Of a stretch of DNA of 64,000 nt, positions 1 through 64,000 are shown one piece after another (within the stretch, counting starts at the first letter, position 1; each line of letters opens with the position of its first letter). A model generated the notes under the pieces. The model made no database searches. It saw nothing but the letters and a program-made list of their open reading frames with translations, and was not told where the DNA came from. This stretch comes from Schaalia odontolytica (GTDB lineage Bacteria; Actinomycetota; Actinomycetes; Actinomycetales; Actinomycetaceae), in contig NZ_CP102197.1 of NCBI RefSeq assembly GCF_024584435.1, forward strand, positions 2,325,596 to 2,389,595, in the 5' to 3' direction. Both the position numbers and the translations under genes were made by a program.

Positions 1-1
1 C

Positions 2-1906
2 CCGACGGCCGTTGATGCCTCAACGTCGACGCTGTCCTCGCCCTTCGGCACCGACGCGATCGTGGGCTCCCTGAACGAGGGCGAGCTCTGCGTTGCCGAA
101 CGCGACGTGTCGGGCCGCGCCTTCGCCTCCTACTTCTCGGGCAACATCATCCAGATCTGCCCGGTCGGCGCCCTCACCGCCGCCTCCTACCGTTTCCGAG
201 CCCGCCCCTTCGACCTCGTCTCCACGGCCGCCGTCACCGAGCACGACGCCTCCGGGTCGGCGATCCGCCAGGATATTCGCCGCGGCGAGGTCGTTCGCCG
301 GATGAGCGGCAACGACCCCGAGGTCAACGAGGAGTGGATTACCGACAAGGACCGCTTCGCCTTCGAATGGGACAAGGTTGACCGCCTGACGGTCCCGCTC
401 GTGCGCGAGAAGGGCGAGCTGGTTCCCACCTCCTGGTCCGACGCGCTGGACCGCGTGCGCGGGGGCCTTGAGCAGGCGGGTTCGTCCGTGGGCTTCCTGC
501 CCGGCGGGCACCTGACCTTCGAGGACGCGTGGGCGTGGTCCAAGTTCGCCCGCACGGTCGTGGGCAGCGACTCCATCGACTTCCGCTCCCGCCCCTCCAG
601 CGAGGAGGAGCGCTCCTTCCTGGCCTCCCACGTGGCCGGGACCGGCCTGGCCACCACGTACGCGGACCTCGAGAGCGCCGGACAGGTTCTCCTCGTCGCC
701 CTCGAACCCGAGGACGAGTGCGGCGCCATGTTCCTGCGCCTGCGCAAGGGAGTGCGCAAGTCGGGCCTCGCGGTCGCCTCGATCGCACCCTTCACCTCGG
801 CGGGATCGCGCAAGATGAACGCCCGAGTCCTGCACGCGGCCCCCGGCGCCGAACCCGCGCTCGTGGACGAGATCCGCGTCGGCGGACGATTCGACGACCT
901 CGCCGGTGCCCTCGCCGACGGCATCGTTCTCGTCGGCGAGCGCGCGGGCGCCACCCCCGGCCTGCTCTCCGCCGTCGTCGCCCTGGCCGAGCGCACGGGC
1001 GCGCGCCTCGCGTGGGTGCCCCGCCGCGCCGGCGACCGGGCCGCCGTCGAGGCCGGCCTGCTGCCGGGGCTGGCCCCCTTCGGCCGAGGAATCGACGAGG
1101 CCGGAGCCGCCTCCCTCGGGTGGGGCGATCTGCCCGAGCGCGGCCTGGACGCCTCGCAGATGATCGAGGCGGCGGCCTCCGGTTCCCTCGGTGCCCTCGT
1201 CGTCGGCGGCGTTGACGTGCGAGACTTCCCCGATCCGGCGCTCCTACGCCGCGCCCTCGACGAGGTCCCCTTCCTGGTATCCCTCGAGGTCCGCTCCTCC
1301 GAGGTGAGCGAACGCGCGGACGTCGTCCTTCCCGTGGCACCCGCGGTCGAGAAGAACGGCACGTACATCAACTGGGAGGGACGCCTGCGTCCCTTCGGCC
1401 AGGCTCGCTCGGCGACCTCCCTGACCGACCGCGATGTTCTCGTTCGACTGACCGAGGAGTTCGACGACGACTTGGGCGTCACCGCCCTGTCGGACCTGTA
1501 CGCCGAGGTCAACGCCCTCATGGATTGGGACGGCGAGCCGCAGGAGTTCGCGGCGGTTGCCCCGGCCGCGGCTCCCGCCCCGGAGCCGGGCCGCGTCCTC
1601 GTCGCCTCCCACAAGCCCATGATCGACGCCGGACGCCTCCAGGACGGAGCCCCGTGGCTGGCCGGATCGGCCCGACGCCCCGTCCTCCTGGCCTCCGCGG
1701 CCACGCTGGCCCGTGCCGGCATCGCCCCCGGGGCCGATGCGACGCTCGAGACTGAGCGCGGAAGCGTCACCCTTCCGGCCGCTATCGGCGACCTGCCCGA
1801 CGGCGTCGCGTGGGTTCCCGAATGCTCGGTCGGCTCCGTCCTACACGAGCGCCTCGGCGGTGTCGGCACCGTCGCGACGCTGCGCGCCACGCAGGAGGTG
1901 GCATGA
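2..1906 (+). CDS. nuoG: NADH-quinone oxidoreductase subunit G, 3' part
   Basis: Large Fe-S subunit of respiratory complex I (peripheral arm, cytoplasmic face), passing electrons from the NADH module toward NuoI. The reading frame is already open at the left edge, so the 5' end with the first Fe-S motifs is missing. The visible part begins at the end of the N-terminal Fe-S region (ICPVGAL followed by RARPFDL, as in NuoG) and continues through a molybdopterin-oxidoreductase-like domain of about 500 residues. The C-terminal half is rich in Ala/Pro. Its stop overlaps the nuoH start (ATGA at 1903-1906), which indicates translational coupling within the nuo operon. Identification is firm from the motif plus gene order. 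Confidence 0.93.
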   Translation, partial: PTAVDASTSTLSSPFGTDAIVGSLNEGELCVAERDVSGRAFASYFSGNIIQICPVGALTAASYRFRARPFDLVSTAAVTEHDASGSAIRQDIRRGEVVRRMSGNDPEVNEEWITDKDRFAFEWDKVDRLTVPLVREKGELVPTSWSDALDRVRGGLEQAGSSVGFLPGGHLTFEDAWAWSKFARTVVGSDSIDFRSRPSSEEERSFLASHVAGTGLATTYADLESAGQVLLVALEPEDECGAMFLRLRKGVRKSGLAVASIAPFTSAGSRKMNARVLHAAPGAEPALVDEIRVGGRFDDLAGALADGIVLVGERAGATPGLLSAVVALAERTGARLAWVPRRAGDRAAVEAGLLPGLAPFGRGIDEAGAASLGWGDLPERGLDASQMIEAAASGSLGALVVGGVDVRDFPDPALLRRALDEVPFLVSLEVRSSEVSERADVVLPVAPAVEKNGTYINWEGRLRPFGQARSATSLTDRDVLVRLTEEFDDDLGVTALSDLYAEVNALMDWDGEPQEFAAVAPAAAPAPEPGRVLVASHKPMIDAGRLQDGAPWLAGSARRPVLLASAATLARAGIAPGADATLETERGSVTLPAAIGDLPDGVAWVPECSVGSVLHERLGGVGTVATLRATQEVA

Positions 1907-3234
1907 TGACACTCGCACCCTTCGCAGTCCCGGAGTACTCCGCCGCGGACTTTAGTCACGAGACCTGGTGGCTCAGCCTCATCAAGGCCGTCTTCATCAT
2001 CGTCTTCCTGATCGCCAACGTGCTCATCGCCCTGTGGGTGGAGCGCCGAGGCCTGGGTCGCATGCAGACGCGTCCGGGCCCGAACGTGGCAGGCCCCCTG
2101 GGTCTCTTCCAGGCCTTCGCCGACGCCGGTAAGCTCCTCTTCAAAGAGGACATGTGGACCCGTCGGGCCGAGAGGTTCCTGTACTTCCTGGCCCCCGCGA
2201 TCGCCGCCTTCGCCGCGTTCAGCGTCTTCGCGGTCATCCCCATGGGACCCAACGTGAGGATCGCCGGCATCTCGACGCCCCTGCAGCTGACTGACATGCC
2301 CGTCGCCTCCCTTTACATTCTGGCCATGGCGTCGGTGGGCCTGTACGGCATCGTCCTCGGTGGTTGGTCGACCCGCTCGACCCTGCCCCTGTACGGCGCC
2401 GTGCGATCCACCGCCCAGGTCATCTCCTACGAGCTGGCCATGGGCCTGTCCCTCGTGAGCGTCTTCCTCATGTCGGGCTCCATGTCCACCTCGCAGATCG
2501 TCGCCGCCCAGGGACAGTTCTGGTGGGGCTTCACGCTCCTGCCGGCCTTCGTCATCTACTGCATCAGTGCCACCGGCGAGGTCAACCGACTGCCCTTCGA
2601 CCTTCCCGAGGCCGAGGGCGAGCTCGTCGCCGGACACATGACCGAGTACTCCTCGATGAAGTTCGGCTGGTACTACCTCTCCGAGTACGTCAATATGCTC
2701 AACGTCTCGGCCGTGGCCACCACGATGTTCTTCGGGGGCTGGCACGCGCCCTGGCCGCTGTCCCACGTCGAGTTCCTCAACTCCGGCTGGTGGGGCATGC
2801 TGTGGTTCTTCCTCAAGCTCTGGTTCTTCATGTTCCTGCTGGTGTGGACCCGCGCGACTCTGCTGCGCTTCCGCTACGACCAGTTCATGAACTTCGGGTG
2901 GAAGCGCCTCATGCCCATCGCCCTGGGATGGCTCGTGCTTGTCGCCCTCGTGCGCGGCATCACCCAGTTCGTTGAGGTTCCCACCCCCTACCTCTTCGGA
3001 GGAGTCGGGGTCCTCTTCCTCATCGCCCTGGTGATCATCTGGCTGACCGACAGGCCCGAACCCGAGCCGGTCCCGCCATCCGAGCGCGACTACACGGGCT
3101 TCGAGGACGGCTTCCCCGTCCCGCCCCTGCCCGGACAGACCCCCGTCGCCTCGCCGCGCGCCGCCGCCACCATTGAGGGCGAGCTGGCCACGGCCGGGGC
3201 ATCCGACAGCCCGAAGGAGAGCACCGATGAGTGA
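1903..3234 (+). CDS. nuoH: NADH-quinone oxidoreductase subunit H
   Basis: Membrane subunit at the junction of the peripheral and membrane arms of complex I, where quinone is bound. The 443-residue product has about eight hydrophobic segments and carries the NuoH hallmarks [15 protein letters not shown] near residue 47 and the acidic loop [20 protein letters not shown]. The C-terminus has a hydrophilic tail of about 60 residues after the last helix, a common actinobacterial feature. I chose the ATG at 1903, which overlaps the nuoG stop; a second ATG follows directly at 1906. A longer in-frame extension would overlap nuoG and is not needed. Confidence 0.95.
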
Positions 3235-3880
3235 GAAGACCACCGACGAGGACATGCTCTTCGAGCACGACCCCAAGGGTGCGTTCGCCCAGTTCGTCGC
3301 ACCCATGGCCGGCTACGGCGTTACGCTGTCGTCCTTCTTCCGGCCCACCGTCACCGAGCAGTACCCCCGTGAACCCGCGCGAGTCATGCCCCGCTTCCAC
3401 GGACGTCACCAGCTCAACCGCTACGACGACGGCCTGGAGAAGTGCGTGGGCTGTGAGCTGTGCGCGTGGGCGTGCCCCGCCGACGCCATCTTCGTCGAGG
3501 CCGCCTCCAATACCCCCGACGAGCAGTACTCGGCGGGCGAACGCTACGGCCGCGTCTACCAGATCAACTACCTGCGATGCATCTTCTGCGGCATGTGCAT
3601 CGAAGCGTGCCCCACGCGGGCACTGACGATGACGAACGACTTCGAGATCGCCACGTACACGCGCGAGGACGACATCTACGAGAAGGAAGACCTGCTGGTT
3701 CCCCTCTCCGAGGGAATGCTCGCAGCGCCTCATCCCATGGTCGAGGGAAAGAACGACATCGACTACTACCGCGGGGAAGTCACCGGCCCCACCGCCGACC
3801 AGGTCGACTGGGTCGCGGCCCGCCGCCCAGACGACCCCTCCCTCAAGACGGTACGAGTCGCGCAGGAGGCACGCTCATGA
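3227..3880 (+). CDS. nuoI: NADH-quinone oxidoreductase subunit I
   Basis: Ferredoxin-like subunit of complex I that carries two 4Fe-4S clusters (N6a/N6b) and feeds electrons to the quinone site. The 217-residue protein shows both binding motifs: C73-x2-C76-x2-C79-x3-C83 ([12 protein letters not shown]) and C118-x2-C121-x2-C124-x3-C128 ([12 protein letters not shown]). Start ATG at 3227 overlaps the nuoH stop by 8 nt, and its stop overlaps the nuoJ ATG (ATGA). The length is somewhat above the typical 160-180 residues because of N- and C-terminal extensions usual in actinobacteria. Confidence 0.96.
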
Positions 3881-4854
3881 ACCTGTCCATCGATTGGCCC
3901 CTCATGGAGTCAACGGGGGAGATCATCCTCTTCGTGTGCACGGCCATCGCCATGGTGGCGTGCGCCCTGGGGGTCCTCTTCTGCAAGAAGGCCGCCCACG
4001 CCGTCATCTGCATGGTCGGCGTCATGCTCGGCCTCGCGATCCTGTACATCGCCAATAGCGCTCCCTTCATGGGAGTCGCCCAGATCGTCGTGTACACGGG
4101 CGCCATCATGATGCTGTTCCTGTTCGTCATCATGCTCATCGGTATCGGCGCCTCCGACGACTACGTGCGTCAGAGCCGCGGGGCGATCGTCGGGTCCGTC
4201 CTCGGCGGGCTCGGGCTCGCTCTCATCATCGCGACGGCGATCGTGAAGTCCTCCCACGCCGCGCACGCCCCCAGCAAGGCAACCCCCACCTCCGACGAAC
4301 CGATCACCGACCTGGCGATCATGCTCTTCCAGGAGCACTGGCTGAGCATGGAGCTCGCCGGTGCCCTGCTCATCACGGCGGCCGTCGGCGCGATGCTGCT
4401 CACCCACTCCGATCGTCTGACCGCCAAGGCCGATCAGGCGCAGACCGCGCGCTCCAAGATGCGGGCCTTCGAAGAGAAGGGTGCGCGCATCGGTCAGCTT
4501 CCCGCCCCCGGCGTCTACGCCCAGTCGAATGCGGCGGACGTGCCGGCGCTCTCGGGCGAGACGCTCGGTCCCGTCGAGGAATCCGTGCCCCGCGTCCTGC
4601 GCGTACGCGGCCTGACCCGCACGATCGGCGAGGTCACCCCCGAGGTCTCCGCCCAGCTCACCCTCGCTCGCACCGATCGGGACGGCGCCTCCTCCGAGGC
4701 GGAGTCGCCCTACGCGATCGGGCGCACGCCCGACGTTCCCCGTTCCGGCTCCTTCGGGATGCCCGGCGCCACCGCGCCCACCGGACTGGCACAGCCCCAG
4801 CCTCGTCGCCGGCGCACAACCACCCCCACTGAGAAGAAGGAGGAGAGCAAGTGA
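3877..4854 (+). CDS. nuoJ: NADH-quinone oxidoreductase subunit J
   Basis: Membrane-arm subunit of complex I. The 325-residue product has five predicted transmembrane helices in the first 180 residues, including the conserved [15 protein letters not shown] helix that carries the family's pi-bulge region. The remaining roughly 140 residues form a hydrophilic tail rich in Pro, Ser, Thr and Arg that E. coli NuoJ (184 aa) lacks; similar tails are known in actinobacterial NuoJ. Overlaps of 4 nt on both sides (ATGA with nuoI, GTGA with nuoK) support coupled translation. Confidence 0.94.
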
Positions 4855-5150
4855 GTCTCGCCTGGTACCTCATCCTTGCGGGTGTGCTGTTCGGAATCGG
4901 AGCGACGACGGTCCTCGTGCGCCGCAGCGCGGTCATCGCGCTCATGGGCGTCGAGATGATGCTCAACGCGGCGAACCTCGTCCTCGTGACGTTCTCGCGC
5001 ATCAACTCCAACATTGACGGCCAGATCATGGCGTTCTTCGTCATGGTCGTGGCAGCCGCCGAAGTCGTCGTCGGCCTGTCGATCATCGTGTCCATCTACC
5101 GTTCGCGCTCGACCACGAGCGTGGACGACCTGAACCTGCTGAAGAACTGA
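4851..5150 (+). CDS. nuoK: NADH-quinone oxidoreductase subunit K
   Basis: Small antiporter-related membrane subunit of complex I; 99 residues with three transmembrane helices, the standard size. The two buried glutamates required for proton translocation in this family are present as E35 ([11 protein letters not shown]) and E71 (AAAEVVVGL). GTG start at 4851 overlaps the nuoJ stop, and an AGGAGAG ribosome-binding site precedes it inside the nuoJ tail. Confidence 0.96.
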
Positions 5151-5165
5151 AGGAGGACGTAACGC

Positions 5166-7142
5166 ATGACCACCTTCGTTTTTGCGCAGGCCGTTGGAGC
5201 CACCGACGTGGTTGCGGCCTCGGGGCCCGCATCCTACGCGTGGCTCCTCATCCTGATCCCGCTCGCCTCCTCCGGCCTTCTCCTGCTCCTGGGGCGGGCC
5301 TCGAACCGGTGGGGACACCTGCTGGCCACGGCAGCGTCGTGGGCGACCTTTATCGTCGGCGCGCTCATTGCCGCCCAGATGTGGAGCGCTCCCGAGAGCG
5401 CGCGCCGCTTTACCCAGACGCTCTTCACGTGGATCCCCGCCGGTGATTTCACCGTGAACTTCGGGCTGCTTGTCGATCCCCTCTCCATCACCTTCGTGAT
5501 CCTGGTGACCTTCGTCGGCTCGCTCATCCACGTCTACGCGATCGCCTACATGGCGCACGACCCGGCCAGGCGCCGCTTCTTCGCCTACCTGAACTTCTTC
5601 ATCGCGGCGATGCTGACGCTGGTCCTGGCCGACTCCTACGCCGGGCTCTTCGCCGGCTGGGAGGGCGTGGGCCTCGCATCCTACTTGCTCATCGGCTTCT
5701 GGAACCACGTTCCCGCCAACGCCGTTGCCGCGAAGAAGGCGTTCATCATGAACCGCGTGGGCGACATGGGCATGCTCATCGCCATGATGGCGATGGTCGC
5801 CTCCTTCCACTCGGTGACCTTCGCGGATGTGTCCTCGAAGGTCGCCTCGGTTCCGACCGCGTCCGCGACCGTCATCGGGTTCTTCCTGCTGGTCGCCGCC
5901 TGCGGTAAGTCCGCCCAGTTCCCCCTGCAGGCGTGGCTGGGTGACGCGATGGCCGGGCCGACGCCCGTGTCCGCGCTCATTCACGCCGCCACCATGGTTA
6001 CCGCCGGCGTCTACCTGATCGTCCGCTCCGGCGCGGTCTTCGTCGCCGCCCCCGTCGCCGCGACCGGCGTCGCCGTCATCGGCGCGATCACCCTGCTCTT
6101 CGGAGCGATCGTCGGCTCGGCCAAGGACGACATGAAGAAGGTCCTCGCGGCCTCCACCATGAGCCAGATCGGCTACATGATGCTTGGCGCCGGGCTGGGT
6201 CCCATCGGCTGGGCGTTCGCGATCTTCCACCTCTTCACCCACGGCTTCTTCAAGGCCCTCATGTTCCTGGGAGCCGGCTCCGTCATGCACGGCATGGGCG
6301 ACCAGGTCAACATGCGTCGCTTCGGTGCCCTGCGAGGCGCCATGAAGGTCACGTGGCTGACGTTCATGATGGGCTGGCTCGCCATCCTCGGCGTCCCGCC
6401 CCTGTCCGGCTACTGGTCGAAGGACAAGATCATCGAGGCTGCCTTCAGCGCCCACAGCTTCGGCAGCGCCGAGGCCGCGTGGGTCGGCTGGGTCTACGGA
6501 CTCGTCGCCCTGGTCGGCGCCGGGGTCACGGCCTTCTACATGTCGCGCCTCTTCTTCATGACCTTCCACGGCAAGGCCCGCTGGACCACCGAGGCCGAGG
6601 GAGCCGCCGTGCACCCCCACGAGTCCGGCCCCCTCATGACGGTCCCGATGATCGTCCTCGCCATCGGTGCGGTCCTCCTGGGCGGCGCGCTCTCCGTGGG
6701 TGACACCTTCATCAACTGGCTTGCTCCCGCGATCGGTCACGTCGAGCACGGCCACCCCGTCCTGAACGAGTACGTGATCCAGGGCGCGACCCTCGCCCTC
6801 GTGGTCGTCGGCGCGCTTGTCGCGTGGATGAAGTACAGTCGCGACGAGGTTCCCACCTCCGTTCCCGCCGGAAACGCCCTCACCGAGGCCGCCCGCCGCG
6901 ACCTCTACCAGGACACCGTCAACGAGACCCTGTTCATGATGCCCGCCAAGGGGCTGGTGACCGTCGCCAGAGTCGGGGACGCGAGCGCCATCGACGGTGT
7001 GCTTCGCGGCCTGGGGGGCGGCTCCCAGATGCTTGGGCGCGTCGTCGGAGTGACCCAGAACGGGCTCGTGCGCACGTACGCCGCCTACATTCTCGGCGGC
7101 GTCATCATCGCCCTGGCCATCGTCCTCGGATTCAGGCTCTAA
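5166..7142 (+). CDS. nuoL: NADH-quinone oxidoreductase subunit L
   Basis: Distal antiporter-like, proton-pumping subunit of complex I. The 658-residue, highly hydrophobic protein carries the NuoL/MrpA signature: the N-terminal proton-translocation region with GWEGVGLASYLLIGFW and the HAATMVTAGVYL segment. The C-terminal part provides the lateral helix that braces the membrane arm. AAGGAGG lies 9 nt upstream of the ATG, 15 nt after the nuoK stop. Confidence 0.96.
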   Translation: MTTFVFAQAVGATDVVAASGPASYAWLLILIPLASSGLLLLLGRASNRWGHLLATAASWATFIVGALIAAQMWSAPESARRFTQTLFTWIPAGDFTVNFGLLVDPLSITFVILVTFVGSLIHVYAIAYMAHDPARRRFFAYLNFFIAAMLTLVLADSYAGLFAGWEGVGLASYLLIGFWNHVPANAVAAKKAFIMNRVGDMGMLIAMMAMVASFHSVTFADVSSKVASVPTASATVIGFFLLVAACGKSAQFPLQAWLGDAMAGPTPVSALIHAATMVTAGVYLIVRSGAVFVAAPVAATGVAVIGAITLLFGAIVGSAKDDMKKVLAASTMSQIGYMMLGAGLGPIGWAFAIFHLFTHGFFKALMFLGAGSVMHGMGDQVNMRRFGALRGAMKVTWLTFMMGWLAILGVPPLSGYWSKDKIIEAAFSAHSFGSAEAAWVGWVYGLVALVGAGVTAFYMSRLFFMTFHGKARWTTEAEGAAVHPHESGPLMTVPMIVLAIGAVLLGGALSVGDTFINWLAPAIGHVEHGHPVLNEYVIQGATLALVVVGALVAWMKYSRDEVPTSVPAGNALTEAARRDLYQDTVNETLFMMPAKGLVTVARVGDASAIDGVLRGLGGGSQMLGRVVGVTQNGLVRTYAAYILGGVIIALAIVLGFRL

Positions 7143-7155
7143 GGGGTACACGACA

Positions 7156-8712
7156 ATGGAAAGTGCAATGGTTGCTGCTAACTTCCCGTGGCTGTCCGTC
7201 CTCGTGGCCGTTCCGGCCGCGGGCGCGGCCCTCCTCGGCTTCGTTCCGCCCCTGCGACGCGCCGCAGGACGCGTCCTCGCCCTCGCGTGTGCCCTCGTCG
7301 AGCTCGCGCTCGGCGTCGCCGCCGCCGTCACCGTCTTCGACTGGTCGGCCCCCGCCACGTACCAGGTGTACGAGAGCCACGAGTGGATCCCGCAGATGGG
7401 CATCACCTGGTCGCTGGGCGTCAACGCCCTCGGCCTGGTCATGATCCTCCTGGCCCTCGGTCTCGTCCCCCTCGTCCTCATCGCGGGATGGAACGAGGAG
7501 GAGGCCGACGATCGCGGAGCCTACCCGGCCCTCGTGCTGGCCCTCCAGGCGTTCATGGTCGTCATCTTCGCCGCCTACGACCTGGTGGTCTTCTACGTCG
7601 CCTTCGAAGCAATGCTCGTCCCCCTCTACCTGATGATCGGTCGCTACGGCACCGGGGAGGAGGCAGCTCGCCACAGGGCCGCCATGAAGTTCCTCCTCTA
7701 CTCGCTGTTCGGCGGCCTGGTCATGCTCGGTGGAATCCTCTTCCTGTGGGCCAGCGCGTCGCGCGCGGCGGACGGAGCCTCCACGTTCTTCCGCCTGGAC
7801 ACCCTCGCCTCGACCCTTCCCGGCGCGGCATCCTCCGTGCAGATGGTCGTCTTCGTGACCTTCATGGTTGCCTTCGCGATCAAGGCGCCCATGGTTCCGG
7901 TTCACACGTGGCTGCCCGACACGGCCGCCGTCGCGCGCCCCGGCACCTCCGTTCTGCTCGTGGGCGTGCTCGACAAGATCGGCACCTTCGGCATGATCAC
8001 GCTGTGCCTCCAGCTCACGCCCACCGCCTCGTCGCACGCGAAGTGGGTCATGTGCGTCCTCGCCGTCATCTCCATCGTGTGGGGCGGCCTGGCCGCCAAC
8101 GGCCAGAACGACATCATGCGCCTTGTGTCCTACACCTCGGTGTCTCACTTCGGTTTCATGGTCCTGGGAATCTTCATCGGATCGAACCTCGCCCTGGTCG
8201 GAGCCATGTTCTACATGGTGGCCCACGGCGTGTCGATCGCCGCGATGTTCCTGCTCTCGGGCTGGCTCGCGCGCCGCGGTGGTACGCAGGACATGCGCGA
8301 ATACGTCGGGATGCAGCGCGTCACGCCCGTCCTGGCGGGCCTGTGGCTCGTCTCGGGCCTGGCCTCGATCGCCCTTCCCGGCCTGTCGGGCTTTGTTCCC
8401 GAGTATCTGGTCCTCATGGGGACGTGGACGGTGAACGCGCCGCTGGCGCTCGTGGCCGTCATCGGTGTCGTGATCGCGGCCATGTACGTGCTCATGCCCT
8501 ACCAGCGCGTCTTCACCGGAGCGCCCGGCAAGGGCAAGGAGGAGCTGGTCGACCTTGGCGGTCGCGAACGAGGCGTGATGGCGCCGCTGGTCGTCGCGAT
8601 GCTCGTCCTCGGTATCTGGTCGGCCCCCCTCGTCGGAGCACTGACTCCGGTTGCTGATAGTTTCGGCCACCCGGCCACGGCGCCGGCCGCCGCTGAAGGG
8701 AGCGCACAGTGA
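7156..8712 (+). CDS. nuoM: NADH-quinone oxidoreductase subunit M
   Basis: Second antiporter-like proton-pumping subunit of complex I, 518 residues and about 14 transmembrane helices. The proton-channel region shows FEAMLVPLYLMIGRYG (key Glu) and PMVPVHTWLPD with a following Lys-containing helix, as expected for NuoM. Starts 13 nt after nuoL. The stop overlaps the GTG start of nuoN. Confidence 0.96.
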   Translation: MESAMVAANFPWLSVLVAVPAAGAALLGFVPPLRRAAGRVLALACALVELALGVAAAVTVFDWSAPATYQVYESHEWIPQMGITWSLGVNALGLVMILLALGLVPLVLIAGWNEEEADDRGAYPALVLALQAFMVVIFAAYDLVVFYVAFEAMLVPLYLMIGRYGTGEEAARHRAAMKFLLYSLFGGLVMLGGILFLWASASRAADGASTFFRLDTLASTLPGAASSVQMVVFVTFMVAFAIKAPMVPVHTWLPDTAAVARPGTSVLLVGVLDKIGTFGMITLCLQLTPTASSHAKWVMCVLAVISIVWGGLAANGQNDIMRLVSYTSVSHFGFMVLGIFIGSNLALVGAMFYMVAHGVSIAAMFLLSGWLARRGGTQDMREYVGMQRVTPVLAGLWLVSGLASIALPGLSGFVPEYLVLMGTWTVNAPLALVAVIGVVIAAMYVLMPYQRVFTGAPGKGKEELVDLGGRERGVMAPLVVAMLVLGIWSAPLVGALTPVADSFGHPATAPAAAEGSAQ

Positions 8713-10277
8713 ACGTCCTACCCATGGCTACCTTCGAGGCCCCCCAGGTCCACTGGCTGAGCCTCACACCGATCCTCATCGTCCTCGGCGGAGCGGTCCT
8801 GGGCATCCTCGTGGAGGCATTCGCCCCCGCGAAGGCCCGTCGCCCCATCGTCATCGCCCTCGCGGTTGCCGCGACGTGCGGCGCGGGTTCCGTTCTCGTT
8901 CTGCGCTGGGCGCCGGTCGTGGCCGCGCCGACCACGCTGGGGGAGTACATCGAGGATCCGCTCACCATCGCGGCGCAGTTCGTGCTGGCGGTCCTCGGGT
9001 TTGTCGCCGTGCTGGTGATGGCCGACCGGACGAGCGTCGGGGACGGGGCCTTCGCCGGCCAACCCTCGGACCGCCCCGATTCGGCGGCCGAGGAACTGAC
9101 CCAGCGCCACTCCTATCAGCGCTCCGAGATCTTCCCGCTGGCGCTGTTCTCCCTGGGCGGCATGATGATCTTCCCGGCGGCGGACAACTTCGTCACCCTC
9201 TTCGTCGCCCTCGAGGTCATGTCCCTGCCCCTGTACATCATGGCTGCGACGGCGCGCCGCCGCCGCCAGCTGTCCTTCGAGGCGGCGCTGAAGTACTTCG
9301 TGCTCGGCGCGTTCTCCTCCGGCTTCATGCTCATGGGCGCGGCCCTCCTCTTCGGGTTCTCCAACTCCCTGCGCATCTCGGCGCTGGGCAGCGCGATCTC
9401 GACGAACACGAACATGGACTGGATGGTCCTCGTCGGCGTGCTGAGCGTCATGGTCGGTCTCCTCTTCAAGGTGGGTGCGGCCCCGTTCCACGCGTGGACC
9501 CCGGATGTCTACACCGGGGCCCCGACCCCCGTGACCGGCTTCATGGCTGCCGCCGTGAAGGTCGCCGCTTTCGCCGCGATGGCTCGCTTCTACCAGGCCG
9601 TGGCTGCCTACCTGCAGTGGGACTTCCTGTACGTCTTTGCCGCCGTCGCGGTCCTGACGATCCTCGTGGGGACCTTCGCGGGTCTCGTCCAGGACGACGT
9701 CAAGCGCATGCTGGCCTACTCCTCGATCGCCCACGCCGGCTTCATCCTGATGGGCATTCTCGCGATCCAGAAGGGCGGCACGGGCCATGTGCTCTTCTAC
9801 ACGCTCGGATACGGCCTGGCGACCGTCGGTGCTTTCGCCGTGGTGACGCTGGTGCGCTCCTGCGATGCGGAGGGCAACGCCTTGGGCGAGGCGACAAGCC
9901 TGCGCAAGTGGGCGGGCATCGGCCGCACCAACCCGTGGATAGCGGCGTCGATGCTGGTGTTCCTGCTCTCGTTCGCGGGCATCCCGCTGACGGCCGGCTT
10001 CGTCGGCAAGTTTGTGATCTTCTCGGATGCCATCGCTGGCGGAGTCGGTTGGCTGGCGATCGTGGGCCTCGCGGCTTCGGCGATCACGGCGTTCTACTAC
10101 TTCCGTCTGGTGCGCCTGATGTTCTTCACCGCGCCCGGTGAGGAGACGGTCGTGGTCAAGTCCGAGGGCATGAGCGCCGTCGCGATCGTCGTGTGCGTTC
10201 TTGGTACGATCGCCCTGGGGGTCTTCCCCGGTCCCGTGTTGAGCCTCCTCGAAAAGATCGTCATACTGATTCCGTGA
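8709..10277 (+). CDS. nuoN: NADH-quinone oxidoreductase subunit N
   Basis: Third antiporter-like proton-pumping subunit of complex I, 522 residues. Family markers include FVALEVMSLPLYIM, KVGAAPFHAWTPDVYTGAPTPV and AYSSIAHAGFILMG. The GTG start at 8709 (GTGA overlap with nuoM) is preceded by AAGGGAGC. This is the last nuo gene; its stop TGA (10275-10277) is shared with the GTG start of the prenyl synthase gene. Confidence 0.96.
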   Translation: MNVLPMATFEAPQVHWLSLTPILIVLGGAVLGILVEAFAPAKARRPIVIALAVAATCGAGSVLVLRWAPVVAAPTTLGEYIEDPLTIAAQFVLAVLGFVAVLVMADRTSVGDGAFAGQPSDRPDSAAEELTQRHSYQRSEIFPLALFSLGGMMIFPAADNFVTLFVALEVMSLPLYIMAATARRRRQLSFEAALKYFVLGAFSSGFMLMGAALLFGFSNSLRISALGSAISTNTNMDWMVLVGVLSVMVGLLFKVGAAPFHAWTPDVYTGAPTPVTGFMAAAVKVAAFAAMARFYQAVAAYLQWDFLYVFAAVAVLTILVGTFAGLVQDDVKRMLAYSSIAHAGFILMGILAIQKGGTGHVLFYTLGYGLATVGAFAVVTLVRSCDAEGNALGEATSLRKWAGIGRTNPWIAASMLVFLLSFAGIPLTAGFVGKFVIFSDAIAGGVGWLAIVGLAASAITAFYYFRLVRLMFFTAPGEETVVVKSEGMSAVAIVVCVLGTIALGVFPGPVLSLLEKIVILIP

Positions 10278-11287
10278 ACGTCCAAACACCCGATCTTCAT
10301 GTTCCCGACCTCGAGTCTCGGATTACGCCAGGGCTCGAGGTCGTCGAGCGTCGTCTCCTGGAGGCCGTCTCCTCGTCGCGCGACCTGACGGACGAGCTGA
10401 CGTCACACCTGGCGGTCGCGGGTGGCAAGCGGATGCGTCCGCTCCTGACCCTCGTGTGCGCGCAGCTGGGGGAGAGCGATCGCCGCCTGGACGACGCGGT
10501 GCTGACGGCGGCGACCGCCGTCGAGCTCACCCACCTGGCGTCCCTCTACCACGACGACGTCATGGATTCCGCGCCGACGCGGCGCGGGGTTCCCTCGGCT
10601 CAGCACCTGTGGGGCAACAACCGAGCGATCCTCGCGGGTGACATTCTTTTCGCGCGCGCCTCCCTGCTGGTTGCCTCCCTGGGTCCCGAGATCGTTGCCC
10701 ACCACGCGCGCACCTTCGAGCGCCTGTGCCAGGGGCAGCTGAACGAGACCTTCGGTCCGACACATGGGGCCGATCGCGTCGACTTCTACCTGCAGGTCCT
10801 GGCCGACAAGACGGGTTCCCTCGTGTCGACGGCGGCGTCCTTCGGGGCGCTCCTGTCGGGCGCGGGGCGCCTGGTCGCCGATGTCGTGGCCGACTTCGGT
10901 GAGAAGGTGGGTGTCGCCTTCCAGATCGCCGACGACGTCTTGGATCTGGCGTCGTCGGGGGAGCAGTCCGGCAAGACGCCCGGGACGGACCTGCGCGAGG
11001 GTGTGGATACTCTGCCCGTCCTGCTCCTGCGTCGCCGCCAGGAGGCGGGAACGATCGACGAGGCGGGGGCTCGCATCCTGCGTGACCTGGCGGGGGACCT
11101 ATCCTCGGACGAGGCGCTGGCCGGCGTCGTCGAGCAGCTGCGCACGCACGACGTGCTGGAGGAGACCCGCGAGCTGGCCCGCCGGTGGGCGAGCGATGCC
11201 GTGGACACCCTGGAGGCGCTTCCCAAGGGCGAGGCCAAGACGGCGCTCGTCGCCTTCGCCAACCTGATGGTGGACCGCCTGGCGTAG
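10274..11287 (+). CDS. trans-polyprenyl diphosphate synthase (menaquinone side chain)
   Basis: All-trans polyprenyl diphosphate synthase that elongates allylic diphosphates with isopentenyl diphosphate. The 337-residue protein has both Mg-binding aspartate motifs: first D94-D95-x2-D98 (HDDVMD) and second D220-D221-x2-D224 (ADDVLD), plus GGKRMRP near residue 50 and a KT pair (ADKTGSL). GTG start at 10274 overlaps the nuoN stop, so it is coupled to complex I genes. That context suggests the product is the octa- or nonaprenyl tail of menaquinone (HepT/IspB/GrcC-like); chain length cannot be read safely from sequence alone. An inverted repeat follows at 11298-11347. Confidence 0.88.
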   Translation: MNVQTPDLHVPDLESRITPGLEVVERRLLEAVSSSRDLTDELTSHLAVAGGKRMRPLLTLVCAQLGESDRRLDDAVLTAATAVELTHLASLYHDDVMDSAPTRRGVPSAQHLWGNNRAILAGDILFARASLLVASLGPEIVAHHARTFERLCQGQLNETFGPTHGADRVDFYLQVLADKTGSLVSTAASFGALLSGAGRLVADVVADFGEKVGVAFQIADDVLDLASSGEQSGKTPGTDLREGVDTLPVLLLRRRQEAGTIDEAGARILRDLAGDLSSDEALAGVVEQLRTHDVLEETRELARRWASDAVDTLEALPKGEAKTALVAFANLMVDRLA

Positions 11288-11297
11288 GCGCGCGTCG

Positions 11298-11347
11298 CGA
11301 GGCCGGGGCCAGGATGCGCACCGTGGAGCGCCCCCGCCCCGGCCTCG
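11298..11347. repeat. GC-rich inverted repeat (GAGGCCGGGGC stem)
   Basis: Perfect 12-bp inverted repeat CGAGGCCGGGGC (11298-11309) and GCCCCGGCCTCG (11336-11347) with a 26-nt loop, 10 nt after the prenyl synthase stop. No T-run follows, so it may be a factor-dependent terminator or mRNA 3'-end stabiliser. The same stem sequence recurs downstream of other genes in this window (23633-23696, 61651-61694). Confidence 0.6.
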
Positions 11348-11366
11348 TCGCAACCCCGGTTGCACC

Positions 11367-11396
11367 TTGAGGTGTGTGAGGGGTCTCAGGTAAGGT
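11367..11396 (+). promoter_or_regulatory. candidate sigma-70 promoter of fprA
   Basis: TTGAGG (11367-11372) and TAAGGT (11391-11396) are spaced by 18 bp. They lie about 75 bp upstream of the chosen fprA start and downstream of the inverted repeat ending the nuo transcript. Confidence 0.45.
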
Positions 11397-11471
11397 GGCC
11401 CTCGGTGTTGGGGCGCTAAACTTGGTGCCCAGGTGCGCGCACTCGCGCGCGGTCACAGAAGGAGAACTTGG

Positions 11472-12983
11472 TTGGCACCGCTCAACGTCGCCGTCATCGG
11501 CGCTGGTCCCGCCGGCATCTACGCCTCCGACATCCTGTCGAAGTCGGGGCTCGAGGTCAACATCGATCTCTTCGAGCGGCTTCCGGCCCCCTATGGGCTG
11601 GTGCGCTACGGCGTCGCGCCGGATCACCCGCGCATTAAGCAGATCATCGTCGCGCTCTACAAGATCTTGCAACGCGGTGACATTCGGCTGCTCGGCAACG
11701 TTGAGGTGGGCCGAGACGTGAGCCTTGACGACCTGCGCGACCACTACGACGCGATTGTGATCGCGACCGGTGCCGATCGCGATCATCCCCTGGATATTCC
11801 GGGCGTGGATCTGCCGGAGTCCTACGGTGCGGCGGACTTCGTGTCCTGGTACGACGGAAACCCGGACTATCCGCGCACGTGGCCGCTTCAGGCCCGGCAG
11901 GTGGCCGTCATCGGCGTGGGCAACGTGGCGCTGGACGTGTCGCGCGTGCTCGCCAAGCACGCCGAGGACATGCTCAAGACGGAGGTCCCCGCCAACGTCG
12001 CCCGCGCCCTGGCGGAGAACCCGATCACGGATGTTCACGTCTTTGGTCGGCGCGGCCCGGCGCAGGTGAAGTTCACGCCGCTGGAGCTGCGCGAGCTGGG
12101 CAAAGTGCCCGACGTGGACGTCATCGTGTCGGAGGAGGACTTCGACTTCGACGAGGGGTCCGAGGAGGCCCTGCGCGCCTCGAATCAGCAGCGTCAGGTC
12201 GTCAAGACCCTGACGAACTATGCGATGGCCGACGAGGAGGAGCACACCGCGTCGCGGCGCATCCACATTCACCTGTTCCAGTCGCCGGTCGAGATCGTCG
12301 CCGACGAGCGCGGGCACGTCAAGGCGCTGCGCACCGAGCGAACGGCCCTCAACGGCGACGGCAGCGTCTCGGGTACGGGCGTCATCACGACGTGGCCGGT
12401 GCAGGCCGTGTATCGCGCGGTTGGCTACTACTCCTCCCCGATCCCCGGACTTCCTTTCGATAGGCGAGCGGGCGTGGTGCCCAACGTCGAGGGGCGTGTC
12501 ATCGAGGGAGAGACGACGAAGGACGAGTCCGCGGACGTTGTTCCCGGCGTGTACGCCACCGGATGGATCAAGCGCGGTCCCGTCGGGCTGATCGGCTCGA
12601 CCAAATCGGATGCGCAGCAGACGATCACGCACCTGGTGGAGGATGCGACGGCTGGTCGCCTGCACGCCAAGACCACGGCGGTCGGTCACGAGGCCATGGT
12701 CGCCCTGCTGGAGGAGCGCGGCGTGGAGTACACGACCTGGGAGGGGTGGGAGCTTCTGGACGCCTACGAGCAGGCGCTGGGGGAGAGCTTCGGCGAGCTT
12801 CCCGGCGGTCGCGGCAGGCGGGAGCGCATCAAGGTGGTCTCGCGCCGTGTCATGACCGACATTTCGCGTGGTGTTCCGGTAGACCCGGCCACCGCGGACC
12901 ACATCGGGCAGATGGGTGAGATGGGAGTCCCCACGGCTCCCGAGCGCTTCGACGACTACACGGGACCCGGGCGCCGTATCTAG
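11472..12983 (+). CDS. fprA: FprA-type ferredoxin/NADP reductase
   Basis: FAD-dependent oxidoreductase of the adrenodoxin-reductase/FprA family, moving electrons between NADPH and ferredoxin in the cytosol. The 503-residue product has the FAD-binding GAGPAG at residues 10-15 and APYGLVRYGVAPDHP typical of the family. The NADP-binding IGVGNVALDVSR lies around 147-158, and GPVGLIGSTKSDA is near the C-terminal third. I chose the TTG at 11472 because AGAAGGAG ends 8 nt upstream and the FAD motif then sits at the usual distance; a GTG at 11433 is possible but lacks a ribosome-binding site. Monocistronic, followed by a hairpin. Confidence 0.88.
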   Translation: MAPLNVAVIGAGPAGIYASDILSKSGLEVNIDLFERLPAPYGLVRYGVAPDHPRIKQIIVALYKILQRGDIRLLGNVEVGRDVSLDDLRDHYDAIVIATGADRDHPLDIPGVDLPESYGAADFVSWYDGNPDYPRTWPLQARQVAVIGVGNVALDVSRVLAKHAEDMLKTEVPANVARALAENPITDVHVFGRRGPAQVKFTPLELRELGKVPDVDVIVSEEDFDFDEGSEEALRASNQQRQVVKTLTNYAMADEEEHTASRRIHIHLFQSPVEIVADERGHVKALRTERTALNGDGSVSGTGVITTWPVQAVYRAVGYYSSPIPGLPFDRRAGVVPNVEGRVIEGETTKDESADVVPGVYATGWIKRGPVGLIGSTKSDAQQTITHLVEDATAGRLHAKTTAVGHEAMVALLEERGVEYTTWEGWELLDAYEQALGESFGELPGGRGRRERIKVVSRRVMTDISRGVPVDPATADHIGQMGEMGVPTAPERFDDYTGPGRRI

Positions 12984-12999
12984 GGCGCGCACGCTGCCG

Positions 13000-13030
13000 G
13001 AGGGGGCGGGCGGAAATTGGCCGCCCCCTC
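13000..13030 (+). terminator. hairpin after fprA
   Basis: GAGGGGGCGG (13000-13009) pairs perfectly with CCGCCCCCTC (13021-13030) across an 11-nt loop, 17 nt after the fprA stop. There is no clear T-tract, so intrinsic termination is only suggested. Confidence 0.5.
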
Positions 13031-13109
13031 GTGGCCGCCCGACAGTGCGTCGCCGCGCACTCACACCCGACCTTCTGCTCTCTCCCAGGAGGCTTCCAGG
13101 TGATCCCCG

Positions 13110-13115
13110 TAGGAT
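13110..13115 (+). promoter_or_regulatory. candidate -10 box of htpX (leaderless)
   Basis: TAGGAT ends 6 nt before the ATG at 13122, which would place the transcription start at or next to the start codon. No good -35 is seen. There is no ribosome-binding site at normal distance from this ATG, which fits a leaderless message. Confidence 0.4.
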
Positions 13116-13121
13116 CCTCCC

Positions 13122-13997
13122 ATGGTGCATAGGAACTACCACAACGGTCTGAAGACGACGCTCCTGCTCGGAGGCATGTGGGCGCTTCTCTTGCTGATCG
13201 GCTCGCTGGTCGCAACGAGCACGGGTCGTGTCGTGTGGATCCTTGTCTTTGCGGGTCTCGGGCTGGCGCAGACCGCCTATGTGTTCTGGAACTCGGCGAC
13301 CCTCGCGCTGCGGTCGATGGGCGCCTATCAGGTCAGCGAGGAGGAGCAGCCGGAACTGTATCGGATTGTTCGGGAGCTGGCGCAGCGGGCCGATCAGCCG
13401 ATGCCGACCATATGGGTCGCGCCCTCGCTGACGCCCAATGCCTTCGCCACGGGCCGCGACCCCAGCAACGCCGCCGTGTGCTGCACCGAGGGGATCCTCG
13501 CGATCCTGGGCGAGAGGGAGTTGCGCGGCGTCCTTGGGCACGAGCTGATGCACGTCTACAACCGGGACATTCTCACCACGTCGGTCGCGGCGGCGATGGG
13601 TGGCCTCATCACGGCTATCGCCCAGGTGATGCTTTTCGTCGGCGGCGGTTCCCGTCGCGAGGGAGGGGCCCTGGGTTTTCTCGGAATGATCGCGATGAGC
13701 CTGCTGGCCCCGATCGCGTCGACCCTCATCCAGCTGTCCCTGTCGCGCACCCGAGAGTTCGACGCGGACGAGGACGGCGCGATGCTGACTCAGGATCCCC
13801 TCGCGCTCGCCTCGGCCCTGCGCAAGCTCGAGATGGCGACGGATCGGCACCCGATGGAAGACACGCCGCGCACGCGCAACGTCGCCGCGATGATGATTGC
13901 CAACCCCTTCCGCGGCGCCTCCGTTGCGCGGGTCCTCTCGACGCACCCGCCGATCGAGGAACGCATCGCGCGGCTCGAGAAGATCGCCGGCTACTAG
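13122..13997 (+). CDS. htpX: HtpX-like membrane M48 zinc metalloprotease
   Basis: Integral membrane zinc endopeptidase for quality control of membrane proteins. The 291-residue product has two N-terminal transmembrane segments (about residues 12-31 and 37-57), a cytoplasmic catalytic domain with the zinc motif H140-E141-x2-H144 (GHELMHVYNRD), and two further hydrophobic stretches (about 153-175 and 184-205). The third zinc ligand is E212 (REFDADEDGA). Length and layout match HtpX. The ATG at 13122 lacks a nearby Shine-Dalgarno. An AGGAGG at 13087-13092 instead fits a 10-codon GTG frame (13100-13132) whose stop lies just inside htpX, so either leaderless or coupled initiation is possible. Confidence 0.9.
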   Translation: MVHRNYHNGLKTTLLLGGMWALLLLIGSLVATSTGRVVWILVFAGLGLAQTAYVFWNSATLALRSMGAYQVSEEEQPELYRIVRELAQRADQPMPTIWVAPSLTPNAFATGRDPSNAAVCCTEGILAILGERELRGVLGHELMHVYNRDILTTSVAAAMGGLITAIAQVMLFVGGGSRREGGALGFLGMIAMSLLAPIASTLIQLSLSRTREFDADEDGAMLTQDPLALASALRKLEMATDRHPMEDTPRTRNVAAMMIANPFRGASVARVLSTHPPIEERIARLEKIAGY

Positions 13998-14041
13998 GGG
14001 CGGTGCCCCCGCACGGTTCTCCCGGTCTGGGCGCCTCGTCT

Positions 14042-14545
14042 CTAGCGGTAGTTGACGAATTGAAGGGCGACGTCCAGCTCCTCGCCCTTGGGGCCCTTAA
14101 GGAGCGCGATGACGGCCTGGAGGTCGTCGCGCGACTTGGAGGACACGCGCAGTTCGTCGCCCTGGATCTGGGCCTTGACTCCCTTGGGTCCCTCCTCGCG
14201 GATGAGCTTGGAGATCTTCTTGGCGCTCTCCTGCGGGATGCCCTCCTTGAGGGGGCAGGCGAGCTTGTAGAGCTTTCCGGATGCCTTGGGTTCGCGGTCC
14301 TTGTAGTCGAGGACCTTCAGGGAGAGGCCGCGTCGGATCAGCTTGGACTGCAGCACGTCGAGGATCGCGAGAACGCGCGAGGCCGAGTTCGCCTCCATGG
14401 TGATCGTGTCCCCGCTGAGGGTGATCGCCGCGTCGACGCCTCGAAAGTCGTAGCGGTTGGCGATCTCCTTGGCGGTCTGGTTGACGGCGTTGTCGACCTC
14501 TTGGCGGTCGAGCTTGGAGACGACGTCGAAGGAGGAGTCGGCCAT
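14042..14545 (-). CDS. yajQ: YajQ-family nucleotide-binding protein (UPF0234)
   Basis: YajQ-family protein of 167 residues with two ferredoxin-like alpha/beta lobes. Family members bind nucleotides, and in Xanthomonas cyclic-di-GMP; the role here is unknown. The N-terminus [20 protein letters not shown] and NRYDFRG are hallmarks of the family. I chose the ATG at 14545 because AAAGG lies 9 nt upstream; a GTG three codons earlier would overlap that site. It is convergent with htpX, with only 44 bp between the stops. Confidence 0.9.
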
Positions 14546-14644
14546 GAGAGTCACCTTTCGTTGATATTTCGCCAGTCGGCCTTCCGATTGGCGTTGGAAG
14601 CTATTTTAGTGCTATTCTTTCACGGCACCGCGAGAGCGGCGCGC

Positions 14645-14726
14645 GGCAGGTTACCAAAGCGGCCAAATGGATCTGACTGTAAATCAGACGCTTCGTGCTT
14701 CGGGGGTTCGAATCCCTCACCTGCCA
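14645..14726 (+). tRNA. tRNA-Tyr (GTA)
   Basis: Cloverleaf with acceptor GGCAGGT/ACCTGCC, anticodon loop CTGTAAA giving GTA, a variable arm typical of class II tRNA-Tyr, and T-loop GGTTCGAATCC. 3' CCA is not encoded. Upstream, TTGGCG (14588-14593) and TATTCT (14613-14618, 19-bp spacer) could be the promoter of the tRNA cluster. Confidence 0.95.
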
Positions 14727-14821
14727 CAGACTCGCTGGTTCCAGTGAGTGACGCCTGTGATGTCATTCTCAGGCTCCGGGATTGCCTCGGCACGCGGAGA
14801 TGGGATAGGCTTTCCGGCGTT

Positions 14822-14894
14822 GCCCCGATAGCTCAGTAGGCAGAGCGTCTCCATGGTAAGGAGAAGGTCAAGGGTTCGATTCCCTTTCGGGGCT
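14822..14894 (+). tRNA. tRNA-Thr (GGT)
   Basis: Acceptor GCCCCGA/TCGGGGC, D-arm GCTCAGTAGGCAGAGC, anticodon loop ATGGTAA giving GGT, T-arm AGGGTTCGATTCCCT. 3' CCA is not encoded. The Thr-Met-rpmG order is conserved in many actinobacteria. Confidence 0.95.
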
Positions 14895-14921
14895 CCGGTT
14901 GCGGACTCGTCCGCTTCCGGC

Positions 14922-14998
14922 GGCGGGGTAGCTCAGCTGGTCAGAGCGCACGACTCATAATCGTGAGGTCGCGGGTTCGAGCCCCGCCCCCGCTACCA
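14922..14998 (+). tRNA. tRNA-Met (CAT), elongator type
   Basis: Cloverleaf with anticodon loop CTCATAA giving CAT, T-loop GGTTCGAGCC, and encoded 3' CCA. The first acceptor pair is G-T, and the anticodon stem lacks the three G-C pairs of initiators, so it is read as elongator. It lies 52 nt upstream of rpmG. Confidence 0.92.
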
Positions 14999-15050
14999 AC
15001 TCTTTATCCGACAGGTCGCATAGCGACGAAACTAAGCGAGGGAAACAACC

Positions 15051-15221
15051 GTGGCAAGCAAGTCCCAGGACGTTCGCCCCAAGATCACTCTGGCCTGCTC
15101 GGAGTGCAAGGAGCGCAACTACATCACCAAGAAGAACCGTCGTAACACGCCGGATCGTCTCGAGCTGGCGAAGTACTGCCCGCGCTGCCACAAGTCGACG
15201 GCGCACCGCGAGACCCGCTGA
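15051..15221 (+). CDS. rpmG: 50S ribosomal protein L33
   Basis: Ribosomal protein L33, 56 residues, GTG start at 15051 with GAGGG about 8 nt upstream. Both zinc-binding CxxC pairs are kept (CSEC and CPRC), so this is the zinc-containing (C+) form. It begins [11 protein letters not shown] and ends KSTAHRETR, standard for L33. It follows the tRNA-Thr/tRNA-Met pair as in other actinobacteria and is closed by an intrinsic terminator. Confidence 0.95.
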
Positions 15222-15236
15222 CCGCTTCTCGTCTCA

Positions 15237-15272
15237 AGACCCCGAGGAACTGTTGTTCCCCGGGGTTCTTTG
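15237..15272 (+). terminator. intrinsic terminator of rpmG
   Basis: GACCCCGAGGAAC (15238-15250) pairs with GTTCCCCGGGGTT (15255-15267) around TGTT, with one internal mismatch, followed by CTTTGT. It lies 16 nt after the rpmG stop. Confidence 0.8.
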
Positions 15273-15296
15273 TCTGTGCGCCGTCCCGCCCTGTCC

Positions 15297-15302
15297 TATC
15301 AT
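15297..15302 (+). promoter_or_regulatory. candidate -10 box of the sialidase-like gene (leaderless)
   Basis: TATCAT followed by 6 nt and then the ATG at 15309. No ribosome-binding site is present. TTGTCTG at 15270-15276 resembles half of the operator at 17110-17120, which would fit shared control, but this is weak. Confidence 0.4.
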
Positions 15303-15308
15303 GGTCGA

Positions 15309-16343
15309 ATGATCGCACGTGTTGAAGCCCGCAGGATCGTCGCTCCCCTCGGCGAGGGCGAGGCGCGCATCCCCGCTCTGGCTCGCCTGGGGGACGCAAG
15401 GACGGTGCTGTTCTACGACGAGCGGCCCGCTCCCGCCAGCGGAGAGGGTTCCGACTTCAACGGGCTGACCATGGCCTCGGACCTGCCCAACCCGAACCGG
15501 ATCAGGTGGATGGAGCGCCGCGGGAGCGGGCTGTGGTCTGAGGCGCGCCCGCTGCCGCAGGGGGCGCCCCCGGTGTCCTCGGACGCGTGCGTGGGCGTGG
15601 ACGGTGACGGGCTCGTACACCTCGCCTTCGCCTCGTCGGAGGGTGCCGTGGGCTACATGGACTCGCGCCGCCGCGGTGAGCGCCTGCGCGCCTGGTGGGC
15701 GTGGGGGAGGGGGCCGGAGGAGCTGGCCTACGCTGACGTGACCAATGCGCTCTACGAGGCGACGGGCGCGGACGCCCTCTTTGCGACGTCGGGGGCAACC
15801 GCGACGGTTGACGGGGCGGTCGCCCTACCCTATGTCGTGCGCGTCGGAAGCGAGACGCACGTGCGCGTCGTTGGCGCGCGCGGCGGCCGGTTGGAGTGGG
15901 TGTCGGATCCGCTCGCGGGTGGGGACGGTGTCCTCCTGGATGAGACGACCGTGAGCGTGTGGGACGGGCGTCTCGTTGCCTGCTGCCGGATTCAGGGCTT
16001 CGAGGGGCGCGGCTCGGGAGCGCGCTACCTCGCGTGGGGCGACGGGCAGAGCTGGGAGGGTGGGCGCCTGTGGGAGCTCGAGGACCCGGGGTGCAACGCG
16101 CGCCTCGTCCGTGACCTCCTCGTGCATCCGCATTCGCGTCGCGCCCGCCGCGCCGGCGCCCTCGTGCGGCTCGCGCCCCCGTGGGAGGAGGGCATGAGCG
16201 CCGAGGTGCTCGCCTCCTTCGGCGAGGGCGGCTTCGGCTATAGCGACATGGCCCTGGCCGGGCGCGAGCTGCTCGTGGTCTTCGAGCGCGACCGGGGCCT
16301 GTGGGAGGCGACGCTGCCGACCTCCGGCGTGCTCGGTGAGTGA
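15309..16343 (+). CDS. sialidase-like (GH33) protein without signal peptide
   Basis: Divergent exo-alpha-sialidase family protein, 344 residues, six-bladed-propeller type by resemblance. Visible markers: R20-I-P near the N-terminus (first Arg of the triad) with FYDER following; degenerate Asp-box-like segments (SGLWSEARPL near 74, GDGQSW near 240); DETTVSVWDGRLVACCR (candidate Glu and Arg); and FGYSDM with Y311 at the position of the nucleophile Tyr. There is no signal peptide, transmembrane helix or LPXTG anchor, so it appears cytosolic, unlike the surface sialidases of Actinomyces. The sialic-acid locus around it supports the family call. Activity on sialosides is inferred. ATG 15309 was chosen because it sits 6 nt after a -10 box. 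Confidence 0.68.
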   Translation: MIARVEARRIVAPLGEGEARIPALARLGDARTVLFYDERPAPASGEGSDFNGLTMASDLPNPNRIRWMERRGSGLWSEARPLPQGAPPVSSDACVGVDGDGLVHLAFASSEGAVGYMDSRRRGERLRAWWAWGRGPEELAYADVTNALYEATGADALFATSGATATVDGAVALPYVVRVGSETHVRVVGARGGRLEWVSDPLAGGDGVLLDETTVSVWDGRLVACCRIQGFEGRGSGARYLAWGDGQSWEGGRLWELEDPGCNARLVRDLLVHPHSRRARRAGALVRLAPPWEEGMSAEVLASFGEGGFGYSDMALAGRELLVVFERDRGLWEATLPTSGVLGE

Positions 16344-16358
16344 GCTCGGCGGGAGGGG

Positions 16359-17123
16359 TCAGCGGCCCTCGATGATTGCCAAGAGTGGGGCGTAGTGCGC
16401 GTTGACCGCCTCGACGTAGGCGCCGATCTCGCCGGCCTCGCAGGCGCGCAGGATCGCGGCGTGTGCGTCGGCGGCGTCCTCCATCTCCTGGCGCGACGCG
16501 GCCGCCAGCTGCGGGGTGACGTTTTGATGCACCAGCCACATGGCGGCGACCAGCTGATGCATGAGGTCGTTGTTCAGGTAGGCCAGCAGGCCCGAGTGGA
16601 AGGCGATGTCCTGATCCAGGTAGGTGGCGCCCTCGCGCGCCTGCGAGGTCATGACGTCCACGAGCTCCCACAGGTGCGGGTTCGTGGTTCCTTTCATGGC
16701 GCGCGTGAGGGGCAGCGCGATCCCCAGGTCGAGGGCGTGGCGCGTTTCGACGATGGAGTGCAGGGATTGGATGCCGTTGGCCGCGTCGAGGGAGGCGCGC
16801 AGGATGAGGGTTTCGACCAGCGGCTGCATCGACATGTTGCCCACGTAGGATCCGGATCCCTGGCGGACCGTCACGATGTCGAGCGCCTCGAGTCGGCGTA
16901 GAGCCTCGCGCACTGAGGAACGTGACACACCCAGGTCGGTGCACAGGGCGGACTCGGTCGGGAGACGGTCTCCGGAGTGTAGCCCGTGGCGCAGCATGTA
17001 GGACTTGATTGCGTCCATCGTTACCGAGGATCGCGTATCAATTGGTGTTGGTTCGATCTTATTGCGATCGGACGTTGCGGAATATTGAGCTGTTATCGCT
17101 TGCACAGATTTGTCTGACAACAT
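16359..17123 (-). CDS. GntR/FadR-family regulator of the sialic-acid locus
   Basis: Transcription factor of 254 residues. A winged helix-turn-helix occupies about residues 30-95 (GDRLPTESALCTDLGVSRSSVREALRRLE), and an all-helical FCD effector domain fills the rest, with metal/ligand-site residues such as HAAILRACEAGE near the C-terminus. It is divergent from the transporter operon, and an operator-like palindrome (17110-17120) lies inside its first codons. I chose ATG 17123 because TATACT (minus strand, 17130-17135) sits 6 nt upstream, suggesting a leaderless mRNA; longer in-frame extensions run through the opposing promoter. By position it likely senses a sialic-acid intermediate and represses the operon (NanR-like role), which is inference. 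Confidence 0.82.
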   Translation of the reverse strand: MLSDKSVQAITAQYSATSDRNKIEPTPIDTRSSVTMDAIKSYMLRHGLHSGDRLPTESALCTDLGVSRSSVREALRRLEALDIVTVRQGSGSYVGNMSMQPLVETLILRASLDAANGIQSLHSIVETRHALDLGIALPLTRAMKGTTNPHLWELVDVMTSQAREGATYLDQDIAFHSGLLAYLNNDLMHQLVAAMWLVHQNVTPQLAAASRQEMEDAADAHAAILRACEAGEIGAYVEAVNAHYAPLLAIIEGR

Positions 17124-17128
17124 ATGAT
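17100..17128 (+). promoter_or_regulatory. sialic-acid operon promoter with operator in spacer
   Basis: TTGCAC (17100-17105) and TATGAT (17123-17128) with an ideal 17-bp spacer. The spacer contains the perfect palindrome TTGTCTGACAA (17110-17120), which matches the FadR-subfamily operator form TxGT-N3-ACxA. The start point would be about 17135, giving a leader of about 56 nt before the SBP gene. Confidence 0.75.
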
Positions 17129-17129
17129 C

Positions 17130-17135
17130 AGTATA
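17130..17135 (-). promoter_or_regulatory. -10 box of the GntR regulator gene (leaderless)
   Basis: Minus-strand TATACT ends 6 nt before the regulator ATG at 17123. It overlaps the start region of the plus-strand promoter, so the two divergent promoters interlock face to face and share the palindrome at 17110-17120. The -35 is weak. Confidence 0.5.
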
Positions 17136-17190
17136 GCGAGCGGAACAAAAGAACCGCACGTCCCAATTCTCGAAGATGAGGAGCGAGAAC

Positions 17191-18759
17191 ATGCGAATGA
17201 GCAAACACTTCGCAACCGGCGCCGCGCTGACCGCGGCCGCCGCCATGGTCCTGACCGCGTGCGGCGGCGGGTCCTCCACCTCGAACGGTTCCGGCGGTGC
17301 CGATGCCTCCGGCGGTCCCAAGGGGACCGTCACGGCCGGCGTCGCCTACGAGACCACCGACTACGGGCCGATCACCACCTCGGCGCTCGGCATGGGAGCG
17401 AACTGGCAGGTCCTCGAGGGCCTGTACCGCTTCAACATGGCCGACTACTCCGTCAGCCCCGCGCTGGCCGCCGGCGACCCCGTGAAGGTCTCCGACACCG
17501 AGTACGAGGTGAGCCTGCGCGAGGGCGCGAAGTTCTCCGACGGCACCCCCGTGACCGCCGCCGACGTCGTCAGCTCCTACGAGCGCGCCACCTCCGAAAA
17601 GTCCATCTACCGCCAGTTCTTCACCTTCGTCGACTCCGTGAGCGCGAAGGACGACACGACGGTCACCATCACCCTCAAGCACCCCTTCGCCAACCTCAAG
17701 GAGCGCTTCGTCAACGTCCGCGTTGTCCCCTCCTCCATGGACGAGGACTCCCTGAAGGCCAAGCCGGTCGGCTCGGGCCCCTACAAGTACGAGACGATCA
17801 CGGCCACCGAGATCACCGCCGTCCCCAACGAGAACTACACCGGTAACGAGCCGGCCAAGGTCGCCACCCTGAAGTGGCAGGCCCTCAAGGACGACTCGGC
17901 CCGCCTCGCCGCAGCGATCGGCGGAACGATCGACGTCATGGAGGCCGTGCCCGCCTCGACTCAGGACCAGCTCAAGAACGTCGGCTGGAACGTCGAGTCC
18001 AAGCCCGGCTACGGCAACCCCTTCATGATGTTCAACACGCGCAAGGCCCCCTTCGACAAGCCCGAGGTGCGCCGCGCGTTCCTGAAGGCCATCGACAAGC
18101 AGAAGCTGATCAGCTCCGCGCTCGACGGCCAGGCCGTCGAGGCCACCTCCTTCCTGCCCGAGGCCAACCCCGCCTACAAGAAGCCCGCAACCGACCTGTC
18201 CTACGACAAGGCGGCCGCGACCAAGCTCCTGAGCGACGCCGGCGTCTCCGGCCTGGAGATCAACCTCGTGACGACGGACCACCCGTGGGTCCTCAACCTG
18301 GTTCCCCAGATCAAGTCCGACCTCGAGGCGCTCGGCGTGAAGGTCAACCACACGCAGATGGCTTCCTCCGACCTGTACTCCAACGTCGCCGACGTGGACA
18401 GCCCCACCTACGACGTCATCCTCGCCCCCGGTGATCCCTCGGTCTTCGGCGTGGATCCGGGCATCATCATCTCCTGGTGGAACGGCGACAACGTGTGGAC
18501 CAAGAAGCGCGACGGCTGGCAGGAGTCCGATCCCGAGTCCTTCGCCAAGCTGCAGTCCATCATGGACGAGGCCGTCCAGCTCGAGGGCGACGCCGCCAAG
18601 GCCAAGTGGGGCGAGGCACAGGACCTTCTCGCCGAGAAGACCGTCCTGTACCCCCTCGTCTTCCGCAACATGATCACCGGATCCAACCCGAAGAAGGTGG
18701 ATGGTTTCCAGGCGATCTCCTCCACCGGCCTGCAGCTGCTCGGTGTGAGCGCAAAGTAA
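17191..18759 (+). CDS. ABC transporter solute-binding lipoprotein (SBP family 5)
   Basis: Extracellular substrate-binding lipoprotein of a DppA/OppA-like importer, 522 residues. The signal peptide ends in the lipobox LTAC with lipidated C24, followed by a Gly/Ser linker. The mature protein has the SBP_bac_5 fold (REGAKFSDGTPVTAADVV near residue 110). Dipeptide-type ABC importers with such an SBP are known sialic-acid transporters (Haemophilus ducreyi SatABCD, Corynebacterium glutamicum SiaEFGI), and the nan genes downstream make that the best reading. ATG 17191 was chosen over an upstream ATG (17176) because GAGGAG ends 6-8 nt before it and because it gives a proper signal peptide. Confidence 0.85.
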   Translation: MRMSKHFATGAALTAAAAMVLTACGGGSSTSNGSGGADASGGPKGTVTAGVAYETTDYGPITTSALGMGANWQVLEGLYRFNMADYSVSPALAAGDPVKVSDTEYEVSLREGAKFSDGTPVTAADVVSSYERATSEKSIYRQFFTFVDSVSAKDDTTVTITLKHPFANLKERFVNVRVVPSSMDEDSLKAKPVGSGPYKYETITATEITAVPNENYTGNEPAKVATLKWQALKDDSARLAAAIGGTIDVMEAVPASTQDQLKNVGWNVESKPGYGNPFMMFNTRKAPFDKPEVRRAFLKAIDKQKLISSALDGQAVEATSFLPEANPAYKKPATDLSYDKAAATKLLSDAGVSGLEINLVTTDHPWVLNLVPQIKSDLEALGVKVNHTQMASSDLYSNVADVDSPTYDVILAPGDPSVFGVDPGIIISWWNGDNVWTKKRDGWQESDPESFAKLQSIMDEAVQLEGDAAKAKWGEAQDLLAEKTVLYPLVFRNMITGSNPKKVDGFQAISSTGLQLLGVSAK

Positions 18760-18779
18760 GGCCCGCAGGGCCCGGATCG

Positions 18780-18841
18780 AAAGGAGGGGTGGAGCGCCCA
18801 CCCGTGAGGCAGACGCCACAGTGGGGCGCCACCCCTCCTTT
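18780..18841 (+). terminator. hairpin between SBP and permease genes
   Basis: AAAGGAGGGGTGG (18780-18792) pairs perfectly with CCACCCCTCCTTT (18829-18841) over a 36-nt loop. It lies 20 nt after the SBP stop and before the permease, so it probably attenuates read-through and protects the SBP mRNA end, giving more binding protein than permease. Confidence 0.65.
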
Positions 18842-18877
18842 CCCTTTGCCAAAATCCGCTGAAATGGAGGTCTCGCA

Positions 18878-19831
18878 GTGAATAACCTTCTGCGTCTCAT
18901 CGGACGACGACTGGTGGCCCTGCCGATCATGGTGGTCGGCGTGTCCTTCCTCGTCTTCTTCATCATGTCGCTGTCTCCCATCGACCCGGCCTACTCGGCC
19001 CTCGGCGAGACCGCGACCCCCGAAGCCCTCGAAGAGTACCGGGCGCAGCACGGACTCAACGACTCCTTCTTCGTTCAATACGGCCGCTACCTGTGGAACA
19101 TGCTCCACGGCGACCTCGGCACCTACGGTGTCGGAACTTCCAACCACGTCAGCGATCTGGTCGCGCAGGCCCTGCCCGTCACCCTTCAGCTGACCTTCCT
19201 GGGCCTGCTCTTCGCGGTCCTGCTCTCCTTCCCCCTCGGCGTCCTCGCCGCCCTGTACCGCGACCGCTGGCCCGACCAGGTCATCCGCGTCATCTCGGTC
19301 ATCGGCATCGGTACCCCCTCCTTCTGGCTGGCAGCCCTGCTGGTCCTCGGGTTCGTCGGCACCCTGCCCGTTTCGGGCCCGCTGCCCGCACTCACCGAAG
19401 ACCCCGGCGGATGGTTCCTGCGCATGCTCCTTCCCTCCATCGCTCTGGCGGTGCCCGTCGTCGGTCAGATGACCCGCGTCGTGCGTACGTCGATGGTCGA
19501 GGAACTGGACCGCGACTACGTGCGCACCGCCATCGGTGGGGGCATTCCGAAGCGAGTCGTCGTCGCGCGCAACGTCCTGCGTAACGCGCTCATCACCCCC
19601 GTCACCGTGCTCGGCCTGCGCATCGGCTACCTGATGGGCGGCGCGGTCGTCATCGAAATCATCTTCTCCATTGATGGAATGGGCAAGGCGGTCCTCCTCA
19701 AGGGCATCCAGGAGAACTGGGTGACCCTCGTTCAGGGCGGGGCGCTCGTCGTCGCCATCGCCTTCATCGTCGTCAACATCATCGTCGACATGCTCTACCT
19801 GCTCATCAATCCGCGAATTAGGTCGGTGTGA
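18878..19831 (+). CDS. ABC transporter permease, DppB type
   Basis: Inner-membrane permease of the dipeptide-type importer, 317 residues and six transmembrane helices. The N-terminal helix and LSPIDPA are typical of DppB. The coupling-helix region is present as RVVRTSMVEELDRDYVRTA (EAA-like loop). GTG start at 18878 is preceded by TGGAGG. It is three nt upstream of the fused permease-ATPase gene, and it presumably pairs with that permease domain to form the translocation pore. Confidence 0.88.
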   Translation: MNNLLRLIGRRLVALPIMVVGVSFLVFFIMSLSPIDPAYSALGETATPEALEEYRAQHGLNDSFFVQYGRYLWNMLHGDLGTYGVGTSNHVSDLVAQALPVTLQLTFLGLLFAVLLSFPLGVLAALYRDRWPDQVIRVISVIGIGTPSFWLAALLVLGFVGTLPVSGPLPALTEDPGGWFLRMLLPSIALAVPVVGQMTRVVRTSMVEELDRDYVRTAIGGGIPKRVVVARNVLRNALITPVTVLGLRIGYLMGGAVVIEIIFSIDGMGKAVLLKGIQENWVTLVQGGALVVAIAFIVVNIIVDMLYLLINPRIRSV

Positions 19832-19834
19832 GGC

Positions 19835-21892
19835 ATGAATCAGAAAGAAAAGCTCACTCGGGTCACCGCGAAGGGCGCGCGCTTCTCTCGCATCGCCGCC
19901 ATGTCGCTGGGCTCCAAGATTGCGATGGTCATCCTGGCGCTCGTCGTCCTCGTCTCGATCCTGGCACCCCTGATCTCCCCATACGCTCCCGATGACATCT
20001 CGGACAAGTGGCTCTCTCCCTCCGCCGCCCACCTCTTCGGCACCGACCACGTCGGCCGCGACATCCTTGCCCGCGTCCTGTACGGCGGCCGCTTCTCGCT
20101 GCTGATCGGCCTGTGCTCCACCATCGTCGCCCTGTTCTTCGGCGCGATCATCGGCTCTATCGCCGCGGTCGTGCGCAAGAGCCTTTCCGAGGCGATCATG
20201 CGAGTCATGGACATCGTCATGGCGGTGCCCGGCATCGCCATGGCGGCCGTCTCCGTGCTGGTCTTCGGCCGCACGCTGTCCAAGTCGGGAAATACGACCG
20301 GCCTCGTATTCGTCATCATCTGCTCGATCGCCTTCGTCTACATCCCGCAGCTGTCGCGCGTCGTGCGCGCGAACGTGATGGCGGCGTACGGCGAGGACTA
20401 CGTGCGCGCGGTCATCGTCTCCGGCGCGCGCGCCCCGTGGATCCTCATCAAGCACGTCATGCGCAACACGGCGGCCCCCGTCCTCGTGTTCGCCACCGTC
20501 CTCGTCGCCGACGCGATCATCCTCGAGGCGTCCCTGACCTTCATCGGCTCGGGCCTCCAGGCAACCACGGTCGCCACGTGGGGCAACGTCCTGTCCGAGG
20601 CATCCTCGAACCTGTCGATTCTGGGAGGCAAGTGGTGGACGGCCTTCTTCCCGGGCCTGTTCATCATGATCACGGTCCTGTGCCTGAACATCCTCTCCGA
20701 GGGCATCACCGACGCCATGGTCGCAGCCCCCTCCTCGGGTGCCGTCGCCCAAGTCGACAAGGACTCCGACCGCGAGGCCGACAAGCTCCTGCTCGACCCG
20801 CGCCGCGCCTACGCTGAGCAGGCCGAGTCCCTGCAGGCGCGCCTCGACGACCTCCAGGCCGTCGAAGGCAAGCGGATGGACCGATTCGAAGCCGCCTTCG
20901 ACGAGGCCCCGCTGCTGGAGGTCAAGGACCTGTGCATCGAGTTTGAGCGCCACGGTGAGGTCAACGTGGTCGATCACGTGTCCTTCAAGGTTCGCCCGGG
21001 CGAGACGATGGGCCTCGTCGGAGAATCCGGCTGCGGTAAGTCGATCACCGCGCTGACCATCATGGGCCTCATCGACCCGAAGGCCACGATCACCGGCGAG
21101 ATCCTCTACCAGGGCGAGGACCTCCTGTCCAAGTCCATCGAGGAACGCCGCGCGATGCTGGGCCACGAGATGGCGATGATCTACCAGGACGCCCTGTCGT
21201 CCCTGAACCCCGCGATGCTGATCAAGGCCCAGATGAAGCAGCTGACCAGCAGGGGAGGCACGCGCAGCGCGGAGGAACTCCTGGACCTCGTGGGCCTGGA
21301 TCCCAAGCGCACCCTGGAGTCCTACCCGCACGAACTCTCGGGCGGCCAGCGTCAGCGCGTTCTCATCGCCATGGCCCTGACCCGCGACCCGAAACTCATC
21401 ATCGCGGACGAGCCGACCACCGCCCTGGACGTCACCGTCCAGAAGCAGGTCATCGCCCTGCTCAACGAGCTGCGCGAGAAGCTGGGCTTCGCGATGATCT
21501 TCGTATCCCACGACCTGGCGCTCGTCGCCGAGGTCGCCCACCACATCACCGTGATGTACGCCGGTCAGGTCATCGAGCAGGCGCCCACCAAGGAGCTGCT
21601 CACCCACCCGACGCACGAGTACACGCGCGGCCTGCTGGGCGCCGTGCTCTCCATCGAGTCTGGTTCCGGGCGGCTCCACCAGGTTCCCGGTACGGTGCCC
21701 TCGCCGCGTGACTTCCCCAAGGGAGACCGCTTCGCCCCCAGGTCCTCGCATCCCGACTACGGATTGGACATCCGGCCGGTCCTCACACCCGTGGGTCCCG
21801 AGCACGTCTACGCGGCCCTGCCGCCCCGCGACCAGGACGGCGAGAGCGCCGAGGCCGCGAAGGAAACGAACGGTCAGGAGGAAACCCGATGA
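19835..21892 (+). CDS. ABC transporter permease-ATPase fusion, DppC-DppD type
   Basis: Single 685-residue protein joining a DppC-like permease (about residues 1-300: six helices, FGTDHVGRDILARVLYGGR, and the RVVRANVMAAYGEDYVRA coupling loop) to a DppD-like ATPase (about 340-620). The ATPase has Walker A GESGCGKS near 396-403, signature LSGGQRQR near 500, and Walker B LIIADEPTTALD near 522. A hydrophilic linker of about 40 residues joins them, and the usual oligopeptide-transporter C-terminal extension follows (P-rich, lacking the Cys-containing Fe-S motif). There is no frameshift or internal stop, so the fusion is real in this sequence. The stop overlaps the next ATPase start (ATGA). Confidence 0.88.
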   Translation: MNQKEKLTRVTAKGARFSRIAAMSLGSKIAMVILALVVLVSILAPLISPYAPDDISDKWLSPSAAHLFGTDHVGRDILARVLYGGRFSLLIGLCSTIVALFFGAIIGSIAAVVRKSLSEAIMRVMDIVMAVPGIAMAAVSVLVFGRTLSKSGNTTGLVFVIICSIAFVYIPQLSRVVRANVMAAYGEDYVRAVIVSGARAPWILIKHVMRNTAAPVLVFATVLVADAIILEASLTFIGSGLQATTVATWGNVLSEASSNLSILGGKWWTAFFPGLFIMITVLCLNILSEGITDAMVAAPSSGAVAQVDKDSDREADKLLLDPRRAYAEQAESLQARLDDLQAVEGKRMDRFEAAFDEAPLLEVKDLCIEFERHGEVNVVDHVSFKVRPGETMGLVGESGCGKSITALTIMGLIDPKATITGEILYQGEDLLSKSIEERRAMLGHEMAMIYQDALSSLNPAMLIKAQMKQLTSRGGTRSAEELLDLVGLDPKRTLESYPHELSGGQRQRVLIAMALTRDPKLIIADEPTTALDVTVQKQVIALLNELREKLGFAMIFVSHDLALVAEVAHHITVMYAGQVIEQAPTKELLTHPTHEYTRGLLGAVLSIESGSGRLHQVPGTVPSPRDFPKGDRFAPRSSHPDYGLDIRPVLTPVGPEHVYAALPPRDQDGESAEAAKETNGQEETR

Positions 21893-22707
21893 GCGCCGAC
21901 ACCCCGATCATCGAACTCAAGGACGTTGAGGTGACCTTCACCTCGAGGACCGGCTCCCTGTTCAAGCCCAACAAGGTCCACGCCGTGCGCGGCGTCAACA
22001 TGCGCATCGAGCGCGGGCAGACGCTCGGCATCGTCGGAGAGTCCGGCTGCGGCAAGTCCACGACCGCGAACGTCATGTGCGGCCTGCAGATGCCGACGAA
22101 GGGCCAGGTGTTCTTCGCCGGCGAGGAGGTCACGAAGCGAAGCGCGGACGCCCGCAAGCGCATCGGACGAGTGGTCTCCGTGGTCTTCCAGGACCCGGCG
22201 ACCGCCCTGAACCCGCGCATGCACGTGCAGGATCAGCTGGCCGACCCGCTGCGCGTCCACGGCATCGGCGACGAGGCCTCGCGCGCCAAGCGCGTGCGCG
22301 AGCTCATCTCCCTGGTCGGCCTGCCCTCCAGCGCCCTCGATGCGCTGCCCGGCCAGCTCTCGGGCGGCCAGCGCCAGCGCGTGGCGATCGCCCGCGCGCT
22401 GTCCATCGGTCCCGACGCGATCATCGCCGACGAACCCACCAGCGCACTCGACGTGTCGGTGCGCGCACAGATCCTGAACCTGCTGACGGACCTGAAGAAG
22501 GACCTCGGCCTGGCGATGGTGTTCATCTCGCACGACATCCAGACGGTTCGCTACGTGTCGGATCGCATCGCCGTCATGAATGGCGGAAAGGTCGTGGAGG
22601 AAGGCCCTGCCGCGCAGCTGCTCGCCGACCCGAAAGATCCATACACCCGCAAGCTCCTGGGCGCCGCGCCCTCGCTGCTGCATCCCACCCTCGAAGGAGA
22701 GAAGTAA
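21889..22707 (+). CDS. ABC transporter ATP-binding protein, DppF type
   Basis: Second ATPase of the importer, 272 residues. Walker A GESGCGKST lies around 49-57, Q-loop FQDPATALNP near 105, signature LSGGQRQR near 154, Walker B IIADEPTSALD near 178, and switch His in ISHDIQ. It heterodimerises with the ATPase half of the preceding fusion. ATG 21889 overlaps the upstream stop and has AGGAGG upstream. The lyase gene follows after 2 nt. Confidence 0.88.
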   Translation: MSADTPIIELKDVEVTFTSRTGSLFKPNKVHAVRGVNMRIERGQTLGIVGESGCGKSTTANVMCGLQMPTKGQVFFAGEEVTKRSADARKRIGRVVSVVFQDPATALNPRMHVQDQLADPLRVHGIGDEASRAKRVRELISLVGLPSSALDALPGQLSGGQRQRVAIARALSIGPDAIIADEPTSALDVSVRAQILNLLTDLKKDLGLAMVFISHDIQTVRYVSDRIAVMNGGKVVEEGPAAQLLADPKDPYTRKLLGAAPSLLHPTLEGEK

Positions 22708-22709
22708 TT

Positions 22710-23627
22710 ATGTCCTCGAAGATCCGTGGCGTCGTCCCGCCCCTGGCCATTCCGCTCAAGGACGGCGAACTCGACGTCCCCTCGCTCGAGCGCCACATCA
22801 ACCGCTTGATCGAGGCCGGCCTCGACGGGTTGTTCGTGTCCGGCTCCACCGGCGAGGTCGCCTTCTCGACCACGGCTCGTCGCGCCCAGATCCAGCGCGA
22901 AGCCGTGCGCATCGTCGACGGCCGCATCCCGCTCCTCGTCGGCGTGATCGACACCGAGACCGAGCGCGTCATCGAGAACATCAAGGCCGTGGAAGAGATC
23001 GGCGGCGCCACCGGCGTCGTCGCGACCGCCCCGTTCTACGCCCTCGGCGGCGAGACCGAGGTCGAGCGCCACTTCCGTCTCCTCAAAGAGAACACCAGCC
23101 TCGAGCTGTGGGCGTACGACATCCCCGTGTGCGTGCACACGAAGCTCTCGCCCGACCTGCTCATGCGCCTGGGACGCGACGGCATCATTGACGGCGTCAA
23201 GGACTCCTCCGGCGACGACGTCGCGTTCCGCTGGCTGTGCCTGGCGAACGAGGCCGCCGGGCACCCCCTCCAGCTGCTCACCGGACACGAGGTCGTCGTC
23301 GACGGCGCCTACATGTCCGGCGCGGACGGAAGCGTGCCCGGCCTGGCCAACGTGGACCCCGAGGGCTACGTGCGCCAGTGGCAGGCCTACGAGCGCCGCG
23401 ACTGGGAGACCGTGCGCACAGAGCAGGACCGCCTCGCGGACCTCATGCGCATCGTCCAGGTGAAGGGCGTGGCGGGCTTTGGCGCCGGCGTCGGTGCCTT
23501 CAAGGCCGCCCTGCACCTGCTCGGCGTCTTCGATTCGCCCGAGATGCCGCGCCCGGTTGCCGCCCTCGAGGGTGACAACGTCGAGCACGTTGCCTCCGTC
23601 CTGCGCGGAGTCGGCCTGCTCTCCTGA
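22710..23627 (+). CDS. nanA: N-acetylneuraminate lyase-type aldolase (DapA/NanA family)
   Basis: Class I aldolase of the dihydrodipicolinate synthase family, 305 residues, (beta/alpha)8 barrel. The Schiff-base lysine is K164 (GVKDSSGD), the catalytic tyrosine is Y136 (WAYDIPV), and the substrate carboxylate loop is present as GSTGE near residue 48. By context it cleaves N-acetylneuraminate to ManNAc and pyruvate, with NanK and NanE encoded next. Sequence alone does not exclude another 2-oxoacid aldolase of the same superfamily. It starts 2 nt after the ATPase gene with AAGGAG upstream. Confidence 0.82.
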   Translation: MSSKIRGVVPPLAIPLKDGELDVPSLERHINRLIEAGLDGLFVSGSTGEVAFSTTARRAQIQREAVRIVDGRIPLLVGVIDTETERVIENIKAVEEIGGATGVVATAPFYALGGETEVERHFRLLKENTSLELWAYDIPVCVHTKLSPDLLMRLGRDGIIDGVKDSSGDDVAFRWLCLANEAAGHPLQLLTGHEVVVDGAYMSGADGSVPGLANVDPEGYVRQWQAYERRDWETVRTEQDRLADLMRIVQVKGVAGFGAGVGAFKAALHLLGVFDSPEMPRPVAALEGDNVEHVASVLRGVGLLS

Positions 23628-23632
23628 TACGT

Positions 23633-23696
23633 CGACGAGGCCGGGGATCTCCGTTCCGCACCCCTCGCGCCTTCGGGCGCGCCCCCGGCCTCGTCG
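23633..23696. repeat. inverted repeat after nanA with inner UUCG hairpin
   Basis: Perfect 14-bp arms CGACGAGGCCGGGG (23633-23646) and CCCCGGCCTCGTCG (23683-23696). Within the loop a second hairpin CGCGCC-TTCG-GGCGCG lies at about 23666-23681. A T-rich stretch (CTTCTTTCTTCCCC) follows, so it may terminate or attenuate between nanA and nanK. It shares its stem with the elements at 11298 and 61651. Confidence 0.6.
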
Positions 23697-23732
23697 GCTT
23701 CTTTCTTCCCCTGATTTTTCCGAAGGATCCCC

Positions 23733-24653
23733 ATGACTACGCTCCTTGCCCTCGACATCGGTGGAACCAAGGTCGGGTGGGGCATCGTCGAGGCCGGTGA
23801 CACCTACGAGGTCACCGAGCGCGGATCGATCCCCACCGACGCGATGCGCGGCGGAGAGGACGTGGCGGCGCGTGTCTGCCAGCTCGCCTCGTCCGTGGCC
23901 GCCTCTCACCCCCGCGTCACGGGCGTCGCCGTCGCCAGCGCCGGCGTCGTCGACCCGGCCGCCGGCGCCATCGTCTCCGCGACCGGAACCATGCCCGGGT
24001 GGGGAGGCACCCCCCTCGGCGCAATGCTCGCGGAGGCAACCGGCCTGAACGTGCGCGTCCTCAACGATGTGCACGCCCACGGCCTCGGGGAGGCGACGCT
24101 GGGAGCCGGACGCCCCTACCGCAGCGTCCTCTCCATCGCTGTCGGCACCGGGATCGGCGGAGCCTTCGTCGAAGACGGCCGCGTCGCCTTCGGGGCGAGG
24201 GGCATCGCCGGGCACGTCGGCCACATCCACCACCACTACGCCCCCGACATGACGTGCTCGTGCGGACGCAAGGGCCACATCGAGTCCTTCTGCTCCGGCT
24301 CGGGCATCACCGCCTGGTACGGCTCGCTGCGCGGCGCCAGCGACCCCGCGGTCGACGGCGGGCGCGCCCTGCAAGAACTCGCCGACGGCGGCAACGCCCT
24401 CGCCGCCTCGTGCTTCGCGCGCTCCGCATACGCCCTCGGCGAGGCGACGGCGTCGCTTGTCAACTGCACGGATCCGGCCGCCGTCATCCTCTCGGGGTCG
24501 ATGACCCGCTCCGGAGACATCTGGTGGGACGCCCTGCGCGAAGGCTTCGCCGCTAGCGCGATGACGCCCGTCGCCGACACACCCATCCTCGTTGGCTCCC
24601 TCGGCGGCGACGCGCCGCTGCTCGGGGCCGTTTCGTTCTTTCTGCACGCATAG
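23733..24653 (+). CDS. nanK: ROK-family sugar kinase (N-acetylmannosamine kinase-type)
   Basis: ROK kinase of 306 residues that by context phosphorylates ManNAc at C6. The phosphate-binding DIGGTKVG lies at residues 8-15, the second ATP motif is VGTGIGGAF near 137, and catalytic Asp is in LNDVHAHG near 109. The zinc-binding segment reads GHIHHHY...CSCGRKGHIE: the first His and two Cys are kept, but the last canonical Cys of the CxCGxxGCxE motif is His. It sits between the lyase and NanE, separated from nanA by a 105-bp gap containing a hairpin. Confidence 0.82.
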   Translation: MTTLLALDIGGTKVGWGIVEAGDTYEVTERGSIPTDAMRGGEDVAARVCQLASSVAASHPRVTGVAVASAGVVDPAAGAIVSATGTMPGWGGTPLGAMLAEATGLNVRVLNDVHAHGLGEATLGAGRPYRSVLSIAVGTGIGGAFVEDGRVAFGARGIAGHVGHIHHHYAPDMTCSCGRKGHIESFCSGSGITAWYGSLRGASDPAVDGGRALQELADGGNALAASCFARSAYALGEATASLVNCTDPAAVILSGSMTRSGDIWWDALREGFAASAMTPVADTPILVGSLGGDAPLLGAVSFFLHA

Positions 24654-24662
24654 GAGTTCACC

Positions 24663-25337
24663 ATGCACCCGCTCATTGCTTCCCTGAAGGGCAAGCTCGT
24701 CGTCTCCGTCCAGGCCTACCCGGGCGAGCCGATGCGCCACCCCGAGACGATGGCGCAGATCGCGCGCGCCGCCGAGATCGGCGGCGCCGCGGCCATCCGC
24801 TGCCAGGGCCTGTCCGACATCTCCGCCATCAAGGGCCGCGTCGACGTTCCCGTCATCGGCCTGTGGAAGGAAGGCCACGAGGGCGTGTACATCACCCCCT
24901 CGCTGCGCCACGCGCGCGCGTGCGTCATGGCCGGGGCCGACATCGTTGCCCTGGATGCGACGGGCCGTCCCCGTCTCGATGGCCTGAGCTTCGCGCAGAC
25001 CGTTGCCGCCCTGCGCCAGGACGGCACGCTCGTCATGGCCGACTGCGGTTCCTTCGAGGACGCCCAGCGCGCCGTCGACGCGGGCGTGGACATCGTCTCC
25101 ACGACCCTGGCCGGCTACACGGGCGACCGCGTCAAGACCGACGGCCCCGACCTGGAACTCCTGCGCGAGGTCGTCGCCGCGTTCGGCGACGTTCCCGTGA
25201 TCTGCGAGGGCCGCGTCCACACGCCCGAGCAGGCCGCCGCCGCCGTCGAGGCCGGCGCCTTCGCCGTCATCGTTGGCACCGCGATCACGCACCCCACGTC
25301 GATCACGACCTGGTTTAAGGCGGCCGTGGAGGGCTGA
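24663..25337 (+). CDS. nanE: N-acetylmannosamine-6-phosphate 2-epimerase
   Basis: NanE converts ManNAc-6-P to GlcNAc-6-P. The 224-residue TIM-barrel protein has IRCQG near 47, the conserved lysine in GLWKEGHEG near 67, VALDATGRPR near 99, and ADCGSFEDA, STTLAGYTG and EGRVHTPEQA, all standard NanE motifs. ATG at 24663 follows nanK by 9 nt. GlcNAc-6-P would feed NagA/NagB, which are not in this window. Confidence 0.93.
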   Translation: MHPLIASLKGKLVVSVQAYPGEPMRHPETMAQIARAAEIGGAAAIRCQGLSDISAIKGRVDVPVIGLWKEGHEGVYITPSLRHARACVMAGADIVALDATGRPRLDGLSFAQTVAALRQDGTLVMADCGSFEDAQRAVDAGVDIVSTTLAGYTGDRVKTDGPDLELLREVVAAFGDVPVICEGRVHTPEQAAAAVEAGAFAVIVGTAITHPTSITTWFKAAVEG

Positions 25338-25354
25338 CCTGTTGCTCGTTGACT

Positions 25355-25394
25355 GTGCGGGCGGGGTGACGAACACCCGCCCGCGCACCGTTTT
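25355..25394 (+). terminator. intrinsic terminator of the nan operon
   Basis: GTGCGGGCGGGGTG (25355-25368) pairs with CACCCGCCCGCGC (25374-25386) with a single bulged G, followed shortly by TTTT (25391-25394). It separates nanE from the MFS gene. Confidence 0.72.
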
Positions 25395-25413
25395 GCGCGC
25401 CACGCGGGGAGCG

Positions 25414-25419
25414 TATATT
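25414..25419 (+). promoter_or_regulatory. -10 box of the MFS gene (leaderless)
   Basis: TATATT followed by exactly 7 nt and then ATG 25427, with no ribosome-binding site, so the mRNA probably starts at the ATG. A weak -35 (TTTTGC, 25391-25396) gives a 17-bp spacer. Confidence 0.5.
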
Positions 25420-25426
25420 ACCCAGC

Positions 25427-26668
25427 ATGCCTGTCTCAACCGCCCGCGCTCACGCCTCCCTGCGCGCCACCTGCGTCGTCTACGTGTGCCTTGGTTTCGG
25501 CACCTCCGCGTGGCTCTCGCGCCTGCCCGACGTGCGCGATAACCTCGGGCTGACCCCGGCGACGATCGGGACGATGCTGCTCATCGCCTCCCTCGGCTCG
25601 CTGCTGACGCTGCCAACCTCCGGCCCGATCGTCACCATGATCGGCGCGCGTGCCTCCGGGCGCATCGGCGTGGCGATCTGGGCGATGGGCATTGGCTGCG
25701 CGGGTGTGGGCGCGCTCAACGTGTCGATCCCGCTGGCCACCGCCGGCCTCGTCATGATTGCGGCCGGCAACGGCCTGTGGGGCGCGACCATGAACATTGA
25801 GGCCGGCCTCGTTCAGGCGGCCGTGCGCCGCACCGTCGTTCCCGTCATCCAGGCGATGTACGCGGTCGGCATGCTCGGCGGTGCCCTGCTCGGGGCGCTT
25901 GCCGCCCAGCTGGGTCTGCCTCTGGGTGCCCACCTCTTCGGCCTGGCCGTCCTCGAGCTGATCGCCTGCGGCAGCGCCGTCGGCTTCTACCTGACGAAGG
26001 AGGAGGTCGCGGCCCTCGCGCCCGTTCAGGACAGCGGCGAGGGGGAGAATGCCTCGTCCGAGAAGTCGAAGGGCCTGACCCGGATCGCGTGGCGTGAGAA
26101 GCAGACCGTCCTCATTGCCCTCATGGTCATGAGCGCGGGTCTCATGGAGGGCGCGGCCAACGATTGGCTCAACCTGTCCATGGTGGACGGCTACGGCTAC
26201 TCGACGGCGGCGGCCTCGGCGGCCTTCGCGTTCTTCCTCCTCATGATGACGATCGTTCGCTTCGCCTCCCCACGCCTCGAGGCGCGCCTGGGTTCGCCGA
26301 GGCTGCTGCGCATCACCTTCAGCGCCGCTGTTGTCGGCCTGCTGCTCGTGGCTTTCGCGCCTCACCACGGCCTCGCGCTCGTGGGCATCGCGCTGTGGGG
26401 TATCGGCTCGGCCCTCGGCTTCCCGTTGGGCATTTCCGCGCTGTCCGTCGACCCCGTGATGACACCCGCGCGTGTTTCCGTCCTCTCGACGGTCAACTAC
26501 GGCGCGGCTCTCATCGGCCCGCCCCTGCTGGGCCTCATCGCCGACCACGTCGGCTACCATCGGGCGCTGGCCTTCGTCGCTGTGCCCGTCCTCCTCGCGA
26601 TCGTCCTGGCCGGGCAGGTGCCCGACCGGCGCGGAATCAAGCGCACGGACCTGGTGTTTGGTGACTAG
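25427..26668 (+). CDS. MFS transporter
   Basis: Major facilitator superfamily protein, 413 residues with twelve hydrophobic segments and a central hydrophilic loop around residues 195-225. The N-terminal half has CLGFGTSAWLSRLPDVRDNLGL, a pattern seen in YbjJ/fucose-permease-like MFS members. Its location right after nanE suggests uptake or efflux of an amino sugar or related compound, but substrate and direction cannot be read from sequence. It has its own promoter after the nan terminator. Confidence 0.75.
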   Translation: MPVSTARAHASLRATCVVYVCLGFGTSAWLSRLPDVRDNLGLTPATIGTMLLIASLGSLLTLPTSGPIVTMIGARASGRIGVAIWAMGIGCAGVGALNVSIPLATAGLVMIAAGNGLWGATMNIEAGLVQAAVRRTVVPVIQAMYAVGMLGGALLGALAAQLGLPLGAHLFGLAVLELIACGSAVGFYLTKEEVAALAPVQDSGEGENASSEKSKGLTRIAWREKQTVLIALMVMSAGLMEGAANDWLNLSMVDGYGYSTAAASAAFAFFLLMMTIVRFASPRLEARLGSPRLLRITFSAAVVGLLLVAFAPHHGLALVGIALWGIGSALGFPLGISALSVDPVMTPARVSVLSTVNYGAALIGPPLLGLIADHVGYHRALAFVAVPVLLAIVLAGQVPDRRGIKRTDLVFGD

Positions 26669-26678
26669 GCTTGGGGGT

Positions 26679-27767
26679 ATGATGACCCTTGCTGACCTGA
26701 CGACCCTGCGCGTGGGCGGGCGCATCTCCCGTCTCGTGACCGCGACCTCCCCCGACGAGCTGGTTGAAGCGGTGCGCGGCGCCGACGAAGCCGGTGCACG
26801 CCTTCTCGTGGTGGGGGGCGGGTCGAACCTGCTGGCCTCAGATGACCCCTTCGAGGGCACGGTTCTCACCGTGCGCCGCGCCGGAGAGGTTGCGTCCATC
26901 GTGCACGAGGCCTCGGACGGCTCCGTCATCGTTCGCGCGGCCGCGGGCGTGGTCTGGGACGAGTTCGTGTCCTGGACCCTGGCCGAGGGTCTTTCCGGCA
27001 TTGAGGCGCTGTCCGGCATCCCTGGGACCGTGGGAGCCTCGCCCGTGCAGAACGTGGGAGCCTACGGCCATGAGGTCGCCGAAACCATCGAGAGCGTCGA
27101 AGCCTACGACCGGCGGACGGGCATTGTCGTGCGTCTCCTGCCCGGCGACCTCGGCTTCGCATACCGTTCCTCGGCCATCAAGCGCAGCGTCGGCGAGGAG
27201 GGCTTGAATGGTCGCCCGTGGGGCCCCACCGGCCGCTGGGTGGTCCTTTCCGTGGACTTCCGCCTCGAGCGCTCGCCCCTGAGCGCCCCCGTCATGTACG
27301 CCGAGCTGGCGCGTCGCCTCGGTGTCGAGGCCGGGTCACGCGGCGACGCGTCCCTGGTCCGCTCGACCGTCCTGGAGCTGCGCCGCGGCAAGGGCATGGT
27401 CCTGGACCCGGGCGACCACGACACGTGGAGCGCCGGTTCCTTCTTCACGAACCCGATCCTTCCCGAGGCCGTCGCCGCCTCCCTCCCCGAGGACGCGCCC
27501 CGTTTTAGCGCGGGGGAGGGCCTGGTCAAGACGAGCGCCGCCTGGCTCATCGACCACGCGGGCTGCGCTCGCGGCTTCCACCTGCCCGAGGCCGGGGACC
27601 CGCCGCGCGCGTCCCTGTCCACCAAGCACGTCCTGGCCCTGACGAACAGGGGCGGCGCGAGCGCCGCCGACATCGAGGCCCTGGCCCGCGCCGTGCGCGA
27701 GCGGGTAAGTGACGCGTTCGGCGTGACCCTCGTTCCCGAGCCGGTCGCGGTCGGCATCACCTGGTAG
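26679..27767 (+). CDS. murB: UDP-N-acetylenolpyruvoylglucosamine reductase
   Basis: FAD-dependent MurB reduces the enolpyruvyl group of UDP-GlcNAc-enolpyruvate to UDP-MurNAc in peptidoglycan synthesis. The 362-residue protein has TTLRVGG (about 9), VVGGGSNLL (about 45), GIEALSGIPGTVGASPVQNVGAYG, YRSSAIK, the catalytic Ser in AGSFFTNPI, and LIDHAGCARGF, which fit type I MurB. ATG 26679 is chosen (another ATG is adjacent at 26682). TAGGCT ends 7 nt upstream and there is no Shine-Dalgarno, again suggesting a leaderless start. It begins 10 nt after the MFS stop. Confidence 0.93.
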   Translation: MMTLADLTTLRVGGRISRLVTATSPDELVEAVRGADEAGARLLVVGGGSNLLASDDPFEGTVLTVRRAGEVASIVHEASDGSVIVRAAAGVVWDEFVSWTLAEGLSGIEALSGIPGTVGASPVQNVGAYGHEVAETIESVEAYDRRTGIVVRLLPGDLGFAYRSSAIKRSVGEEGLNGRPWGPTGRWVVLSVDFRLERSPLSAPVMYAELARRLGVEAGSRGDASLVRSTVLELRRGKGMVLDPGDHDTWSAGSFFTNPILPEAVAASLPEDAPRFSAGEGLVKTSAAWLIDHAGCARGFHLPEAGDPPRASLSTKHVLALTNRGGASAADIEALARAVRERVSDAFGVTLVPEPVAVGITW

Positions 27768-27795
27768 CTCCTCGGCGCACCCGCCTGTCGGTGCA

Positions 27796-27858
27796 TGGGC
27801 CTACTTGCGCGGTGTTCCGGAGCGTGGGTCTACTTGCGCGGTGTTCCGGAGCGTGGGT
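27796..27858. repeat. 29-bp tandem repeat downstream of murB
   Basis: Two copies of a 29-bp unit (27796-27824 and 27825-27853, core CTACTTGCGCGGTGTTCCGG) differ by one base and are followed by the first five bases of a third copy. No coding potential is apparent. Confidence 0.85.
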
Positions 27859-27902
27859 GTGTCCGCCGGAGCTCTCTGCGAGCCGACAGAGGCTCCCCGC
27901 AC

Positions 27903-28030
27903 GCACGTTAACCCACGAGGTGGCGGTGTGGGCCCACTTACTGCGCACGTTAACCCACTAGGTGGCACGTGGGCGCGGGTGCCCAGGCTCCACGAGGTGG
28001 GTTAAACTGCGCAGAGGTGGGTTAACGTGC
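27903..28030. repeat. four copies of a GCACGTTAACCCAC motif, two per strand
   Basis: Direct copies GCACGTTAACCCAC at 27903-27916 and 27945-27958, each followed by a GGTGGC element. A perfect reverse complement GTGGGTTAACGTGC lies at 28017-28030, with a diverged one (GTGGGTTAAACTGC) just before at 27997-28010. The group can fold into a large stem. The 27768-28067 stretch contains no gene that I can support. Confidence 0.75.
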
Positions 28031-28067
28031 CAGTCGCCGGGCAGTCACCGAGGGCTTGCGGATATAA

Positions 28068-28310
28068 ACGAGCCGACCGTACGTTCGCGACAACCCGCGC
28101 GAAGCGATCCGGAGACTCGCGAGGCTCAGAGGCGACGTGAGCGACTACGTCAGAAGGTCGGTGGGCAACGCGCTTCGGGACATCGGTAGGAAGTTCCCCG
28201 AGATGACCGCAGCCGAACTGGAGACCGGGGACCTCGCAGGCGAGGACGTCAGGCAGGTGCATCGTTTGGCGAGCAAGTTCATCGAACGTCCGGCTGGCGC
28301 GGAGGGGTAG
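28068..28310 (+). pseudogene. 3' remnant of a HEAT-repeat DNA alkylation repair (AlkD-like) gene
   Basis: An open frame of about 80 codons ends at TAG 28308-28310 and is closed on its 5' side by a stop at 28065-28067, with no convincing start. The translation includes VRDNPREAIRRLARLRGD followed by SDYVRRSVGNALRDIGRKFPE. This resembles the HEAT-like repeat of AlkD-type DNA alkylation repair proteins (their usual form is DPSEYVRKSVANxLNDIAKDHP). The N-terminal two-thirds of such a protein is absent, so this is read as a truncated gene. It sits directly beside repeat arrays on both sides. A short GTG frame from 28137 exists but has no ribosome-binding site. Confidence 0.5.
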
Positions 28311-28482
28311 CTTTCGTGGCGGGGCATGCGGGCAAGCCCGACGTGCAGGTAGCAATGCCGTTTCGCCGGCGTTCGCGGGGAGCGGGCAATGGGACGAGGC
28401 CGCGGCGACAGTGACGTGCCAGCCGTTCGCCGACGTTCGTGGGAAGGCAGCAGTTGTGCAACGGCCGCCGCGCCCAGCGCTC

Positions 28483-28683
28483 GCGGATAGGTTGACTCAG
28501 GCCCCGCAGGCAACCGTCCGCTTCTGCGCTGTCTCCGCTTTCGCGGATAGGTTGTCACGATGCGGATAGGTTGTTCGCTTGCGGATAGCCTCATAGCCTA
28601 TCCGTATCCTCATAACCTATCCGTATCCTCATAACCTATCCATGTCCTCATAACCTATCCATGTCCTCATAACCTATCCGCGT
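28483..28683. repeat. 19-bp tandem array with inverted upstream copies
   Basis: Five head-to-tail 19-bp units (28589-28607, 28608-28626, 28627-28645, 28646-28664, 28665-28683) share CCTCATAACCTATCC plus a variable 4-base end (GTAT, GTAT, ATGT, ATGT, GCGT). Upstream are three opposite-strand copies of the core, GCGGATAGGTTG (28483-28494, 28543-28554, 28562-28573), and a shorter one at 28581-28588. Without spacers of the CRISPR kind, this is a satellite-like array. The wider 28311-28922 stretch holds no supportable gene. Confidence 0.85.
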
Positions 28684-28922
28684 GGTGGCCTGCTGCGGGA
28701 AGTGGTTACGGTCCTCGTGCGGCATGAGTGTTTCCTAACTCGCTTGAGGGCTGACCTCCGCCGACGCGACGGCGCCAACAACCCGGCTGCCGCGTCCGGT
28801 AGGCCGCCGCATGCGGAGGAGCAGGCTCGCCGACGCCAGCAGGGGCTCGGTGGCGTTGGCCCAGGAGTGACGCGGGCACGCTCCACCGCAAGGCGAACAC
28901 CCTCGTGCGCCCCGAGAACCAC

Positions 28923-30002
28923 CTACGCCGCAGGCGCCGCGAGCCACGCGTCAATGTCGGCCTTCCACGCCGCCTTGCGCGAGGGCGAGGCCAGCGACGC
29001 TTCGATAGAAGACCGCGCCAGGTCTGCCAGGGCCTCGTCGGACAGGCCGAACACGTCGCGGGCCACCTCGTACTGGGCGACCAGGCGCGAACGGAACAGC
29101 AGCGGGTCGTCGGCAGCCAGCGCGATCCGAGCCCCCGCTGAGATCAGCGTCGGCAGCGGCACCTGAGAGAAATCCGTGTACACGCCCAGGTGCACGTTCG
29201 ACGTGGGACATACCTCCAGGGCGATGCCCTCGTCGATGACGGCGCGCAGGAGCGCCGGATCTTCGCTGGTGCGCACCCCGTGCCCGAGGCGGGCCGGGGC
29301 CAGGGAGGAGACAACCTCGCGCACGGAGGAAGGCCCCAGGAGCTCGCCGCCGTGTGGGACACCGACGAGCCCAGCACGGCGCGCAATGCGGAACGCGGGA
29401 GCGAAGGAGGCCGTGGAACCCACGCGCTCGTCGTTTGAGAGGCCAAAGCCCACGACGTCTCCAGGGCCGTCGCCCGCGAACGACGCGGCCAGGCGCGCGA
29501 GGGTGCGCGCGTCCAACGGGTGCTTCATGCGCGACGCGGCGACGATCACCCCGATATCCACGCCGGTATCGTGCGAGGCCGAGCGGGCCTCGTCGATGAT
29601 GATCTCGAGCGCGGGGGTGATGCCGCCGACGTAGGGGGCATAGCTGGTGGGGTCGGCCTGAATCTCCATGCGGACGGATCCCTCGGCGGCGTCGTCTTCG
29701 GCTGCCTCGCGGACGAGCCGGCGCATCGCGGCCTCGGAGCGCACGAGGTGGCGCGCGGAGTCGTAGGCGCGCTGGAAGCGGAACCAACCGCGCCCGTCGG
29801 CCGGCATGGATGCGGCGTCGATGTGCAGCAGGTGAGGGGGGAGGCGCACGCGCTGGGAGGCGGCCATATCGATCATCGTCGAGGGGCGCATGGCCCCCGT
29901 GAAGTGCAGGTGCAGGTGCGCCTTGGGCAAGGTTGCGAGGTCGCGCCTGCCCGGCGGCGTCGGGCGTGGGGCGGTGAGGTTTGGCACCGCGGGCGTCGCC
30001 AC
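28923..30002 (-). CDS. adenosine deaminase-family metal-dependent hydrolase
   Basis: Amidohydrolase-superfamily protein of 359 residues resembling adenosine deaminase, which converts adenosine to inosine. Markers: metal motif in KAHLHLHFTGA (H31, H33), HGGE in place of the usual HAGE, RLGHGVR, CPTSNVHLG, and ADDPLLF in place of TDDP. The early motif usually reads ELHxHLxG, so it is divergent, and substrate may be adenosine, adenine or another aminopurine. GTG start at 30002 lies 3 nt after the lipase stop, so it is the last gene of a three-gene minus-strand operon. Confidence 0.78.
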   Translation of the reverse strand: MATPAVPNLTAPRPTPPGRRDLATLPKAHLHLHFTGAMRPSTMIDMAASQRVRLPPHLLHIDAASMPADGRGWFRFQRAYDSARHLVRSEAAMRRLVREAAEDDAAEGSVRMEIQADPTSYAPYVGGITPALEIIIDEARSASHDTGVDIGVIVAASRMKHPLDARTLARLAASFAGDGPGDVVGFGLSNDERVGSTASFAPAFRIARRAGLVGVPHGGELLGPSSVREVVSSLAPARLGHGVRTSEDPALLRAVIDEGIALEVCPTSNVHLGVYTDFSQVPLPTLISAGARIALAADDPLLFRSRLVAQYEVARDVFGLSDEALADLARSSIEASLASPSRKAAWKADIDAWLAAPAA

Positions 30003-30005
30003 GGC

Positions 30006-30812
30006 TCAGTGCTCCCCGAGCCAGATGATGATGTCGCGGATCAGGCCGGGCCCCTCGGGTTCGTTGAGCAGCTCGTGGTAGGCGCCGTCAACGATGCGCA
30101 GGTGGATGTCGGCCCTCGGGTGGGCGGCGAGCGCGCCCCGCACGAGATCGCGCGAGCCCCGCAGGTCCGCCATGAGGTCGTGCGACCCGTGCATGACCAA
30201 GGTCGGAGTGCGCAGGCGGTCGGCGCGCCGCAGCACCTCGTCGCCCTGGAGGATCAAGGTCAGGCCCGTGAGGATGGGCACGCCCCCCACGTAGGTCAGC
30301 GGGTCGGCGTCGAAGGCGCGCTGAACCTCGGGGTCTCGAGACAGCGGGGAAACCGCCATGTCGGACGCCCCCTTGGCGACGATGAGGCCGGGGCGCAGCC
30401 TCGCGAGAGGCAGCAGCATGCGGGCACGGGCAGGGTCGACGTGGGGGAGGGGGCGCAGCGCCGGAGCGGAGAGCACCGTGCCGCGCAGCCGCGTCGGGTC
30501 AAGGATGGTCGAGGCCGCAGCGATGAGCCCGCCCATCGAGTGTCCGAACAGGAACAGGTCCGGCGTGCGGGCGTGCGCCAGTGCCTCGCGCCGGGCGTCG
30601 CCGAAGTCGCGGATGAGCGCGCCCACGTCCACGCGGGCGCGGGGCCCGTCTGAGGTCCCGTGGCCCGCGTGGTCGTAGAAGGCGACATCGTATCCCGCGC
30701 GGGTAAGGGCGGAGCGCAGGTGGGTGTAGCGCCCGGAGTGCTCCGCGTAGCCGTGGGAGAGGAGAACTGTCCCACGTGCGTCCTCGTCCGCGCGTTCGAA
30801 GGAGAGGCGCAT
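30006..30812 (-). CDS. monoacylglycerol lipase-like alpha/beta hydrolase
   Basis: Serine hydrolase of 268 residues, alpha/beta fold, like monoacylglycerol lipase/lysophospholipase (PldB-type). The nucleophile elbow is G90-H-S92-M-G-G. The oxyanion region is SHGYAEHSGRY, the acid is in HGSHDLMAD, and the His is in GAYHELLNEPE. There is no signal peptide, so it is cytosolic or membrane-peripheral. ATG overlaps the aminotransferase stop (ATGA on the minus strand). Confidence 0.85.
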   Translation of the reverse strand: MRLSFERADEDARGTVLLSHGYAEHSGRYTHLRSALTRAGYDVAFYDHAGHGTSDGPRARVDVGALIRDFGDARREALAHARTPDLFLFGHSMGGLIAAASTILDPTRLRGTVLSAPALRPLPHVDPARARMLLPLARLRPGLIVAKGASDMAVSPLSRDPEVQRAFDADPLTYVGGVPILTGLTLILQGDEVLRRADRLRTPTLVMHGSHDLMADLRGSRDLVRGALAAHPRADIHLRIVDGAYHELLNEPEGPGLIRDIIIWLGEH

Positions 30813-32017
30813 CAGGCGAAGAGCTCCTGAACGCGGCCGATGCCCTCGACCAGGTCATCGTCTGACAAGGCGTAGGAGAAACGCAGGAAGCCGGAGCGCC
30901 CGAACGCCTCGCCGGGAACGGCAGCGACCTCAACCTCGTCGAGAATCAGGTCTGCGAGCTCCCCGGAGGTGTGGGCGACGCGACCGCGAATCTCCCTGCC
31001 GAGCAGGCGCTCGACGCTGGGGTAGGCGTAGAACGCTCCCTTGGGGGTGGGAACGTCGAAACCCTCGATCTGGCGCAGCATGTCGACGATCGTGCGGCGG
31101 CGGCGGTCGAAGGCGACGCGCATCTCGCTCACGGCGTCCAGGGACCCGGACACGGCGGCGCGTGCGGCCTCCTGCGCGATGTTGTTGACGTTCGAGGTCA
31201 GGTGCGACTGGAAGGACAGCGCGGCCTTGATGACGTCGGAGGGGCCGATCATCCAGCCCACTCGCCAGCCGGTCATCGCGTAGGTCTTAGCGACGCCGTT
31301 GAGGATGACGGCCTGGTCGGCCAGCTCCGGCACGAGCTTGACGATGTGCGCGCTTCGGGCATCCTCGTACAGCAGGTGCTCGTAGATCTCATCGGAGATC
31401 ACCCAGATGCCGTGCTCGAGGGCCCACCGCCCGATCGCGGTCAGCTCCTCGGGTGTGTAGACGCTTCCCGTCGGGTTGGACGGCGAGCACACCAGCAGGA
31501 CCTTGGTGCGCGGCGTGCGCGCGGCCTCAAGCTGCTCAACGGTGACCTTGTAGTCGGACTCCGCTCCGGCGAATACCTCGACCGGGGTGGCTCCCGCGAG
31601 CTTGACCACCTCGGGATAGGTGGTCCAGTACGGCGTTGGCAGGATTGCCTCGTCGCCTGGGCCGAGCAGGGCGGCGAAGGCCTGGAATACGGCCTGCTTG
31701 CCGCCGTTGGTGACGACGATGTCGGAGGGCGAGACCTCGTAGCCGGAGTCGCGCAGGGTCTTGGCGGCGATTGCCTCGCGCAGGGCAGGCAGACCGGCGG
31801 CGGGAGTGTAGCGGTGCATCGCCGGATTACGAGCGGCCTTCACGGCGGCCTCGACGATGTAGTCCGGCGTGGCGAAGTCCGGTTCGCCCGCGCCAAAGCC
31901 GATGACGGGGCGTCCGGCGGCCTTGAGGGCCTTCGCCTTGGCGTCCACGGCCAGCGTCGCAGACGGAGTGATGGCGTTGAAACGATCAGAGACACGGGTG
32001 CGAGGAGTTGTGGTCAC
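30812..32017 (-). CDS. aspC: aspartate aminotransferase (class I/II PLP enzyme)
   Basis: PLP-dependent transaminase of the actinobacterial aspartate aminotransferase type, 401 residues. It shows [30 protein letters not shown] near the start, [15 protein letters not shown], the PLP lysine in [16 protein letters not shown], and [16 protein letters not shown] at the end. I chose GTG 32017 by comparison with family length (about 400); a TTG 16 codons upstream also exists. A GGAGGG lies immediately before the GTG, closer than ideal, so the exact start is uncertain. First gene of the minus-strand operon. Confidence 0.9.
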
Positions 32018-32144
32018 CCCTCCATGGTCCCACGTCGGGCGCGACGGGGCTACGCGCACACGCAATGTGCGCGTGTTCTACCTCTCATGCGAGGCCTCGG
32101 AGCCGATTTCGCGGGCCGTGCGACGCGGGAGCGCGATCCTCCGG

Positions 32145-32174
32145 TGGACAAAACGCTTCCTTATCCACTAGTGT
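32145..32174 (+). promoter_or_regulatory. candidate promoter of tRNA-Trp/secE
   Basis: TGGACA (32145-32150) and TAGTGT (32169-32174) with an 18-bp spacer, 23 nt upstream of tRNA-Trp. Confidence 0.5.
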
Positions 32175-32197
32175 TCGTCAGGCAGGTTTTCCTGCGT

Positions 32198-32270
32198 AGG
32201 GCAGTGGCGCAATTGGTAGCGCACCGGTCTCCAAAACCGGCGGTTGTGGGTTCGAGTCCCGCCTGCCCTG
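32198..32270 (+). tRNA. tRNA-Trp (CCA)
   Basis: Acceptor AGGGCAG/CTGCCCT, anticodon loop CTCCAAA giving CCA, T-arm GTGGGTTCGAGTCCC. 3' CCA is not encoded. It lies directly upstream of secE, a conserved actinobacterial arrangement. Confidence 0.95.
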
Positions 32271-32304
32271 CGACTAAGGCTATTATTTTCGCAGGAGGAT
32301 CCAC

Positions 32305-32601
32305 ATGGCTGAACGTGTTGCATCGGGCGCCGAATCCTCGCGCCGAGATCGCACGAAGAGCGAGGCAACCCGCAAGCGCGGTGAGGCCGTCGGCGAGAAT
32401 GCGAAGCGCCCCGGCTTCTTTGGTCGCATCTGGCTCTTCTTCAAGCAGGTCATTGACGAGATGAAGAAGGTGACCTATCCGACGGCTTCCGAGACCTGGA
32501 CGTACTTCGTCGTCGTCGTTGTGTTTGTCGCCGCAATCATGCTTTTCGCTGGCCTACTCGACTTCGGATTCGGTAAGCTAAGTGCATTGATCTTCGGCTG
32601 A
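32305..32601 (+). CDS. secE: preprotein translocase subunit SecE
   Basis: Essential clamp subunit of the SecYEG channel, 98 residues. The amphipathic helix before the membrane span carries [21 protein letters not shown], and a single transmembrane helix follows at about residues 67-90. The N-terminal 35 residues are charged and poorly conserved. ATG 32305 has GCAGGAGGA 6-8 nt upstream. A terminator-like hairpin separates it from nusG. Confidence 0.94.
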
Positions 32602-32609
32602 GACCGACG

Positions 32610-32645
32610 AACCCGCCCGCAGGAACCTGCAGGCGGGTTTCTTTC
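32610..32645 (+). terminator. intrinsic terminator/attenuator between secE and nusG
   Basis: AACCCGCC (32610-32617) pairs with GGCGGGTT (32632-32639), with an inner GCAGG/CCTGC stem, followed by TCTTTC. It probably allows partial read-through into nusG. Confidence 0.7.
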
Positions 32646-32677
32646 ACGGTCCGGCCCCACTTCGTAGGAGGAACACC

Positions 32678-33472
32678 GTGAGCGACGAGAACTACACCGA
32701 GGAACAGACCCTCGAAGAGACCCAGGAAAAGGTCGAGCAGGAGACCGCTGATGCGCTGGCAGGCGGAGCGGCTCAGGAGGTCGTCGACGAGGTGATCAAC
32801 GAGGTCGCCGCAGAAGAATCCGGATCAGAAGAAGAATCCGGGGCGGAAGAGGAAGCCTCGGCCGAGGAAGAGGCCATCGCCAAGCTGCGTCGCAAGCTCT
32901 ACATGTCTCCCGGCGACTGGTACGTGATCCACACGTACTCCGGCCACGAGCGCAAGGTGAAGGCCAACCTCGAGCAACGCATCACGACCCAGAACATGGA
33001 GGACTACATCTTCGCCGTCGAGGTCCCGGACGAGTACGTCATGGAGTATCGCGGCACCGCGAAGAAGCGCGTTCGCCACGTCCGCATCCCCGGCTACGCG
33101 ATCGTGTGCATGGACTTCAACGAGGCCTCCTACCGGGTCGTGAAGGAGACGCCCGCCGTCACAGGCTTCGTCGGCGACCAGCACAATCCCGTGCCGCTGT
33201 CCATTGACGAGGTCGTCATGCTCCTGACGCCCAACGTGCTGGAGGAGGCCGCCGAGGCCGCCAAGGATCAGCCCGCTCCCGTGCAGGCGGTCCAGACCCA
33301 GTACGAGGTCGGCGAGATCGTCACGGTCATCGACGGGCCCTTCGAGACCATGTCGGCCACGATCTCCGAGATCATGCCCGAGACGCAGAAGCTCAAGGTT
33401 CTCGTCACCATCTTCGAGCGCGAGACGCCGCTCGAGCTCGGCTTCGACCAGGTGGAGAAGCTCGAGCAGTGA
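32678..33472 (+). CDS. nusG: transcription termination/antitermination factor NusG
   Basis: RNA polymerase elongation factor, 264 residues. Residues 1-72 are a very acidic Glu/Ala-rich extension (actinobacterial type). The NGN domain (about 80-190) opens with [21 protein letters not shown] and contains [12 protein letters not shown] and TGFVG. The C-terminal KOW domain (about 212-264) contains [16 protein letters not shown] start at 32678 with GTAGGAGG upstream. Followed by a small hairpin and a new promoter before rplK. Confidence 0.95.
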
Positions 33473-33488
33473 CATCACGCACCCGGAC

Positions 33489-33518
33489 TTGGGATCAGGT
33501 CCGGAATCGCGTTATGAT
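33489..33518 (+). promoter_or_regulatory. candidate promoter of rplK-rplA
   Basis: TTGGGA (33489-33494) and TATGAT (33513-33518) with an 18-bp spacer, about 115 bp upstream of rplK. A CCGGAC/GTCCGG hairpin (33483-33504) overlaps the -35, so its role as nusG terminator versus promoter element is unclear. Confidence 0.45.
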
Positions 33519-33633
33519 TCACTTTTGTGTGCGTTGGGCGTAGTGTGTCCGCTGGAACCCAGTGGGACGCCGCCCGTCGCGCCGACCTGACCGGCATCCG
33601 TCGGCCAGAACTTCAGTAGAAAGACCCGCATTC

Positions 33634-34065
33634 ATGGCACCGAAGAAGAAGGTCACCGGCCTGATCAAGCTTCAGATCGCAGCCGGCGCCGCCACCCCCG
33701 CACCGCCCGTCGGCCCCGCGCTGGGCCAGCACGGCGTGAACATCGTCGAGTTCACCAAGGCGTACAACGCGGCCACCGAGTCTCAGCGTGGAAACATCAT
33801 CCCCGTCGAGATCACCGTCTACGAGGATCGTTCTTTCACGTTCGTCCTCAAGACGCCGCCCGCCGCCGAGCTCATCAAGAAGGCCGCCGGCGTCCAGAAG
33901 GGTTCCGGCACCCCCAACACCGCCAAGGTTGGTTCGATCACCATGGCTCAGGCTCGCGAGATCGGCGAGTCCAAGATGGCTGACCTCAACGCCAACGACG
34001 TCGAGGCCGCCGCCAAGATCATCGCCGGCACCGCCCGCTCCATGGGCATCACCGTCGAAGGCTGA
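33634..34065 (+). CDS. rplK: 50S ribosomal protein L11
   Basis: Ribosomal protein L11, 143 residues, part of the GTPase-associated centre. It has [26 protein letters not shown] near the N-terminus and the C-terminal rRNA-binding domain ending [16 protein letters not shown] 33634 matches the conserved N-terminus [15 protein letters not shown] and has AGAAAGA upstream; an in-frame extension upstream is not conserved in type. Confidence 0.97.
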
Positions 34066-34133
34066 CACCAACCACCCCCCCGTGGTAGGGCAGGCGCTGC
34101 CCGACACCCACGACTGCAAGGAGAAGAAGCAGA

Positions 34134-34841
34134 ATGACCAAGCGCTCCAAGAGCTACCGCGCAGCGGCCGAGAAGGTCCACGCGGACGTGCTGTACACCC
34201 CCTTCGAGGCCATGAAGCTGGCCAAGGAGACCACCGTCACCAAGTTTGACTCGACCGTTGAGGTCGTCTTCCGACTGGGTGTCGATCCTCGCCAGGCGGA
34301 CCAGATGGTCCGCGGCACCGTTTCCCTGCCGCACGGCACCGGCAAGACCGCCCGGGTCTTGGTCTTCGCCGTTGGTCCGCGCGCTCAGGAAGCGATCGAC
34401 GCAGGCGCCGACGAGGTCGGCGGCGACGAGCTCATCGAGAAGGTCGCCAAGGGCTACACCGACTTCGATGTCGCCGTCGCCACCCCCGACCTGATGGGCA
34501 AGGTCGGCCGCCTCGGCCGCGTCCTCGGCCCCCGCGGCCTCATGCCGAACCCCAAGACGGGCACCGTGACCATGGATGTCGCGAAGGCCGTGAAGGAGAT
34601 CAAGGGCGGTCGTATCGAGTTCCGCGTCGACAAGCACGCCAACCTGGCGTTCATCGTCGGCAAGGCCTCCTTCTCGGCCGAGCAGCTCACCGAGAACTAC
34701 GCCGCCGTCCTGGATGAGGTTCTGCGCCTCAAGCCGTCCTCCTCCAAGGGCCGCTACCTGATCAAGGGCTCCATCGCCACGACGATGGGCCCCGGCATCC
34801 CCGTGGATGTCACCAAGGTCAAGGACCTGCTGGACAAGTGA
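34134..34841 (+). CDS. rplA: 50S ribosomal protein L1
   Basis: Ribosomal protein L1, 235 residues, forms the L1 stalk. Motifs include MPNPKTGTV and the conserved [15 protein letters not shown] segment. ATG 34134 has AAGGAGAAG upstream. A small GGGCAG/CTGCCC hairpin (34088-34102) precedes it and might serve L1 autoregulation, which is only a suggestion. A strong terminator follows. Confidence 0.97.
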
Positions 34842-34865
34842 GCTTCTCTCGCTAGTCAGGCGATT

Positions 34866-34907
34866 CGGGTCCCCGTGCGCGATGGGCGCACGGGGACCCG
34901 GCATTTT
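34866..34907 (+). terminator. intrinsic terminator of rplK-rplA
   Basis: Perfect 15-bp stem: CGGGTCCCCGTGCGC (34866-34880) with GCGCACGGGGACCCG (34886-34900), 5-nt loop, then GCATTTT. Closes the ribosomal operon ahead of the transporter cassette. Confidence 0.88.
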
Positions 34908-34977
34908 AGCGGGGTCTGTGGCTTGATCGATCCGTGCCTGAATGCGAAATGAGGGACATAGGTCACATAACCTGGGT

Positions 34978-34996
34978 ATTGAATAGGGTAACCTTA
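34978..34996 (+). promoter_or_regulatory. candidate DtxR/IdeR-like iron box
   Basis: The 19 bases agree at 13 of 19 positions with the DtxR/IdeR consensus (TTAGGTTAGSCTAACCTAA form), including a full TAACCT half-site and TAGG core. It overlaps a TTGAAT -35-like hexamer (34979-34984); TATAAA lies at 35006-35011, a rather long spacer. A weaker related palindrome AGGT-N6-ACCT lies at 34960-34973. Binding is unproven. Confidence 0.35.
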
Positions 34997-35036
34997 ATTC
35001 GCTTCTATAAACCTATATTCGTGAAGGGTCGCGAAA

Positions 35037-35636
35037 TTGTCTCAGGTTGCGGGGCTGGGTGTCACGAAGGCGCGCTCGGCCGTCACGATTGGTGCTTTTA
35101 CCGCCGTCTACTTCGTTCTTATGTGGTGCTCGGGGATGCTGGGCTTCTTCGGGCCGGCATTCATGTTCGTCGGCTGGATCGTCGGCCTCCTCCTCAACGG
35201 GCCGGTCGTCCTCCTCATGCTGGTGCGTTCGCGCATGTTCGGCACGCTCACGATCATGGGAGGCGTCGTCGCTTTCCTCATGGTGGTGACCGGTCACGCA
35301 TGGGTGACCGTGCCGGCGGCTCTCATCCTTGGCCTCCTGGGCGACCTCATTGCCCGCGGTGGCGGTTACGTGAGCGCCCCGCGAAACATCGCTGCGTACA
35401 TGCTGTTTTCCCTGTGGATGATCGGTCCGCTCGCTCCGATCTTCTTCGCTCCGGACGCCTATTACGCGAATGTTGCCTCCCAGATGGGCCAGGACTACGC
35501 AAACGGCATGCGGGCGCTCTTTAGCCCCGCAGTCATTGGCGGGTGGGTCGTCGTCGCGATGATCGTCGCGTGCATCGGTGGAATCATCGGGCGCTTCCTG
35601 CTGCGCAAGCACTTTTCGAAGGCCGGCGTTGCCTGA
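35037..35636 (+). CDS. ECF transporter S component, MptD/Trep_Strep family
   Basis: Substrate-specificity (S) subunit of an energy-coupling factor importer, 199 residues with about six transmembrane helices and ending in positively charged residues. It resembles the MptD/Trep_Strep (TIGR02185) group of putative S components; substrates of that group are not established. TTG start at 35037 has GAAGGG 9 nt upstream, and no better start is present. It is followed with overlap by the T component, so it is the dedicated S subunit of this cassette. Confidence 0.72.
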   Translation: MSQVAGLGVTKARSAVTIGAFTAVYFVLMWCSGMLGFFGPAFMFVGWIVGLLLNGPVVLLMLVRSRMFGTLTIMGGVVAFLMVVTGHAWVTVPAALILGLLGDLIARGGGYVSAPRNIAAYMLFSLWMIGPLAPIFFAPDAYYANVASQMGQDYANGMRALFSPAVIGGWVVVAMIVACIGGIIGRFLLRKHFSKAGVA

Positions 35637-36405
35637 GATCTCGCTCGCTGAGGACGCCCCAGGCGAGTCAGCGAGCAGGCTGGATCCGCGCACCAAGCTC
35701 CTCGCCCTCCTCGTCCTCAACGCGCTCGTCATGCGCGCGAGCCCCACATCCACGCTTCTGGTGGTGCAGCTGCTCGCGGTGCTTGCCCTCCTGTGGGAGG
35801 TGAGCGGCACCACCGCAGCGCGCACCGGGCTCGGGTGCCTCGCCTGCGACGCAATCAGCCTCGGCTCGCCCCTCCTCGTCGCGTGGCTCGAGGCCGTGGC
35901 CTCGCCGCGTGGCGTGGTCCTCGCGATCGGCACATGCAGTGCGATCGCGTTCTGGTTCGCGCGTTTCTTCGCGGGCTTTGGCCTCGCCCTCTACGTGTAC
36001 CGCACGACGCGGATCGGCCAGATGAAAGCGGCGCTGCGTGCGCTTCACCTGCCGCGCGTGTTCGTCGACGCCCTCGCCGTCGCGTTCCGTGTGATCCCTA
36101 CGGTTGGGGCGGAGGCGGTCGCCATTCGCGAGGCGATGGAGATGCGCGGCGTTGACCTCGGGATTCGCGGTGTTCTGCGTCACCCCCTCGTGATCGCCGA
36201 GCACTTCCTCGTCCCTCTGCTGTCCTCCATCGCGCGCGTGGCCGACGACCTGGCGGCTTCGAGCGTCATCCGAGGCCTGGGTGGACCCACGCCTCCCACC
36301 TCGCTGACGCGGCTGCGGGCCAGCGCCTGGGACGCGGCGACCCTCGTGTGCGTCGCCGGCGTACTCGCCATTGAGTTCAGCGCCTACCTCGGAGTACTCC
36401 CATGA
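35629..36405 (+). CDS. ECF transporter transmembrane component EcfT
   Basis: CbiQ/EcfT-family membrane protein of 258 residues that couples the S subunit to the ATPases. Hydrophobic helices occupy about residues 20-110 and the C-terminal end. The cytoplasmic coupling helices contain ALRALHLPRVFVDALAVAFR and AMEMRGVD, the latter matching the Ala-Arg-Gly-type coupling motif of EcfT. TTG 35629 overlaps the S-component stop, with GAAGG upstream. Its stop overlaps the next gene (ATGA). Confidence 0.8.
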   Translation: MPEISLAEDAPGESASRLDPRTKLLALLVLNALVMRASPTSTLLVVQLLAVLALLWEVSGTTAARTGLGCLACDAISLGSPLLVAWLEAVASPRGVVLAIGTCSAIAFWFARFFAGFGLALYVYRTTRIGQMKAALRALHLPRVFVDALAVAFRVIPTVGAEAVAIREAMEMRGVDLGIRGVLRHPLVIAEHFLVPLLSSIARVADDLAASSVIRGLGGPTPPTSLTRLRASAWDAATLVCVAGVLAIEFSAYLGVLP

Positions 36406-37859
36406 TTGACGTTGAATCCCTGTCGTTCTCCTACGTCAGCGAGTTGACGGGTGATCGCGTTGACGCGCTCGCCGGGGTCGACCTGTCCGCCCGGCCGGGC
36501 ACCCTCACGCTCGTGTGCGGGTCCTCCGGCTGCGGGAAGTCGACGCTCATGCGGGCGCTCACCGGCCTCGTCCCGCAGATGACGCCGGGAGAACTGGAAG
36601 GCGCGGTGCGGATCAACGGGCGTGACCTCACCGAGGTTCCCCTGACCGAGGTCGGTCACCTGTGCTCCTCGGTCTTCCAGAACCCCCGCACCCAGTTCTT
36701 TTGCGACACCGTCGCCGAGGAACTGGCCTTCTGCGGGGAAAACTACGGCCGCGACCGCCGGGCCCTGATCGAGAGCAGCGAGCGCGCCGCCGACCTCATG
36801 GGCATCGTAGATTTGATGGACCGTAAGCTGTCCACCCTCTCGGGCGGCCAGCTGCAGAAGGTGGCGCTCGCCTGCGCCCTGGCATCCGGTGCCCCGGTCC
36901 TCCTCGCCGACGAACCGACATCTAACCTCGACCCCGAAGCCATTGCAGACGTGCGACGCGCCCTCGCGATCCTCAAAGGCCAGGGGATGACGATCCTCGT
37001 CGTCGAGCATCGCCTCCACTTCCTGCGTGGGCTCGCCGACCAGGTGCTCCTCATGGAGGGCGGAAGGATCACGCGTCGATGGACTGGCGAGGAGTTCTAC
37101 TCGTTGGACGACGCGCAGCGGCGCTCGCTCGGCCTACGGACCCTCGTGGACCCTGGGCCTCCCGAGGCGTGGGTGCCTGTGCGGGACCCCGGGGACGCGG
37201 CCTCGCCTGATGGCCGTGCCCGTTTGTCCTGCCGGGACCTGAGCTTCTCCTATGGGAACGCTCGTGTGTTCGAGGGGTTTGACGTCGATTTTCCTGCAGG
37301 GCAGATCACCTGCATCGCGGGAGAGAACGGCGCCGGGAAAACGACCCTCGTGCGCGTGCTGTGCGGGCTGGCTGCTCCCGGTTCCGGGACGATCACCCTG
37401 GACGGCCAGGAGGTGACTCGCCGGCAGCGGCGCGCCGCGTGCGCTCTCGTCATGCAGGACACCGGACGCCAGCTGTTCTCCGACACGCTCGCAGGTGAAC
37501 TGACGATCGGAGCGTCCGAGGCGAGCGGCGAAGCCGGGGAGCAGCTCCTGGCCGACTTCGACCTCGCGCACTTGGGAGAGCGGCATCCGCTGAGTCTGTC
37601 GGGAGGGCAAAAACAGCGCCTCGTCATTGCCGCCGCCCGGGCGACCGGGCGCCGAGTCGTCATCCTCGACGAACCCACGTCTGGGGTTGATGCCCGGCAC
37701 CTCGACTCCATCACCTCCACCCTGCGCCGCGTCGCGGACGAAGGCGCAGCCGTCATCGTCGTCACCCACGACGGTGAGTTCGCCTCAGCCTGCGCGGACC
37801 AACTCATCACGCTCACCCCTATGGGCACCAAGCGTGCTCGCGAAGGAGACCACCAATGA
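36402..37859 (+). CDS. ECF transporter ATPase, tandem A-A' fusion
   Basis: Protein of 485 residues with two ABC nucleotide-binding domains, as in duplicated EcfA1A2 ATPases. Domain 1: Walker A CGSSGCGKST near 40-48, Q-loop FQNPRTQFF (typical of ECF ATPases), LSGGQ near 148, Walker B LLADEPTSNLD. Domain 2: Walker A GENGAGKTT near 307-315, MQDTGRQLF Q-loop, LSGGQKQR, VILDEPTSGVD. Both sites look intact. It is coupled by overlap to the genes on both sides. Confidence 0.87.
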   Translation: MIDVESLSFSYVSELTGDRVDALAGVDLSARPGTLTLVCGSSGCGKSTLMRALTGLVPQMTPGELEGAVRINGRDLTEVPLTEVGHLCSSVFQNPRTQFFCDTVAEELAFCGENYGRDRRALIESSERAADLMGIVDLMDRKLSTLSGGQLQKVALACALASGAPVLLADEPTSNLDPEAIADVRRALAILKGQGMTILVVEHRLHFLRGLADQVLLMEGGRITRRWTGEEFYSLDDAQRRSLGLRTLVDPGPPEAWVPVRDPGDAASPDGRARLSCRDLSFSYGNARVFEGFDVDFPAGQITCIAGENGAGKTTLVRVLCGLAAPGSGTITLDGQEVTRRQRRAACALVMQDTGRQLFSDTLAGELTIGASEASGEAGEQLLADFDLAHLGERHPLSLSGGQKQRLVIAAARATGRRVVILDEPTSGVDARHLDSITSTLRRVADEGAAVIVVTHDGEFASACADQLITLTPMGTKRAREGDHQ

Positions 37860-39676
37860 ACGACACCGACGAGCGCGAGGACACCACTGCCTCGTCCCCA
37901 CGTGACCCGCATGACGACGGAGCACGCATGGAAGACCCGCGCGCGGCCCACCTGGCGGGTCAGCGTGCCTTCAAAGAACTGACCGCACCCATCCGTGGAT
38001 CCATGATGCTGTCCCGGGTGCTCGGTCTCATCTACGGTGCGCTCGCGGTTGCCCCTTACGTGGTCCTCGTCCAGCTTGGGGAAGTGCTGCTGGACGCGGC
38101 GCGCTCGGGCGTTGCCCCGGACCGCAGTGAGGTGATGACGCTACTCATGTGGCTGACGGGTGCCTTCGGCGTGCGCTACGGGATCTATTTCGTCGCTCTG
38201 ACCGTCACCCACTTCGCGGACGTGCGTTTCGGGCACATCGTGCGCTCGCGCATGGTGGGCGTCCTCGCCGCAGCGCCCCTCGCCTGGTTCACATCCACGA
38301 ACTCGGGGGCCGTGCGCAAGGCCATTCAGGACGACACGCACGATGTGCACACGGTCATCGCGCACGCGCCCGTCGAATCCGCAGCTGCCGTGAGCGCGCC
38401 GGCATCCCTGCTCATCTACGCCTTCGTCGTCGACTGGCGACTCGGACTCCTGTCGATCGCCACGCTGCCCGTCTACGGACTCCTCAACGCGTGGATGATG
38501 CGAGGCATGGGGGAGAAGACCGCCGAGATGGACCGACACCTCTCCCGCGTCTCGTCCACGATGGTCGAATTCGTGTCCGGCATCAGCGTCGTCAAGGCGT
38601 TCGGGACCGTCGGGCGCTCACACGAGCGATTCACACGGGCCGCCGAGGACTTCTCCCGTTTCTACGTCGACTGGTGCGGTCCGCTGCTGAAGGGTTCCGC
38701 GCTGGGGCAGGCGACCGTGTCCCCCTCCCTGATCCTGCTCATCTCCACGGCGGGCGGTTCGGCGCTCGCGGCCACGGGGATCGTGAGTCCGGTCCAGGTC
38801 ATCACCTGCGCGCTCATCGCCCTCGTCATCCCGGCGGCCATCGAGGTTCTGGGGACGACGACGTGGGCCTACCAGATCGCCGGGGCTGCAGCGCTGCGCA
38901 TCGTGGACCTGCTCTCCGTCGATCCGCTGCCCGCTAAGGGAAGTGCAGAGCCGCAGCGAGCTGACATCGAGATCGACGGTGTCTCCTTCTCCTACGGAGC
39001 GACCCTCGCGCTGGACGACGTGAGCCTGACGATCCCCGAGGGCTCGGTGACCGCCCTCGTGGGTTCCTCCGGCTCAGGAAAATCGACGCTCGCGACGCTG
39101 GTCGCGCGCTTCGCCGACCCGGACAGGGGGAGCGTGCGCATCGGCGGGATCGACGTGCGCGACATAGCCCCCGACGTTCTCTATCGGCACGTCTCCTTTG
39201 TCCTCCAGGATCCGCAGCTCCTCGATATCTCCGTGCGAGATAACATCGCGCTCGGCGTTCCGGGTGCCAGCGACGACGCGGTGTGGGAGGCCGCCGGGGC
39301 AGCTCGTATCGACGACTACGTGCGTTCTCTGCCCCGAGGCCTCGATGCCGTCATCGGGGAGGACGCGCATCCCTCTGGCGGCCAAGCTCAGCGAATCGCG
39401 ATCGCTCGAGCCCTCCTCGTCGACGCCCCCATCCTTGTCCTCGACGAGGCCACGGCCTTCACCGACCCGGAGGCCGAAGCCGATATCCAGGCGGCGCTCA
39501 CCCGCCTCGTTCAAGGCAAGACGGTCCTGGTCATCGCGCACCGTGCAGCATCCATTGCCGGCGTCGACCAGATTGCCATCCTCGAGGCAGGCCGCCTCAT
39601 TGCGCTGGGCACGCCCGACCAGCTCGCCGACCACCCGTACATGCGTCGCATGAGCTCACCCCTGAAAGGACACTGA
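37856..39676 (+). CDS. ABC half-transporter (permease-ATPase), YbtP/IrtA-like, first of a pair
   Basis: Exporter-fold ABC protein of 606 residues: a six-helix transmembrane domain (about 45-340) followed by an ATPase domain (about 365-606). Walker A is VGSSGSGKST near 402-411 and Walker B is ILVLDEATAFTD. The signature reads PSGGQ instead of LSGGQ. It forms a heterodimer with the next gene. Pairs of such fused proteins import ferric siderophores in Yersinia (YbtPQ) and mycobacteria (IrtAB); other members export peptides or drugs. Cotranscription with an ECF importer makes uptake plausible, but that is inference. Confidence 0.8.
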   Translation: MNDTDEREDTTASSPRDPHDDGARMEDPRAAHLAGQRAFKELTAPIRGSMMLSRVLGLIYGALAVAPYVVLVQLGEVLLDAARSGVAPDRSEVMTLLMWLTGAFGVRYGIYFVALTVTHFADVRFGHIVRSRMVGVLAAAPLAWFTSTNSGAVRKAIQDDTHDVHTVIAHAPVESAAAVSAPASLLIYAFVVDWRLGLLSIATLPVYGLLNAWMMRGMGEKTAEMDRHLSRVSSTMVEFVSGISVVKAFGTVGRSHERFTRAAEDFSRFYVDWCGPLLKGSALGQATVSPSLILLISTAGGSALAATGIVSPVQVITCALIALVIPAAIEVLGTTTWAYQIAGAAALRIVDLLSVDPLPAKGSAEPQRADIEIDGVSFSYGATLALDDVSLTIPEGSVTALVGSSGSGKSTLATLVARFADPDRGSVRIGGIDVRDIAPDVLYRHVSFVLQDPQLLDISVRDNIALGVPGASDDAVWEAAGAARIDDYVRSLPRGLDAVIGEDAHPSGGQAQRIAIARALLVDAPILVLDEATAFTDPEAEADIQAALTRLVQGKTVLVIAHRAASIAGVDQIAILEAGRLIALGTPDQLADHPYMRRMSSPLKGH

Positions 39677-39677
39677 C

Positions 39678-41441
39678 ATGTTCGGTCTCATTGCCCGCCT
39701 GCGCGAACCCCTCTCCGAGCAGGGGCGAGCCGACTTCGCCCAGGCAACCCTCCTGTCCTGCATCGTCGGCGCGGTGCGCGGCTTCTCCCTGGTCGCATTC
39801 ATCCCGGCTGCGATCACCCTGACCTCGGGCAGCTCCGCGTGGGGTTTGCGCCTGAGATCGTGGCTCGTTGTGCTGGCCCTGTGCGCCCTTACCTCCTTTG
39901 TCGTCGAGTACCTCCTGGCCATGCGCTCCTATTCGGTGGCCTTCGACTTCCTGTCGAACATGCACCGAGCGATCGGCGACAAGGTGGCCTCCCTGCCGCT
40001 CGGTTCCTTCCGCGGCGACACCGCCGGAAAGACCTCGCGCCTCGTCTCGCGCGAACTCATGGTTCTGGGTGAGATCTTCGCGCACATGTATTCGCCCCTC
40101 ATCGCCGCGATCGTCACCTCGCTGACGATGCTCGTCGGCATCACCGTGTTTTCGCCGGTCCTCGCACTGGTGTGCGTGGCCGCGATCCCGGTCGTCGGCG
40201 GAGGAGTGTGGGTGGCCCGACGATGCCTGCGGTCGGGGGCTGCAATGAAAGAGCCTCCCGCCCGCGAGCTGTCCCACCGCATCGTCGAATACGCGACCAA
40301 GCAGGGCGCCCTGCGCGCGTGCGGACGCGCCTCCTCCTACGAGCCCCTCCAGCAGGCCGAATCCGAGTACGGGGCGGCCGCGCGCCGCTCACTCATAAGG
40401 GAGACCCTCGGCCAGATCGTCAATGGCATGGCCGCCCAGACCGTCGTCGTGACGCTTATCTGCGTGATCGGCTGGCTCGCGGTAGCCGGTACCGTCGGCC
40501 CGGTGGAAGCGGTCGTCTCCATTGGCCTCCTGCTGCGCTTCACGCAGATCCTCGTCGACATTGGTGCGCTCGCCTCCGCGTTCGAAACCCGGCGCCCCGT
40601 CCTGGACCTCAGCCATGAGATCCTCTCCGCACCCGAATTGCCGACGCCCGACGGTCGGCGATCCGCGGACGAGGCCCAGGCCTCGTCGGGCGCGTCCGTT
40701 TCCCTCGAGGACGTCTCCTTCTCCTACGAGGCCGACCACCCGGTCCTGCAAGGCGTATCCTTCCGCGTGGACCCCGGAACCATGACCGCGATCGTCGGCC
40801 CCTCTGGCTGCGGCAAGACCACCATTGCGCGCCTCGTCGCGCGCTTCTACGACGTGGATGCGGGCAGCGTGCGCGTGGGAGGCGGCGACGTGCGCGACTG
40901 GGAGACCGCCGACCTGATGGCCCAGCTCTCCCTCGTGTTCCAGGATGTCTATCTCTTCGATGACACTCTCGAGGCCAACGTGCGCGTGGGCAACCCCCAT
41001 GCCAGCCGTATGGACATCGAGGATGCGGCTCGTCTGAGCGGTGTCGATGACATCGTCCGGCGCCTACCCCTCGGCTGGGACACCCCCGTCGGGGAGGGTG
41101 GCCGCGCGCTGTCAGGAGGCGAACGCCAGCGCGTCTCCATTGCCCGCGCCCTCCTCAAGAATGCCCCGATCGTCCTGTTCGACGAGGCCACGAGCGCCCT
41201 CGACCCCGAGAATGAATCGCGCGTCACCGATGCGATGGCTGCCCTGCGGCGTGATGCCACCCTCATCGTCATAGCCCATAAGCTCGACACGATCACGGCC
41301 GCCGACCACATCGTGGTTCTCGACGACACCGGGCGCGTCGCCCAAATCGGCACGCACGAGGAGCTCTACGCCGAATCGGGCGGCCAATACCGGGTGTTCT
41401 GGGACGCGCGCTCGCGGGCAGCTGGATGGAAGCTCGTCTGA
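39678..41441 (+). CDS. ABC half-transporter (permease-ATPase), YbtQ/IrtB-like, second of the pair
   Basis: Exporter-fold ABC protein of 587 residues. The transmembrane domain spans about 20-310 and the ATPase domain about 335-587. Walker A is VGPSGCGKTT near 374-383, the signature is the canonical LSGGERQR near 481, and Walker B is IVLFDEATSALD. It starts one base after the partner's stop. The usual asymmetry of heterodimers (one degenerate signature, here PSGGQ in the partner) fits the pair. Confidence 0.82.
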   Translation: MFGLIARLREPLSEQGRADFAQATLLSCIVGAVRGFSLVAFIPAAITLTSGSSAWGLRLRSWLVVLALCALTSFVVEYLLAMRSYSVAFDFLSNMHRAIGDKVASLPLGSFRGDTAGKTSRLVSRELMVLGEIFAHMYSPLIAAIVTSLTMLVGITVFSPVLALVCVAAIPVVGGGVWVARRCLRSGAAMKEPPARELSHRIVEYATKQGALRACGRASSYEPLQQAESEYGAAARRSLIRETLGQIVNGMAAQTVVVTLICVIGWLAVAGTVGPVEAVVSIGLLLRFTQILVDIGALASAFETRRPVLDLSHEILSAPELPTPDGRRSADEAQASSGASVSLEDVSFSYEADHPVLQGVSFRVDPGTMTAIVGPSGCGKTTIARLVARFYDVDAGSVRVGGGDVRDWETADLMAQLSLVFQDVYLFDDTLEANVRVGNPHASRMDIEDAARLSGVDDIVRRLPLGWDTPVGEGGRALSGGERQRVSIARALLKNAPIVLFDEATSALDPENESRVTDAMAALRRDATLIVIAHKLDTITAADHIVVLDDTGRVAQIGTHEELYAESGGQYRVFWDARSRAAGWKLV

Positions 41442-41544
41442 TGCTCGTCGTGACCCGGCCTCGCGAGTACGATGGTGTGCCCAGCGGTGGATCGTGGGCG
41501 CGGCGAGTTTGTCCCGGCCTCGCCTGTGATGCTCGCCCCGTTGC

Positions 41545-41573
41545 TTGCATGGCCCTGCGCGCCCTGTTAAGCT
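41545..41573 (+). promoter_or_regulatory. candidate promoter of rplJ-rplL
   Basis: TTGCAT (41545-41550) and TAAGCT (41568-41573) with a 17-bp spacer. This gives a leader of about 145 nt ahead of rplJ. Confidence 0.55.
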
Positions 41574-41579
41574 AATTCT

Positions 41580-41726
41580 TGCCGAAGACCGTTGGTGTCC
41601 ACGATAGTGGAGGAAAATCCAGCGCAGGTGAGTGAGCAGCACATTGCTGCAATCGAGCGTACGCCCGACACGATCCTGCGTGTCGGGTTTTTTCGTGCCT
41701 GCGGTCACGTATCTGGAAGGAGGACC
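41580..41726 (+). ncRNA. rplJ (L10) leader RNA with internal terminator
   Basis: The 5' leader of the rplJL mRNA. It contains a perfect intrinsic terminator: CCCGACACG (41664-41672) and CGTGTCGGG (41679-41687), loop ATCCTG, followed by TTTTTT (41688-41693). The upstream part (about 41585-41660) can form other helices that are candidates for L10(L12)4 binding. A strong AAGGAGG precedes rplJ. This architecture fits the autoregulatory L10 leader known in bacteria, here apparently working by transcription attenuation. Confidence 0.68.
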
Positions 41727-42248
41727 ATGGCGAAGTCCGACAAGGTGGCAGCAGTTGCCGAGCTCGTGGAGCGTTTCCGCGCAGCCGACGCTGTCCTGCT
41801 GACCGAGTACCGCGGCCTGACCGTTGGCCAGCTCAAGCAGCTGCGTCGCGGCTTGGGCGAGAACGCGACCTACGCCGTGGCAAAGAACACGCTGGCGCGG
41901 CTGGCAGCCAAGGAGGTCGGTCTCGACTTCTTGGCTGAGGACCTCAAGGGTCCCACAGCCATCGCTTTCGTCTCCGGTGAGCCCGTCGAGGCCGCCAAGG
42001 CGCTGCGTGATTTTGCTAAGGACAACCCCGCCCTCGTGCTGAAGTCCGGCGCGATGGACGGCGCTCCCCTGAGCGTCGAGGCTGTCAAGAAGCTTGCCGA
42101 TCTCGAGTCCCGCGAGGTCCTGCTGGCCAAGGCCGCAGGCGTCCTCAAGGCCAAGATTGGTCAGGCGGCGTTCGCATTCAACGCTCTGCCCGTCAAGGCA
42201 GTGCGCACCATCGATGCTCTGCGCGAGAAGCAGAGCGAAGCGGCCTGA
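41727..42248 (+). CDS. rplJ: 50S ribosomal protein L10
   Basis: Ribosomal protein L10, 173 residues, base of the L7/L12 stalk. It shows the N-terminal rRNA-binding domain (LLTEYRGLTVGQLKQLRRGL, YAVAKNTLARLA) and the C-terminal helix that binds L12 dimers (about 140-173). ATG 41727 with GAAGGAGGACC immediately upstream and the conserved MAKSDKVAAVAEL start; an in-frame extension through the leader terminator is unlikely. Confidence 0.97.
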   Translation: MAKSDKVAAVAELVERFRAADAVLLTEYRGLTVGQLKQLRRGLGENATYAVAKNTLARLAAKEVGLDFLAEDLKGPTAIAFVSGEPVEAAKALRDFAKDNPALVLKSGAMDGAPLSVEAVKKLADLESREVLLAKAAGVLKAKIGQAAFAFNALPVKAVRTIDALREKQSEAA

Positions 42249-42340
42249 CGAGACAGGCCATGTTCCACGCCGCCATCCGGGCTGCGTGAAACACCCCAAC
42301 ATTCTGCACTCGTGCAGGCCAATCAGGAAGGATGCCACTC

Positions 42341-42721
42341 ATGGCTAAGCTCTCCAATGACGAGCTCATCGCAGCTTTCAAGGAAATGACCCTCATCGAG
42401 CTCTCCGACTTCGTGAAGCTCTTCGAGGAGACCTTCGACGTTGAGGCCGCTGCCCCCGCAGCCGTCGCCGTTGCCGCCCCGGCCGCCGACGCCCCCGCCG
42501 CCGAAGAGAAGGACGAGTTCGAGGTCGTCCTCGAGTCCGCTGGCGACAAGAAGATCGCGGTCGTCAAGGTCGTGAAGAACCTGGCCGGCCTGGGCCTGAA
42601 GGAAGCCAAGGACCTGGTTGACTCCGCGCCCTCCACCATCTTCCCCGCCGCGAAGAAGGAAGACGCCGAGAAGGCCAAGGCTGAGATCGAAGAGGCCGGC
42701 GGCAAGGTCACCCTCAAGTGA
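42341..42721 (+). CDS. rplL: 50S ribosomal protein L7/L12
   Basis: Ribosomal stalk protein L7/L12, 126 residues. The N-terminal dimerisation domain ([22 protein letters not shown]) is followed by an Ala/Pro-rich hinge at about 35-55 and a C-terminal factor-binding domain ([27 protein letters not shown]). ATG 42341 is chosen because AGGAAGGA lies 8-9 nt upstream; an ATG three codons earlier overlaps that site. Confidence 0.97.
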
Positions 42722-42747
42722 CTTTCCCCGTCTGATTCTGTCAGACT

Positions 42748-42800
42748 CTCACCCCTCGTCGGGTGAGCACGCCCCGTCCCGCATCCGCGGGGCGGGGTTT
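42748..42800 (+). terminator. double terminator after rplL
   Basis: First hairpin CTCACCC (42748-42754)/GGGTGAG (42761-42767). Second and stronger: CCCCGTCCCGC (42772-42782)/GCGGGGCGGGG (42787-42797), 11 pairs with one G-T, followed by TTT. Ends the rplJL transcript. Confidence 0.8.
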
Positions 42801-43555
42801 GCGCGTGTGTGGCCGTGTGTTTGCTTGTGGTCTCGCTGCTGTTTCGGGCACCGCCATTGGGCGCTGCAGCCTGGCCTCGTGGCCCTCCCCGACGCGGTGG
42901 CGCCCGGTGGGGCTGGTCCGTGTCCCGGCCCGCCGATGTTCTCGGTGTCGCAAGCCGCTTCGTGGCGGTCGGATGCGTGAATATTCTTGCGGGGGGCGAG
43001 GTGTGCACCTGATCGGGAGGATTCAACCCCTTCTGATCGGGTTGATTCTTCCCGATCGGGTTGAATCCTCTGAGGCGACCGGTCGCCTCTTCAGCCTTCG
43101 GGCATCCTTCACACCGATTGAAATGTTGAGCCTTCTTGCACGCGCCTCCAGACGGTGGCTCGTTCTCACTGGTGTCATGCCTCCTTGCTGTCGTCATGCT
43201 GTTGGTTGCGTGTTCGCGGGGCGTTGAGGTGTGGATCGCGCGCTTCGCCGCCTCGTCAAGGTTGGTTGCGCGCTCGCCTAAAATCGGGACCGTGGTGCGT
43301 TGCAGCCCGCTGCATGCCCGGCGGGAGGCCTCCACCGTGGCGGAGCGCTGCGCGCCGCATCCCCGTTGGAAGACCGTGACCACGGGTGGGGGCCCACAGC
43401 TGCTGCAGGGGTGGCCGCCCTGGCGTAGTTGGAACCTCGTCGGTGTGGTGACGAGGGTGCAGGCGCCGGCATTGGGCGCGTGTCGACGCGAGGGTGGGGC
43501 ACCAACAGGAGCATCTGTGGCACGATGCATCTGTGCCGCACACGCACTCTTCCGT
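42801..43555. other. gene-poor region with nested palindromes
   Basis: About 750 bp without a gene that I can support. At 43017-43029 and 43058-43070 lies a perfect 13-bp inverted repeat (GAGGATTCAACCC/GGGTTGAATCCTC) enclosing a second one, GATCGGG (43035-43041)/CCCGATC (43051-43057). It is followed at once by an 18-bp loopless palindrome GAGGCGACCGGTCGCCTC (43072-43089). A plus-strand reading frame around 43136-43597 has poor codon character and no recognisable domain. The rest shows nothing I can name. Confidence 0.6.
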
Positions 43556-43586
43556 TTGACCATGACGCGACGTGAGGCTTCAGGAT
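43556..43586 (+). promoter_or_regulatory. MerR-type promoter with 19-bp spacer
   Basis: TTGACC (43556-43561) and CAGGAT (43581-43586) with a 19-bp spacer, the extended spacing typical of promoters activated by MerR-family regulators. The -10 ends 7 nt before the ATG of the MerR gene, so the message would be leaderless. The spacer has only an imperfect dyad. Confidence 0.5.
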
Positions 43587-43593
43587 CATTTCC

Positions 43594-44388
43594 ATGAGCG
43601 ATGACAAGACTCTCTACACCGTCGGCGAAGTCGCCGAGCGATTCTCGCTGACGGTGCGAACGCTGCATCACTGGGAGGCGCAGGGCCTCCTGGCTCCCGC
43701 CGAGCGAAGCTGGTCGAACTACCGGCTCTACTCGGTCGAGGACTGCGCGCGCGTCCAGAGGATCATCATCTACCGAGCGACGGGGATGAAGCTGACGGAC
43801 ATCAAGGCGCTCCTCGATTCCGGAGAGTCGGGGGTCTCGCACCTGAAGCGGCAGCGGGAGAGCCTCATTGCTCAGCGTCGAGAGACGGACAAGATGATTG
43901 AAGCACTGGACATACTCTTGGAGGATGCAATGAACGATAACGCGCTCACCGTCGAAGAGATCGGGGAGATCCTGGACGACGCCGACTTTGCGGCCCACCA
44001 GGCTCGAGCCGAGGAATGCTACGGCGAGACCGACGACTGGAAGGAGTGGCACCGTCGTACCGCCTCGTGGCGGAAAGACGAGTGGCAGGCCAACGTCGAA
44101 CGAATCCAGCAGATCGAATCGGACATGATCGAGGCCATTCGCGGTGGCGTTGCCACCGACAGCAACCGGGCCGCCGAGCTGGTCGACGCACACAGGGAGG
44201 CGCTGAGCGAGTACTTCCCCGTGAGCCCCGCGAAGCACTACCTGATCTCGCGGGCCTACCTGCGCGACGAGGGCTTCCGCTCCCACTACGACTCCCAGCA
44301 GGAGGGGTTCGCCCGGTGGCTCGCGACCGCGATCGAGCACGTTGCACGCGCGCGAGGCGTCGACACGGACAACCCGCAGTGGCGATGA
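43594..44388 (+). CDS. MerR-family regulator with TipAS drug-sensing domain
   Basis: TipAL-like transcription activator of 264 residues. The N-terminal MerR winged helix (about 7-75: YTVGEVAERFSLTVRTLHHWEAQGLL, NYRLYSVEDC) is followed by a coiled-coil (about 80-115) and a C-terminal TipAS domain (about 140-264, with ending YHFISPAY-like YLISRAYLRDEGFRSHYD). TipAS domains in Streptomyces capture thiopeptide antibiotics; other members sense diverse ligands. The gene seems autoregulated through the 19-bp-spacer promoter just upstream. No obvious target gene sits beside it. Confidence 0.85.
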   Translation: MSDDKTLYTVGEVAERFSLTVRTLHHWEAQGLLAPAERSWSNYRLYSVEDCARVQRIIIYRATGMKLTDIKALLDSGESGVSHLKRQRESLIAQRRETDKMIEALDILLEDAMNDNALTVEEIGEILDDADFAAHQARAEECYGETDDWKEWHRRTASWRKDEWQANVERIQQIESDMIEAIRGGVATDSNRAAELVDAHREALSEYFPVSPAKHYLISRAYLRDEGFRSHYDSQQEGFARWLATAIEHVARARGVDTDNPQWR

Positions 44389-44423
44389 CGCGGACGTTGC
44401 CGCTCTGCGCGTGGCGAGCCCGC

Positions 44424-44458
44424 CGGACCCGCAGCGCCGAGTGAGGCGCGCGGGTCCG
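44424..44458 (+). terminator. hairpin after the MerR gene
   Basis: CGGACCCGC/GCGGGTCCG arms (44424-44432 and 44450-44458) with an inner GCGCC (44434-44438)/GGCGC (44445-44449) stem, then GCTTTG. A plausible terminator. Confidence 0.6.
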
Positions 44459-44575
44459 CCGCTTTGCAGGTCCGTGGAAGCCTCGCCAGGTAGCGGCGTG
44501 CGCGTGCCTGTTGGGATGGGGCCGGAGCGTAGCCGCCGACGTGATGTGCAGCATAAGGGGCGAGGTGCCTCCAAG

Positions 44576-44605
44576 TTGCCAGCCGCTTGGCGGCTCTGCT
44601 AGTAT
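44576..44605 (+). promoter_or_regulatory. promoter of tRNA-Asn
   Basis: TTGCCA (44576-44581) and TAGTAT (44600-44605) with an 18-bp spacer. The start point would be about 44612, nine nt before the mature tRNA. Confidence 0.6.
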
Positions 44606-44620
44606 CTTCTCTTGTCGCAA

Positions 44621-44692
44621 TCCTGCGTAGCTCAACGGCAGAGCATCCGACTGTTAATCGGACGGTTACTGGTTCGAATCCAGTCGCAGGAG
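44621..44692 (+). tRNA. tRNA-Asn (GTT)
   Basis: Acceptor TCCTGCG/CGCAGGA, anticodon loop CTGTTAA giving GTT, T-arm CTGGTTCGAATCCAG. 3' CCA is not encoded. Followed within 7 nt by an intrinsic terminator. Confidence 0.95.
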
Positions 44693-44698
44693 CTTGTC

Positions 44699-44727
44699 GC
44701 CCCCGACCCGCAGGGTCGGGGGCTTTT
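44699..44727 (+). terminator. intrinsic terminator of tRNA-Asn
   Basis: Perfect 11-bp stem GCCCCCGACCC (44699-44709)/GGGTCGGGGGC (44713-44723), loop GCA, followed by TTTT. Confidence 0.92.
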
Positions 44728-45135
44728 ACGTGCCCGCGCCGGGCTAGGCGAGCACGCGGCCGACCGGGGCTTTTTCTACGTCTTTCCTGCGACACGCCGA
44801 CGACACGCCGACGCAGGCTCCAACATGTAGAAGTTCCCCCACTTCAACGCCGGTATGGTCTCCGAGTGGCCAGGCCCAGCCTTTCGGATGGTCCCTCGCC
44901 ACAGAGCCCCGCGAATCTGTCCCGCCACACTGCCCGGGGCCAGCCGCAACCAGCATGCCTCGTCCGACAACTCAAGTGTTCTGCGAGCCGGGTTCTCGAC
45001 TAACCGAGATAGTATCGACGGGGCAGACATCGCTCAGCGGAGCGCCGTCGAGGCGGGGTTGACTGCCCCGCGGGCTATCTCGACCGCAGCGCAACCCCGC
45101 TTGCAAGCGTCACGACAACCGGAGGGCCCGTATCC
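44728..45135. other. unassigned intergenic region
   Basis: Just over 400 bp between the tRNA-Asn terminator and the GDPD gene. It contains a short tandem duplication of an 11-bp unit (CGACACGCCGA, twice in a row near 44789-44810) and an 84-codon minus-strand frame (44776-45030) without a domain that I recognise. I cannot support a gene here. Confidence 0.4.
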
Positions 45136-46086
45136 ATGGCAACCGACCCCACCATTGAAGCCGGAGCTGGCGACATTGATACCCGCGCGAGGGCGATGAG
45201 CTCGCCGAGTGTGGCCCCCGGGCAAAGGGCGCAGGCTTCCACGGCGGCGCCTCCCGGTGGCGCGAGCCCGGTGGTCGCGCTTCCGACCGGTGGCTCGGGC
45301 GCAGGAGTGCGCCCGCTCAGCGGCGGCGAGGCCTCGGCCCCCGTCCAGGCGGCAGGCGCCGACATGGTCGCAAGGCTCCTCGCCGGGCGACCGTTCTACA
45401 TCAGTCACCGAATGGGAGGAAGCGAATACCCGGAGTTCACGCGCCGGGGGCTGGATGCCTCGCTCCGGGCGGGCTTCACGGCGCTGGAGGTCTCCGTGCG
45501 GCGCTGCGCGTCGGGGGAGTTCGTGGCGATCCACGATTGGACGACCGCGCGAACCGTGCGGGGAACCAACTATCAGATTTGGAAGACTCCGTGGTCGACG
45601 CTGCGCACGCTGCGTCAGGAAGCGGGGCCGTTCATGCGCTTGACGGACATCGTCGCGAGCATTCCAGCCACCGTCGTCCTCGCCATCGACCACAAGACGA
45701 CCTCCTCCCAGGATCAGAAGAACAAGGGAGACCTGGCCTCCGAGAAGGCTCTCTTCGACTACCTGCACAGGGCGTTTGGAGGTCATCCCGAGCGTCGCGT
45801 CCTGTGGAAGACATTTGCCAAGGGGACGAGTGCGGCCAGAGCCAAGGCTCGCGGATATCGGACCATGGCCATGCTCTACCCAGCCGAGGTGGCGGGGGCA
45901 CGGCTTACCCAGTGGGATGTGCTCGGCATGGAATGGAACGCGGAAGCGCAGGTGTGGAAGACCCTGGCGGCGGCGAAGAGGCCGACGATTGCACACATCG
46001 TGACGAATGCCGGGCAGGTGAAGCGCGCCCTCGCTCGCGGAGCAACCGGCCTGATGGCCTCGTATCCGTCGAGGGTGCACCCGTAG
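45136..46086 (+). CDS. glycerophosphodiester phosphodiesterase-family protein
   Basis: GDPD/PLC-like phosphodiesterase fold, 316 residues. The first 75 residues are low complexity (Ala, Gly, Pro, Ser) without a signal peptide. The domain starts at ISHRMGGSEYPE (catalytic His; the usual HRG-N-E is altered) and continues with TALEVSVRRCASGEFVAIHDWT (metal Glu and second catalytic His, the E-x-D/HD pattern partly changed). It probably hydrolyses glycerophosphodiesters, but the changed motif makes substrate uncertain. GGAGGGCCC lies upstream of the ATG. The alkyltransferase-like gene follows after 22 nt. Confidence 0.65.
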   Translation: MATDPTIEAGAGDIDTRARAMSSPSVAPGQRAQASTAAPPGGASPVVALPTGGSGAGVRPLSGGEASAPVQAAGADMVARLLAGRPFYISHRMGGSEYPEFTRRGLDASLRAGFTALEVSVRRCASGEFVAIHDWTTARTVRGTNYQIWKTPWSTLRTLRQEAGPFMRLTDIVASIPATVVLAIDHKTTSSQDQKNKGDLASEKALFDYLHRAFGGHPERRVLWKTFAKGTSAARAKARGYRTMAMLYPAEVAGARLTQWDVLGMEWNAEAQVWKTLAAAKRPTIAHIVTNAGQVKRALARGATGLMASYPSRVHP

Positions 46087-46108
46087 CTGGTCCGCGACGA
46101 GGAAGCGA

Positions 46109-46465
46109 ATGCGGGAGGAACTGGTTGAGGCCGTGCTCCGGGTCGTCGAGGCGATACCGCCGGGGCGGGCGGCGACCTACGGGATGATCGCTGCTGCTCT
46201 CGGCACGGGGCCGCGAGTCGTCGGCCTGATCATGCGCGACTGGGGAGGCGGCGTCCCCTGGTGGCGCGTCGTGAACGTTCACGGAACTTTTCCAACAACC
46301 ATTCGTGGGCGGGGGGTTAGCGAGTGGGAAAGAGAGGGGATCCCTCACGATCGGGTGAGGGGGAGGCTCGTGCTCAGCGCCTGCGTTGTTGAGCGGGAAT
46401 GGCTCGATGGTGTCGCGCGCGAAGTCCTCGCTAATCTGCGAAATAGCGGGAAAATGTCAGGCTAG
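46109..46465 (+). CDS. alkyltransferase-like protein (ATL, MGMT family)
   Basis: Small MGMT-family DNA-binding protein of 118 residues. It retains the DNA-binding wing and recognition region (VEAIPPGRAATYGMIAAALG, GPRVVGLIMRDWG). The active-site PCHR of O6-alkylguanine transferases is PWWRVVN here, so the alkyl-accepting Cys is replaced by Trp. Known ATL proteins bind O6-alkylguanine without repairing it and flag it for nucleotide-excision repair. That role is inferred by family. It lies 22 nt after the GDPD gene and may be cotranscribed with it. Confidence 0.85.
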   Translation: MREELVEAVLRVVEAIPPGRAATYGMIAAALGTGPRVVGLIMRDWGGGVPWWRVVNVHGTFPTTIRGRGVSEWEREGIPHDRVRGRLVLSACVVEREWLDGVAREVLANLRNSGKMSG

Positions 46466-46573
46466 CGCGCGGGGCATCGAGTTACGATTTGGTTGCGGCG
46501 CGACTCTTTTGGCTCGCGCCGAGCCCCACAATGCTCTACTCTTGAAGAGACGCCAAAGAGGGCGGTCTTCCGG

Positions 46574-46600
46574 ATTCGTTTCCGTTAGCGTTAACGAAAG
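46574..46600 (+). promoter_or_regulatory. operator-like inverted repeat before the sugar ABC operon
   Basis: The segment contains GTTTCCGTTAG and GTTAACGAAAG facing each other (imperfect dyad, TTTCcGTTA / TAACGAAAG), 54 bp before the ATPase gene. Its TAACGAAAG arm is identical to one at the deoR promoter (55551-55559), so it is a candidate DeoR site. A clear -35/-10 pair was not found. Confidence 0.5.
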
Positions 46601-46653
46601 CGGAGGAGCAAACTCCAGAAACAGAGAAGTTACTGGTACCCAAGGGGTGAGAA

Positions 46654-48171
46654 GTGACGAACTTACTAGAGCTCAAGGGGATCTCTAAGACATTCCCCGG
46701 CGTGAAGGCGCTGTCCGACGTGGACCTCGACCTTCGACCCGGCGAGGTCTTGGGCCTCTGCGGTGAGAACGGAGCGGGCAAGTCCACGCTCATGAAGGTC
46801 CTCACCGGTATCCACAAATCCGACCCGGGTGGCGAGATCTGGCTGCAGGGGGAGAAGGTCGACATTCAGTCGCCGGAGCACGCGCGTGAGCTCGGGCTGT
46901 CGATCATTCACCAGGAACTCAACATCGTTCCGGACCTGACCGTCGCCCAGAACCTCTACATTGGACGCCCCAAGACGTCCACGTGGACCTACGTCAACGA
47001 CCGCAAGATGGTTCGCGATGCTCGCGAGCTGTTCGAGCGCCTCAACATGGACATCGACCCCACGGCGTACTGCCGGGACCTGCCGGTCGCGCGCCTGCAG
47101 ATGGTTGAAATCGCCCGGGCGCTGTCGTTTGACTCCAGGATCCTTGTCATGGACGAGCCCACGGCGCCCCTGACGACAACCGAAACCGAGTCTCTCTTCA
47201 AGCTGGTGCGCGACTTCGTCTGCCCGATGACCGGCCTGATCTTCATCACCCACCGCATGCCCGAACTCACCGAGCTCACCGACCGCATCTCGGTCCTGCG
47301 CGACGGCAAGTACATCGGCACGGTGGAGACCGCCTCGACTCCCATGAGCGAGGTCGTCAAGATGATGGTCGGCCGCGAGGTCCCAGCCGACGCGCGCCCC
47401 ACCACCAAGCCGCTGTCCGACGAGGCGGTCCTGCGCGTCGAGAACCTCTCGACGGTCAAGGTCGTCCACGACGTCTCCTTCGAGGTCAAGAAGGGCGAGA
47501 TCTTCGGCTTCGCCGGCCTGGTTGGCGCGGGCCGCACGGAGGTCGCGCGCGCCCTCTTCGGCGCAGACCCGCACACGGCGGGTGACATCTACGTCCACGG
47601 CGAGAAGGTCAGGATCAAGAGCGCCTCGGACGCGGTGAGGTACGGCATCGGATACCTCTCCGAGGACCGCAAGCAGTACGGCCTCCTGCTGGATAAGGAC
47701 ATCTCGTTCAACACGGGGCTTGCCGCCATGGACCACTTCACGAAGGCCACCGTGGTGGCCACCAAGAAGCTGCGTCAGATCGCCCAGGATTACGTGAAGA
47801 AGCTGCGTACTCGCACCCCCAGCGTGGACGTGGAGCTGCGGAGCCTTTCGGGCGGCAATCAGCAGAAGGTCGTCGTCGCCAAGTGGCTCGAACGCGACTC
47901 GGACATTCTCATCTTTGACGAGCCGACGCGCGGCATTGACGTGGGTGCGAAGGACGAGATCTACACGCTGCTGGAGAACCTCGCGAAGCAGGGCAAGGCC
48001 ATCATCGTGATCTCCTCGGAGCTGCCCGAGGTCCTGCGCCTGGCGAACCGCATCGCCGTCATGGCCCACGGCCGCATCATCGGCACCCTCACCAACGAGG
48101 AAGCCACCCAAGAAAACATCATGGAACTGGCCACCGTCGGTCAGGAAGAAGCGAACGGAGAACTTGCGTGA
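46654..48171 (+). CDS. sugar ABC transporter ATPase, RbsA type
   Basis: Double-domain ATPase of the carbohydrate CUT2 family, 505 residues. Domain 1 has Walker A GENGAGKST near 36-44, IIHQELN Q-loop, a degenerate signature (VARLQMVEIA) and DEPTAPLT. Domain 2 has an altered P-loop (GLVGAGRTE), the canonical signature LSGGNQQK near 408 and FDEPTRGID, which is the usual asymmetry for RbsA/MglA-like proteins. GTG start at 46654 has AAGGGGTG upstream. With the fucose genes downstream, an L-fucose-type substrate is likely. Confidence 0.88.
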   Translation: MTNLLELKGISKTFPGVKALSDVDLDLRPGEVLGLCGENGAGKSTLMKVLTGIHKSDPGGEIWLQGEKVDIQSPEHARELGLSIIHQELNIVPDLTVAQNLYIGRPKTSTWTYVNDRKMVRDARELFERLNMDIDPTAYCRDLPVARLQMVEIARALSFDSRILVMDEPTAPLTTTETESLFKLVRDFVCPMTGLIFITHRMPELTELTDRISVLRDGKYIGTVETASTPMSEVVKMMVGREVPADARPTTKPLSDEAVLRVENLSTVKVVHDVSFEVKKGEIFGFAGLVGAGRTEVARALFGADPHTAGDIYVHGEKVRIKSASDAVRYGIGYLSEDRKQYGLLLDKDISFNTGLAAMDHFTKATVVATKKLRQIAQDYVKKLRTRTPSVDVELRSLSGGNQQKVVVAKWLERDSDILIFDEPTRGIDVGAKDEIYTLLENLAKQGKAIIVISSELPEVLRLANRIAVMAHGRIIGTLTNEEATQENIMELATVGQEEANGELA

Positions 48172-49178
48172 GCACCGTCGTCGACAACAAGGGCCTGGAG
48201 GCGCCGTCGCCTGTTGCGGCCTTCCTGAAGAGGAACATGCAGCTGCTGCTGGTCACACTGGCGCTGCTGGTGGTCCTGGCATTCTTTAGCTTTGCAGTGC
48301 CCAACTTTGCGTTCGTCACTCGCGAGGTTTACCTGGGCATCGTCTTGCAGTCGGCCTACATTGGCGTCATGGCGCTCGGCGCTACCTTCGTGATCGCCAC
48401 CTCGGGTATCGACCTTTCGGTTGGTACTGGCCTGAGCCTCGTCGCAGTCATGGCGGGCATCTTCCTCGCGGGAGACAAGATGAACCTGCCGCTGGGTGCG
48501 GGCCTGGTCCTCACCCTCCTGGTCGGCATGGCGATTGGCCTGGTCAACGGCCTGAACATTTCGATCCTGGGCCTGCCGCCCTTCATCGCGACGCTCGCGA
48601 TGATGATGGTTGCCCGAGGCCTCGCCCTCATCATCTCCGATAAGGCGTCGATCTCGATTGCGAACCCCGGCTACAAGTACATCGCGTCCGGCACGCTCAT
48701 CCCTTACGTCGCCAACGCTGTCCTCATCTTCGTGGTCCTCACAATCATTGCTACCTTCCTCATGAACAAGACGCTGCTGGGTCGCTACGCCCTGGCCATC
48801 GGCTCCAACGAGGAGGCCACGCGCCTGTCCGGCGTGAACGTGCGCATGTGGAAGATCATCATCTACGTGGTCGCCGGTGCGTTCATGGCCATTGGTGCGG
48901 TCCTCTACTCGGCCCGTGGTGGCCTCGTCCAGCCCGCCGAGGGCGTGGGCATGGAGCTCAACGTCATCGCGGCCGCGGTCATCGGCGGTACCTCGCTGTC
49001 GGGTGGCCGTGCCTCGATCCCCGGCGCGCTCGTCGGCGCAATCCTCATGGAAACCCTCAAGAAGGGCCTGACGATGATGGGTATCGCCGCCGAATGGCAG
49101 TTCGTTGTCACCGGTATCGTCCTGCTCCTTGCGGTCGTTATCGACAACCTGCGTCGCATCCGCGAAAACGCAGCCTGA
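48168..49178 (+). CDS. sugar ABC transporter permease, RbsC type
   Basis: CUT2-family membrane permease, 336 residues with eight to ten hydrophobic helices. The family hallmarks ATFVIATSGIDLSVG and the AVIGGTSLSGGRASIPGALVG cytoplasmic coupling segment are both present. GTG start overlaps the ATPase stop. It forms the pore as a homodimer. Confidence 0.9.
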   Translation: MSTVVDNKGLEAPSPVAAFLKRNMQLLLVTLALLVVLAFFSFAVPNFAFVTREVYLGIVLQSAYIGVMALGATFVIATSGIDLSVGTGLSLVAVMAGIFLAGDKMNLPLGAGLVLTLLVGMAIGLVNGLNISILGLPPFIATLAMMMVARGLALIISDKASISIANPGYKYIASGTLIPYVANAVLIFVVLTIIATFLMNKTLLGRYALAIGSNEEATRLSGVNVRMWKIIIYVVAGAFMAIGAVLYSARGGLVQPAEGVGMELNVIAAAVIGGTSLSGGRASIPGALVGAILMETLKKGLTMMGIAAEWQFVVTGIVLLLAVVIDNLRRIRENAA

Positions 49179-49203
49179 TTCATTATTCGTCCCAATTACA
49201 CCC

Positions 49204-49223
49204 GTGAACCGACGTCGGTTCAC
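49204..49223. promoter_or_regulatory. 20-bp perfect palindrome between permease and SBP genes
   Basis: GTGAACCGAC directly followed by GTCGGTTCAC. It could be a hairpin that stabilises or limits one side of the polycistronic mRNA, or a protein-binding site. Confidence 0.6.
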
Positions 49224-49271
49224 ACTCACCAAGGGCGGGAATGACCCCGCCACCCCACGAAAGGAACACCA

Positions 49272-50336
49272 ATGCGCCCCATCGGACGTATCGTCGCCGC
49301 CGCCGCCGTCGGCTCCATGGCCCTGGGCCTGGCTGCCTGCACGACGTCGACCGACTCGACCGCCACGAAGTCCGGCGACTCCAAGACCGGCCAGTCCTCG
49401 GGAGCCACGAAGGTTGACACCTCGGGCAACCAGCAGGATTGGGAGAAGGCCGCCGTGAAGGGAGACGGCACGAAGACCGTCTACCTGGTGTCCAAGGGCT
49501 TCCAGCACCGCTTCTGGCAGGCCGTGAAGGAAGGCGCCGAGCAGGCCGGTGACGAGCTGGGCTACAAGGTCAACTTCGTCGGCCCTCAGGACGAGACCAA
49601 GGTGACCGAGCAGACCGACCAGCTCAAGTCCGCGCTGGACTCCGGCCCGGCCGCCATCGGCTTTGCCGCCCTCGACTCCAAGGCCGCTGCGGACCTCCTC
49701 TCGGAGATCAACAGCAAGGGCATCCCGGTCGTCGCCTTCGACTCCGGTGTTGAGTCCGACATCCCCGTCACCACCGTCCAGACGGACAACAAGGCCGCCG
49801 CCGCCGAGGCCGCCAAGCACATGATCGAGCTGCTCAAGGGTAAGAAGGGCTCGGTCGGCATGGTATGCCACGACTCGACCTCCACCACGGGCAAGCAGCG
49901 CTGCGAGGGCTTCAAGGAGTACTTCAAGGCCAACGCCCCCGCGGACCTGAAGCTTCTCGACGAGCAGATCGCCGGTGAGGTTACCAAGGCAGCCGACACC
50001 TCGCTGTCCATCATCCAGGCCAACTCCGACATCGTCGGCATGTACGGCTCCAACGAGGCCGCGGCTTCGGGCATCGTCCAGGGTGTTGCTGAGTCCGGCA
50101 AGGACGTGACCGTCGTGGGCTTCGACTCCGGCAAGACCCAGATGGACGCCATCAAGTCCGGCACCGAGGCCGGCGCCGTCACCCAGTCGCCCGTCAAGAT
50201 CGGCTACTACACGGTCAAGGCTGCCGTCGCCGCCCTCAACGGCGCTGAGCTGCCCAAGGTCATCGACTCGGGCTTCGCCTGGTACGACAAGTCCAACATC
50301 GACAACGCCGAGATCAAGGCGAACCTCTACGAGTGA
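49272..50336 (+). CDS. sugar-binding lipoprotein, RbsB type
   Basis: Periplasmic-binding-like lipoprotein (Peripla_BP_4 family), 354 residues. The signal peptide ends in the lipobox LAAC with lipidated C23, followed by a Ser/Thr linker. The mature domain has VYLVSKGFQHRFWQAVKEGAEQAG and GFAALDSKAAADLL, as in ribose/galactose-type SBPs. It delivers sugar to the RbsA/C-type transporter. GAAAGGAAC precedes the ATG. Confidence 0.9.
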   Translation: MRPIGRIVAAAAVGSMALGLAACTTSTDSTATKSGDSKTGQSSGATKVDTSGNQQDWEKAAVKGDGTKTVYLVSKGFQHRFWQAVKEGAEQAGDELGYKVNFVGPQDETKVTEQTDQLKSALDSGPAAIGFAALDSKAAADLLSEINSKGIPVVAFDSGVESDIPVTTVQTDNKAAAAEAAKHMIELLKGKKGSVGMVCHDSTSTTGKQRCEGFKEYFKANAPADLKLLDEQIAGEVTKAADTSLSIIQANSDIVGMYGSNEAAASGIVQGVAESGKDVTVVGFDSGKTQMDAIKSGTEAGAVTQSPVKIGYYTVKAAVAALNGAELPKVIDSGFAWYDKSNIDNAEIKANLYE

Positions 50337-50401
50337 GTGAGGCTCACGCGGGCACGAGGCCGGGGCTGACGACGACGTAGACGCCGGAGTCGGTGGCCCG
50401 A

Positions 50402-50433
50402 CGCGGGTCCCGCCCAGTGGGGCGGGACCCGCG
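50402..50433 (+). terminator. strong hairpin after the ABC operon
   Basis: Perfect 14-bp stem CGCGGGTCCCGCCC (50402-50415)/GGGCGGGACCCGCG (50420-50433), loop AGTG. No T-run. Separates the transporter genes from fucI. Confidence 0.7.
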
Positions 50434-50520
50434 GACCCGGCGCCAACTAGTTCACAGGATCCGAGGGGGTGAGAACCCCCGCGCTATGACATCGACATCT
50501 TCAAGAGGGATGAAGGAACA

Positions 50521-52284
50521 ATGACTGAACACCCCCGTATCGGAATCCGACCCACGATCGACGGGCGCCGCAAGGGCGTGCGCGAGGCGCTCGAAGAGCA
50601 GACCATGAACATGGCCAAGTCCGTCGCCGACCTCTTTACCTCCACGCTGCGCTACCCCGACGGCAGCCCCGTCGAGGTGGTCATCGCCGACACGACGATT
50701 GGCCGCGTCCACGAGGCGCAGGCCTGCGCCGCCAAGTTCCGCTCCAACAACGTGGGCCTGACCGTGACGGTGACCCCGTGCTGGTGCTACGGCACCGAGA
50801 CCACCGACATGGATCCGGCGATGCCGCACGCCATCTGGGGCTTCAACGGCACCGAGCGTCCCGGAGCCGTCTACCTGGCCGCCGCACTCGCCGGTCACGC
50901 CCAGATCGGCATCCCCGCCTTCGGCATCTACGGGGAGCACGTGCAGGACGCGGATGACACCTCGATCCCCGAGGACGTGCGCACCCGCCTGCTGGACTAC
51001 GCGACCGCCGGCCTGGCCGTCGCACAGATGAAGGGCGAGGCCTACCTGTCCATGGGCTCGGTGTCGATGGGCATCGCCGGCTCCGTCGTCAACCCCGATT
51101 TCTTCGGCGCCTACCTGGGCATGCGCAACGAGTACATCGACATGAGCGAGTTCACGCGCCGCATCGACGAGGGAATCTACGACCACGAGGAGTACGAACG
51201 GGCCTACAAGTGGATCCGTGAGAACTTCACGCAGGGCAAGGACTGGAACCCGCCGGAGTGGCAGTACCCCGACAAGCACGAGGACTGGTGGAAGTTCGTC
51301 ACCAAGATGACGCTCATCGGCCGGGACCTCATGCACGGCAACCCGCGCCTGGCCGAGCTCGGCTTCGAGGAGGAGGCGGGTGGCCACGGCGCCATCGCCG
51401 CGGGCTTCCAGGGCCAGCGCCAGTGGACCGACCACTTCCCCAACGGCGACGTGCTCGAAACCATCCTGAACACGAACTTCGACTGGACCGGGATCCGCCA
51501 GCCCTCGGTGGTCGCCACGGAGAACGACTCCCTCAACGGCGCGTCCATGCTCTTCGGCTACCTGCTGACCAACACGCCGCAGATCTTCTCCGACGTGCGC
51601 ACCTACTGGAGCCCGGAAGCCATTGAGAAGGCGACGGGCTGGAAGCCCGAGGGCTTGGCTGCAGCCGGCCTGCTCGACCTGCGCAACTCCGGTTCGACCA
51701 CCCTCGACGGCGCCGGGAAGGCGCTGCGCGACGGCAAGCCCGTCATCAAGCCGTGGTACGAGCTGACGGAGGAGGACCGCGAGGCCACCCTCGAGGCCAC
51801 GACCTTCCACCCGGCGTCGACCGGCTACTTCCGTGGCGGCGGCTTCTCCACCCACTTCCGCACCTCCGGCGGTATGCCCATGACCATGTGCCGCATCAAC
51901 CTCGTGCGCGGCCTGGGCCCGGTCATGCAGATCGCCGAGGGCTACTCCGTGGAGCTGCCCGACGAGGTCGCCTTCACCATCGAAGAGCGCACCAACATCG
52001 AGTGGCCCACGACCTGGTTCGTCCCCAACCTCACGGGCGAGGGCGCGTTCAAGAGCGTCTACGACGTGATGAATAACTGGGGCGCGAACCACGGTGCCAT
52101 CAGCTACGGCCACATCGGCGGCCAGCTGATCACGCTGGCGTCCATGCTGCGCATTCCGGTGAACATGCACAACGTGCCCGAGGAGCGGGTGTTCCGTCCC
52201 AAGGCGTGGTCGCTGTTCGGCACCGAGTCCCCGGAGGGCGCAGACTTCCGCGCCTGCCAGACCTTCGGACCGATGTACCGCTGA
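50521..52284 (+). CDS. fucI: L-fucose isomerase
   Basis: Metal-dependent ketol isomerase converting L-fucose to L-fuculose (also D-arabinose to D-ribulose). The 587-residue protein matches FucI in length and motifs: [18 protein letters not shown] at the start, CYGTETTDM, and the Mn ligands E334 (ATENDSLNG) and D358 (FSDVRTYW), whose spacing of 24 equals E. coli E337/D361. H524 ([12 protein letters not shown]) is near the position of E. coli H528. ATG 50521 with AAGGAA upstream. A perfect terminator-like stem follows. Confidence 0.95.
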
Positions 52285-52291
52285 GATAGTT

Positions 52292-52334
52292 CCCGTTCGG
52301 GCTCGGGTGTCCTCTCTCCCCGAGCCCGAACGGG
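52292..52334 (+). terminator. perfect 16-bp hairpin after fucI
   Basis: CCCGTTCGGGCTCGGG (52292-52307) with CCCGAGCCCGAACGGG (52319-52334), 11-nt loop, beginning 7 nt after the fucI stop. No T-run. Confidence 0.75.
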
Positions 52335-52447
52335 TCACCCGGCTCCGATCGATACCGGGCCGCGGCCCCGGCCTCGTCGATGAGGAAAGCCGCGTTCCAC
52401 CCAACGATGGGTGACGCCGAGCGAGGGCGCACCACAGGAGACCTTCA

Positions 52448-53857
52448 ATGACCACCGTACTTGCTGTTGACCTCGGATCCGCGTCCGGGCGAGTCCTCGC
52501 CGGAACGCTTCACGACGGACGCCTGGTCGTCACCGACATTCACCGCTTCAAGCACCAGGCCCAGCGCCGCGAGGATGGGACCCTCACCTGGGACGTGGCG
52601 ACGATGGAGGCCGAAACGATCGTCGGCCTGAAGAAGGCCCTCGAGCGCTTCCCCGACGCCCGCACGGTGTCGATCGACACGTGGGGAGTCGATTGGGCGC
52701 CTCTCGACGAGGACGGAATCCTGATCGGCGACGTGGTTGCCTACCGCGACGAGCGCACATCCCGGACGCTGGACGACTTCCGCAGCCGCATCGCCGACCG
52801 GGAGTTTTTTGACCTGACGGGCAACCAACCTGCCACCATCAACACGGCGAACCAGCTCTTTGCCTTCCTGCAGGAGAACCCGAGCGACGCCCGGCGCGTG
52901 CGCACCGCCTTGTTCCTGCCCGACTACTTCGCGTACCGACTCACCGGCGTCGTGGGATGGTCTCGCACGATCGCCTCCACGTCGGGCCTACTGACCCCGG
53001 GCGGCGCGGGCTTCAACGACGAGGTGTTCGCACGTCTGGGCATTCCGCGCGACTGGTTCGGCACGCTAGACGCGGACCGCACGGTCGTTGGCCCCTGCAC
53101 CGTTGCCGGCCTCGAAACCCTCAGCGTCGTGCGAGGGGGCGCCCACGACTCGGCGTGCGCCGTGCACGGCCTGCCCATCGAGGAGGGTAAGCGCGCCTAC
53201 TTCCTCTCGTGCGGATCCTGGTCGGTCCTCGGTGCCATCGAGGACGAACCCCTCATGAGCGACGCGGCCTTCGAACTCGGTATCACGAACGAGGGTCGCA
53301 CCGACGGGGGAGTGCGCCCGCTGTTCAACATCACGGGCATGTGGATCCTCCAGGAGATCCAACGCCAGTGGGAGCGCGAAGGAACGCCCACAGACACGGA
53401 CGAGCTGGTCGCCCAGGCCCGCGCCCTCCCGCCCGCCCCGGGCACCTTTGACCCGGACGAAGAGGCCTTCGCGACCCCCGGGGACATGCAGCGCAAGATC
53501 GATGAGGCGCTGGCGGCGCAGGGGGCGAGCCGTCCCGACTCGATGGCGGGATACGTGCGCGTCATCATCGAATCCTTCGCCCGCCGCTACGCGCGCGCGA
53601 TCGGTGAGCTGACCCAGGCCACGGGGAGGGCTCCCGACCAGCTCAACCTCGTGGGGGGCGGAGCGCGCAACCGGCTATTGTGCGATCTGACGGCCCAGAT
53701 CGCGGGAGTTACCGTCGTGCGCGGCCCCATCGAGGCCTCGACCTTCGGCTCTCTCCTCGCCCAACTCGAAACAATCGGCGCCCTGGCCGCCAACGAGCGC
53801 GCATCCGTCATCGCAGCAAGCGCACAGACCCATGTCCACACCCCGTCCCGCGATTAA
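52448..53857 (+). CDS. FGGY-family sugar kinase (fuculokinase/rhamnulokinase type)
   Basis: Carbohydrate kinase of 469 residues. It begins VLAVDLGSASGRVLAG (phosphate loop) and has DTWGVDWAPLD, GGAHDSACAVHG, SCGSWSVLG and NLVGGGARNRLLCDLTA; the start and SCGSWS region look most like RhaB. Next to fucI it most likely phosphorylates L-fuculose at C1, but L-rhamnulose or another ketose cannot be excluded from sequence. The 3' end overlaps the LacI regulator gene by 26 bp. Confidence 0.85.
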   Translation: MTTVLAVDLGSASGRVLAGTLHDGRLVVTDIHRFKHQAQRREDGTLTWDVATMEAETIVGLKKALERFPDARTVSIDTWGVDWAPLDEDGILIGDVVAYRDERTSRTLDDFRSRIADREFFDLTGNQPATINTANQLFAFLQENPSDARRVRTALFLPDYFAYRLTGVVGWSRTIASTSGLLTPGGAGFNDEVFARLGIPRDWFGTLDADRTVVGPCTVAGLETLSVVRGGAHDSACAVHGLPIEEGKRAYFLSCGSWSVLGAIEDEPLMSDAAFELGITNEGRTDGGVRPLFNITGMWILQEIQRQWEREGTPTDTDELVAQARALPPAPGTFDPDEEAFATPGDMQRKIDEALAAQGASRPDSMAGYVRVIIESFARRYARAIGELTQATGRAPDQLNLVGGGARNRLLCDLTAQIAGVTVVRGPIEASTFGSLLAQLETIGALAANERASVIAASAQTHVHTPSRD

Positions 53858-54827
53858 GAAGGTCTCGCTCGCCGACATCGCGCGGCGCGCGGGGGTGTCC
53901 ACCAACACCGTCTCGCGCGTCGTGCGCGGAGACCCCGAGGTGTCGGAGAAGACTCGCGCCCGCATCGCCAAGCTCGTCGACGAACTCGGCTACGTTCCCA
54001 ACTACGCGGCGCGGGCGCTGGCGGCCAAGCGCACCAACGTGTTGCAGGTCGTGTTGGCGGCCCCGATGTTCCACGGGCACGGGCGTGTTCTCCTCTCGAT
54101 CCTCAACGCCTCATCCCAGGCCGGGTATCACGTCTCCCTGTCCTACGCCTACGGGCCGGACGGCCAGCTCAGGAGCGACTTTGCCCCCTTCGACGTTGAC
54201 GGGGTCATCATCCTGGGCGGGCAGGATCCCACGATCGACGTCGCCATTGAGGCCGGCGGGCGCTTTCCGACCGTTCTCGTGCTGACGAGCGAAAAGGGCC
54301 TCGATGGTATTTCGACGGTCGCGGTCGACAACGTGCGCGGGGCGCGCCTGGCAACCGAGCACCTCCTCGCCCAGGGGCTGACGGACGTCGTCCATATCGC
54401 CGGTCCGCTCGGATGGTCCGACGCGCAGATGCGCAGGCTCGGCTACGAGCAGGCGTGCGAGAGCTACGGGGTCACCCCGGCGGTCCTGCAGCCCGACTCG
54501 TGGGACTCGCGCGACGGCTACGACGTGATGCGCGCCGCCGGCCGTCTGCCCCAGGGGATCCAGACCGCCAACGATCAGCTCGCGCTGGGGGCCATGCGCT
54601 ACATCTACGAGCGTGGGGGAGTGGTTCCTCGGGATGTGCGTGTCGTCGGCTTCGATGACATCGACGGCGCCGACTCCTACGCGCCGCCGCTCACGACGAT
54701 CCACCAGCCCTTCGACAGGCTGGGGCGCACGGCGGTTCGCCTCGTGCGATCGCTCATGGGCGGTGGCCCCTCCCAGGACATCGTCATCGATCCCGAGCTG
54801 GTCATCCGGGCCAGCTCCCACCTATAG
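53832..54827 (+). CDS. LacI-family regulator
   Basis: Transcription repressor of 331 residues. The HTH lies at about residues 10-55 (VSLADIARRAGVSTNTVSRVVRGDPEVSEKTR) with the hinge helix NYAARALAAKR. The sugar-binding domain ends with VVGFDDIDGADSYAPPLTTIHQP. It overlaps the kinase gene by 26 bp and precedes the mutarotase by 12 bp, so it is an internal operon gene. It probably responds to fuculose, its phosphate or a related sugar. The locus also encodes a DeoR regulator, giving two candidate controllers. Confidence 0.88.
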   Translation: MSTPRPAIKKVSLADIARRAGVSTNTVSRVVRGDPEVSEKTRARIAKLVDELGYVPNYAARALAAKRTNVLQVVLAAPMFHGHGRVLLSILNASSQAGYHVSLSYAYGPDGQLRSDFAPFDVDGVIILGGQDPTIDVAIEAGGRFPTVLVLTSEKGLDGISTVAVDNVRGARLATEHLLAQGLTDVVHIAGPLGWSDAQMRRLGYEQACESYGVTPAVLQPDSWDSRDGYDVMRAAGRLPQGIQTANDQLALGAMRYIYERGGVVPRDVRVVGFDDIDGADSYAPPLTTIHQPFDRLGRTAVRLVRSLMGGGPSQDIVIDPELVIRASSHL

Positions 54828-54839
54828 AAAGGCACGTTC

Positions 54840-55271
54840 ATGCTCTACGGTCCCATGACTCACCCGCAGTTCCTGCGCGCCCTCGCCGCCGCCGGACACG
54901 GGTCGAAGATCCTGCTGGCGGACGCCAATTATCCTCACACGACGGGCGTATCGCAGCGCTGCGAGCTCGTGTCGCTGAACCTGGCTCCCGGCCTCCTGGA
55001 TGTCCTCCAGGTCCTGGAGGTGCTCAAGCACACGATCCCGATTGAGCGAGCGGAGATCATGACCCCCGCCGCCGACGCCGAGCCGGTGGACATCCCCATT
55101 CACGGGGAGTTCCGCGAGGCGCTGCCGGGCGTGGAGTTTGGTGAACTCTCCCGCTTCGACTTCTATGACGCCGCGCGCGCCGAGGATGTGGGCATCATCG
55201 TGGCCACGGGAGAGCAGCGCCTGTATGGCAATCTGTTGCTCACGGTCGGGGTGCGTGCGCCGGGAGAGTAA
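54840..55271 (+). CDS. fucU: L-fucose mutarotase (RbsD/FucU family)
   Basis: Anomer-interconverting mutarotase of 143 residues that speeds use of imported L-fucose by FucI. It has the catalytic H20 (AAAGHGSKILLADANYPH), D28, and the YGNLLLTVGVR C-terminus typical of RbsD/FucU. In a fucI locus FucU is preferred over RbsD. GAAAGG precedes the ATG, and a terminator follows at 55381. Confidence 0.88.
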   Translation: MLYGPMTHPQFLRALAAAGHGSKILLADANYPHTTGVSQRCELVSLNLAPGLLDVLQVLEVLKHTIPIERAEIMTPAADAEPVDIPIHGEFREALPGVEFGELSRFDFYDAARAEDVGIIVATGEQRLYGNLLLTVGVRAPGE

Positions 55272-55319
55272 AGCGTTCGTTGCGCGAGCTTCGGGGACTT
55301 TCCTCGCCGGTGACGAACA

Positions 55320-55340
55320 CTTTCGTTTCATTTTCGTTTT
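55320..55340. promoter_or_regulatory. paired TTTCGTT repeats downstream of fucU
   Basis: CTTTCGTTTC (55320-55329) and TTTCGTTTT (55332-55340) are direct repeats in a 12-bp phase, the type of element bound by DeoR-family sugar regulators. They lie about 200 bp upstream of the deoR promoter, within the 55272-55601 gap that otherwise holds a terminator and the promoter described separately. Confidence 0.45.
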
Positions 55341-55380
55341 GGCTGCGCTGGGAAGGTGGCAAACGCTCGAGCGAAGGTGG

Positions 55381-55420
55381 CGTGGGTGAGCGATCCGCAC
55401 GGTCGCTCACCCGCGCATTT
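55381..55420 (+). terminator. intrinsic terminator after fucU
   Basis: CGTGGGTGAGCGA (55381-55393) pairs with TCGCTCACCCGCG (55403-55415), 13 pairs with one G-T, 9-nt loop, followed by CATTTTC. Confidence 0.75.
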
Positions 55421-55516
55421 TCATGTCGATTGCAGGGAATGTGGCGCTCGCGCGCGTCGTGGCCCGCGTGTGTGTGCGCACACTATTGCGGGAGGTTCCT
55501 CCCCTTGAGCGTGAGG

Positions 55517-55559
55517 TTGCATACTTTCGTTTTAGTGACTATTCTGTCCTTAACGAAAG
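55517..55559 (+). promoter_or_regulatory. deoR promoter with flanking CTTTCGTT operators
   Basis: TTGCAT (55517-55522) and TATTCT (55540-55545) with a 17-bp spacer. CTTTCGTT (55524-55531) in the spacer and its exact reverse complement AACGAAAG (55552-55559) at the expected start point flank the -10 box. This layout suits autorepression by the DeoR protein. Confidence 0.65.
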
Positions 55560-55601
55560 GCAAAGCGACAGAGATGTTGCTCATCCGCAAATGAGGTGCC
55601 C

Positions 55602-56351
55602 ATGGGACGTGCAGAGGAACGCACGAACTACATCCTGGATCGCCTCGCCCGCGAGGGTGAGGTGAGCGTCGCTCAGCTTGCTTCGGATCTGGGGGTTTCC
55701 CCCGTCACCGTTCGCGCGTCGCTCAAGACCCTGGACGAGCAGGGGTACCTCGTGCGCACCCACGGGGGAGCCCGCCCCACCACCTTCCGCAACATTCACC
55801 TGCGCCAAAGCGACCGCGTCGAACAGAAGGAGCGCATCGCGCGGGCCGCGGCCGACATGATTCACGACGACGACCGCATCATGATCGAGGCGGGGACGAC
55901 GTGCGCGCTCATCGTCAAGTACCTGACCGGCAAGCGCGGGGTCCAGGTCCTGACCAACTCCGTCCTCGTCTTCGCCAACGCCCGCTCCAACCCCAGCCTC
56001 AACATCACGCTGACGGGCGGGCACTTCCGCGCCGAGTCCGAGTCCCTGGTGGGGCCGGTCGCCGAGCGCGCCATCAATGACTTCAACGCGCGCGTCGCGT
56101 TCCTTGGAACCGACGGCTTCAGCGTTGATCGCGGCCTGACCACCCAACTCGTGGAGGGTGGACAGGTCGGCTCCATCATGCGCACCCGCGCGCAAGAGAC
56201 GTGGCTGCTTGCCGACTCCTCGAAGTACGGGGAAGCCGGCTTTGTCAGCTTCATGGGGATCGACCAGGTCACCGGAATCATCACCGACGATGAGATCCCC
56301 GAAGAATCCATCAAGGAATTGGCCGAGCGCACGAAGCTGCGCATCGTCTAG
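55602..56351 (+). CDS. DeoR-family regulator
   Basis: DeoR-type transcription factor of 249 residues. The HTH spans about 5-60 (RTNYILDRLAREGEVSVAQLASDLGVSPVTVRASLKTLDEQGYLVRTHGGA), and the sugar-phosphate-sensing domain has IMIEAGTTCALIVKYL (ISOCOT-type GTT motif) and ADSSKYGEAGFVSF. The effector is typically a phosphorylated sugar. I chose ATG 55602 because GAGG lies 6-9 nt upstream; a GTG two codons earlier overlaps that site. It heads the operon with the dehydrogenase genes (next gene 10 nt downstream). Confidence 0.9.
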   Translation: MGRAEERTNYILDRLAREGEVSVAQLASDLGVSPVTVRASLKTLDEQGYLVRTHGGARPTTFRNIHLRQSDRVEQKERIARAAADMIHDDDRIMIEAGTTCALIVKYLTGKRGVQVLTNSVLVFANARSNPSLNITLTGGHFRAESESLVGPVAERAINDFNARVAFLGTDGFSVDRGLTTQLVEGGQVGSIMRTRAQETWLLADSSKYGEAGFVSFMGIDQVTGIITDDEIPEESIKELAERTKLRIV

Positions 56352-56361
56352 GAGGAAATAC

Positions 56362-57711
56362 ATGGCCACCATCGTGGTGATGCCCCAGCTGGGCAACTCT
56401 GTTGAGTCGTGCATCATCGTCGAGTGGATGATCGCCGAGGGCGACACCGTCGCCGTCGACCAGACCCTCGCGTCCATCGAGACCGACAAGTCGACGATGG
56501 AGGTGCCCTCGACCGCTGAGGGAACCGTCCTGAAGCTCCTGTGGGAGGAAGGCGACGAGGTCCCCGTCAAGGATCCCCTCATCATCGTCGGAGCGCCCGG
56601 AGAAGACATCTCGGGCCTCGTCCCCGGAGGCGAGGGTGCCAGCGAGTCGGCCGAGGCTGCCGCCGCTCCCGGGCAGGCCGCCGCTGCCCCCGAGCAGGCC
56701 GCCCCCGCCTTCGCGACCGAGCGCGCCACGGGAGCCGTCTCCCCGCGCGCCCGTGCCCTGGCCGCCAGTTCCGGCGTGGACGCCTCGGCCATCGCCGAGG
56801 GGTCGGGTCCCCACGGGCGAGTCATCGAACGCGACGTTGCCGCCGCGATCGCGGCCGGCCCCACCCTGACCTCCGCCGCGCGCGCCGCGGGAGTGAGCGC
56901 CACGGAAGGCACCGGCATCGGAGGGCGCGTCAGCGTCGCGGACGCAAACCGGGCCCCCGAGGCGAGCGCGCCCGCCGCCGTTCCCGCCCCCGCTCCGGCC
57001 GCCGACTTCCCCGGGGCCTCCACCTCCTCCCCGCTCAAGGGAGTGCGCAAGGTGGTCGCCAAGCGCATGATGGAGTCCCTGACCACGACGGCTCAGCTCA
57101 CCCTCAACACGAGCGCGAACGCTGCGGGCATCCTCGCCCTGCGCAAGAAGGTCAAGAACGCCGACGAGGCCCTCGGCCTGAACAAGATCACCCTCAACGA
57201 CCTCGTCTGCTTTGCCGTGTCGCGCACCCTGCCCAAGTACCCGGTCTTCAACGCACACCTCGAGGATGGTGTCCTCACCGAGTTCGAGCAGGTCCACCTC
57301 GGCTTTGCGTGCGACACCCCGCGCGGCCTCCTGGTTCCCGTCATCCGCTCGGCGCAGTCCCTGGGCCTCAAGGCGTTCTCCGACGAGGCCAAGCGCCTCG
57401 CGGGCGCCGCGATCGACGGCACCCTCTCGCCCGATTACCTGGGGGGCGGAACCTTCACGGTGTCCAACATCGGGTCCTTCGGAATCGAGACCTTCACCCC
57501 CGTCATTAACCTTCCCCAGACGGCGATCCTCGGCGTCGGCGCGATCACCCCGCGCCCGGTCCTCGCCCCCGACGGCGCCGTTGGCGTCCAGCAGCGCCTC
57601 AACCTGTCGCTCACGATCGACCACCAGGTCATCGACGGCGCGGACGGAGCGCGCTTCCTGCGCGACCTTGTCGCCGCCATCGAGAACATCGACGTGACCG
57701 TCCTGGCCTGA
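56362..57711 (+). CDS. 2-oxoacid dehydrogenase E2 (dihydrolipoamide acyltransferase)
   Basis: E2 core of a 2-oxoacid dehydrogenase complex, 449 residues. The N-terminal lipoyl domain has K43 in ETDKSTMEVPS. A peripheral subunit-binding domain follows at about 126-164 (SPRARALAASSGVDASAIAEGSGPHG, only partly quoted here by its ends), with a second, shorter similar segment at about 168-197. The catalytic acyltransferase domain runs to the end with H421 and D425 in the HxxxDG motif. Linkers are Ala/Pro-rich. ATG 56362 with TAGGAGGAA upstream, 10 nt after deoR. It works with the E3 and fused E1 encoded next. Confidence 0.92.
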   Translation: MATIVVMPQLGNSVESCIIVEWMIAEGDTVAVDQTLASIETDKSTMEVPSTAEGTVLKLLWEEGDEVPVKDPLIIVGAPGEDISGLVPGGEGASESAEAAAAPGQAAAAPEQAAPAFATERATGAVSPRARALAASSGVDASAIAEGSGPHGRVIERDVAAAIAAGPTLTSAARAAGVSATEGTGIGGRVSVADANRAPEASAPAAVPAPAPAADFPGASTSSPLKGVRKVVAKRMMESLTTTAQLTLNTSANAAGILALRKKVKNADEALGLNKITLNDLVCFAVSRTLPKYPVFNAHLEDGVLTEFEQVHLGFACDTPRGLLVPVIRSAQSLGLKAFSDEAKRLAGAAIDGTLSPDYLGGGTFTVSNIGSFGIETFTPVINLPQTAILGVGAITPRPVLAPDGAVGVQQRLNLSLTIDHQVIDGADGARFLRDLVAAIENIDVTVLA

Positions 57712-57726
57712 GAAAGAGGAACACAC

Positions 57727-59094
57727 ATGAGCGAGACACATTTCGACGTCATCGTCCTGGGGGCCGGCCCCGGCGGCTACCTGGCCGCCGAGCGCCTCGG
57801 CCACGCGGGCAAGAAGGTCGCCTTGGTGGAGGAGCAGTACCTGGGAGGCACCTGCCTGAACGTGGGCTGCATTCCCACCAAGACCCTGCTCAACGGCGCG
57901 AAGAACTACCTGCACGCCAAGGAAGCCAGCCAGTTCGGTGTGGACGCCCAGGGCGTGGCCGTCAACTGGGCGCAGATGCAGGCCTGGAAGGACCAGGTCG
58001 TGCGCGGCCTCGTCGCGGGCGTGGCCGCCACCGAGCGCAAGGCGGGAGTCACCGTCATCAATGGTCGAGGCCACCTCGATGCCCCCGGTCGCGTCACCGT
58101 TGAGGGAACGACCTACACCTCGGACCACGTCATCATCGCCACCGGCTCGGTCCCGGCCATGCCGCCGCTGCCCGGCACGCAGGACAACCCGGCACTCGTG
58201 GATTCGACGGGCATCCTGTCCCTGCCCGAGGTGCCCGAGCGCCTGGCGATCATCGGCGGAGGCGTCATCGGCGTCGAGTTTGCCTCCCTGTACGCCACCC
58301 TCGGCTCGCAGGTGACCGTCATCGAGATGGCCCCCGAGATCCTTCCCTTCATGGACGACGACCTCGCCGCCAAGGCGCGCGCCGCCATGACGGACGTGAC
58401 CTTCGAACTGGGCTGCCGCGTCGAGTCCCTCGACGGGGGTACCGTCCACTACTCCAAGGGCGAGGAAAAGAAGAGCGTCGAAGCCGACGTCGTCCTCATG
58501 GCGGTTGGCCGCCGTCCCGCCACTGCGGGCTGGGGGGCCGAGGAAGCCGGTCTCGAGATCAACCGCGGCATCGTCGTCGACGACACGATGCGCACGAACC
58601 TGCCCAACGTGTGGGCCATCGGCGACGTCACCGGACGCTCGCTCCTGGCGCACGCCGCCTACCGCATGGCGGAGATCGCCTCGGCGAACATTCTCGACCC
58701 TGCCGCCAAGAAGCGCGGCGAGGTCATGCGTTGGCACACCGTCCCGTGGGCCGTGTTCTCGATCCCCGAGGCTGCCGGAGTCGGCCTGACCGAGTCCGCC
58801 GCCAAGCGCGAAGGCCGCGAGGTCCTCGTCGCGAAGGTCCCCGCCCTCATGTCCGGGCGCTTCATCGCCGAGAACGGCTTCAAGGCTCCGGGCGAAGCGA
58901 AGATCCTCGTGGACCCAGACACGCATCAGGTCCTCGGCATCCACGTCCTGGGCGCCTACGCCGCCGAGATGATCTGGGGAGCGCAGGCCGTCCTCGAGAT
59001 GGAGCTCACCGTCGAGGACCTGCGCCAGGTTGTCTTCCCTCACCCCACGGTCTCCGAAGTGATCCGCGAGGCCGCCTGGGCCGTCACGCTCTAA
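57727..59094 (+). CDS. lpdA: dihydrolipoamide dehydrogenase (E3)
   Basis: FAD-dependent disulfide oxidoreductase that reoxidises dihydrolipoyl groups with NAD, 455 residues. The FAD motif is GAGPGGY at 12-18, the redox-active pair is C43-x4-C48 in [13 protein letters not shown], the NAD-binding [12 protein letters not shown] lies near 178, and the C-terminal active-site region is FPHPTVSE. It is 15 nt after E2 and 31 nt before E1, so the three subunits form one transcription unit. Confidence 0.94.
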
Positions 59095-59125
59095 CGAACC
59101 CCTACGTCAAGGAAGAGTAGAAAAA

Positions 59126-61579
59126 ATGACTAAGTCTCTCATCATCGACCCCTCCGAGGTGCGTCGCCCGGGGCACGTGAAGTTCCCCGACATCCCGGTC
59201 AACCAGTACCGCTTCGACCGCGACACCGAGATCGCCCGCTACGGCAAGGACGGGTTGGTCCAGATGCTCCACGACATGATCGTCGTGCGCACCTTCGAGT
59301 CGATGCTCGACTCCATCAAGAAGACCGGCGCCTGGGAGGGCGTTGAGTACAACCATCGCGGCCCCGCCCACCTGGGCATCGGCCAGGAGAGCGCCTACGT
59401 CGGCCAGAGCTTCGTGCTCAGCCCACAGGACTTCATCTTCGGCTCCCACCGCTCTCACGGTGAGATCCTCGCCAAGTGCTACTCGGCCATGCACCAGATG
59501 GACGATGGTCAGCTTGAGGACATCATGAAGGGCTTCCTGGGCGGTGAGACCCTGTCCTACGCGGAGAAGATCGGCTACTCGGACACGAAGGACCTGACGG
59601 AGAACTTCATCCTCTTCGGCGCGCTCGCTGAGATCTTCGCCCGCAAGTCGGGCTTCAACCGCGGCCTTGGCGGATCGATGCACACCTTCTTCCTGCCGTT
59701 CGGCTCCTACCCGAACAACGCGATCGTGGGCGGAAGCGCCCCCATCGCCAACGGTGCCGCGCTCTTCAAGCGCATCAACCGCAAGCCCGGCATCGTCATC
59801 TCCAACGTCGGTGACGCCGCGCTGGCGTGCGGCCCCGTGTGGGAGGCCCTCAACTTCGCCTCGATGGATCAGTTCCGCTCCCTGTGGCGCGAGGAGGACG
59901 GCGGCAACCCGCCGATCCTATTCAACTTCTTCAACAACTTCTACGGCATGGGCGGCCAGACCTTCGGCGAGACCATGGGCTACGAGATCCTCGCTCGCGT
60001 AGGTGCGGCCCTGAACCCCGAGGCCATGCACGCCGAGCGCGTTGACGGACTCAACCCGCTCGCCGTCGCGGACGCGACCACTCGCAAGAAGAAGATCCTG
60101 GAGGAGGGCCGCGGCCCCGTCCTCATGGACACCATCACCTACCGCTTCTCCGGCCACTCCCCGTCGGACGCCTCCTCGTACCGCACGAAGGAAGAGGTCG
60201 ACCTGTGGGAGCAGGTGGACTGCATCAAGGAGTACTCCGACCTCCTCATCTCCAACGGCTTGACCACGCGCGACGACATCGACTCCTACACGTCCTCCCT
60301 GACCGACAAGCTGGTCAAGGTCCTCAAGCTCGCCATTGACGACGAGGCCACCCCGCGCGTTGCCGACGGCTACATCGACTCCGTCATGTTCTCCAACGAG
60401 AAGGTCGAGTCCTTCGACGACGCGACACCCGAGATCGACCTGGAGGACAACCCGCGCGTGAAGGCCCTGGCCAAGAAGGTGCGCACCAGCGTTGACGAGA
60501 ACGGGAAGCCCGTCTCGAAGATGCGCATGTACCAGTTCCGTGACGGCCTGTTCGAGGCGATGCTGCACCGCTTCCAGATCGATCCGACGATGGCCGCATG
60601 GGGCGAGGAGAACCGCGACTGGGGTGGCGCGTTCGCCGTCTACCGCGGCCTGACGGAGGCCCTGCCCTACCGTCGCCTCTTCAACTCGCCGATCGCCGAG
60701 GCCTCCATTGTCGGCGCGGGCGTCGGCTACGCGATGGCCGGCGGGCGTGCGGTCGTTGAGCTCATGTACTGCGACTTCCTGGGCCGCGCGGGCGACGAGG
60801 TCTTCAACCAGATGGCCAAGTGGCAGTCGATGAGTGCCGGCCTGCTCAAGATGCCTCTCGTCCTGCGCGTGTCCGTGGGAGCCAAGTACGGCGCTCAGCA
60901 CAGCCAGGACTGGAGCGCGCTCACCGCCCACATCCCCGGCCTCAAGGTCTACTTCCCGACCACGCCCACGGACGCCAAGGGCATGCTGAACCTCGCGCTG
61001 TCGGGCACCGACCCCGTCGTCTTCTTCGAGTCCCAGAAGCTCTACGACAAGGGCGAGGACTTCGAACCCGGCGGCGTCCCGGAGGGCTACTACGAGACCG
61101 AAGAGGGCGAGCCCGCCATCCGCCGCGAGGGCAGCGACATCACGATCGCGGCATACGGCGCCACCGTCTACAAGGCACTCGAGGCGGCGGACGTGCTGGC
61201 CGAGAAGTACGGGCTGAGCGCCGAGGTCATCGACCTGCGCTTCGTCGCCCCGCTGAACTACGACAAGCTCATCGCTTCCGTGAAGAAGACCGGCCGCCTG
61301 CTCCTGACCTCGGATGCGGTCGAGCGCGGATCCTTCCTCAACACGGTGGCAGCGAACGTGCAAACCCTGGCCTTCGACGCGCTCGACGCGCCCATCGCCG
61401 TGGTTGGCTCGCGCAACGGCATCACGCCCGGACCCGAGCTTGAGTCGTTCTTCTTCCCGCAGGTCTCGTGGATCCTCGATGCCATCCACGAGCGCATCCT
61501 GCCGCTGCCCGGACACGTGCCCACCACGAAGCACGCGACCGAGGCTGAGATCGCGCGTCTGAACCGCGCTGGTCTGTAG
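59126..61579 (+). CDS. 2-oxoacid dehydrogenase E1, fused alpha-beta subunits
   Basis: Thiamine-diphosphate-dependent decarboxylase component of 817 residues. It joins an alpha-like part (about 1-430: [41 protein letters not shown]) and a beta-like part (about 465-817: [46 protein letters not shown]). The ThDP motif reads GDA rather than GDG and ends in FNNFYGMGG. The substrate (pyruvate, branched-chain or another 2-oxoacid) cannot be told from sequence. Linkage to a fucose-type sugar locus suggests a product of that pathway. ATG 59126 has GGAAGAG upstream. A cluster of hairpins follows. Confidence 0.88.
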
Positions 61580-61585
61580 GGCCTT

Positions 61586-61694
61586 GGGGGCGGGCCGTCC
61601 CCCTTTCCGGCCCGCCCCCGCTCCCGGCTCGCACTCCTGATGCGAGCCCGGCGAGGCCGGGGCAATCTCCTCCTCACCTGTGCCCCGGCCTCGC
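61586..61694. repeat. three consecutive hairpins after the E1 gene
   Basis: Hairpin 1: GGGGGCGGGCCG (61586-61597)/CGGCCCGCCCCC (61608-61619). Hairpin 2: GGCTCGCA (61626-61633)/TGCGAGCC (61641-61648). Hairpin 3: GCGAGGCCGGGGCA (61651-61664)/TGCCCCGGCCTCGC (61681-61694), sharing the stem of the elements at 11298 and 23633. All are perfect. They likely terminate or attenuate before the PHP gene. Confidence 0.7.
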
Positions 61695-61738
61695 CCACAA
61701 TCGTGAGACAACAGCTTTTTTCTCCACCCAACGAAGAG

Positions 61739-63058
61739 ATGGCGGAATCCATGGACATCACCAACGACCCGGCTTCCACCCCGGCCCAGCGCATCGAGGC
61801 GCTGCGCGCGGTGGTCGCGAACGAGCACTTCCCGAGCTGGGTGCCCGAGTCAAATAACCACATTCACACGTGCTTCTCCTTTAGCCCCTACACCCCCACG
61901 CACGCCGCCCTCCTGGCTCGACGCGCGGGACTGAGGGTCGTCGGCTCCGTCGATCACGATTCCATCGGCGCGGCGGCCGAGATGAGCGAGGCGACCCGCA
62001 TTCTGGGCATGGGTTCCGTTACCGGCTTCGAGATCCGCGCTCGCTTCGGCGAGGGCACCGCGCTCGCCCAGCGCAAGCTCAACAACCCCGATTCCGTGGG
62101 CGTCGCCTACATGACCGTCCAGGGCGTGCCCGCTCCGGCACGTGAGAAGGTCGCGCAGTGGCTGGCCCCCAAGCGCGCCGCCCGCCTCGAGCGCACGCTG
62201 GCGATGGCCGAGCGCGCCAACAAGATCCTCACCGACCTGAGCCTGGAGCCCTTCGACCCGCAGGTCGACATGGTAGGCATCTCGCAGTACGCAAACGGCG
62301 GCGGTATCACCGAGCGTCACCTGCTGGCCGCCATGGCCTCGGCCCTCATCCGCGGTTTCGGCCGCGGCCCCGCCCTGGTCCAGGGCCTGGACTCCATGGG
62401 CGTCGAAATCCCCGAGTCCCTCGCGCGCGTCCTGGCCGACTCCGACAACCCGCACCTCATGTACGACCTGCTGGGAGTCCTCAAGGCCAACTACCTGGAC
62501 CGCATCTACATTCAGCCCACCGACGAACTGCCGAGCGCGGCCGAGGTCGTGGCCTTCGCCGACTCCATCGGAGCGATCGCCACCTACGCCTACCTGGGCG
62601 ACGTGTCAGCCTCGCCGACGGGAGATAAGAAGGCCGAGAAATTCGAGGACGACTTCCTCGATGAGCTCTTCGAGTACATGGAGTCCATCGGCCTGCGCGC
62701 CGTCACCTACATGCCCCCGCGCAACACCTCCGAGCAGCTGGAGCGCATCCACGCGCTCGCGGCCGCCCACGGCATGCTCGAGATCTCAGGCGTGGACATC
62801 AACCAGCCCCGACAGCGCTTCACCTGCGAGGAGCTGCGCCGCGAAGAGTTCGCGGACCTCAACGAGGCCACGTGGGCCCTCGTCGCGCACGAGGCCCTGT
62901 CCTGCGTGGATCCCTCCCTGCACCTGCTGGGCCGCACGGGTCGCCTGACCCCCGAGGCGCTCGCCCAGCGCATCAGCCAGTACGCGCCCCTGGGTCGCGC
63001 GATTGCCGACGGCGAGGACGCCGCCGCGGTTGCCGCCCGGGCCACATCGATTAACTGA
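61739..63058 (+). CDS. PHP-domain metal-dependent phosphoesterase-like protein
   Basis: Protein of about 439 residues with a PHP fold. Metal-ligand motifs are NNHIHTC (H41, H43) and VDHDS (D72-H73-D74), and the C-terminal half includes a further segment with GVDIN. PHP proteins hydrolyse phosphoesters; this long form's substrate is unknown. ATG 61739 is the first start after a T-rich stretch. ATG 61751 with a weak GGCGG upstream is an alternative. It lies between the E1 gene and an SDR and is probably part of the same sugar pathway. Confidence 0.7.
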   Translation: MAESMDITNDPASTPAQRIEALRAVVANEHFPSWVPESNNHIHTCFSFSPYTPTHAALLARRAGLRVVGSVDHDSIGAAAEMSEATRILGMGSVTGFEIRARFGEGTALAQRKLNNPDSVGVAYMTVQGVPAPAREKVAQWLAPKRAARLERTLAMAERANKILTDLSLEPFDPQVDMVGISQYANGGGITERHLLAAMASALIRGFGRGPALVQGLDSMGVEIPESLARVLADSDNPHLMYDLLGVLKANYLDRIYIQPTDELPSAAEVVAFADSIGAIATYAYLGDVSASPTGDKKAEKFEDDFLDELFEYMESIGLRAVTYMPPRNTSEQLERIHALAAAHGMLEISGVDINQPRQRFTCEELRREEFADLNEATWALVAHEALSCVDPSLHLLGRTGRLTPEALAQRISQYAPLGRAIADGEDAAAVAARATSIN

Positions 63059-63085
63059 CGATCATCGTCGAGAAAGAGAGACATC

Positions 63086-64000
63086 ATGAGTAACGCCCCC
63101 GAGGTACGCGGCCTCTTCCTGAAGGCCCTCGGCCGCCCGGTCATCGTGGCACCCAGCGACGCCGAGCCGACCGTCACCTTCGACGGCCCGCTCACCGAGG
63201 TGTGCCCCTGTTCCCTGAAGGAGACGGAGCTTCCCGTCGTCGTGCGCGCTGGTGAAGAGACCTTCGAGGTTCGCGCCACCGCCACCGGCGAGCGGGCCAT
63301 CAACGGCCGCGTCGCCCTCGTGACGGGTGGCGCCCAGGGATTCGGCGCGGAGATCGCGCGCGGCCTGGTGGACGCCGGATGCTTCGTGTACGTCGCCGAC
63401 CTGAACGGTGAGGGCGCCGCAGCCAAGGCGGCCGAGCTCGGCGGCGAAGGCGTCGCCCACCCGATCACCGTCAACGTCGCCGACGAGGAGTCCGTCGCAG
63501 CGATGGCCACCGAGATCGAGCGCGTCACCGGCGGCCTCGACCTGGTCGTCTCTAACGCGGGCATCGTGCGGGCCGGCTCCGTCCTCGAACAGGACGCCTC
63601 CGCGTTCCGCCTGTCCACGGACATCAACTACGTGGCCTTCTTCCTGGTCACCAAGCACCTGGGCCAGCTCCTGGCCCGCCAGCACTCGACCGCCCCCGAG
63701 TGGCTGACCGACATCATCCAGATCAACTCCAAGTCCGGCCTGGTCGGCTCGAACAAGAACGCCGCCTACGCGGGTTCGAAGTTCGGCGGTATCGGCCTGG
63801 TCCAGTCCTTCGCCCTCGAGATGGTTGCTCACGGCGTGAAGGTCAACGCGATCTGCCCCGGCAACTTCTACGACGGCCCTCTCTGGTCCGACCCGGACCG
63901 TGGCCTCTTCGTTCAGTACCTGAACTCCGGCAAGGTCCCCGGTGCCAAGACGGTCGCCGACGTCAAGGAGTTCTACGAGGCGAAGGTCCCCATGCGCCGC
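63086..64000 (+). CDS. SDR-family dehydrogenase, 3' end beyond window
   Basis: Short-chain dehydrogenase/reductase with 305 codons visible and no stop before the right edge. An N-terminal extension of about 74 residues without a recognisable domain (it includes CPCS at about 40-43) precedes the Rossmann motif TGGAQGFG (80-87). The catalytic residues are Ser in QINSKSG and Y228-x3-K232 (AYAGSKFG). The NSKSGLVGSNKNAAYAGSK stretch resembles sorbitol-6-phosphate dehydrogenase SrlD and the SDR half of RhaEW-type proteins (aldolase/lactaldehyde dehydrogenase), so a polyol phosphate or lactaldehyde are candidate substrates. ATG 63086 follows AAAGAGAGA. Confidence 0.82.
   Translation, partial: MSNAPEVRGLFLKALGRPVIVAPSDAEPTVTFDGPLTEVCPCSLKETELPVVVRAGEETFEVRATATGERAINGRVALVTGGAQGFGAEIARGLVDAGCFVYVADLNGEGAAAKAAELGGEGVAHPITVNVADEESVAAMATEIERVTGGLDLVVSNAGIVRAGSVLEQDASAFRLSTDINYVAFFLVTKHLGQLLARQHSTAPEWLTDIIQINSKSGLVGSNKNAAYAGSKFGGIGLVQSFALEMVAHGVKVNAICPGNFYDGPLWSDPDRGLFVQYLNSGKVPGAKTVADVKEFYEAKVPMRR

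Follow-up and report, generated by a model that had tools for sequence, protein, structure and literature searches.

The window analysed in this study, a 64-kb stretch of Schaalia odontolytica DNA, represents the terminal part of a single 2,389,595-bp contig and carries near its end two operons, whose genes all lie on the forward strand. The first one encodes a sugar ABC importer, namely an RbsA-type ATPase (46654..48171, PF00005), a permease (48168..49178, PF02653), and a substrate-binding protein (49272..50336, PF13407), followed by the L-fucose isomerase FucI (50521..52284), a RhaB-like FGGY kinase (52448..53857, PF00370/PF02782), and a FucU/RbsD mutarotase (54840..55271, PF05025 with 98.8 bits). 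The second operon is headed by a DeoR-family regulator (55596..56351), which is followed by E2 (56362..57711), E3 (57727..59094), and a fused E1 alpha-beta subunit (59126..61579) of a 2-oxoacid dehydrogenase complex, a PHP-fold protein of 435 aa (61751..63058), and a short-chain dehydrogenase (SDR). Profile searches recovered every part named in the first-pass annotation, and the order DeoR, E2, E3, E1, PHP, SDR was as described there. Between the kinase and FucU genes, they also revealed a LacI-family regulator (53832..54827) that was absent from the earlier parts list.

The SDR gene starts at 63086 and reaches the last base of the window (64000), while the rest of its reading frame is found in contig bases 1-108 (L002), with the stop codon at bases 106-108, i.e., past the contig junction. 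Thus, the chromosome is circular and was linearised inside the second operon at the SDR gene. Beyond the junction, and so outside the window coordinates, follow a zinc-dependent medium-chain dehydrogenase (MDR) of 533 aa (L002:211-1812), a 275-aa protein without an assigned family (L002:1928-2755), and an rRNA operon.

FucI scored above both NCBIfam equivalog cut-offs (TIGR01089, 956.7 bits, cut-off 850; PRK10991, 1018 bits, cut-off 775), and the top NCBIfam family of FucU was L-fucose mutarotase (48.3 bits, under the cut-off of 141). The kinase did not belong to the FucK family in the profile search (TIGR02628, 71.9 bits against a cut-off of 470.9) and matched the RhaB family TIGR02627 with 334.1 bits, below the cut-off of 527.95; it is a putative L-fuculose 1-kinase. 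Homologs of the importer ATPase adjoin FucI in eight Tessaracoccus/Arachnia-type loci (66-69% identity) and in four spirochaete loci (51-54%).

Both operons share a candidate operator, AACGAAAG, which is located once some 60 bp ahead of the importer-FucI operon (46593..46600, forward strand) and three times upstream of DeoR (55320-55327, 55524-55531, and 55552-55559). Five copies occur in the 64 kb compared to 0.49 expected, and four of them lie at the two operon promoters. Since the box is common to both promoters, it suggests that the E1/PHP operon is co-regulated with the fucose entry operon. Related Schaalia loci also carry TTTCGTT-type boxes upstream of DeoR. Across distant relatives the signal of this comparison was weak, and a looser box pattern was present upstream of DeoR in 33 of 51 cases, but upstream of the importer in only 4 of 19. 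Together, the two operons would constitute one L-fucose catabolic module lacking fuculose-1-phosphate aldolase.

The first-pass annotation had reported no aldolase at the locus and had offered, as an alternative, that it might simply lie downstream. The former was borne out, as the search of the whole S. odontolytica genome for class II aldolases (PF00596) yielded no candidates, while the control was positive in 12 of 14 named genomes. The latter is ruled out: both contig ends join into a circle, and past the SDR the sequence continues with the MDR, the 275-aa protein, and the rRNA genes. For a wider view, 151 Actinomycetaceae genomes were scored for FucI, PHP, and class II aldolase. FucI was found above its family cut-off in 24 of them, one of 25 matches (G046) being excluded as below it, and a nearly full-length PHP relative (E below 1e-150; a tally of 97/151 including weak partial matches was set aside) in 11, all of which carried FucI. 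Based on the listed gene positions, a class II aldolase gene lay within 5 kb of FucI in 12 of the 13 FucI-positive genomes without PHP and in none of the 11 with it (Fisher p = 1e-5, with genomes treated as independent and 10 of the 11 PHP-positive ones belonging to one genus). For genomes G114 and G125, which the listed positions had left unplaced, tblastn with six aldolase queries (five single proteins, one fusion) gave no aldolase match in 38 kb and 19.9 kb, respectively. Among four PHP-negative aldolase loci that were inspected (L119-L122), three have the aldolase gene between those for kinase and FucU, and one has it next to FucI. G095 harbored FucI, yet neither a nearby aldolase nor PHP.

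A second set comprised 37 PHP-bearing genomes, derived from 38 of 63 collected loci and apparently overlapping the first set in G155 alone. FucI was present in 34 of the 37 (34/35 among those with a close PHP relative), and no aldolase gene lay within 5 kb of it in any of these 34, an absence that weighs less in some metagenome-assembled genomes (MAGs) in which FucI is near a contig end. Two of the three genomes lacking FucI are archaea, and their PHP proteins are merely 28-29% identical. Genome G005 (= G155, L112/L026) combines the module with a class II aldolase gene located at a distance of 14.5 kb from FucI. Since this gene is convergent with the MDR and adjoins an LsrF-type thiolase (455.7 bits, cut-off 297) and a RhaD-SDR fusion, it may belong to another cluster; it remains a caveat, and its product is close to the FucI-linked aldolases of PHP-negative genomes (E of 5e-59 against that of G019). 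Altogether, the alternation of a FucI-linked aldolase and PHP among FucI-positive genomes makes it very likely that the module replaces the fuculose-phosphate aldolase.

The co-occurrence search proposed in the first-pass annotation covered related loci of Actinomycetota and Spirochaetota, and in 49 out of 60 DeoR, E2, E3, E1, and SDR all flank PHP; three of the 63 collected loci were not counted, as their PHP identity was under 40% (L063, L066, and L067). The full run is missing from 11 loci, eight of which end too near PHP; L029, L058, and L064 do not, and in the two spirochaete MAG loci L058 and L064 PHP occurs without E1 or SDR in the surrounding sequence. No match to PHP was obtained among plasmid records. 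In four spirochaete loci, FucI is located 4-8 kb from DeoR-E2-E3 in a different arrangement. An aldolase of another family encoded elsewhere might split fuculose-1-phosphate, leaving the E1 complex, PHP, SDR, and MDR to a different and merely co-regulated substrate, and the restriction of our genome search to PF00596 leaves room for such an enzyme. We consider this quite unlikely, since FucI accompanies PHP in nearly all PHP-bearing genomes of two phyla, where a neighbouring class II aldolase is missing, and since it is close to DeoR-E2-E3, in another order, in those four loci.

The complex itself appears complete. E2 comprises lipoyl, E3-binding, and acyltransferase domains with intact ETDK lipoyl and HQVIDG (HxxxDG) catalytic motifs, E3 has the redox cysteine pair in CLNVGC, and the thiamine diphosphate (TPP)-dependent fused E1 is the sole match of its kind in the genome. 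The best curated families for E1 were pyruvate dehydrogenases, all under cut-off (beta, 236.6 vs. 321 and 232.7 vs. 454 bits; alpha, 174.6 vs. 393.85). Among the matches listed (25 and 50 of 708 records), its beta half was 59-61% identical to fused E1 proteins of rhizobial-type sugar loci, and other E1 beta sequences reached at most about 41%. In the three inspected loci where this E1 clade occurs apart from the module, sugar kinases or importers are accompanied by genes for a lipoyl protein and an alpha/beta hydrolase, and one relative is annotated as acoB and adjoins acoC. A role as the sole or general pyruvate dehydrogenase of the cell is ruled out because AceE (C1:608233) and two more acyltransferase genes (C1:667912 and C1:223476) lie elsewhere. 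With no aldolase downstream and no general pyruvate dehydrogenase at the locus, the earlier proposal of a non-classical route without fuculose-phosphate aldolase gains support.

For the PHP protein, the start had been set at 61640 and is corrected to, probably, 61751, where its relatives begin. Structure comparison assigned it to the PHP phosphoesterase fold, and VIA-align returned no nearer fold among those listed. Its invariant residues Phe44, Tyr281, and Asn351 align with Asp of 3E0F and 9ETK, His of 3E0F, and His of 9ETK, respectively, which we take to be metal ligands. The same replacements, Asp by Phe44, His by Tyr281, and His by Asn351, distinguish it from the phosphoesterases BAD_1165 (3O0F) and 2YB1 of Chromobacterium violaceum, which have 284-287 residues, as opposed to 435 residues in a sugar operon here. 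Because three canonical metal ligands are replaced, an ordinary phosphatase role is unlikely on sequence grounds, and the dephosphorylation suggested for this protein at first is doubtful. If a guess is ventured, we favour a metal-dependent isomerase or epimerase acting, e.g., by inversion at C4. The missing phosphatase ligands would also permit a lyase role, so that PHP could be a new metal-dependent fuculose-1-phosphate aldolase releasing dihydroxyacetone phosphate (DHAP) and L-lactaldehyde, with SDR and MDR taking lactaldehyde towards pyruvate and the complex serving as a dedicated pyruvate dehydrogenase. PHP does take the place of the class II aldolase in the phylogenetic profile, and eleven spirochaete loci contain an iron alcohol dehydrogenase with lactaldehyde reductase among its weaker family matches (111-118 bits, far under cut-off); even so, we regard this explanation as unlikely.

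Returning to the dehydrogenases, the SDR of 340 aa had been called an extended SDR; its GGAQGFG and YAGSK motifs instead characterise a classical SDR that is extended at its N-terminus by about 70 aa. Its best family was sorbitol-6-phosphate dehydrogenase (PRK12384), with 172.7 bits for the part in the window and 212.1 bits for a full spirochaete protein, both far under the cut-off of 307; it may be described as SrlD/SorD-like. The module MDR of spirochaetes revealed 50-51% identity to annotated SorE; zinc-binding dehydrogenases of E. coli, e.g., yggP, are nearer to it (56%). The MDR next to the window is a distant relative of SorE, matching it with 26% identity over 42% of the query (E of 2e-6) and had a Deinococcus alcohol dehydrogenase as its best match (29%). 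Full-length homologs of it were identified in 18 of 48 genomes, all PHP-positive, and in none of the 13 FucI-positive genomes without PHP; of the remaining 17 PHP-positive genomes, 14 showed a weaker C-terminal MDR match and three had a SorE-type MDR in the locus. An initial oxidation of the sugar phosphate to a 2-oxoacid, as suggested earlier, is unsupported, because a SorD/SorE-like relay gives a ketose-6-phosphate and no acid.

Based on these resemblances, a route can be proposed whose reactions from the kinase step onward are inferred, next to the observed gene content, order, co-occurrence, aldolase absence, common box, and family resemblances. After import, L-fucose would be converted by FucI with FucU to L-fuculose and by the RhaB-like kinase to L-fuculose-1-phosphate. 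The zinc MDR, acting in the manner of SorE, would then reduce C2, giving L-fucitol-1-phosphate (= 1-deoxy-galactitol-6-phosphate), and the SDR would oxidise the carbon beside the methyl group to yield 1-deoxy-D-tagatose-6-phosphate. In Fischer bookkeeping, the C2 configuration written by SorE and read by SorD is the one needed for this conversion. FucI enzymes also take D-arabinose, and with it as natural substrate FucI would give D-ribulose, the kinase D-ribulose-1-phosphate, and the relay, by the same bookkeeping, D-xylulose-5-phosphate. Such a substrate is very improbable, as it would assign no function to the E1 complex or PHP and require the SDR to read a configuration opposite to that of sorbitol-6-phosphate, while three alpha-L-fucosidase genes in the genome point to L-fucose.

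In the proposed route, the complex would treat the methyl ketose like acetoin, transferring CH3-CO onto lipoate to release acetyl-CoA, NADH, and a tetrose-4-phosphate. We regard this explanation as a whole, module and route together, as about as likely as not. The simplest stereochemistry would give D-threose-4-phosphate, for which we know of no use in this setting; an epimerase step by PHP, acting beside the complex, is postulated to mend this, since inversion at C4 would make the product D-erythrose-4-phosphate, an intermediate of the pentose phosphate pathway. Alternatively, the relay might be correct and the 1-deoxyketose-6-phosphate be cleaved by PHP or a fructose-6-phosphate aldolase to hydroxyacetone and glyceraldehyde-3-phosphate, the complex handling a later product, e.g., pyruvate. 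Six genomes do have fructose-6-phosphate aldolase genes less than 10 kb away from the module, with a score over the curated cut-off in L101, but tblastn detected no relative in the other module loci except a 28% match in L036. Furthermore, E1-E2-E3 belong to the conserved run and a pyruvate-dedicated complex would be redundant with AceE, so we judge this cleavage unlikely.

Compared to the E. coli-type FucI-FucK-FucA pathway, importer, FucI, FGGY kinase, FucU, and the presumed L-fuculose-1-phosphate intermediate are shared, whereas an MDR-SDR-PHP-E1E2E3 module is present here, and a class II aldolase was detected neither in this genome nor close to FucI in those PHP-positive genomes that were tested. 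SorD converts D-sorbitol-6-phosphate to D-fructose-6-phosphate. The preceding SorE step leads from L-sorbose-1-phosphate to D-sorbitol-6-phosphate, as stated in PMC12817954. The L-sorbose pathway has an MDR and an SDR of apparently the same families and a ketose-1-phosphate input, but the 6-deoxy substrate here would end as a 1-deoxyketose-6-phosphate not directly usable by glycolysis, and PHP and a lipoyl complex are added. Acetoin dehydrogenase splits methyl ketones of the acetoin type, giving acetyl-CoA plus an aldehyde; TPP-dependent E1, lipoyl E2, and E3 with intact motifs agree with acetoin and pyruvate dehydrogenase complexes, while the fused E1 forms a separate clade among the matches listed and is encoded among sugar-phosphate enzymes. 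Phosphoketolase is likewise a TPP enzyme cutting a two-carbon unit from a ketose phosphate without loss of CO2, but here acetyl-CoA and NADH would arise via lipoate instead of acetyl phosphate. The non-phosphorylating L-fucose route proceeds via fuconate and 2-keto-3-deoxyfuconate and is not known to employ FucI or a kinase. It has in common with our locus the substrate L-fucose and an NAD-dependent dehydrogenase acting on a deoxy-sugar intermediate (PMC11199699). In titles and abstract openings of open-licence PMC papers, we did not find this pathway or gene set described.

Taken as a whole, we tentatively propose, as a possibility still on the doubtful side, a third, carbon-conserving L-fucose pathway in two phyla, in which a polyol-phosphate relay would shift the carbonyl to the methyl end, PHP would be a new sugar-phosphate 4-epimerase, and a lipoyl complex belonging to a new clade would split 1-deoxyketose phosphates into acetyl-CoA and erythrose-4-phosphate; the rhizobial E1 clade may perform related chemistry on other ketoses, and the Tessaracoccus fructose-6-phosphate aldolase may act on 1-deoxyketose-6-phosphates. 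L-fucose, a sugar of gut and mouth, ranks among the main components of mucins and host glycans, and the natural role of fructose-6-phosphate aldolase has long been unclear. Should the module work as it appears to, reconstructions based on fucA would overlook the use of fucose by Schaalia, Arachnia, Tessaracoccus, and several spirochaetes, or its products would be misassigned as lactaldehyde and 1,2-propanediol rather than acetyl-CoA. Moreover, a lipoyl complex cleaving sugar phosphates would widen the reach of a classic enzyme family, and the route would provide a task for a function-less PHP family as well as a lead for fructose-6-phosphate aldolase.

The source record is a single contig of 2,389,595 bp (genome completeness of 99.97%), of which the window forms the final 64 kb. 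Domain and family searches bore out all genes named in the first-pass annotation, namely importer, L-fucose isomerase (FucI), kinase, FucU, DeoR, E2, E3, E1, a PHP-fold protein (PHP), and SDR. They are organized in two operons, the first (46654–55271) comprising importer, FucI, kinase, LacI, and FucU, and the second (from 55596, 324 bp past the first) DeoR, E2, E3, fused E1, PHP, and SDR, with later intergenic gaps of 10–171 bp. The SDR reading frame crosses the contig end and reaches its stop in frame within contig bases 1–108; in close relatives (e.g., L005:11435–12457), the gene is uninterrupted and of equal length. As the contig is cut inside this gene (window end/L002:1–108, L002 being the start of the same circular contig), annotation of the record would split the SDR and part it from the following zinc alcohol dehydrogenase (MDR) of 533 aa (L002:211–1812), located directly after it. 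Behind the MDR follow a 275-aa protein that matched no family in Pfam or NCBIfam (L002:1928–2755) and an rRNA operon, which speaks against the earlier alternative of an aldolase gene simply lying downstream. The 275-aa protein cluster comprised six loci including its own and lies outside the wider conserved core.

A single scan of the PHP alignment against genome contigs resulted in 63 loci, of which 60 were kept (PHP identity of at least 40%); most near relatives carried the names Schaalia and Actinomyces. PHP was flanked by E1 in 55 and by SDR in 57 of these, while the full set of DeoR, E2, E3, E1, and SDR surrounded it in 49, so the family co-occurrence that the first-pass annotation had suggested looking for does recur in other genomes. 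In eight of the 11 loci without the full run, the sequence ends too near PHP. Two spirochaete MAGs (L058 and L064) harbored PHP with surrounding sequence, yet without E1 or SDR, and in L029, E1 was located about 6 kb off, beyond a second DeoR. In the spirochaete gene order, the run extends as SDR, FGGY kinase, and MDR, and in four spirochaete loci, a stretch of 4–8 kb containing LacI and mostly an importer separates FucI from DeoR. In L065 (Actinomyces bouchesdurhonensis), pieces of the MDR and the 275-aa protein matched both sides of E1 and PHP was matched only in part by the scan, possibly owing to an assembly fault or a rearrangement. Archaeal PHPs (L063 and L066) showed 28–29% identity with the motifs YAYLGD and SGVDIN in common, and no FucI match was found in their genomes.

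A whole-genome search for class II aldolase (PF00596) revealed neither a match nor a first-look candidate, while the same search was positive in 12 of 14 control genomes; the absence of a class II aldolase noted at first pass thus holds genome-wide. FucI scored above both curated cut-offs, and three alpha-L-fucosidase genes (PF01120) were identified. Across 151 Actinomycetaceae genomes, FucI exceeded the cut-off in 24. Nearly full-length PHP was detected in 11, all among these 24 (Fisher 1.6e-10), and a class II aldolase lay within 5 kb of FucI in none of these 11 versus 12 of the 13 FucI-positive genomes without PHP (Fisher 1e-5), though ten of the 11 belong to one genus, so that both p-values overstate independence. 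Five of the 11 carried no class II aldolase anywhere. The gene order in L119, L121, and L122 was FucI, kinase, aldolase, and FucU, while L120 had the aldolase on the opposite side of FucI. A second set comprised 37 genomes with PHP (from 38 of the 63 loci). FucI was present in 34 of these, in no case with a class II aldolase at a distance of 5 kb or less, although 33 of the 37 encoded one somewhere. Of 48 genomes tested, 18 carried a full-length relative of the window MDR; every one of these was PHP-positive, and none of the 13 FucI-positive genomes without PHP was among them. Altogether, gene content argues strongly that, for L-fucose use, this module takes the place of the class II aldolase. 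Locus L118 (G095:C27:71000–90900) harbored FucI, kinase, and FucU with neither a class II aldolase match nor PHP, perhaps reflecting yet another solution to fuculose-phosphate cleavage. In L112/L026 (G005 = G155), the PHP module borders on a convergently oriented gene cluster, which encodes an LsrF-type thiolase (scoring above its cut-off) together with a RhaD-SDR fusion and a class II aldolase.

That the dehydrogenase might be the general complex of the cell, the case held against the proposal at first pass, is countered by AceE and two other acyltransferase genes encoded elsewhere in the genome, which make the complex with the fused E1 (a single match in the genome) an additional one. Among the matches listed (25 and 50 of 708 records), its beta half showed 59–61% identity to fused E1 on Agrobacterium, Rhizobium, and Pleomorphomonas plasmids and about 41% or less to others. 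In three inspected rhizobial-type loci (L091–L093), a lipoyl-domain protein and an alpha/beta hydrolase adjoin the fused E1, and since sugar kinases or xylulokinase plus sugar importers occur within the stretch examined, this clade appears to be tied to sugars, not pyruvate. No E3 or full E2 was annotated beside the fused E1 of these plasmid sugar loci, a puzzling reduced complex.

Regarding regulation, the window holds five copies of the candidate operator AACGAAAG (0.49 expected). Three of them precede DeoR, and one lies some 60 bp ahead of the importer operon. With a looser pattern, 33 of 51 loci showed boxes ahead of DeoR, but only 4 of 19 showed one ahead of the importer, so that a box common to both operons is firm for the window only.

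Among the open-licence PMC papers listed by literature searches, no title or abstract opening described this module. The best family of the SDR was sorbitol-6-phosphate dehydrogenase, with a score under that family's cut-off. Genes annotated as sorE (encoding L-sorbose-1-phosphate reductase) matched the spirochaete MDR at 50–51% identity, and E. coli zinc-binding dehydrogenases, yggP among them, at 56%; E. coli with sorE deleted is unable to convert L-sorbose-1-P to D-sorbitol-6-P by reduction (PMC12817954). Though the window MDR is longer and only a distant relative, the SorE-type MDR in L026 (69% to the spirochaete MDR) stands at the same position behind SDR, which suggests the same role for both. 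By Fischer bookkeeping, D-glucitol arises from L-sorbose-1-P only if SorE puts the C2 hydroxyl on the left; if L-fuculose-1-P is reduced with the same orientation, the result is the galactitol pattern, i.e., 1-deoxy-galactitol-6-P, whose oxidation at C2, configured as in sorbitol-6-P, gives 1-deoxy-D-tagatose-6-P. PMC2962223 equates L-fucitol with 1-deoxy-D-galactitol and describes its enzymatic oxidation to 1-deoxy-D-tagatose as possible. Thus, a SorE-like MDR would reduce L-fuculose-1-P to 1-deoxy-galactitol-6-P, and the SDR would oxidize the latter to 1-deoxy-D-tagatose-6-P. This methyl ketose with an adjacent hydroxyl is an acetoin analogue, and since a TPP-lipoyl-CoA complex is encoded in the same operon, C2–C3 cleavage to acetyl-CoA and a tetrose-4-phosphate may follow. 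We give these exact reactions about an even chance of being right. A fructose-6-phosphate aldolase was also observed near the fucose module (L101:2703–3410, with relatives in L027, L029, L034, L035, and L042), which provides a clue to the natural function of this aldolase.
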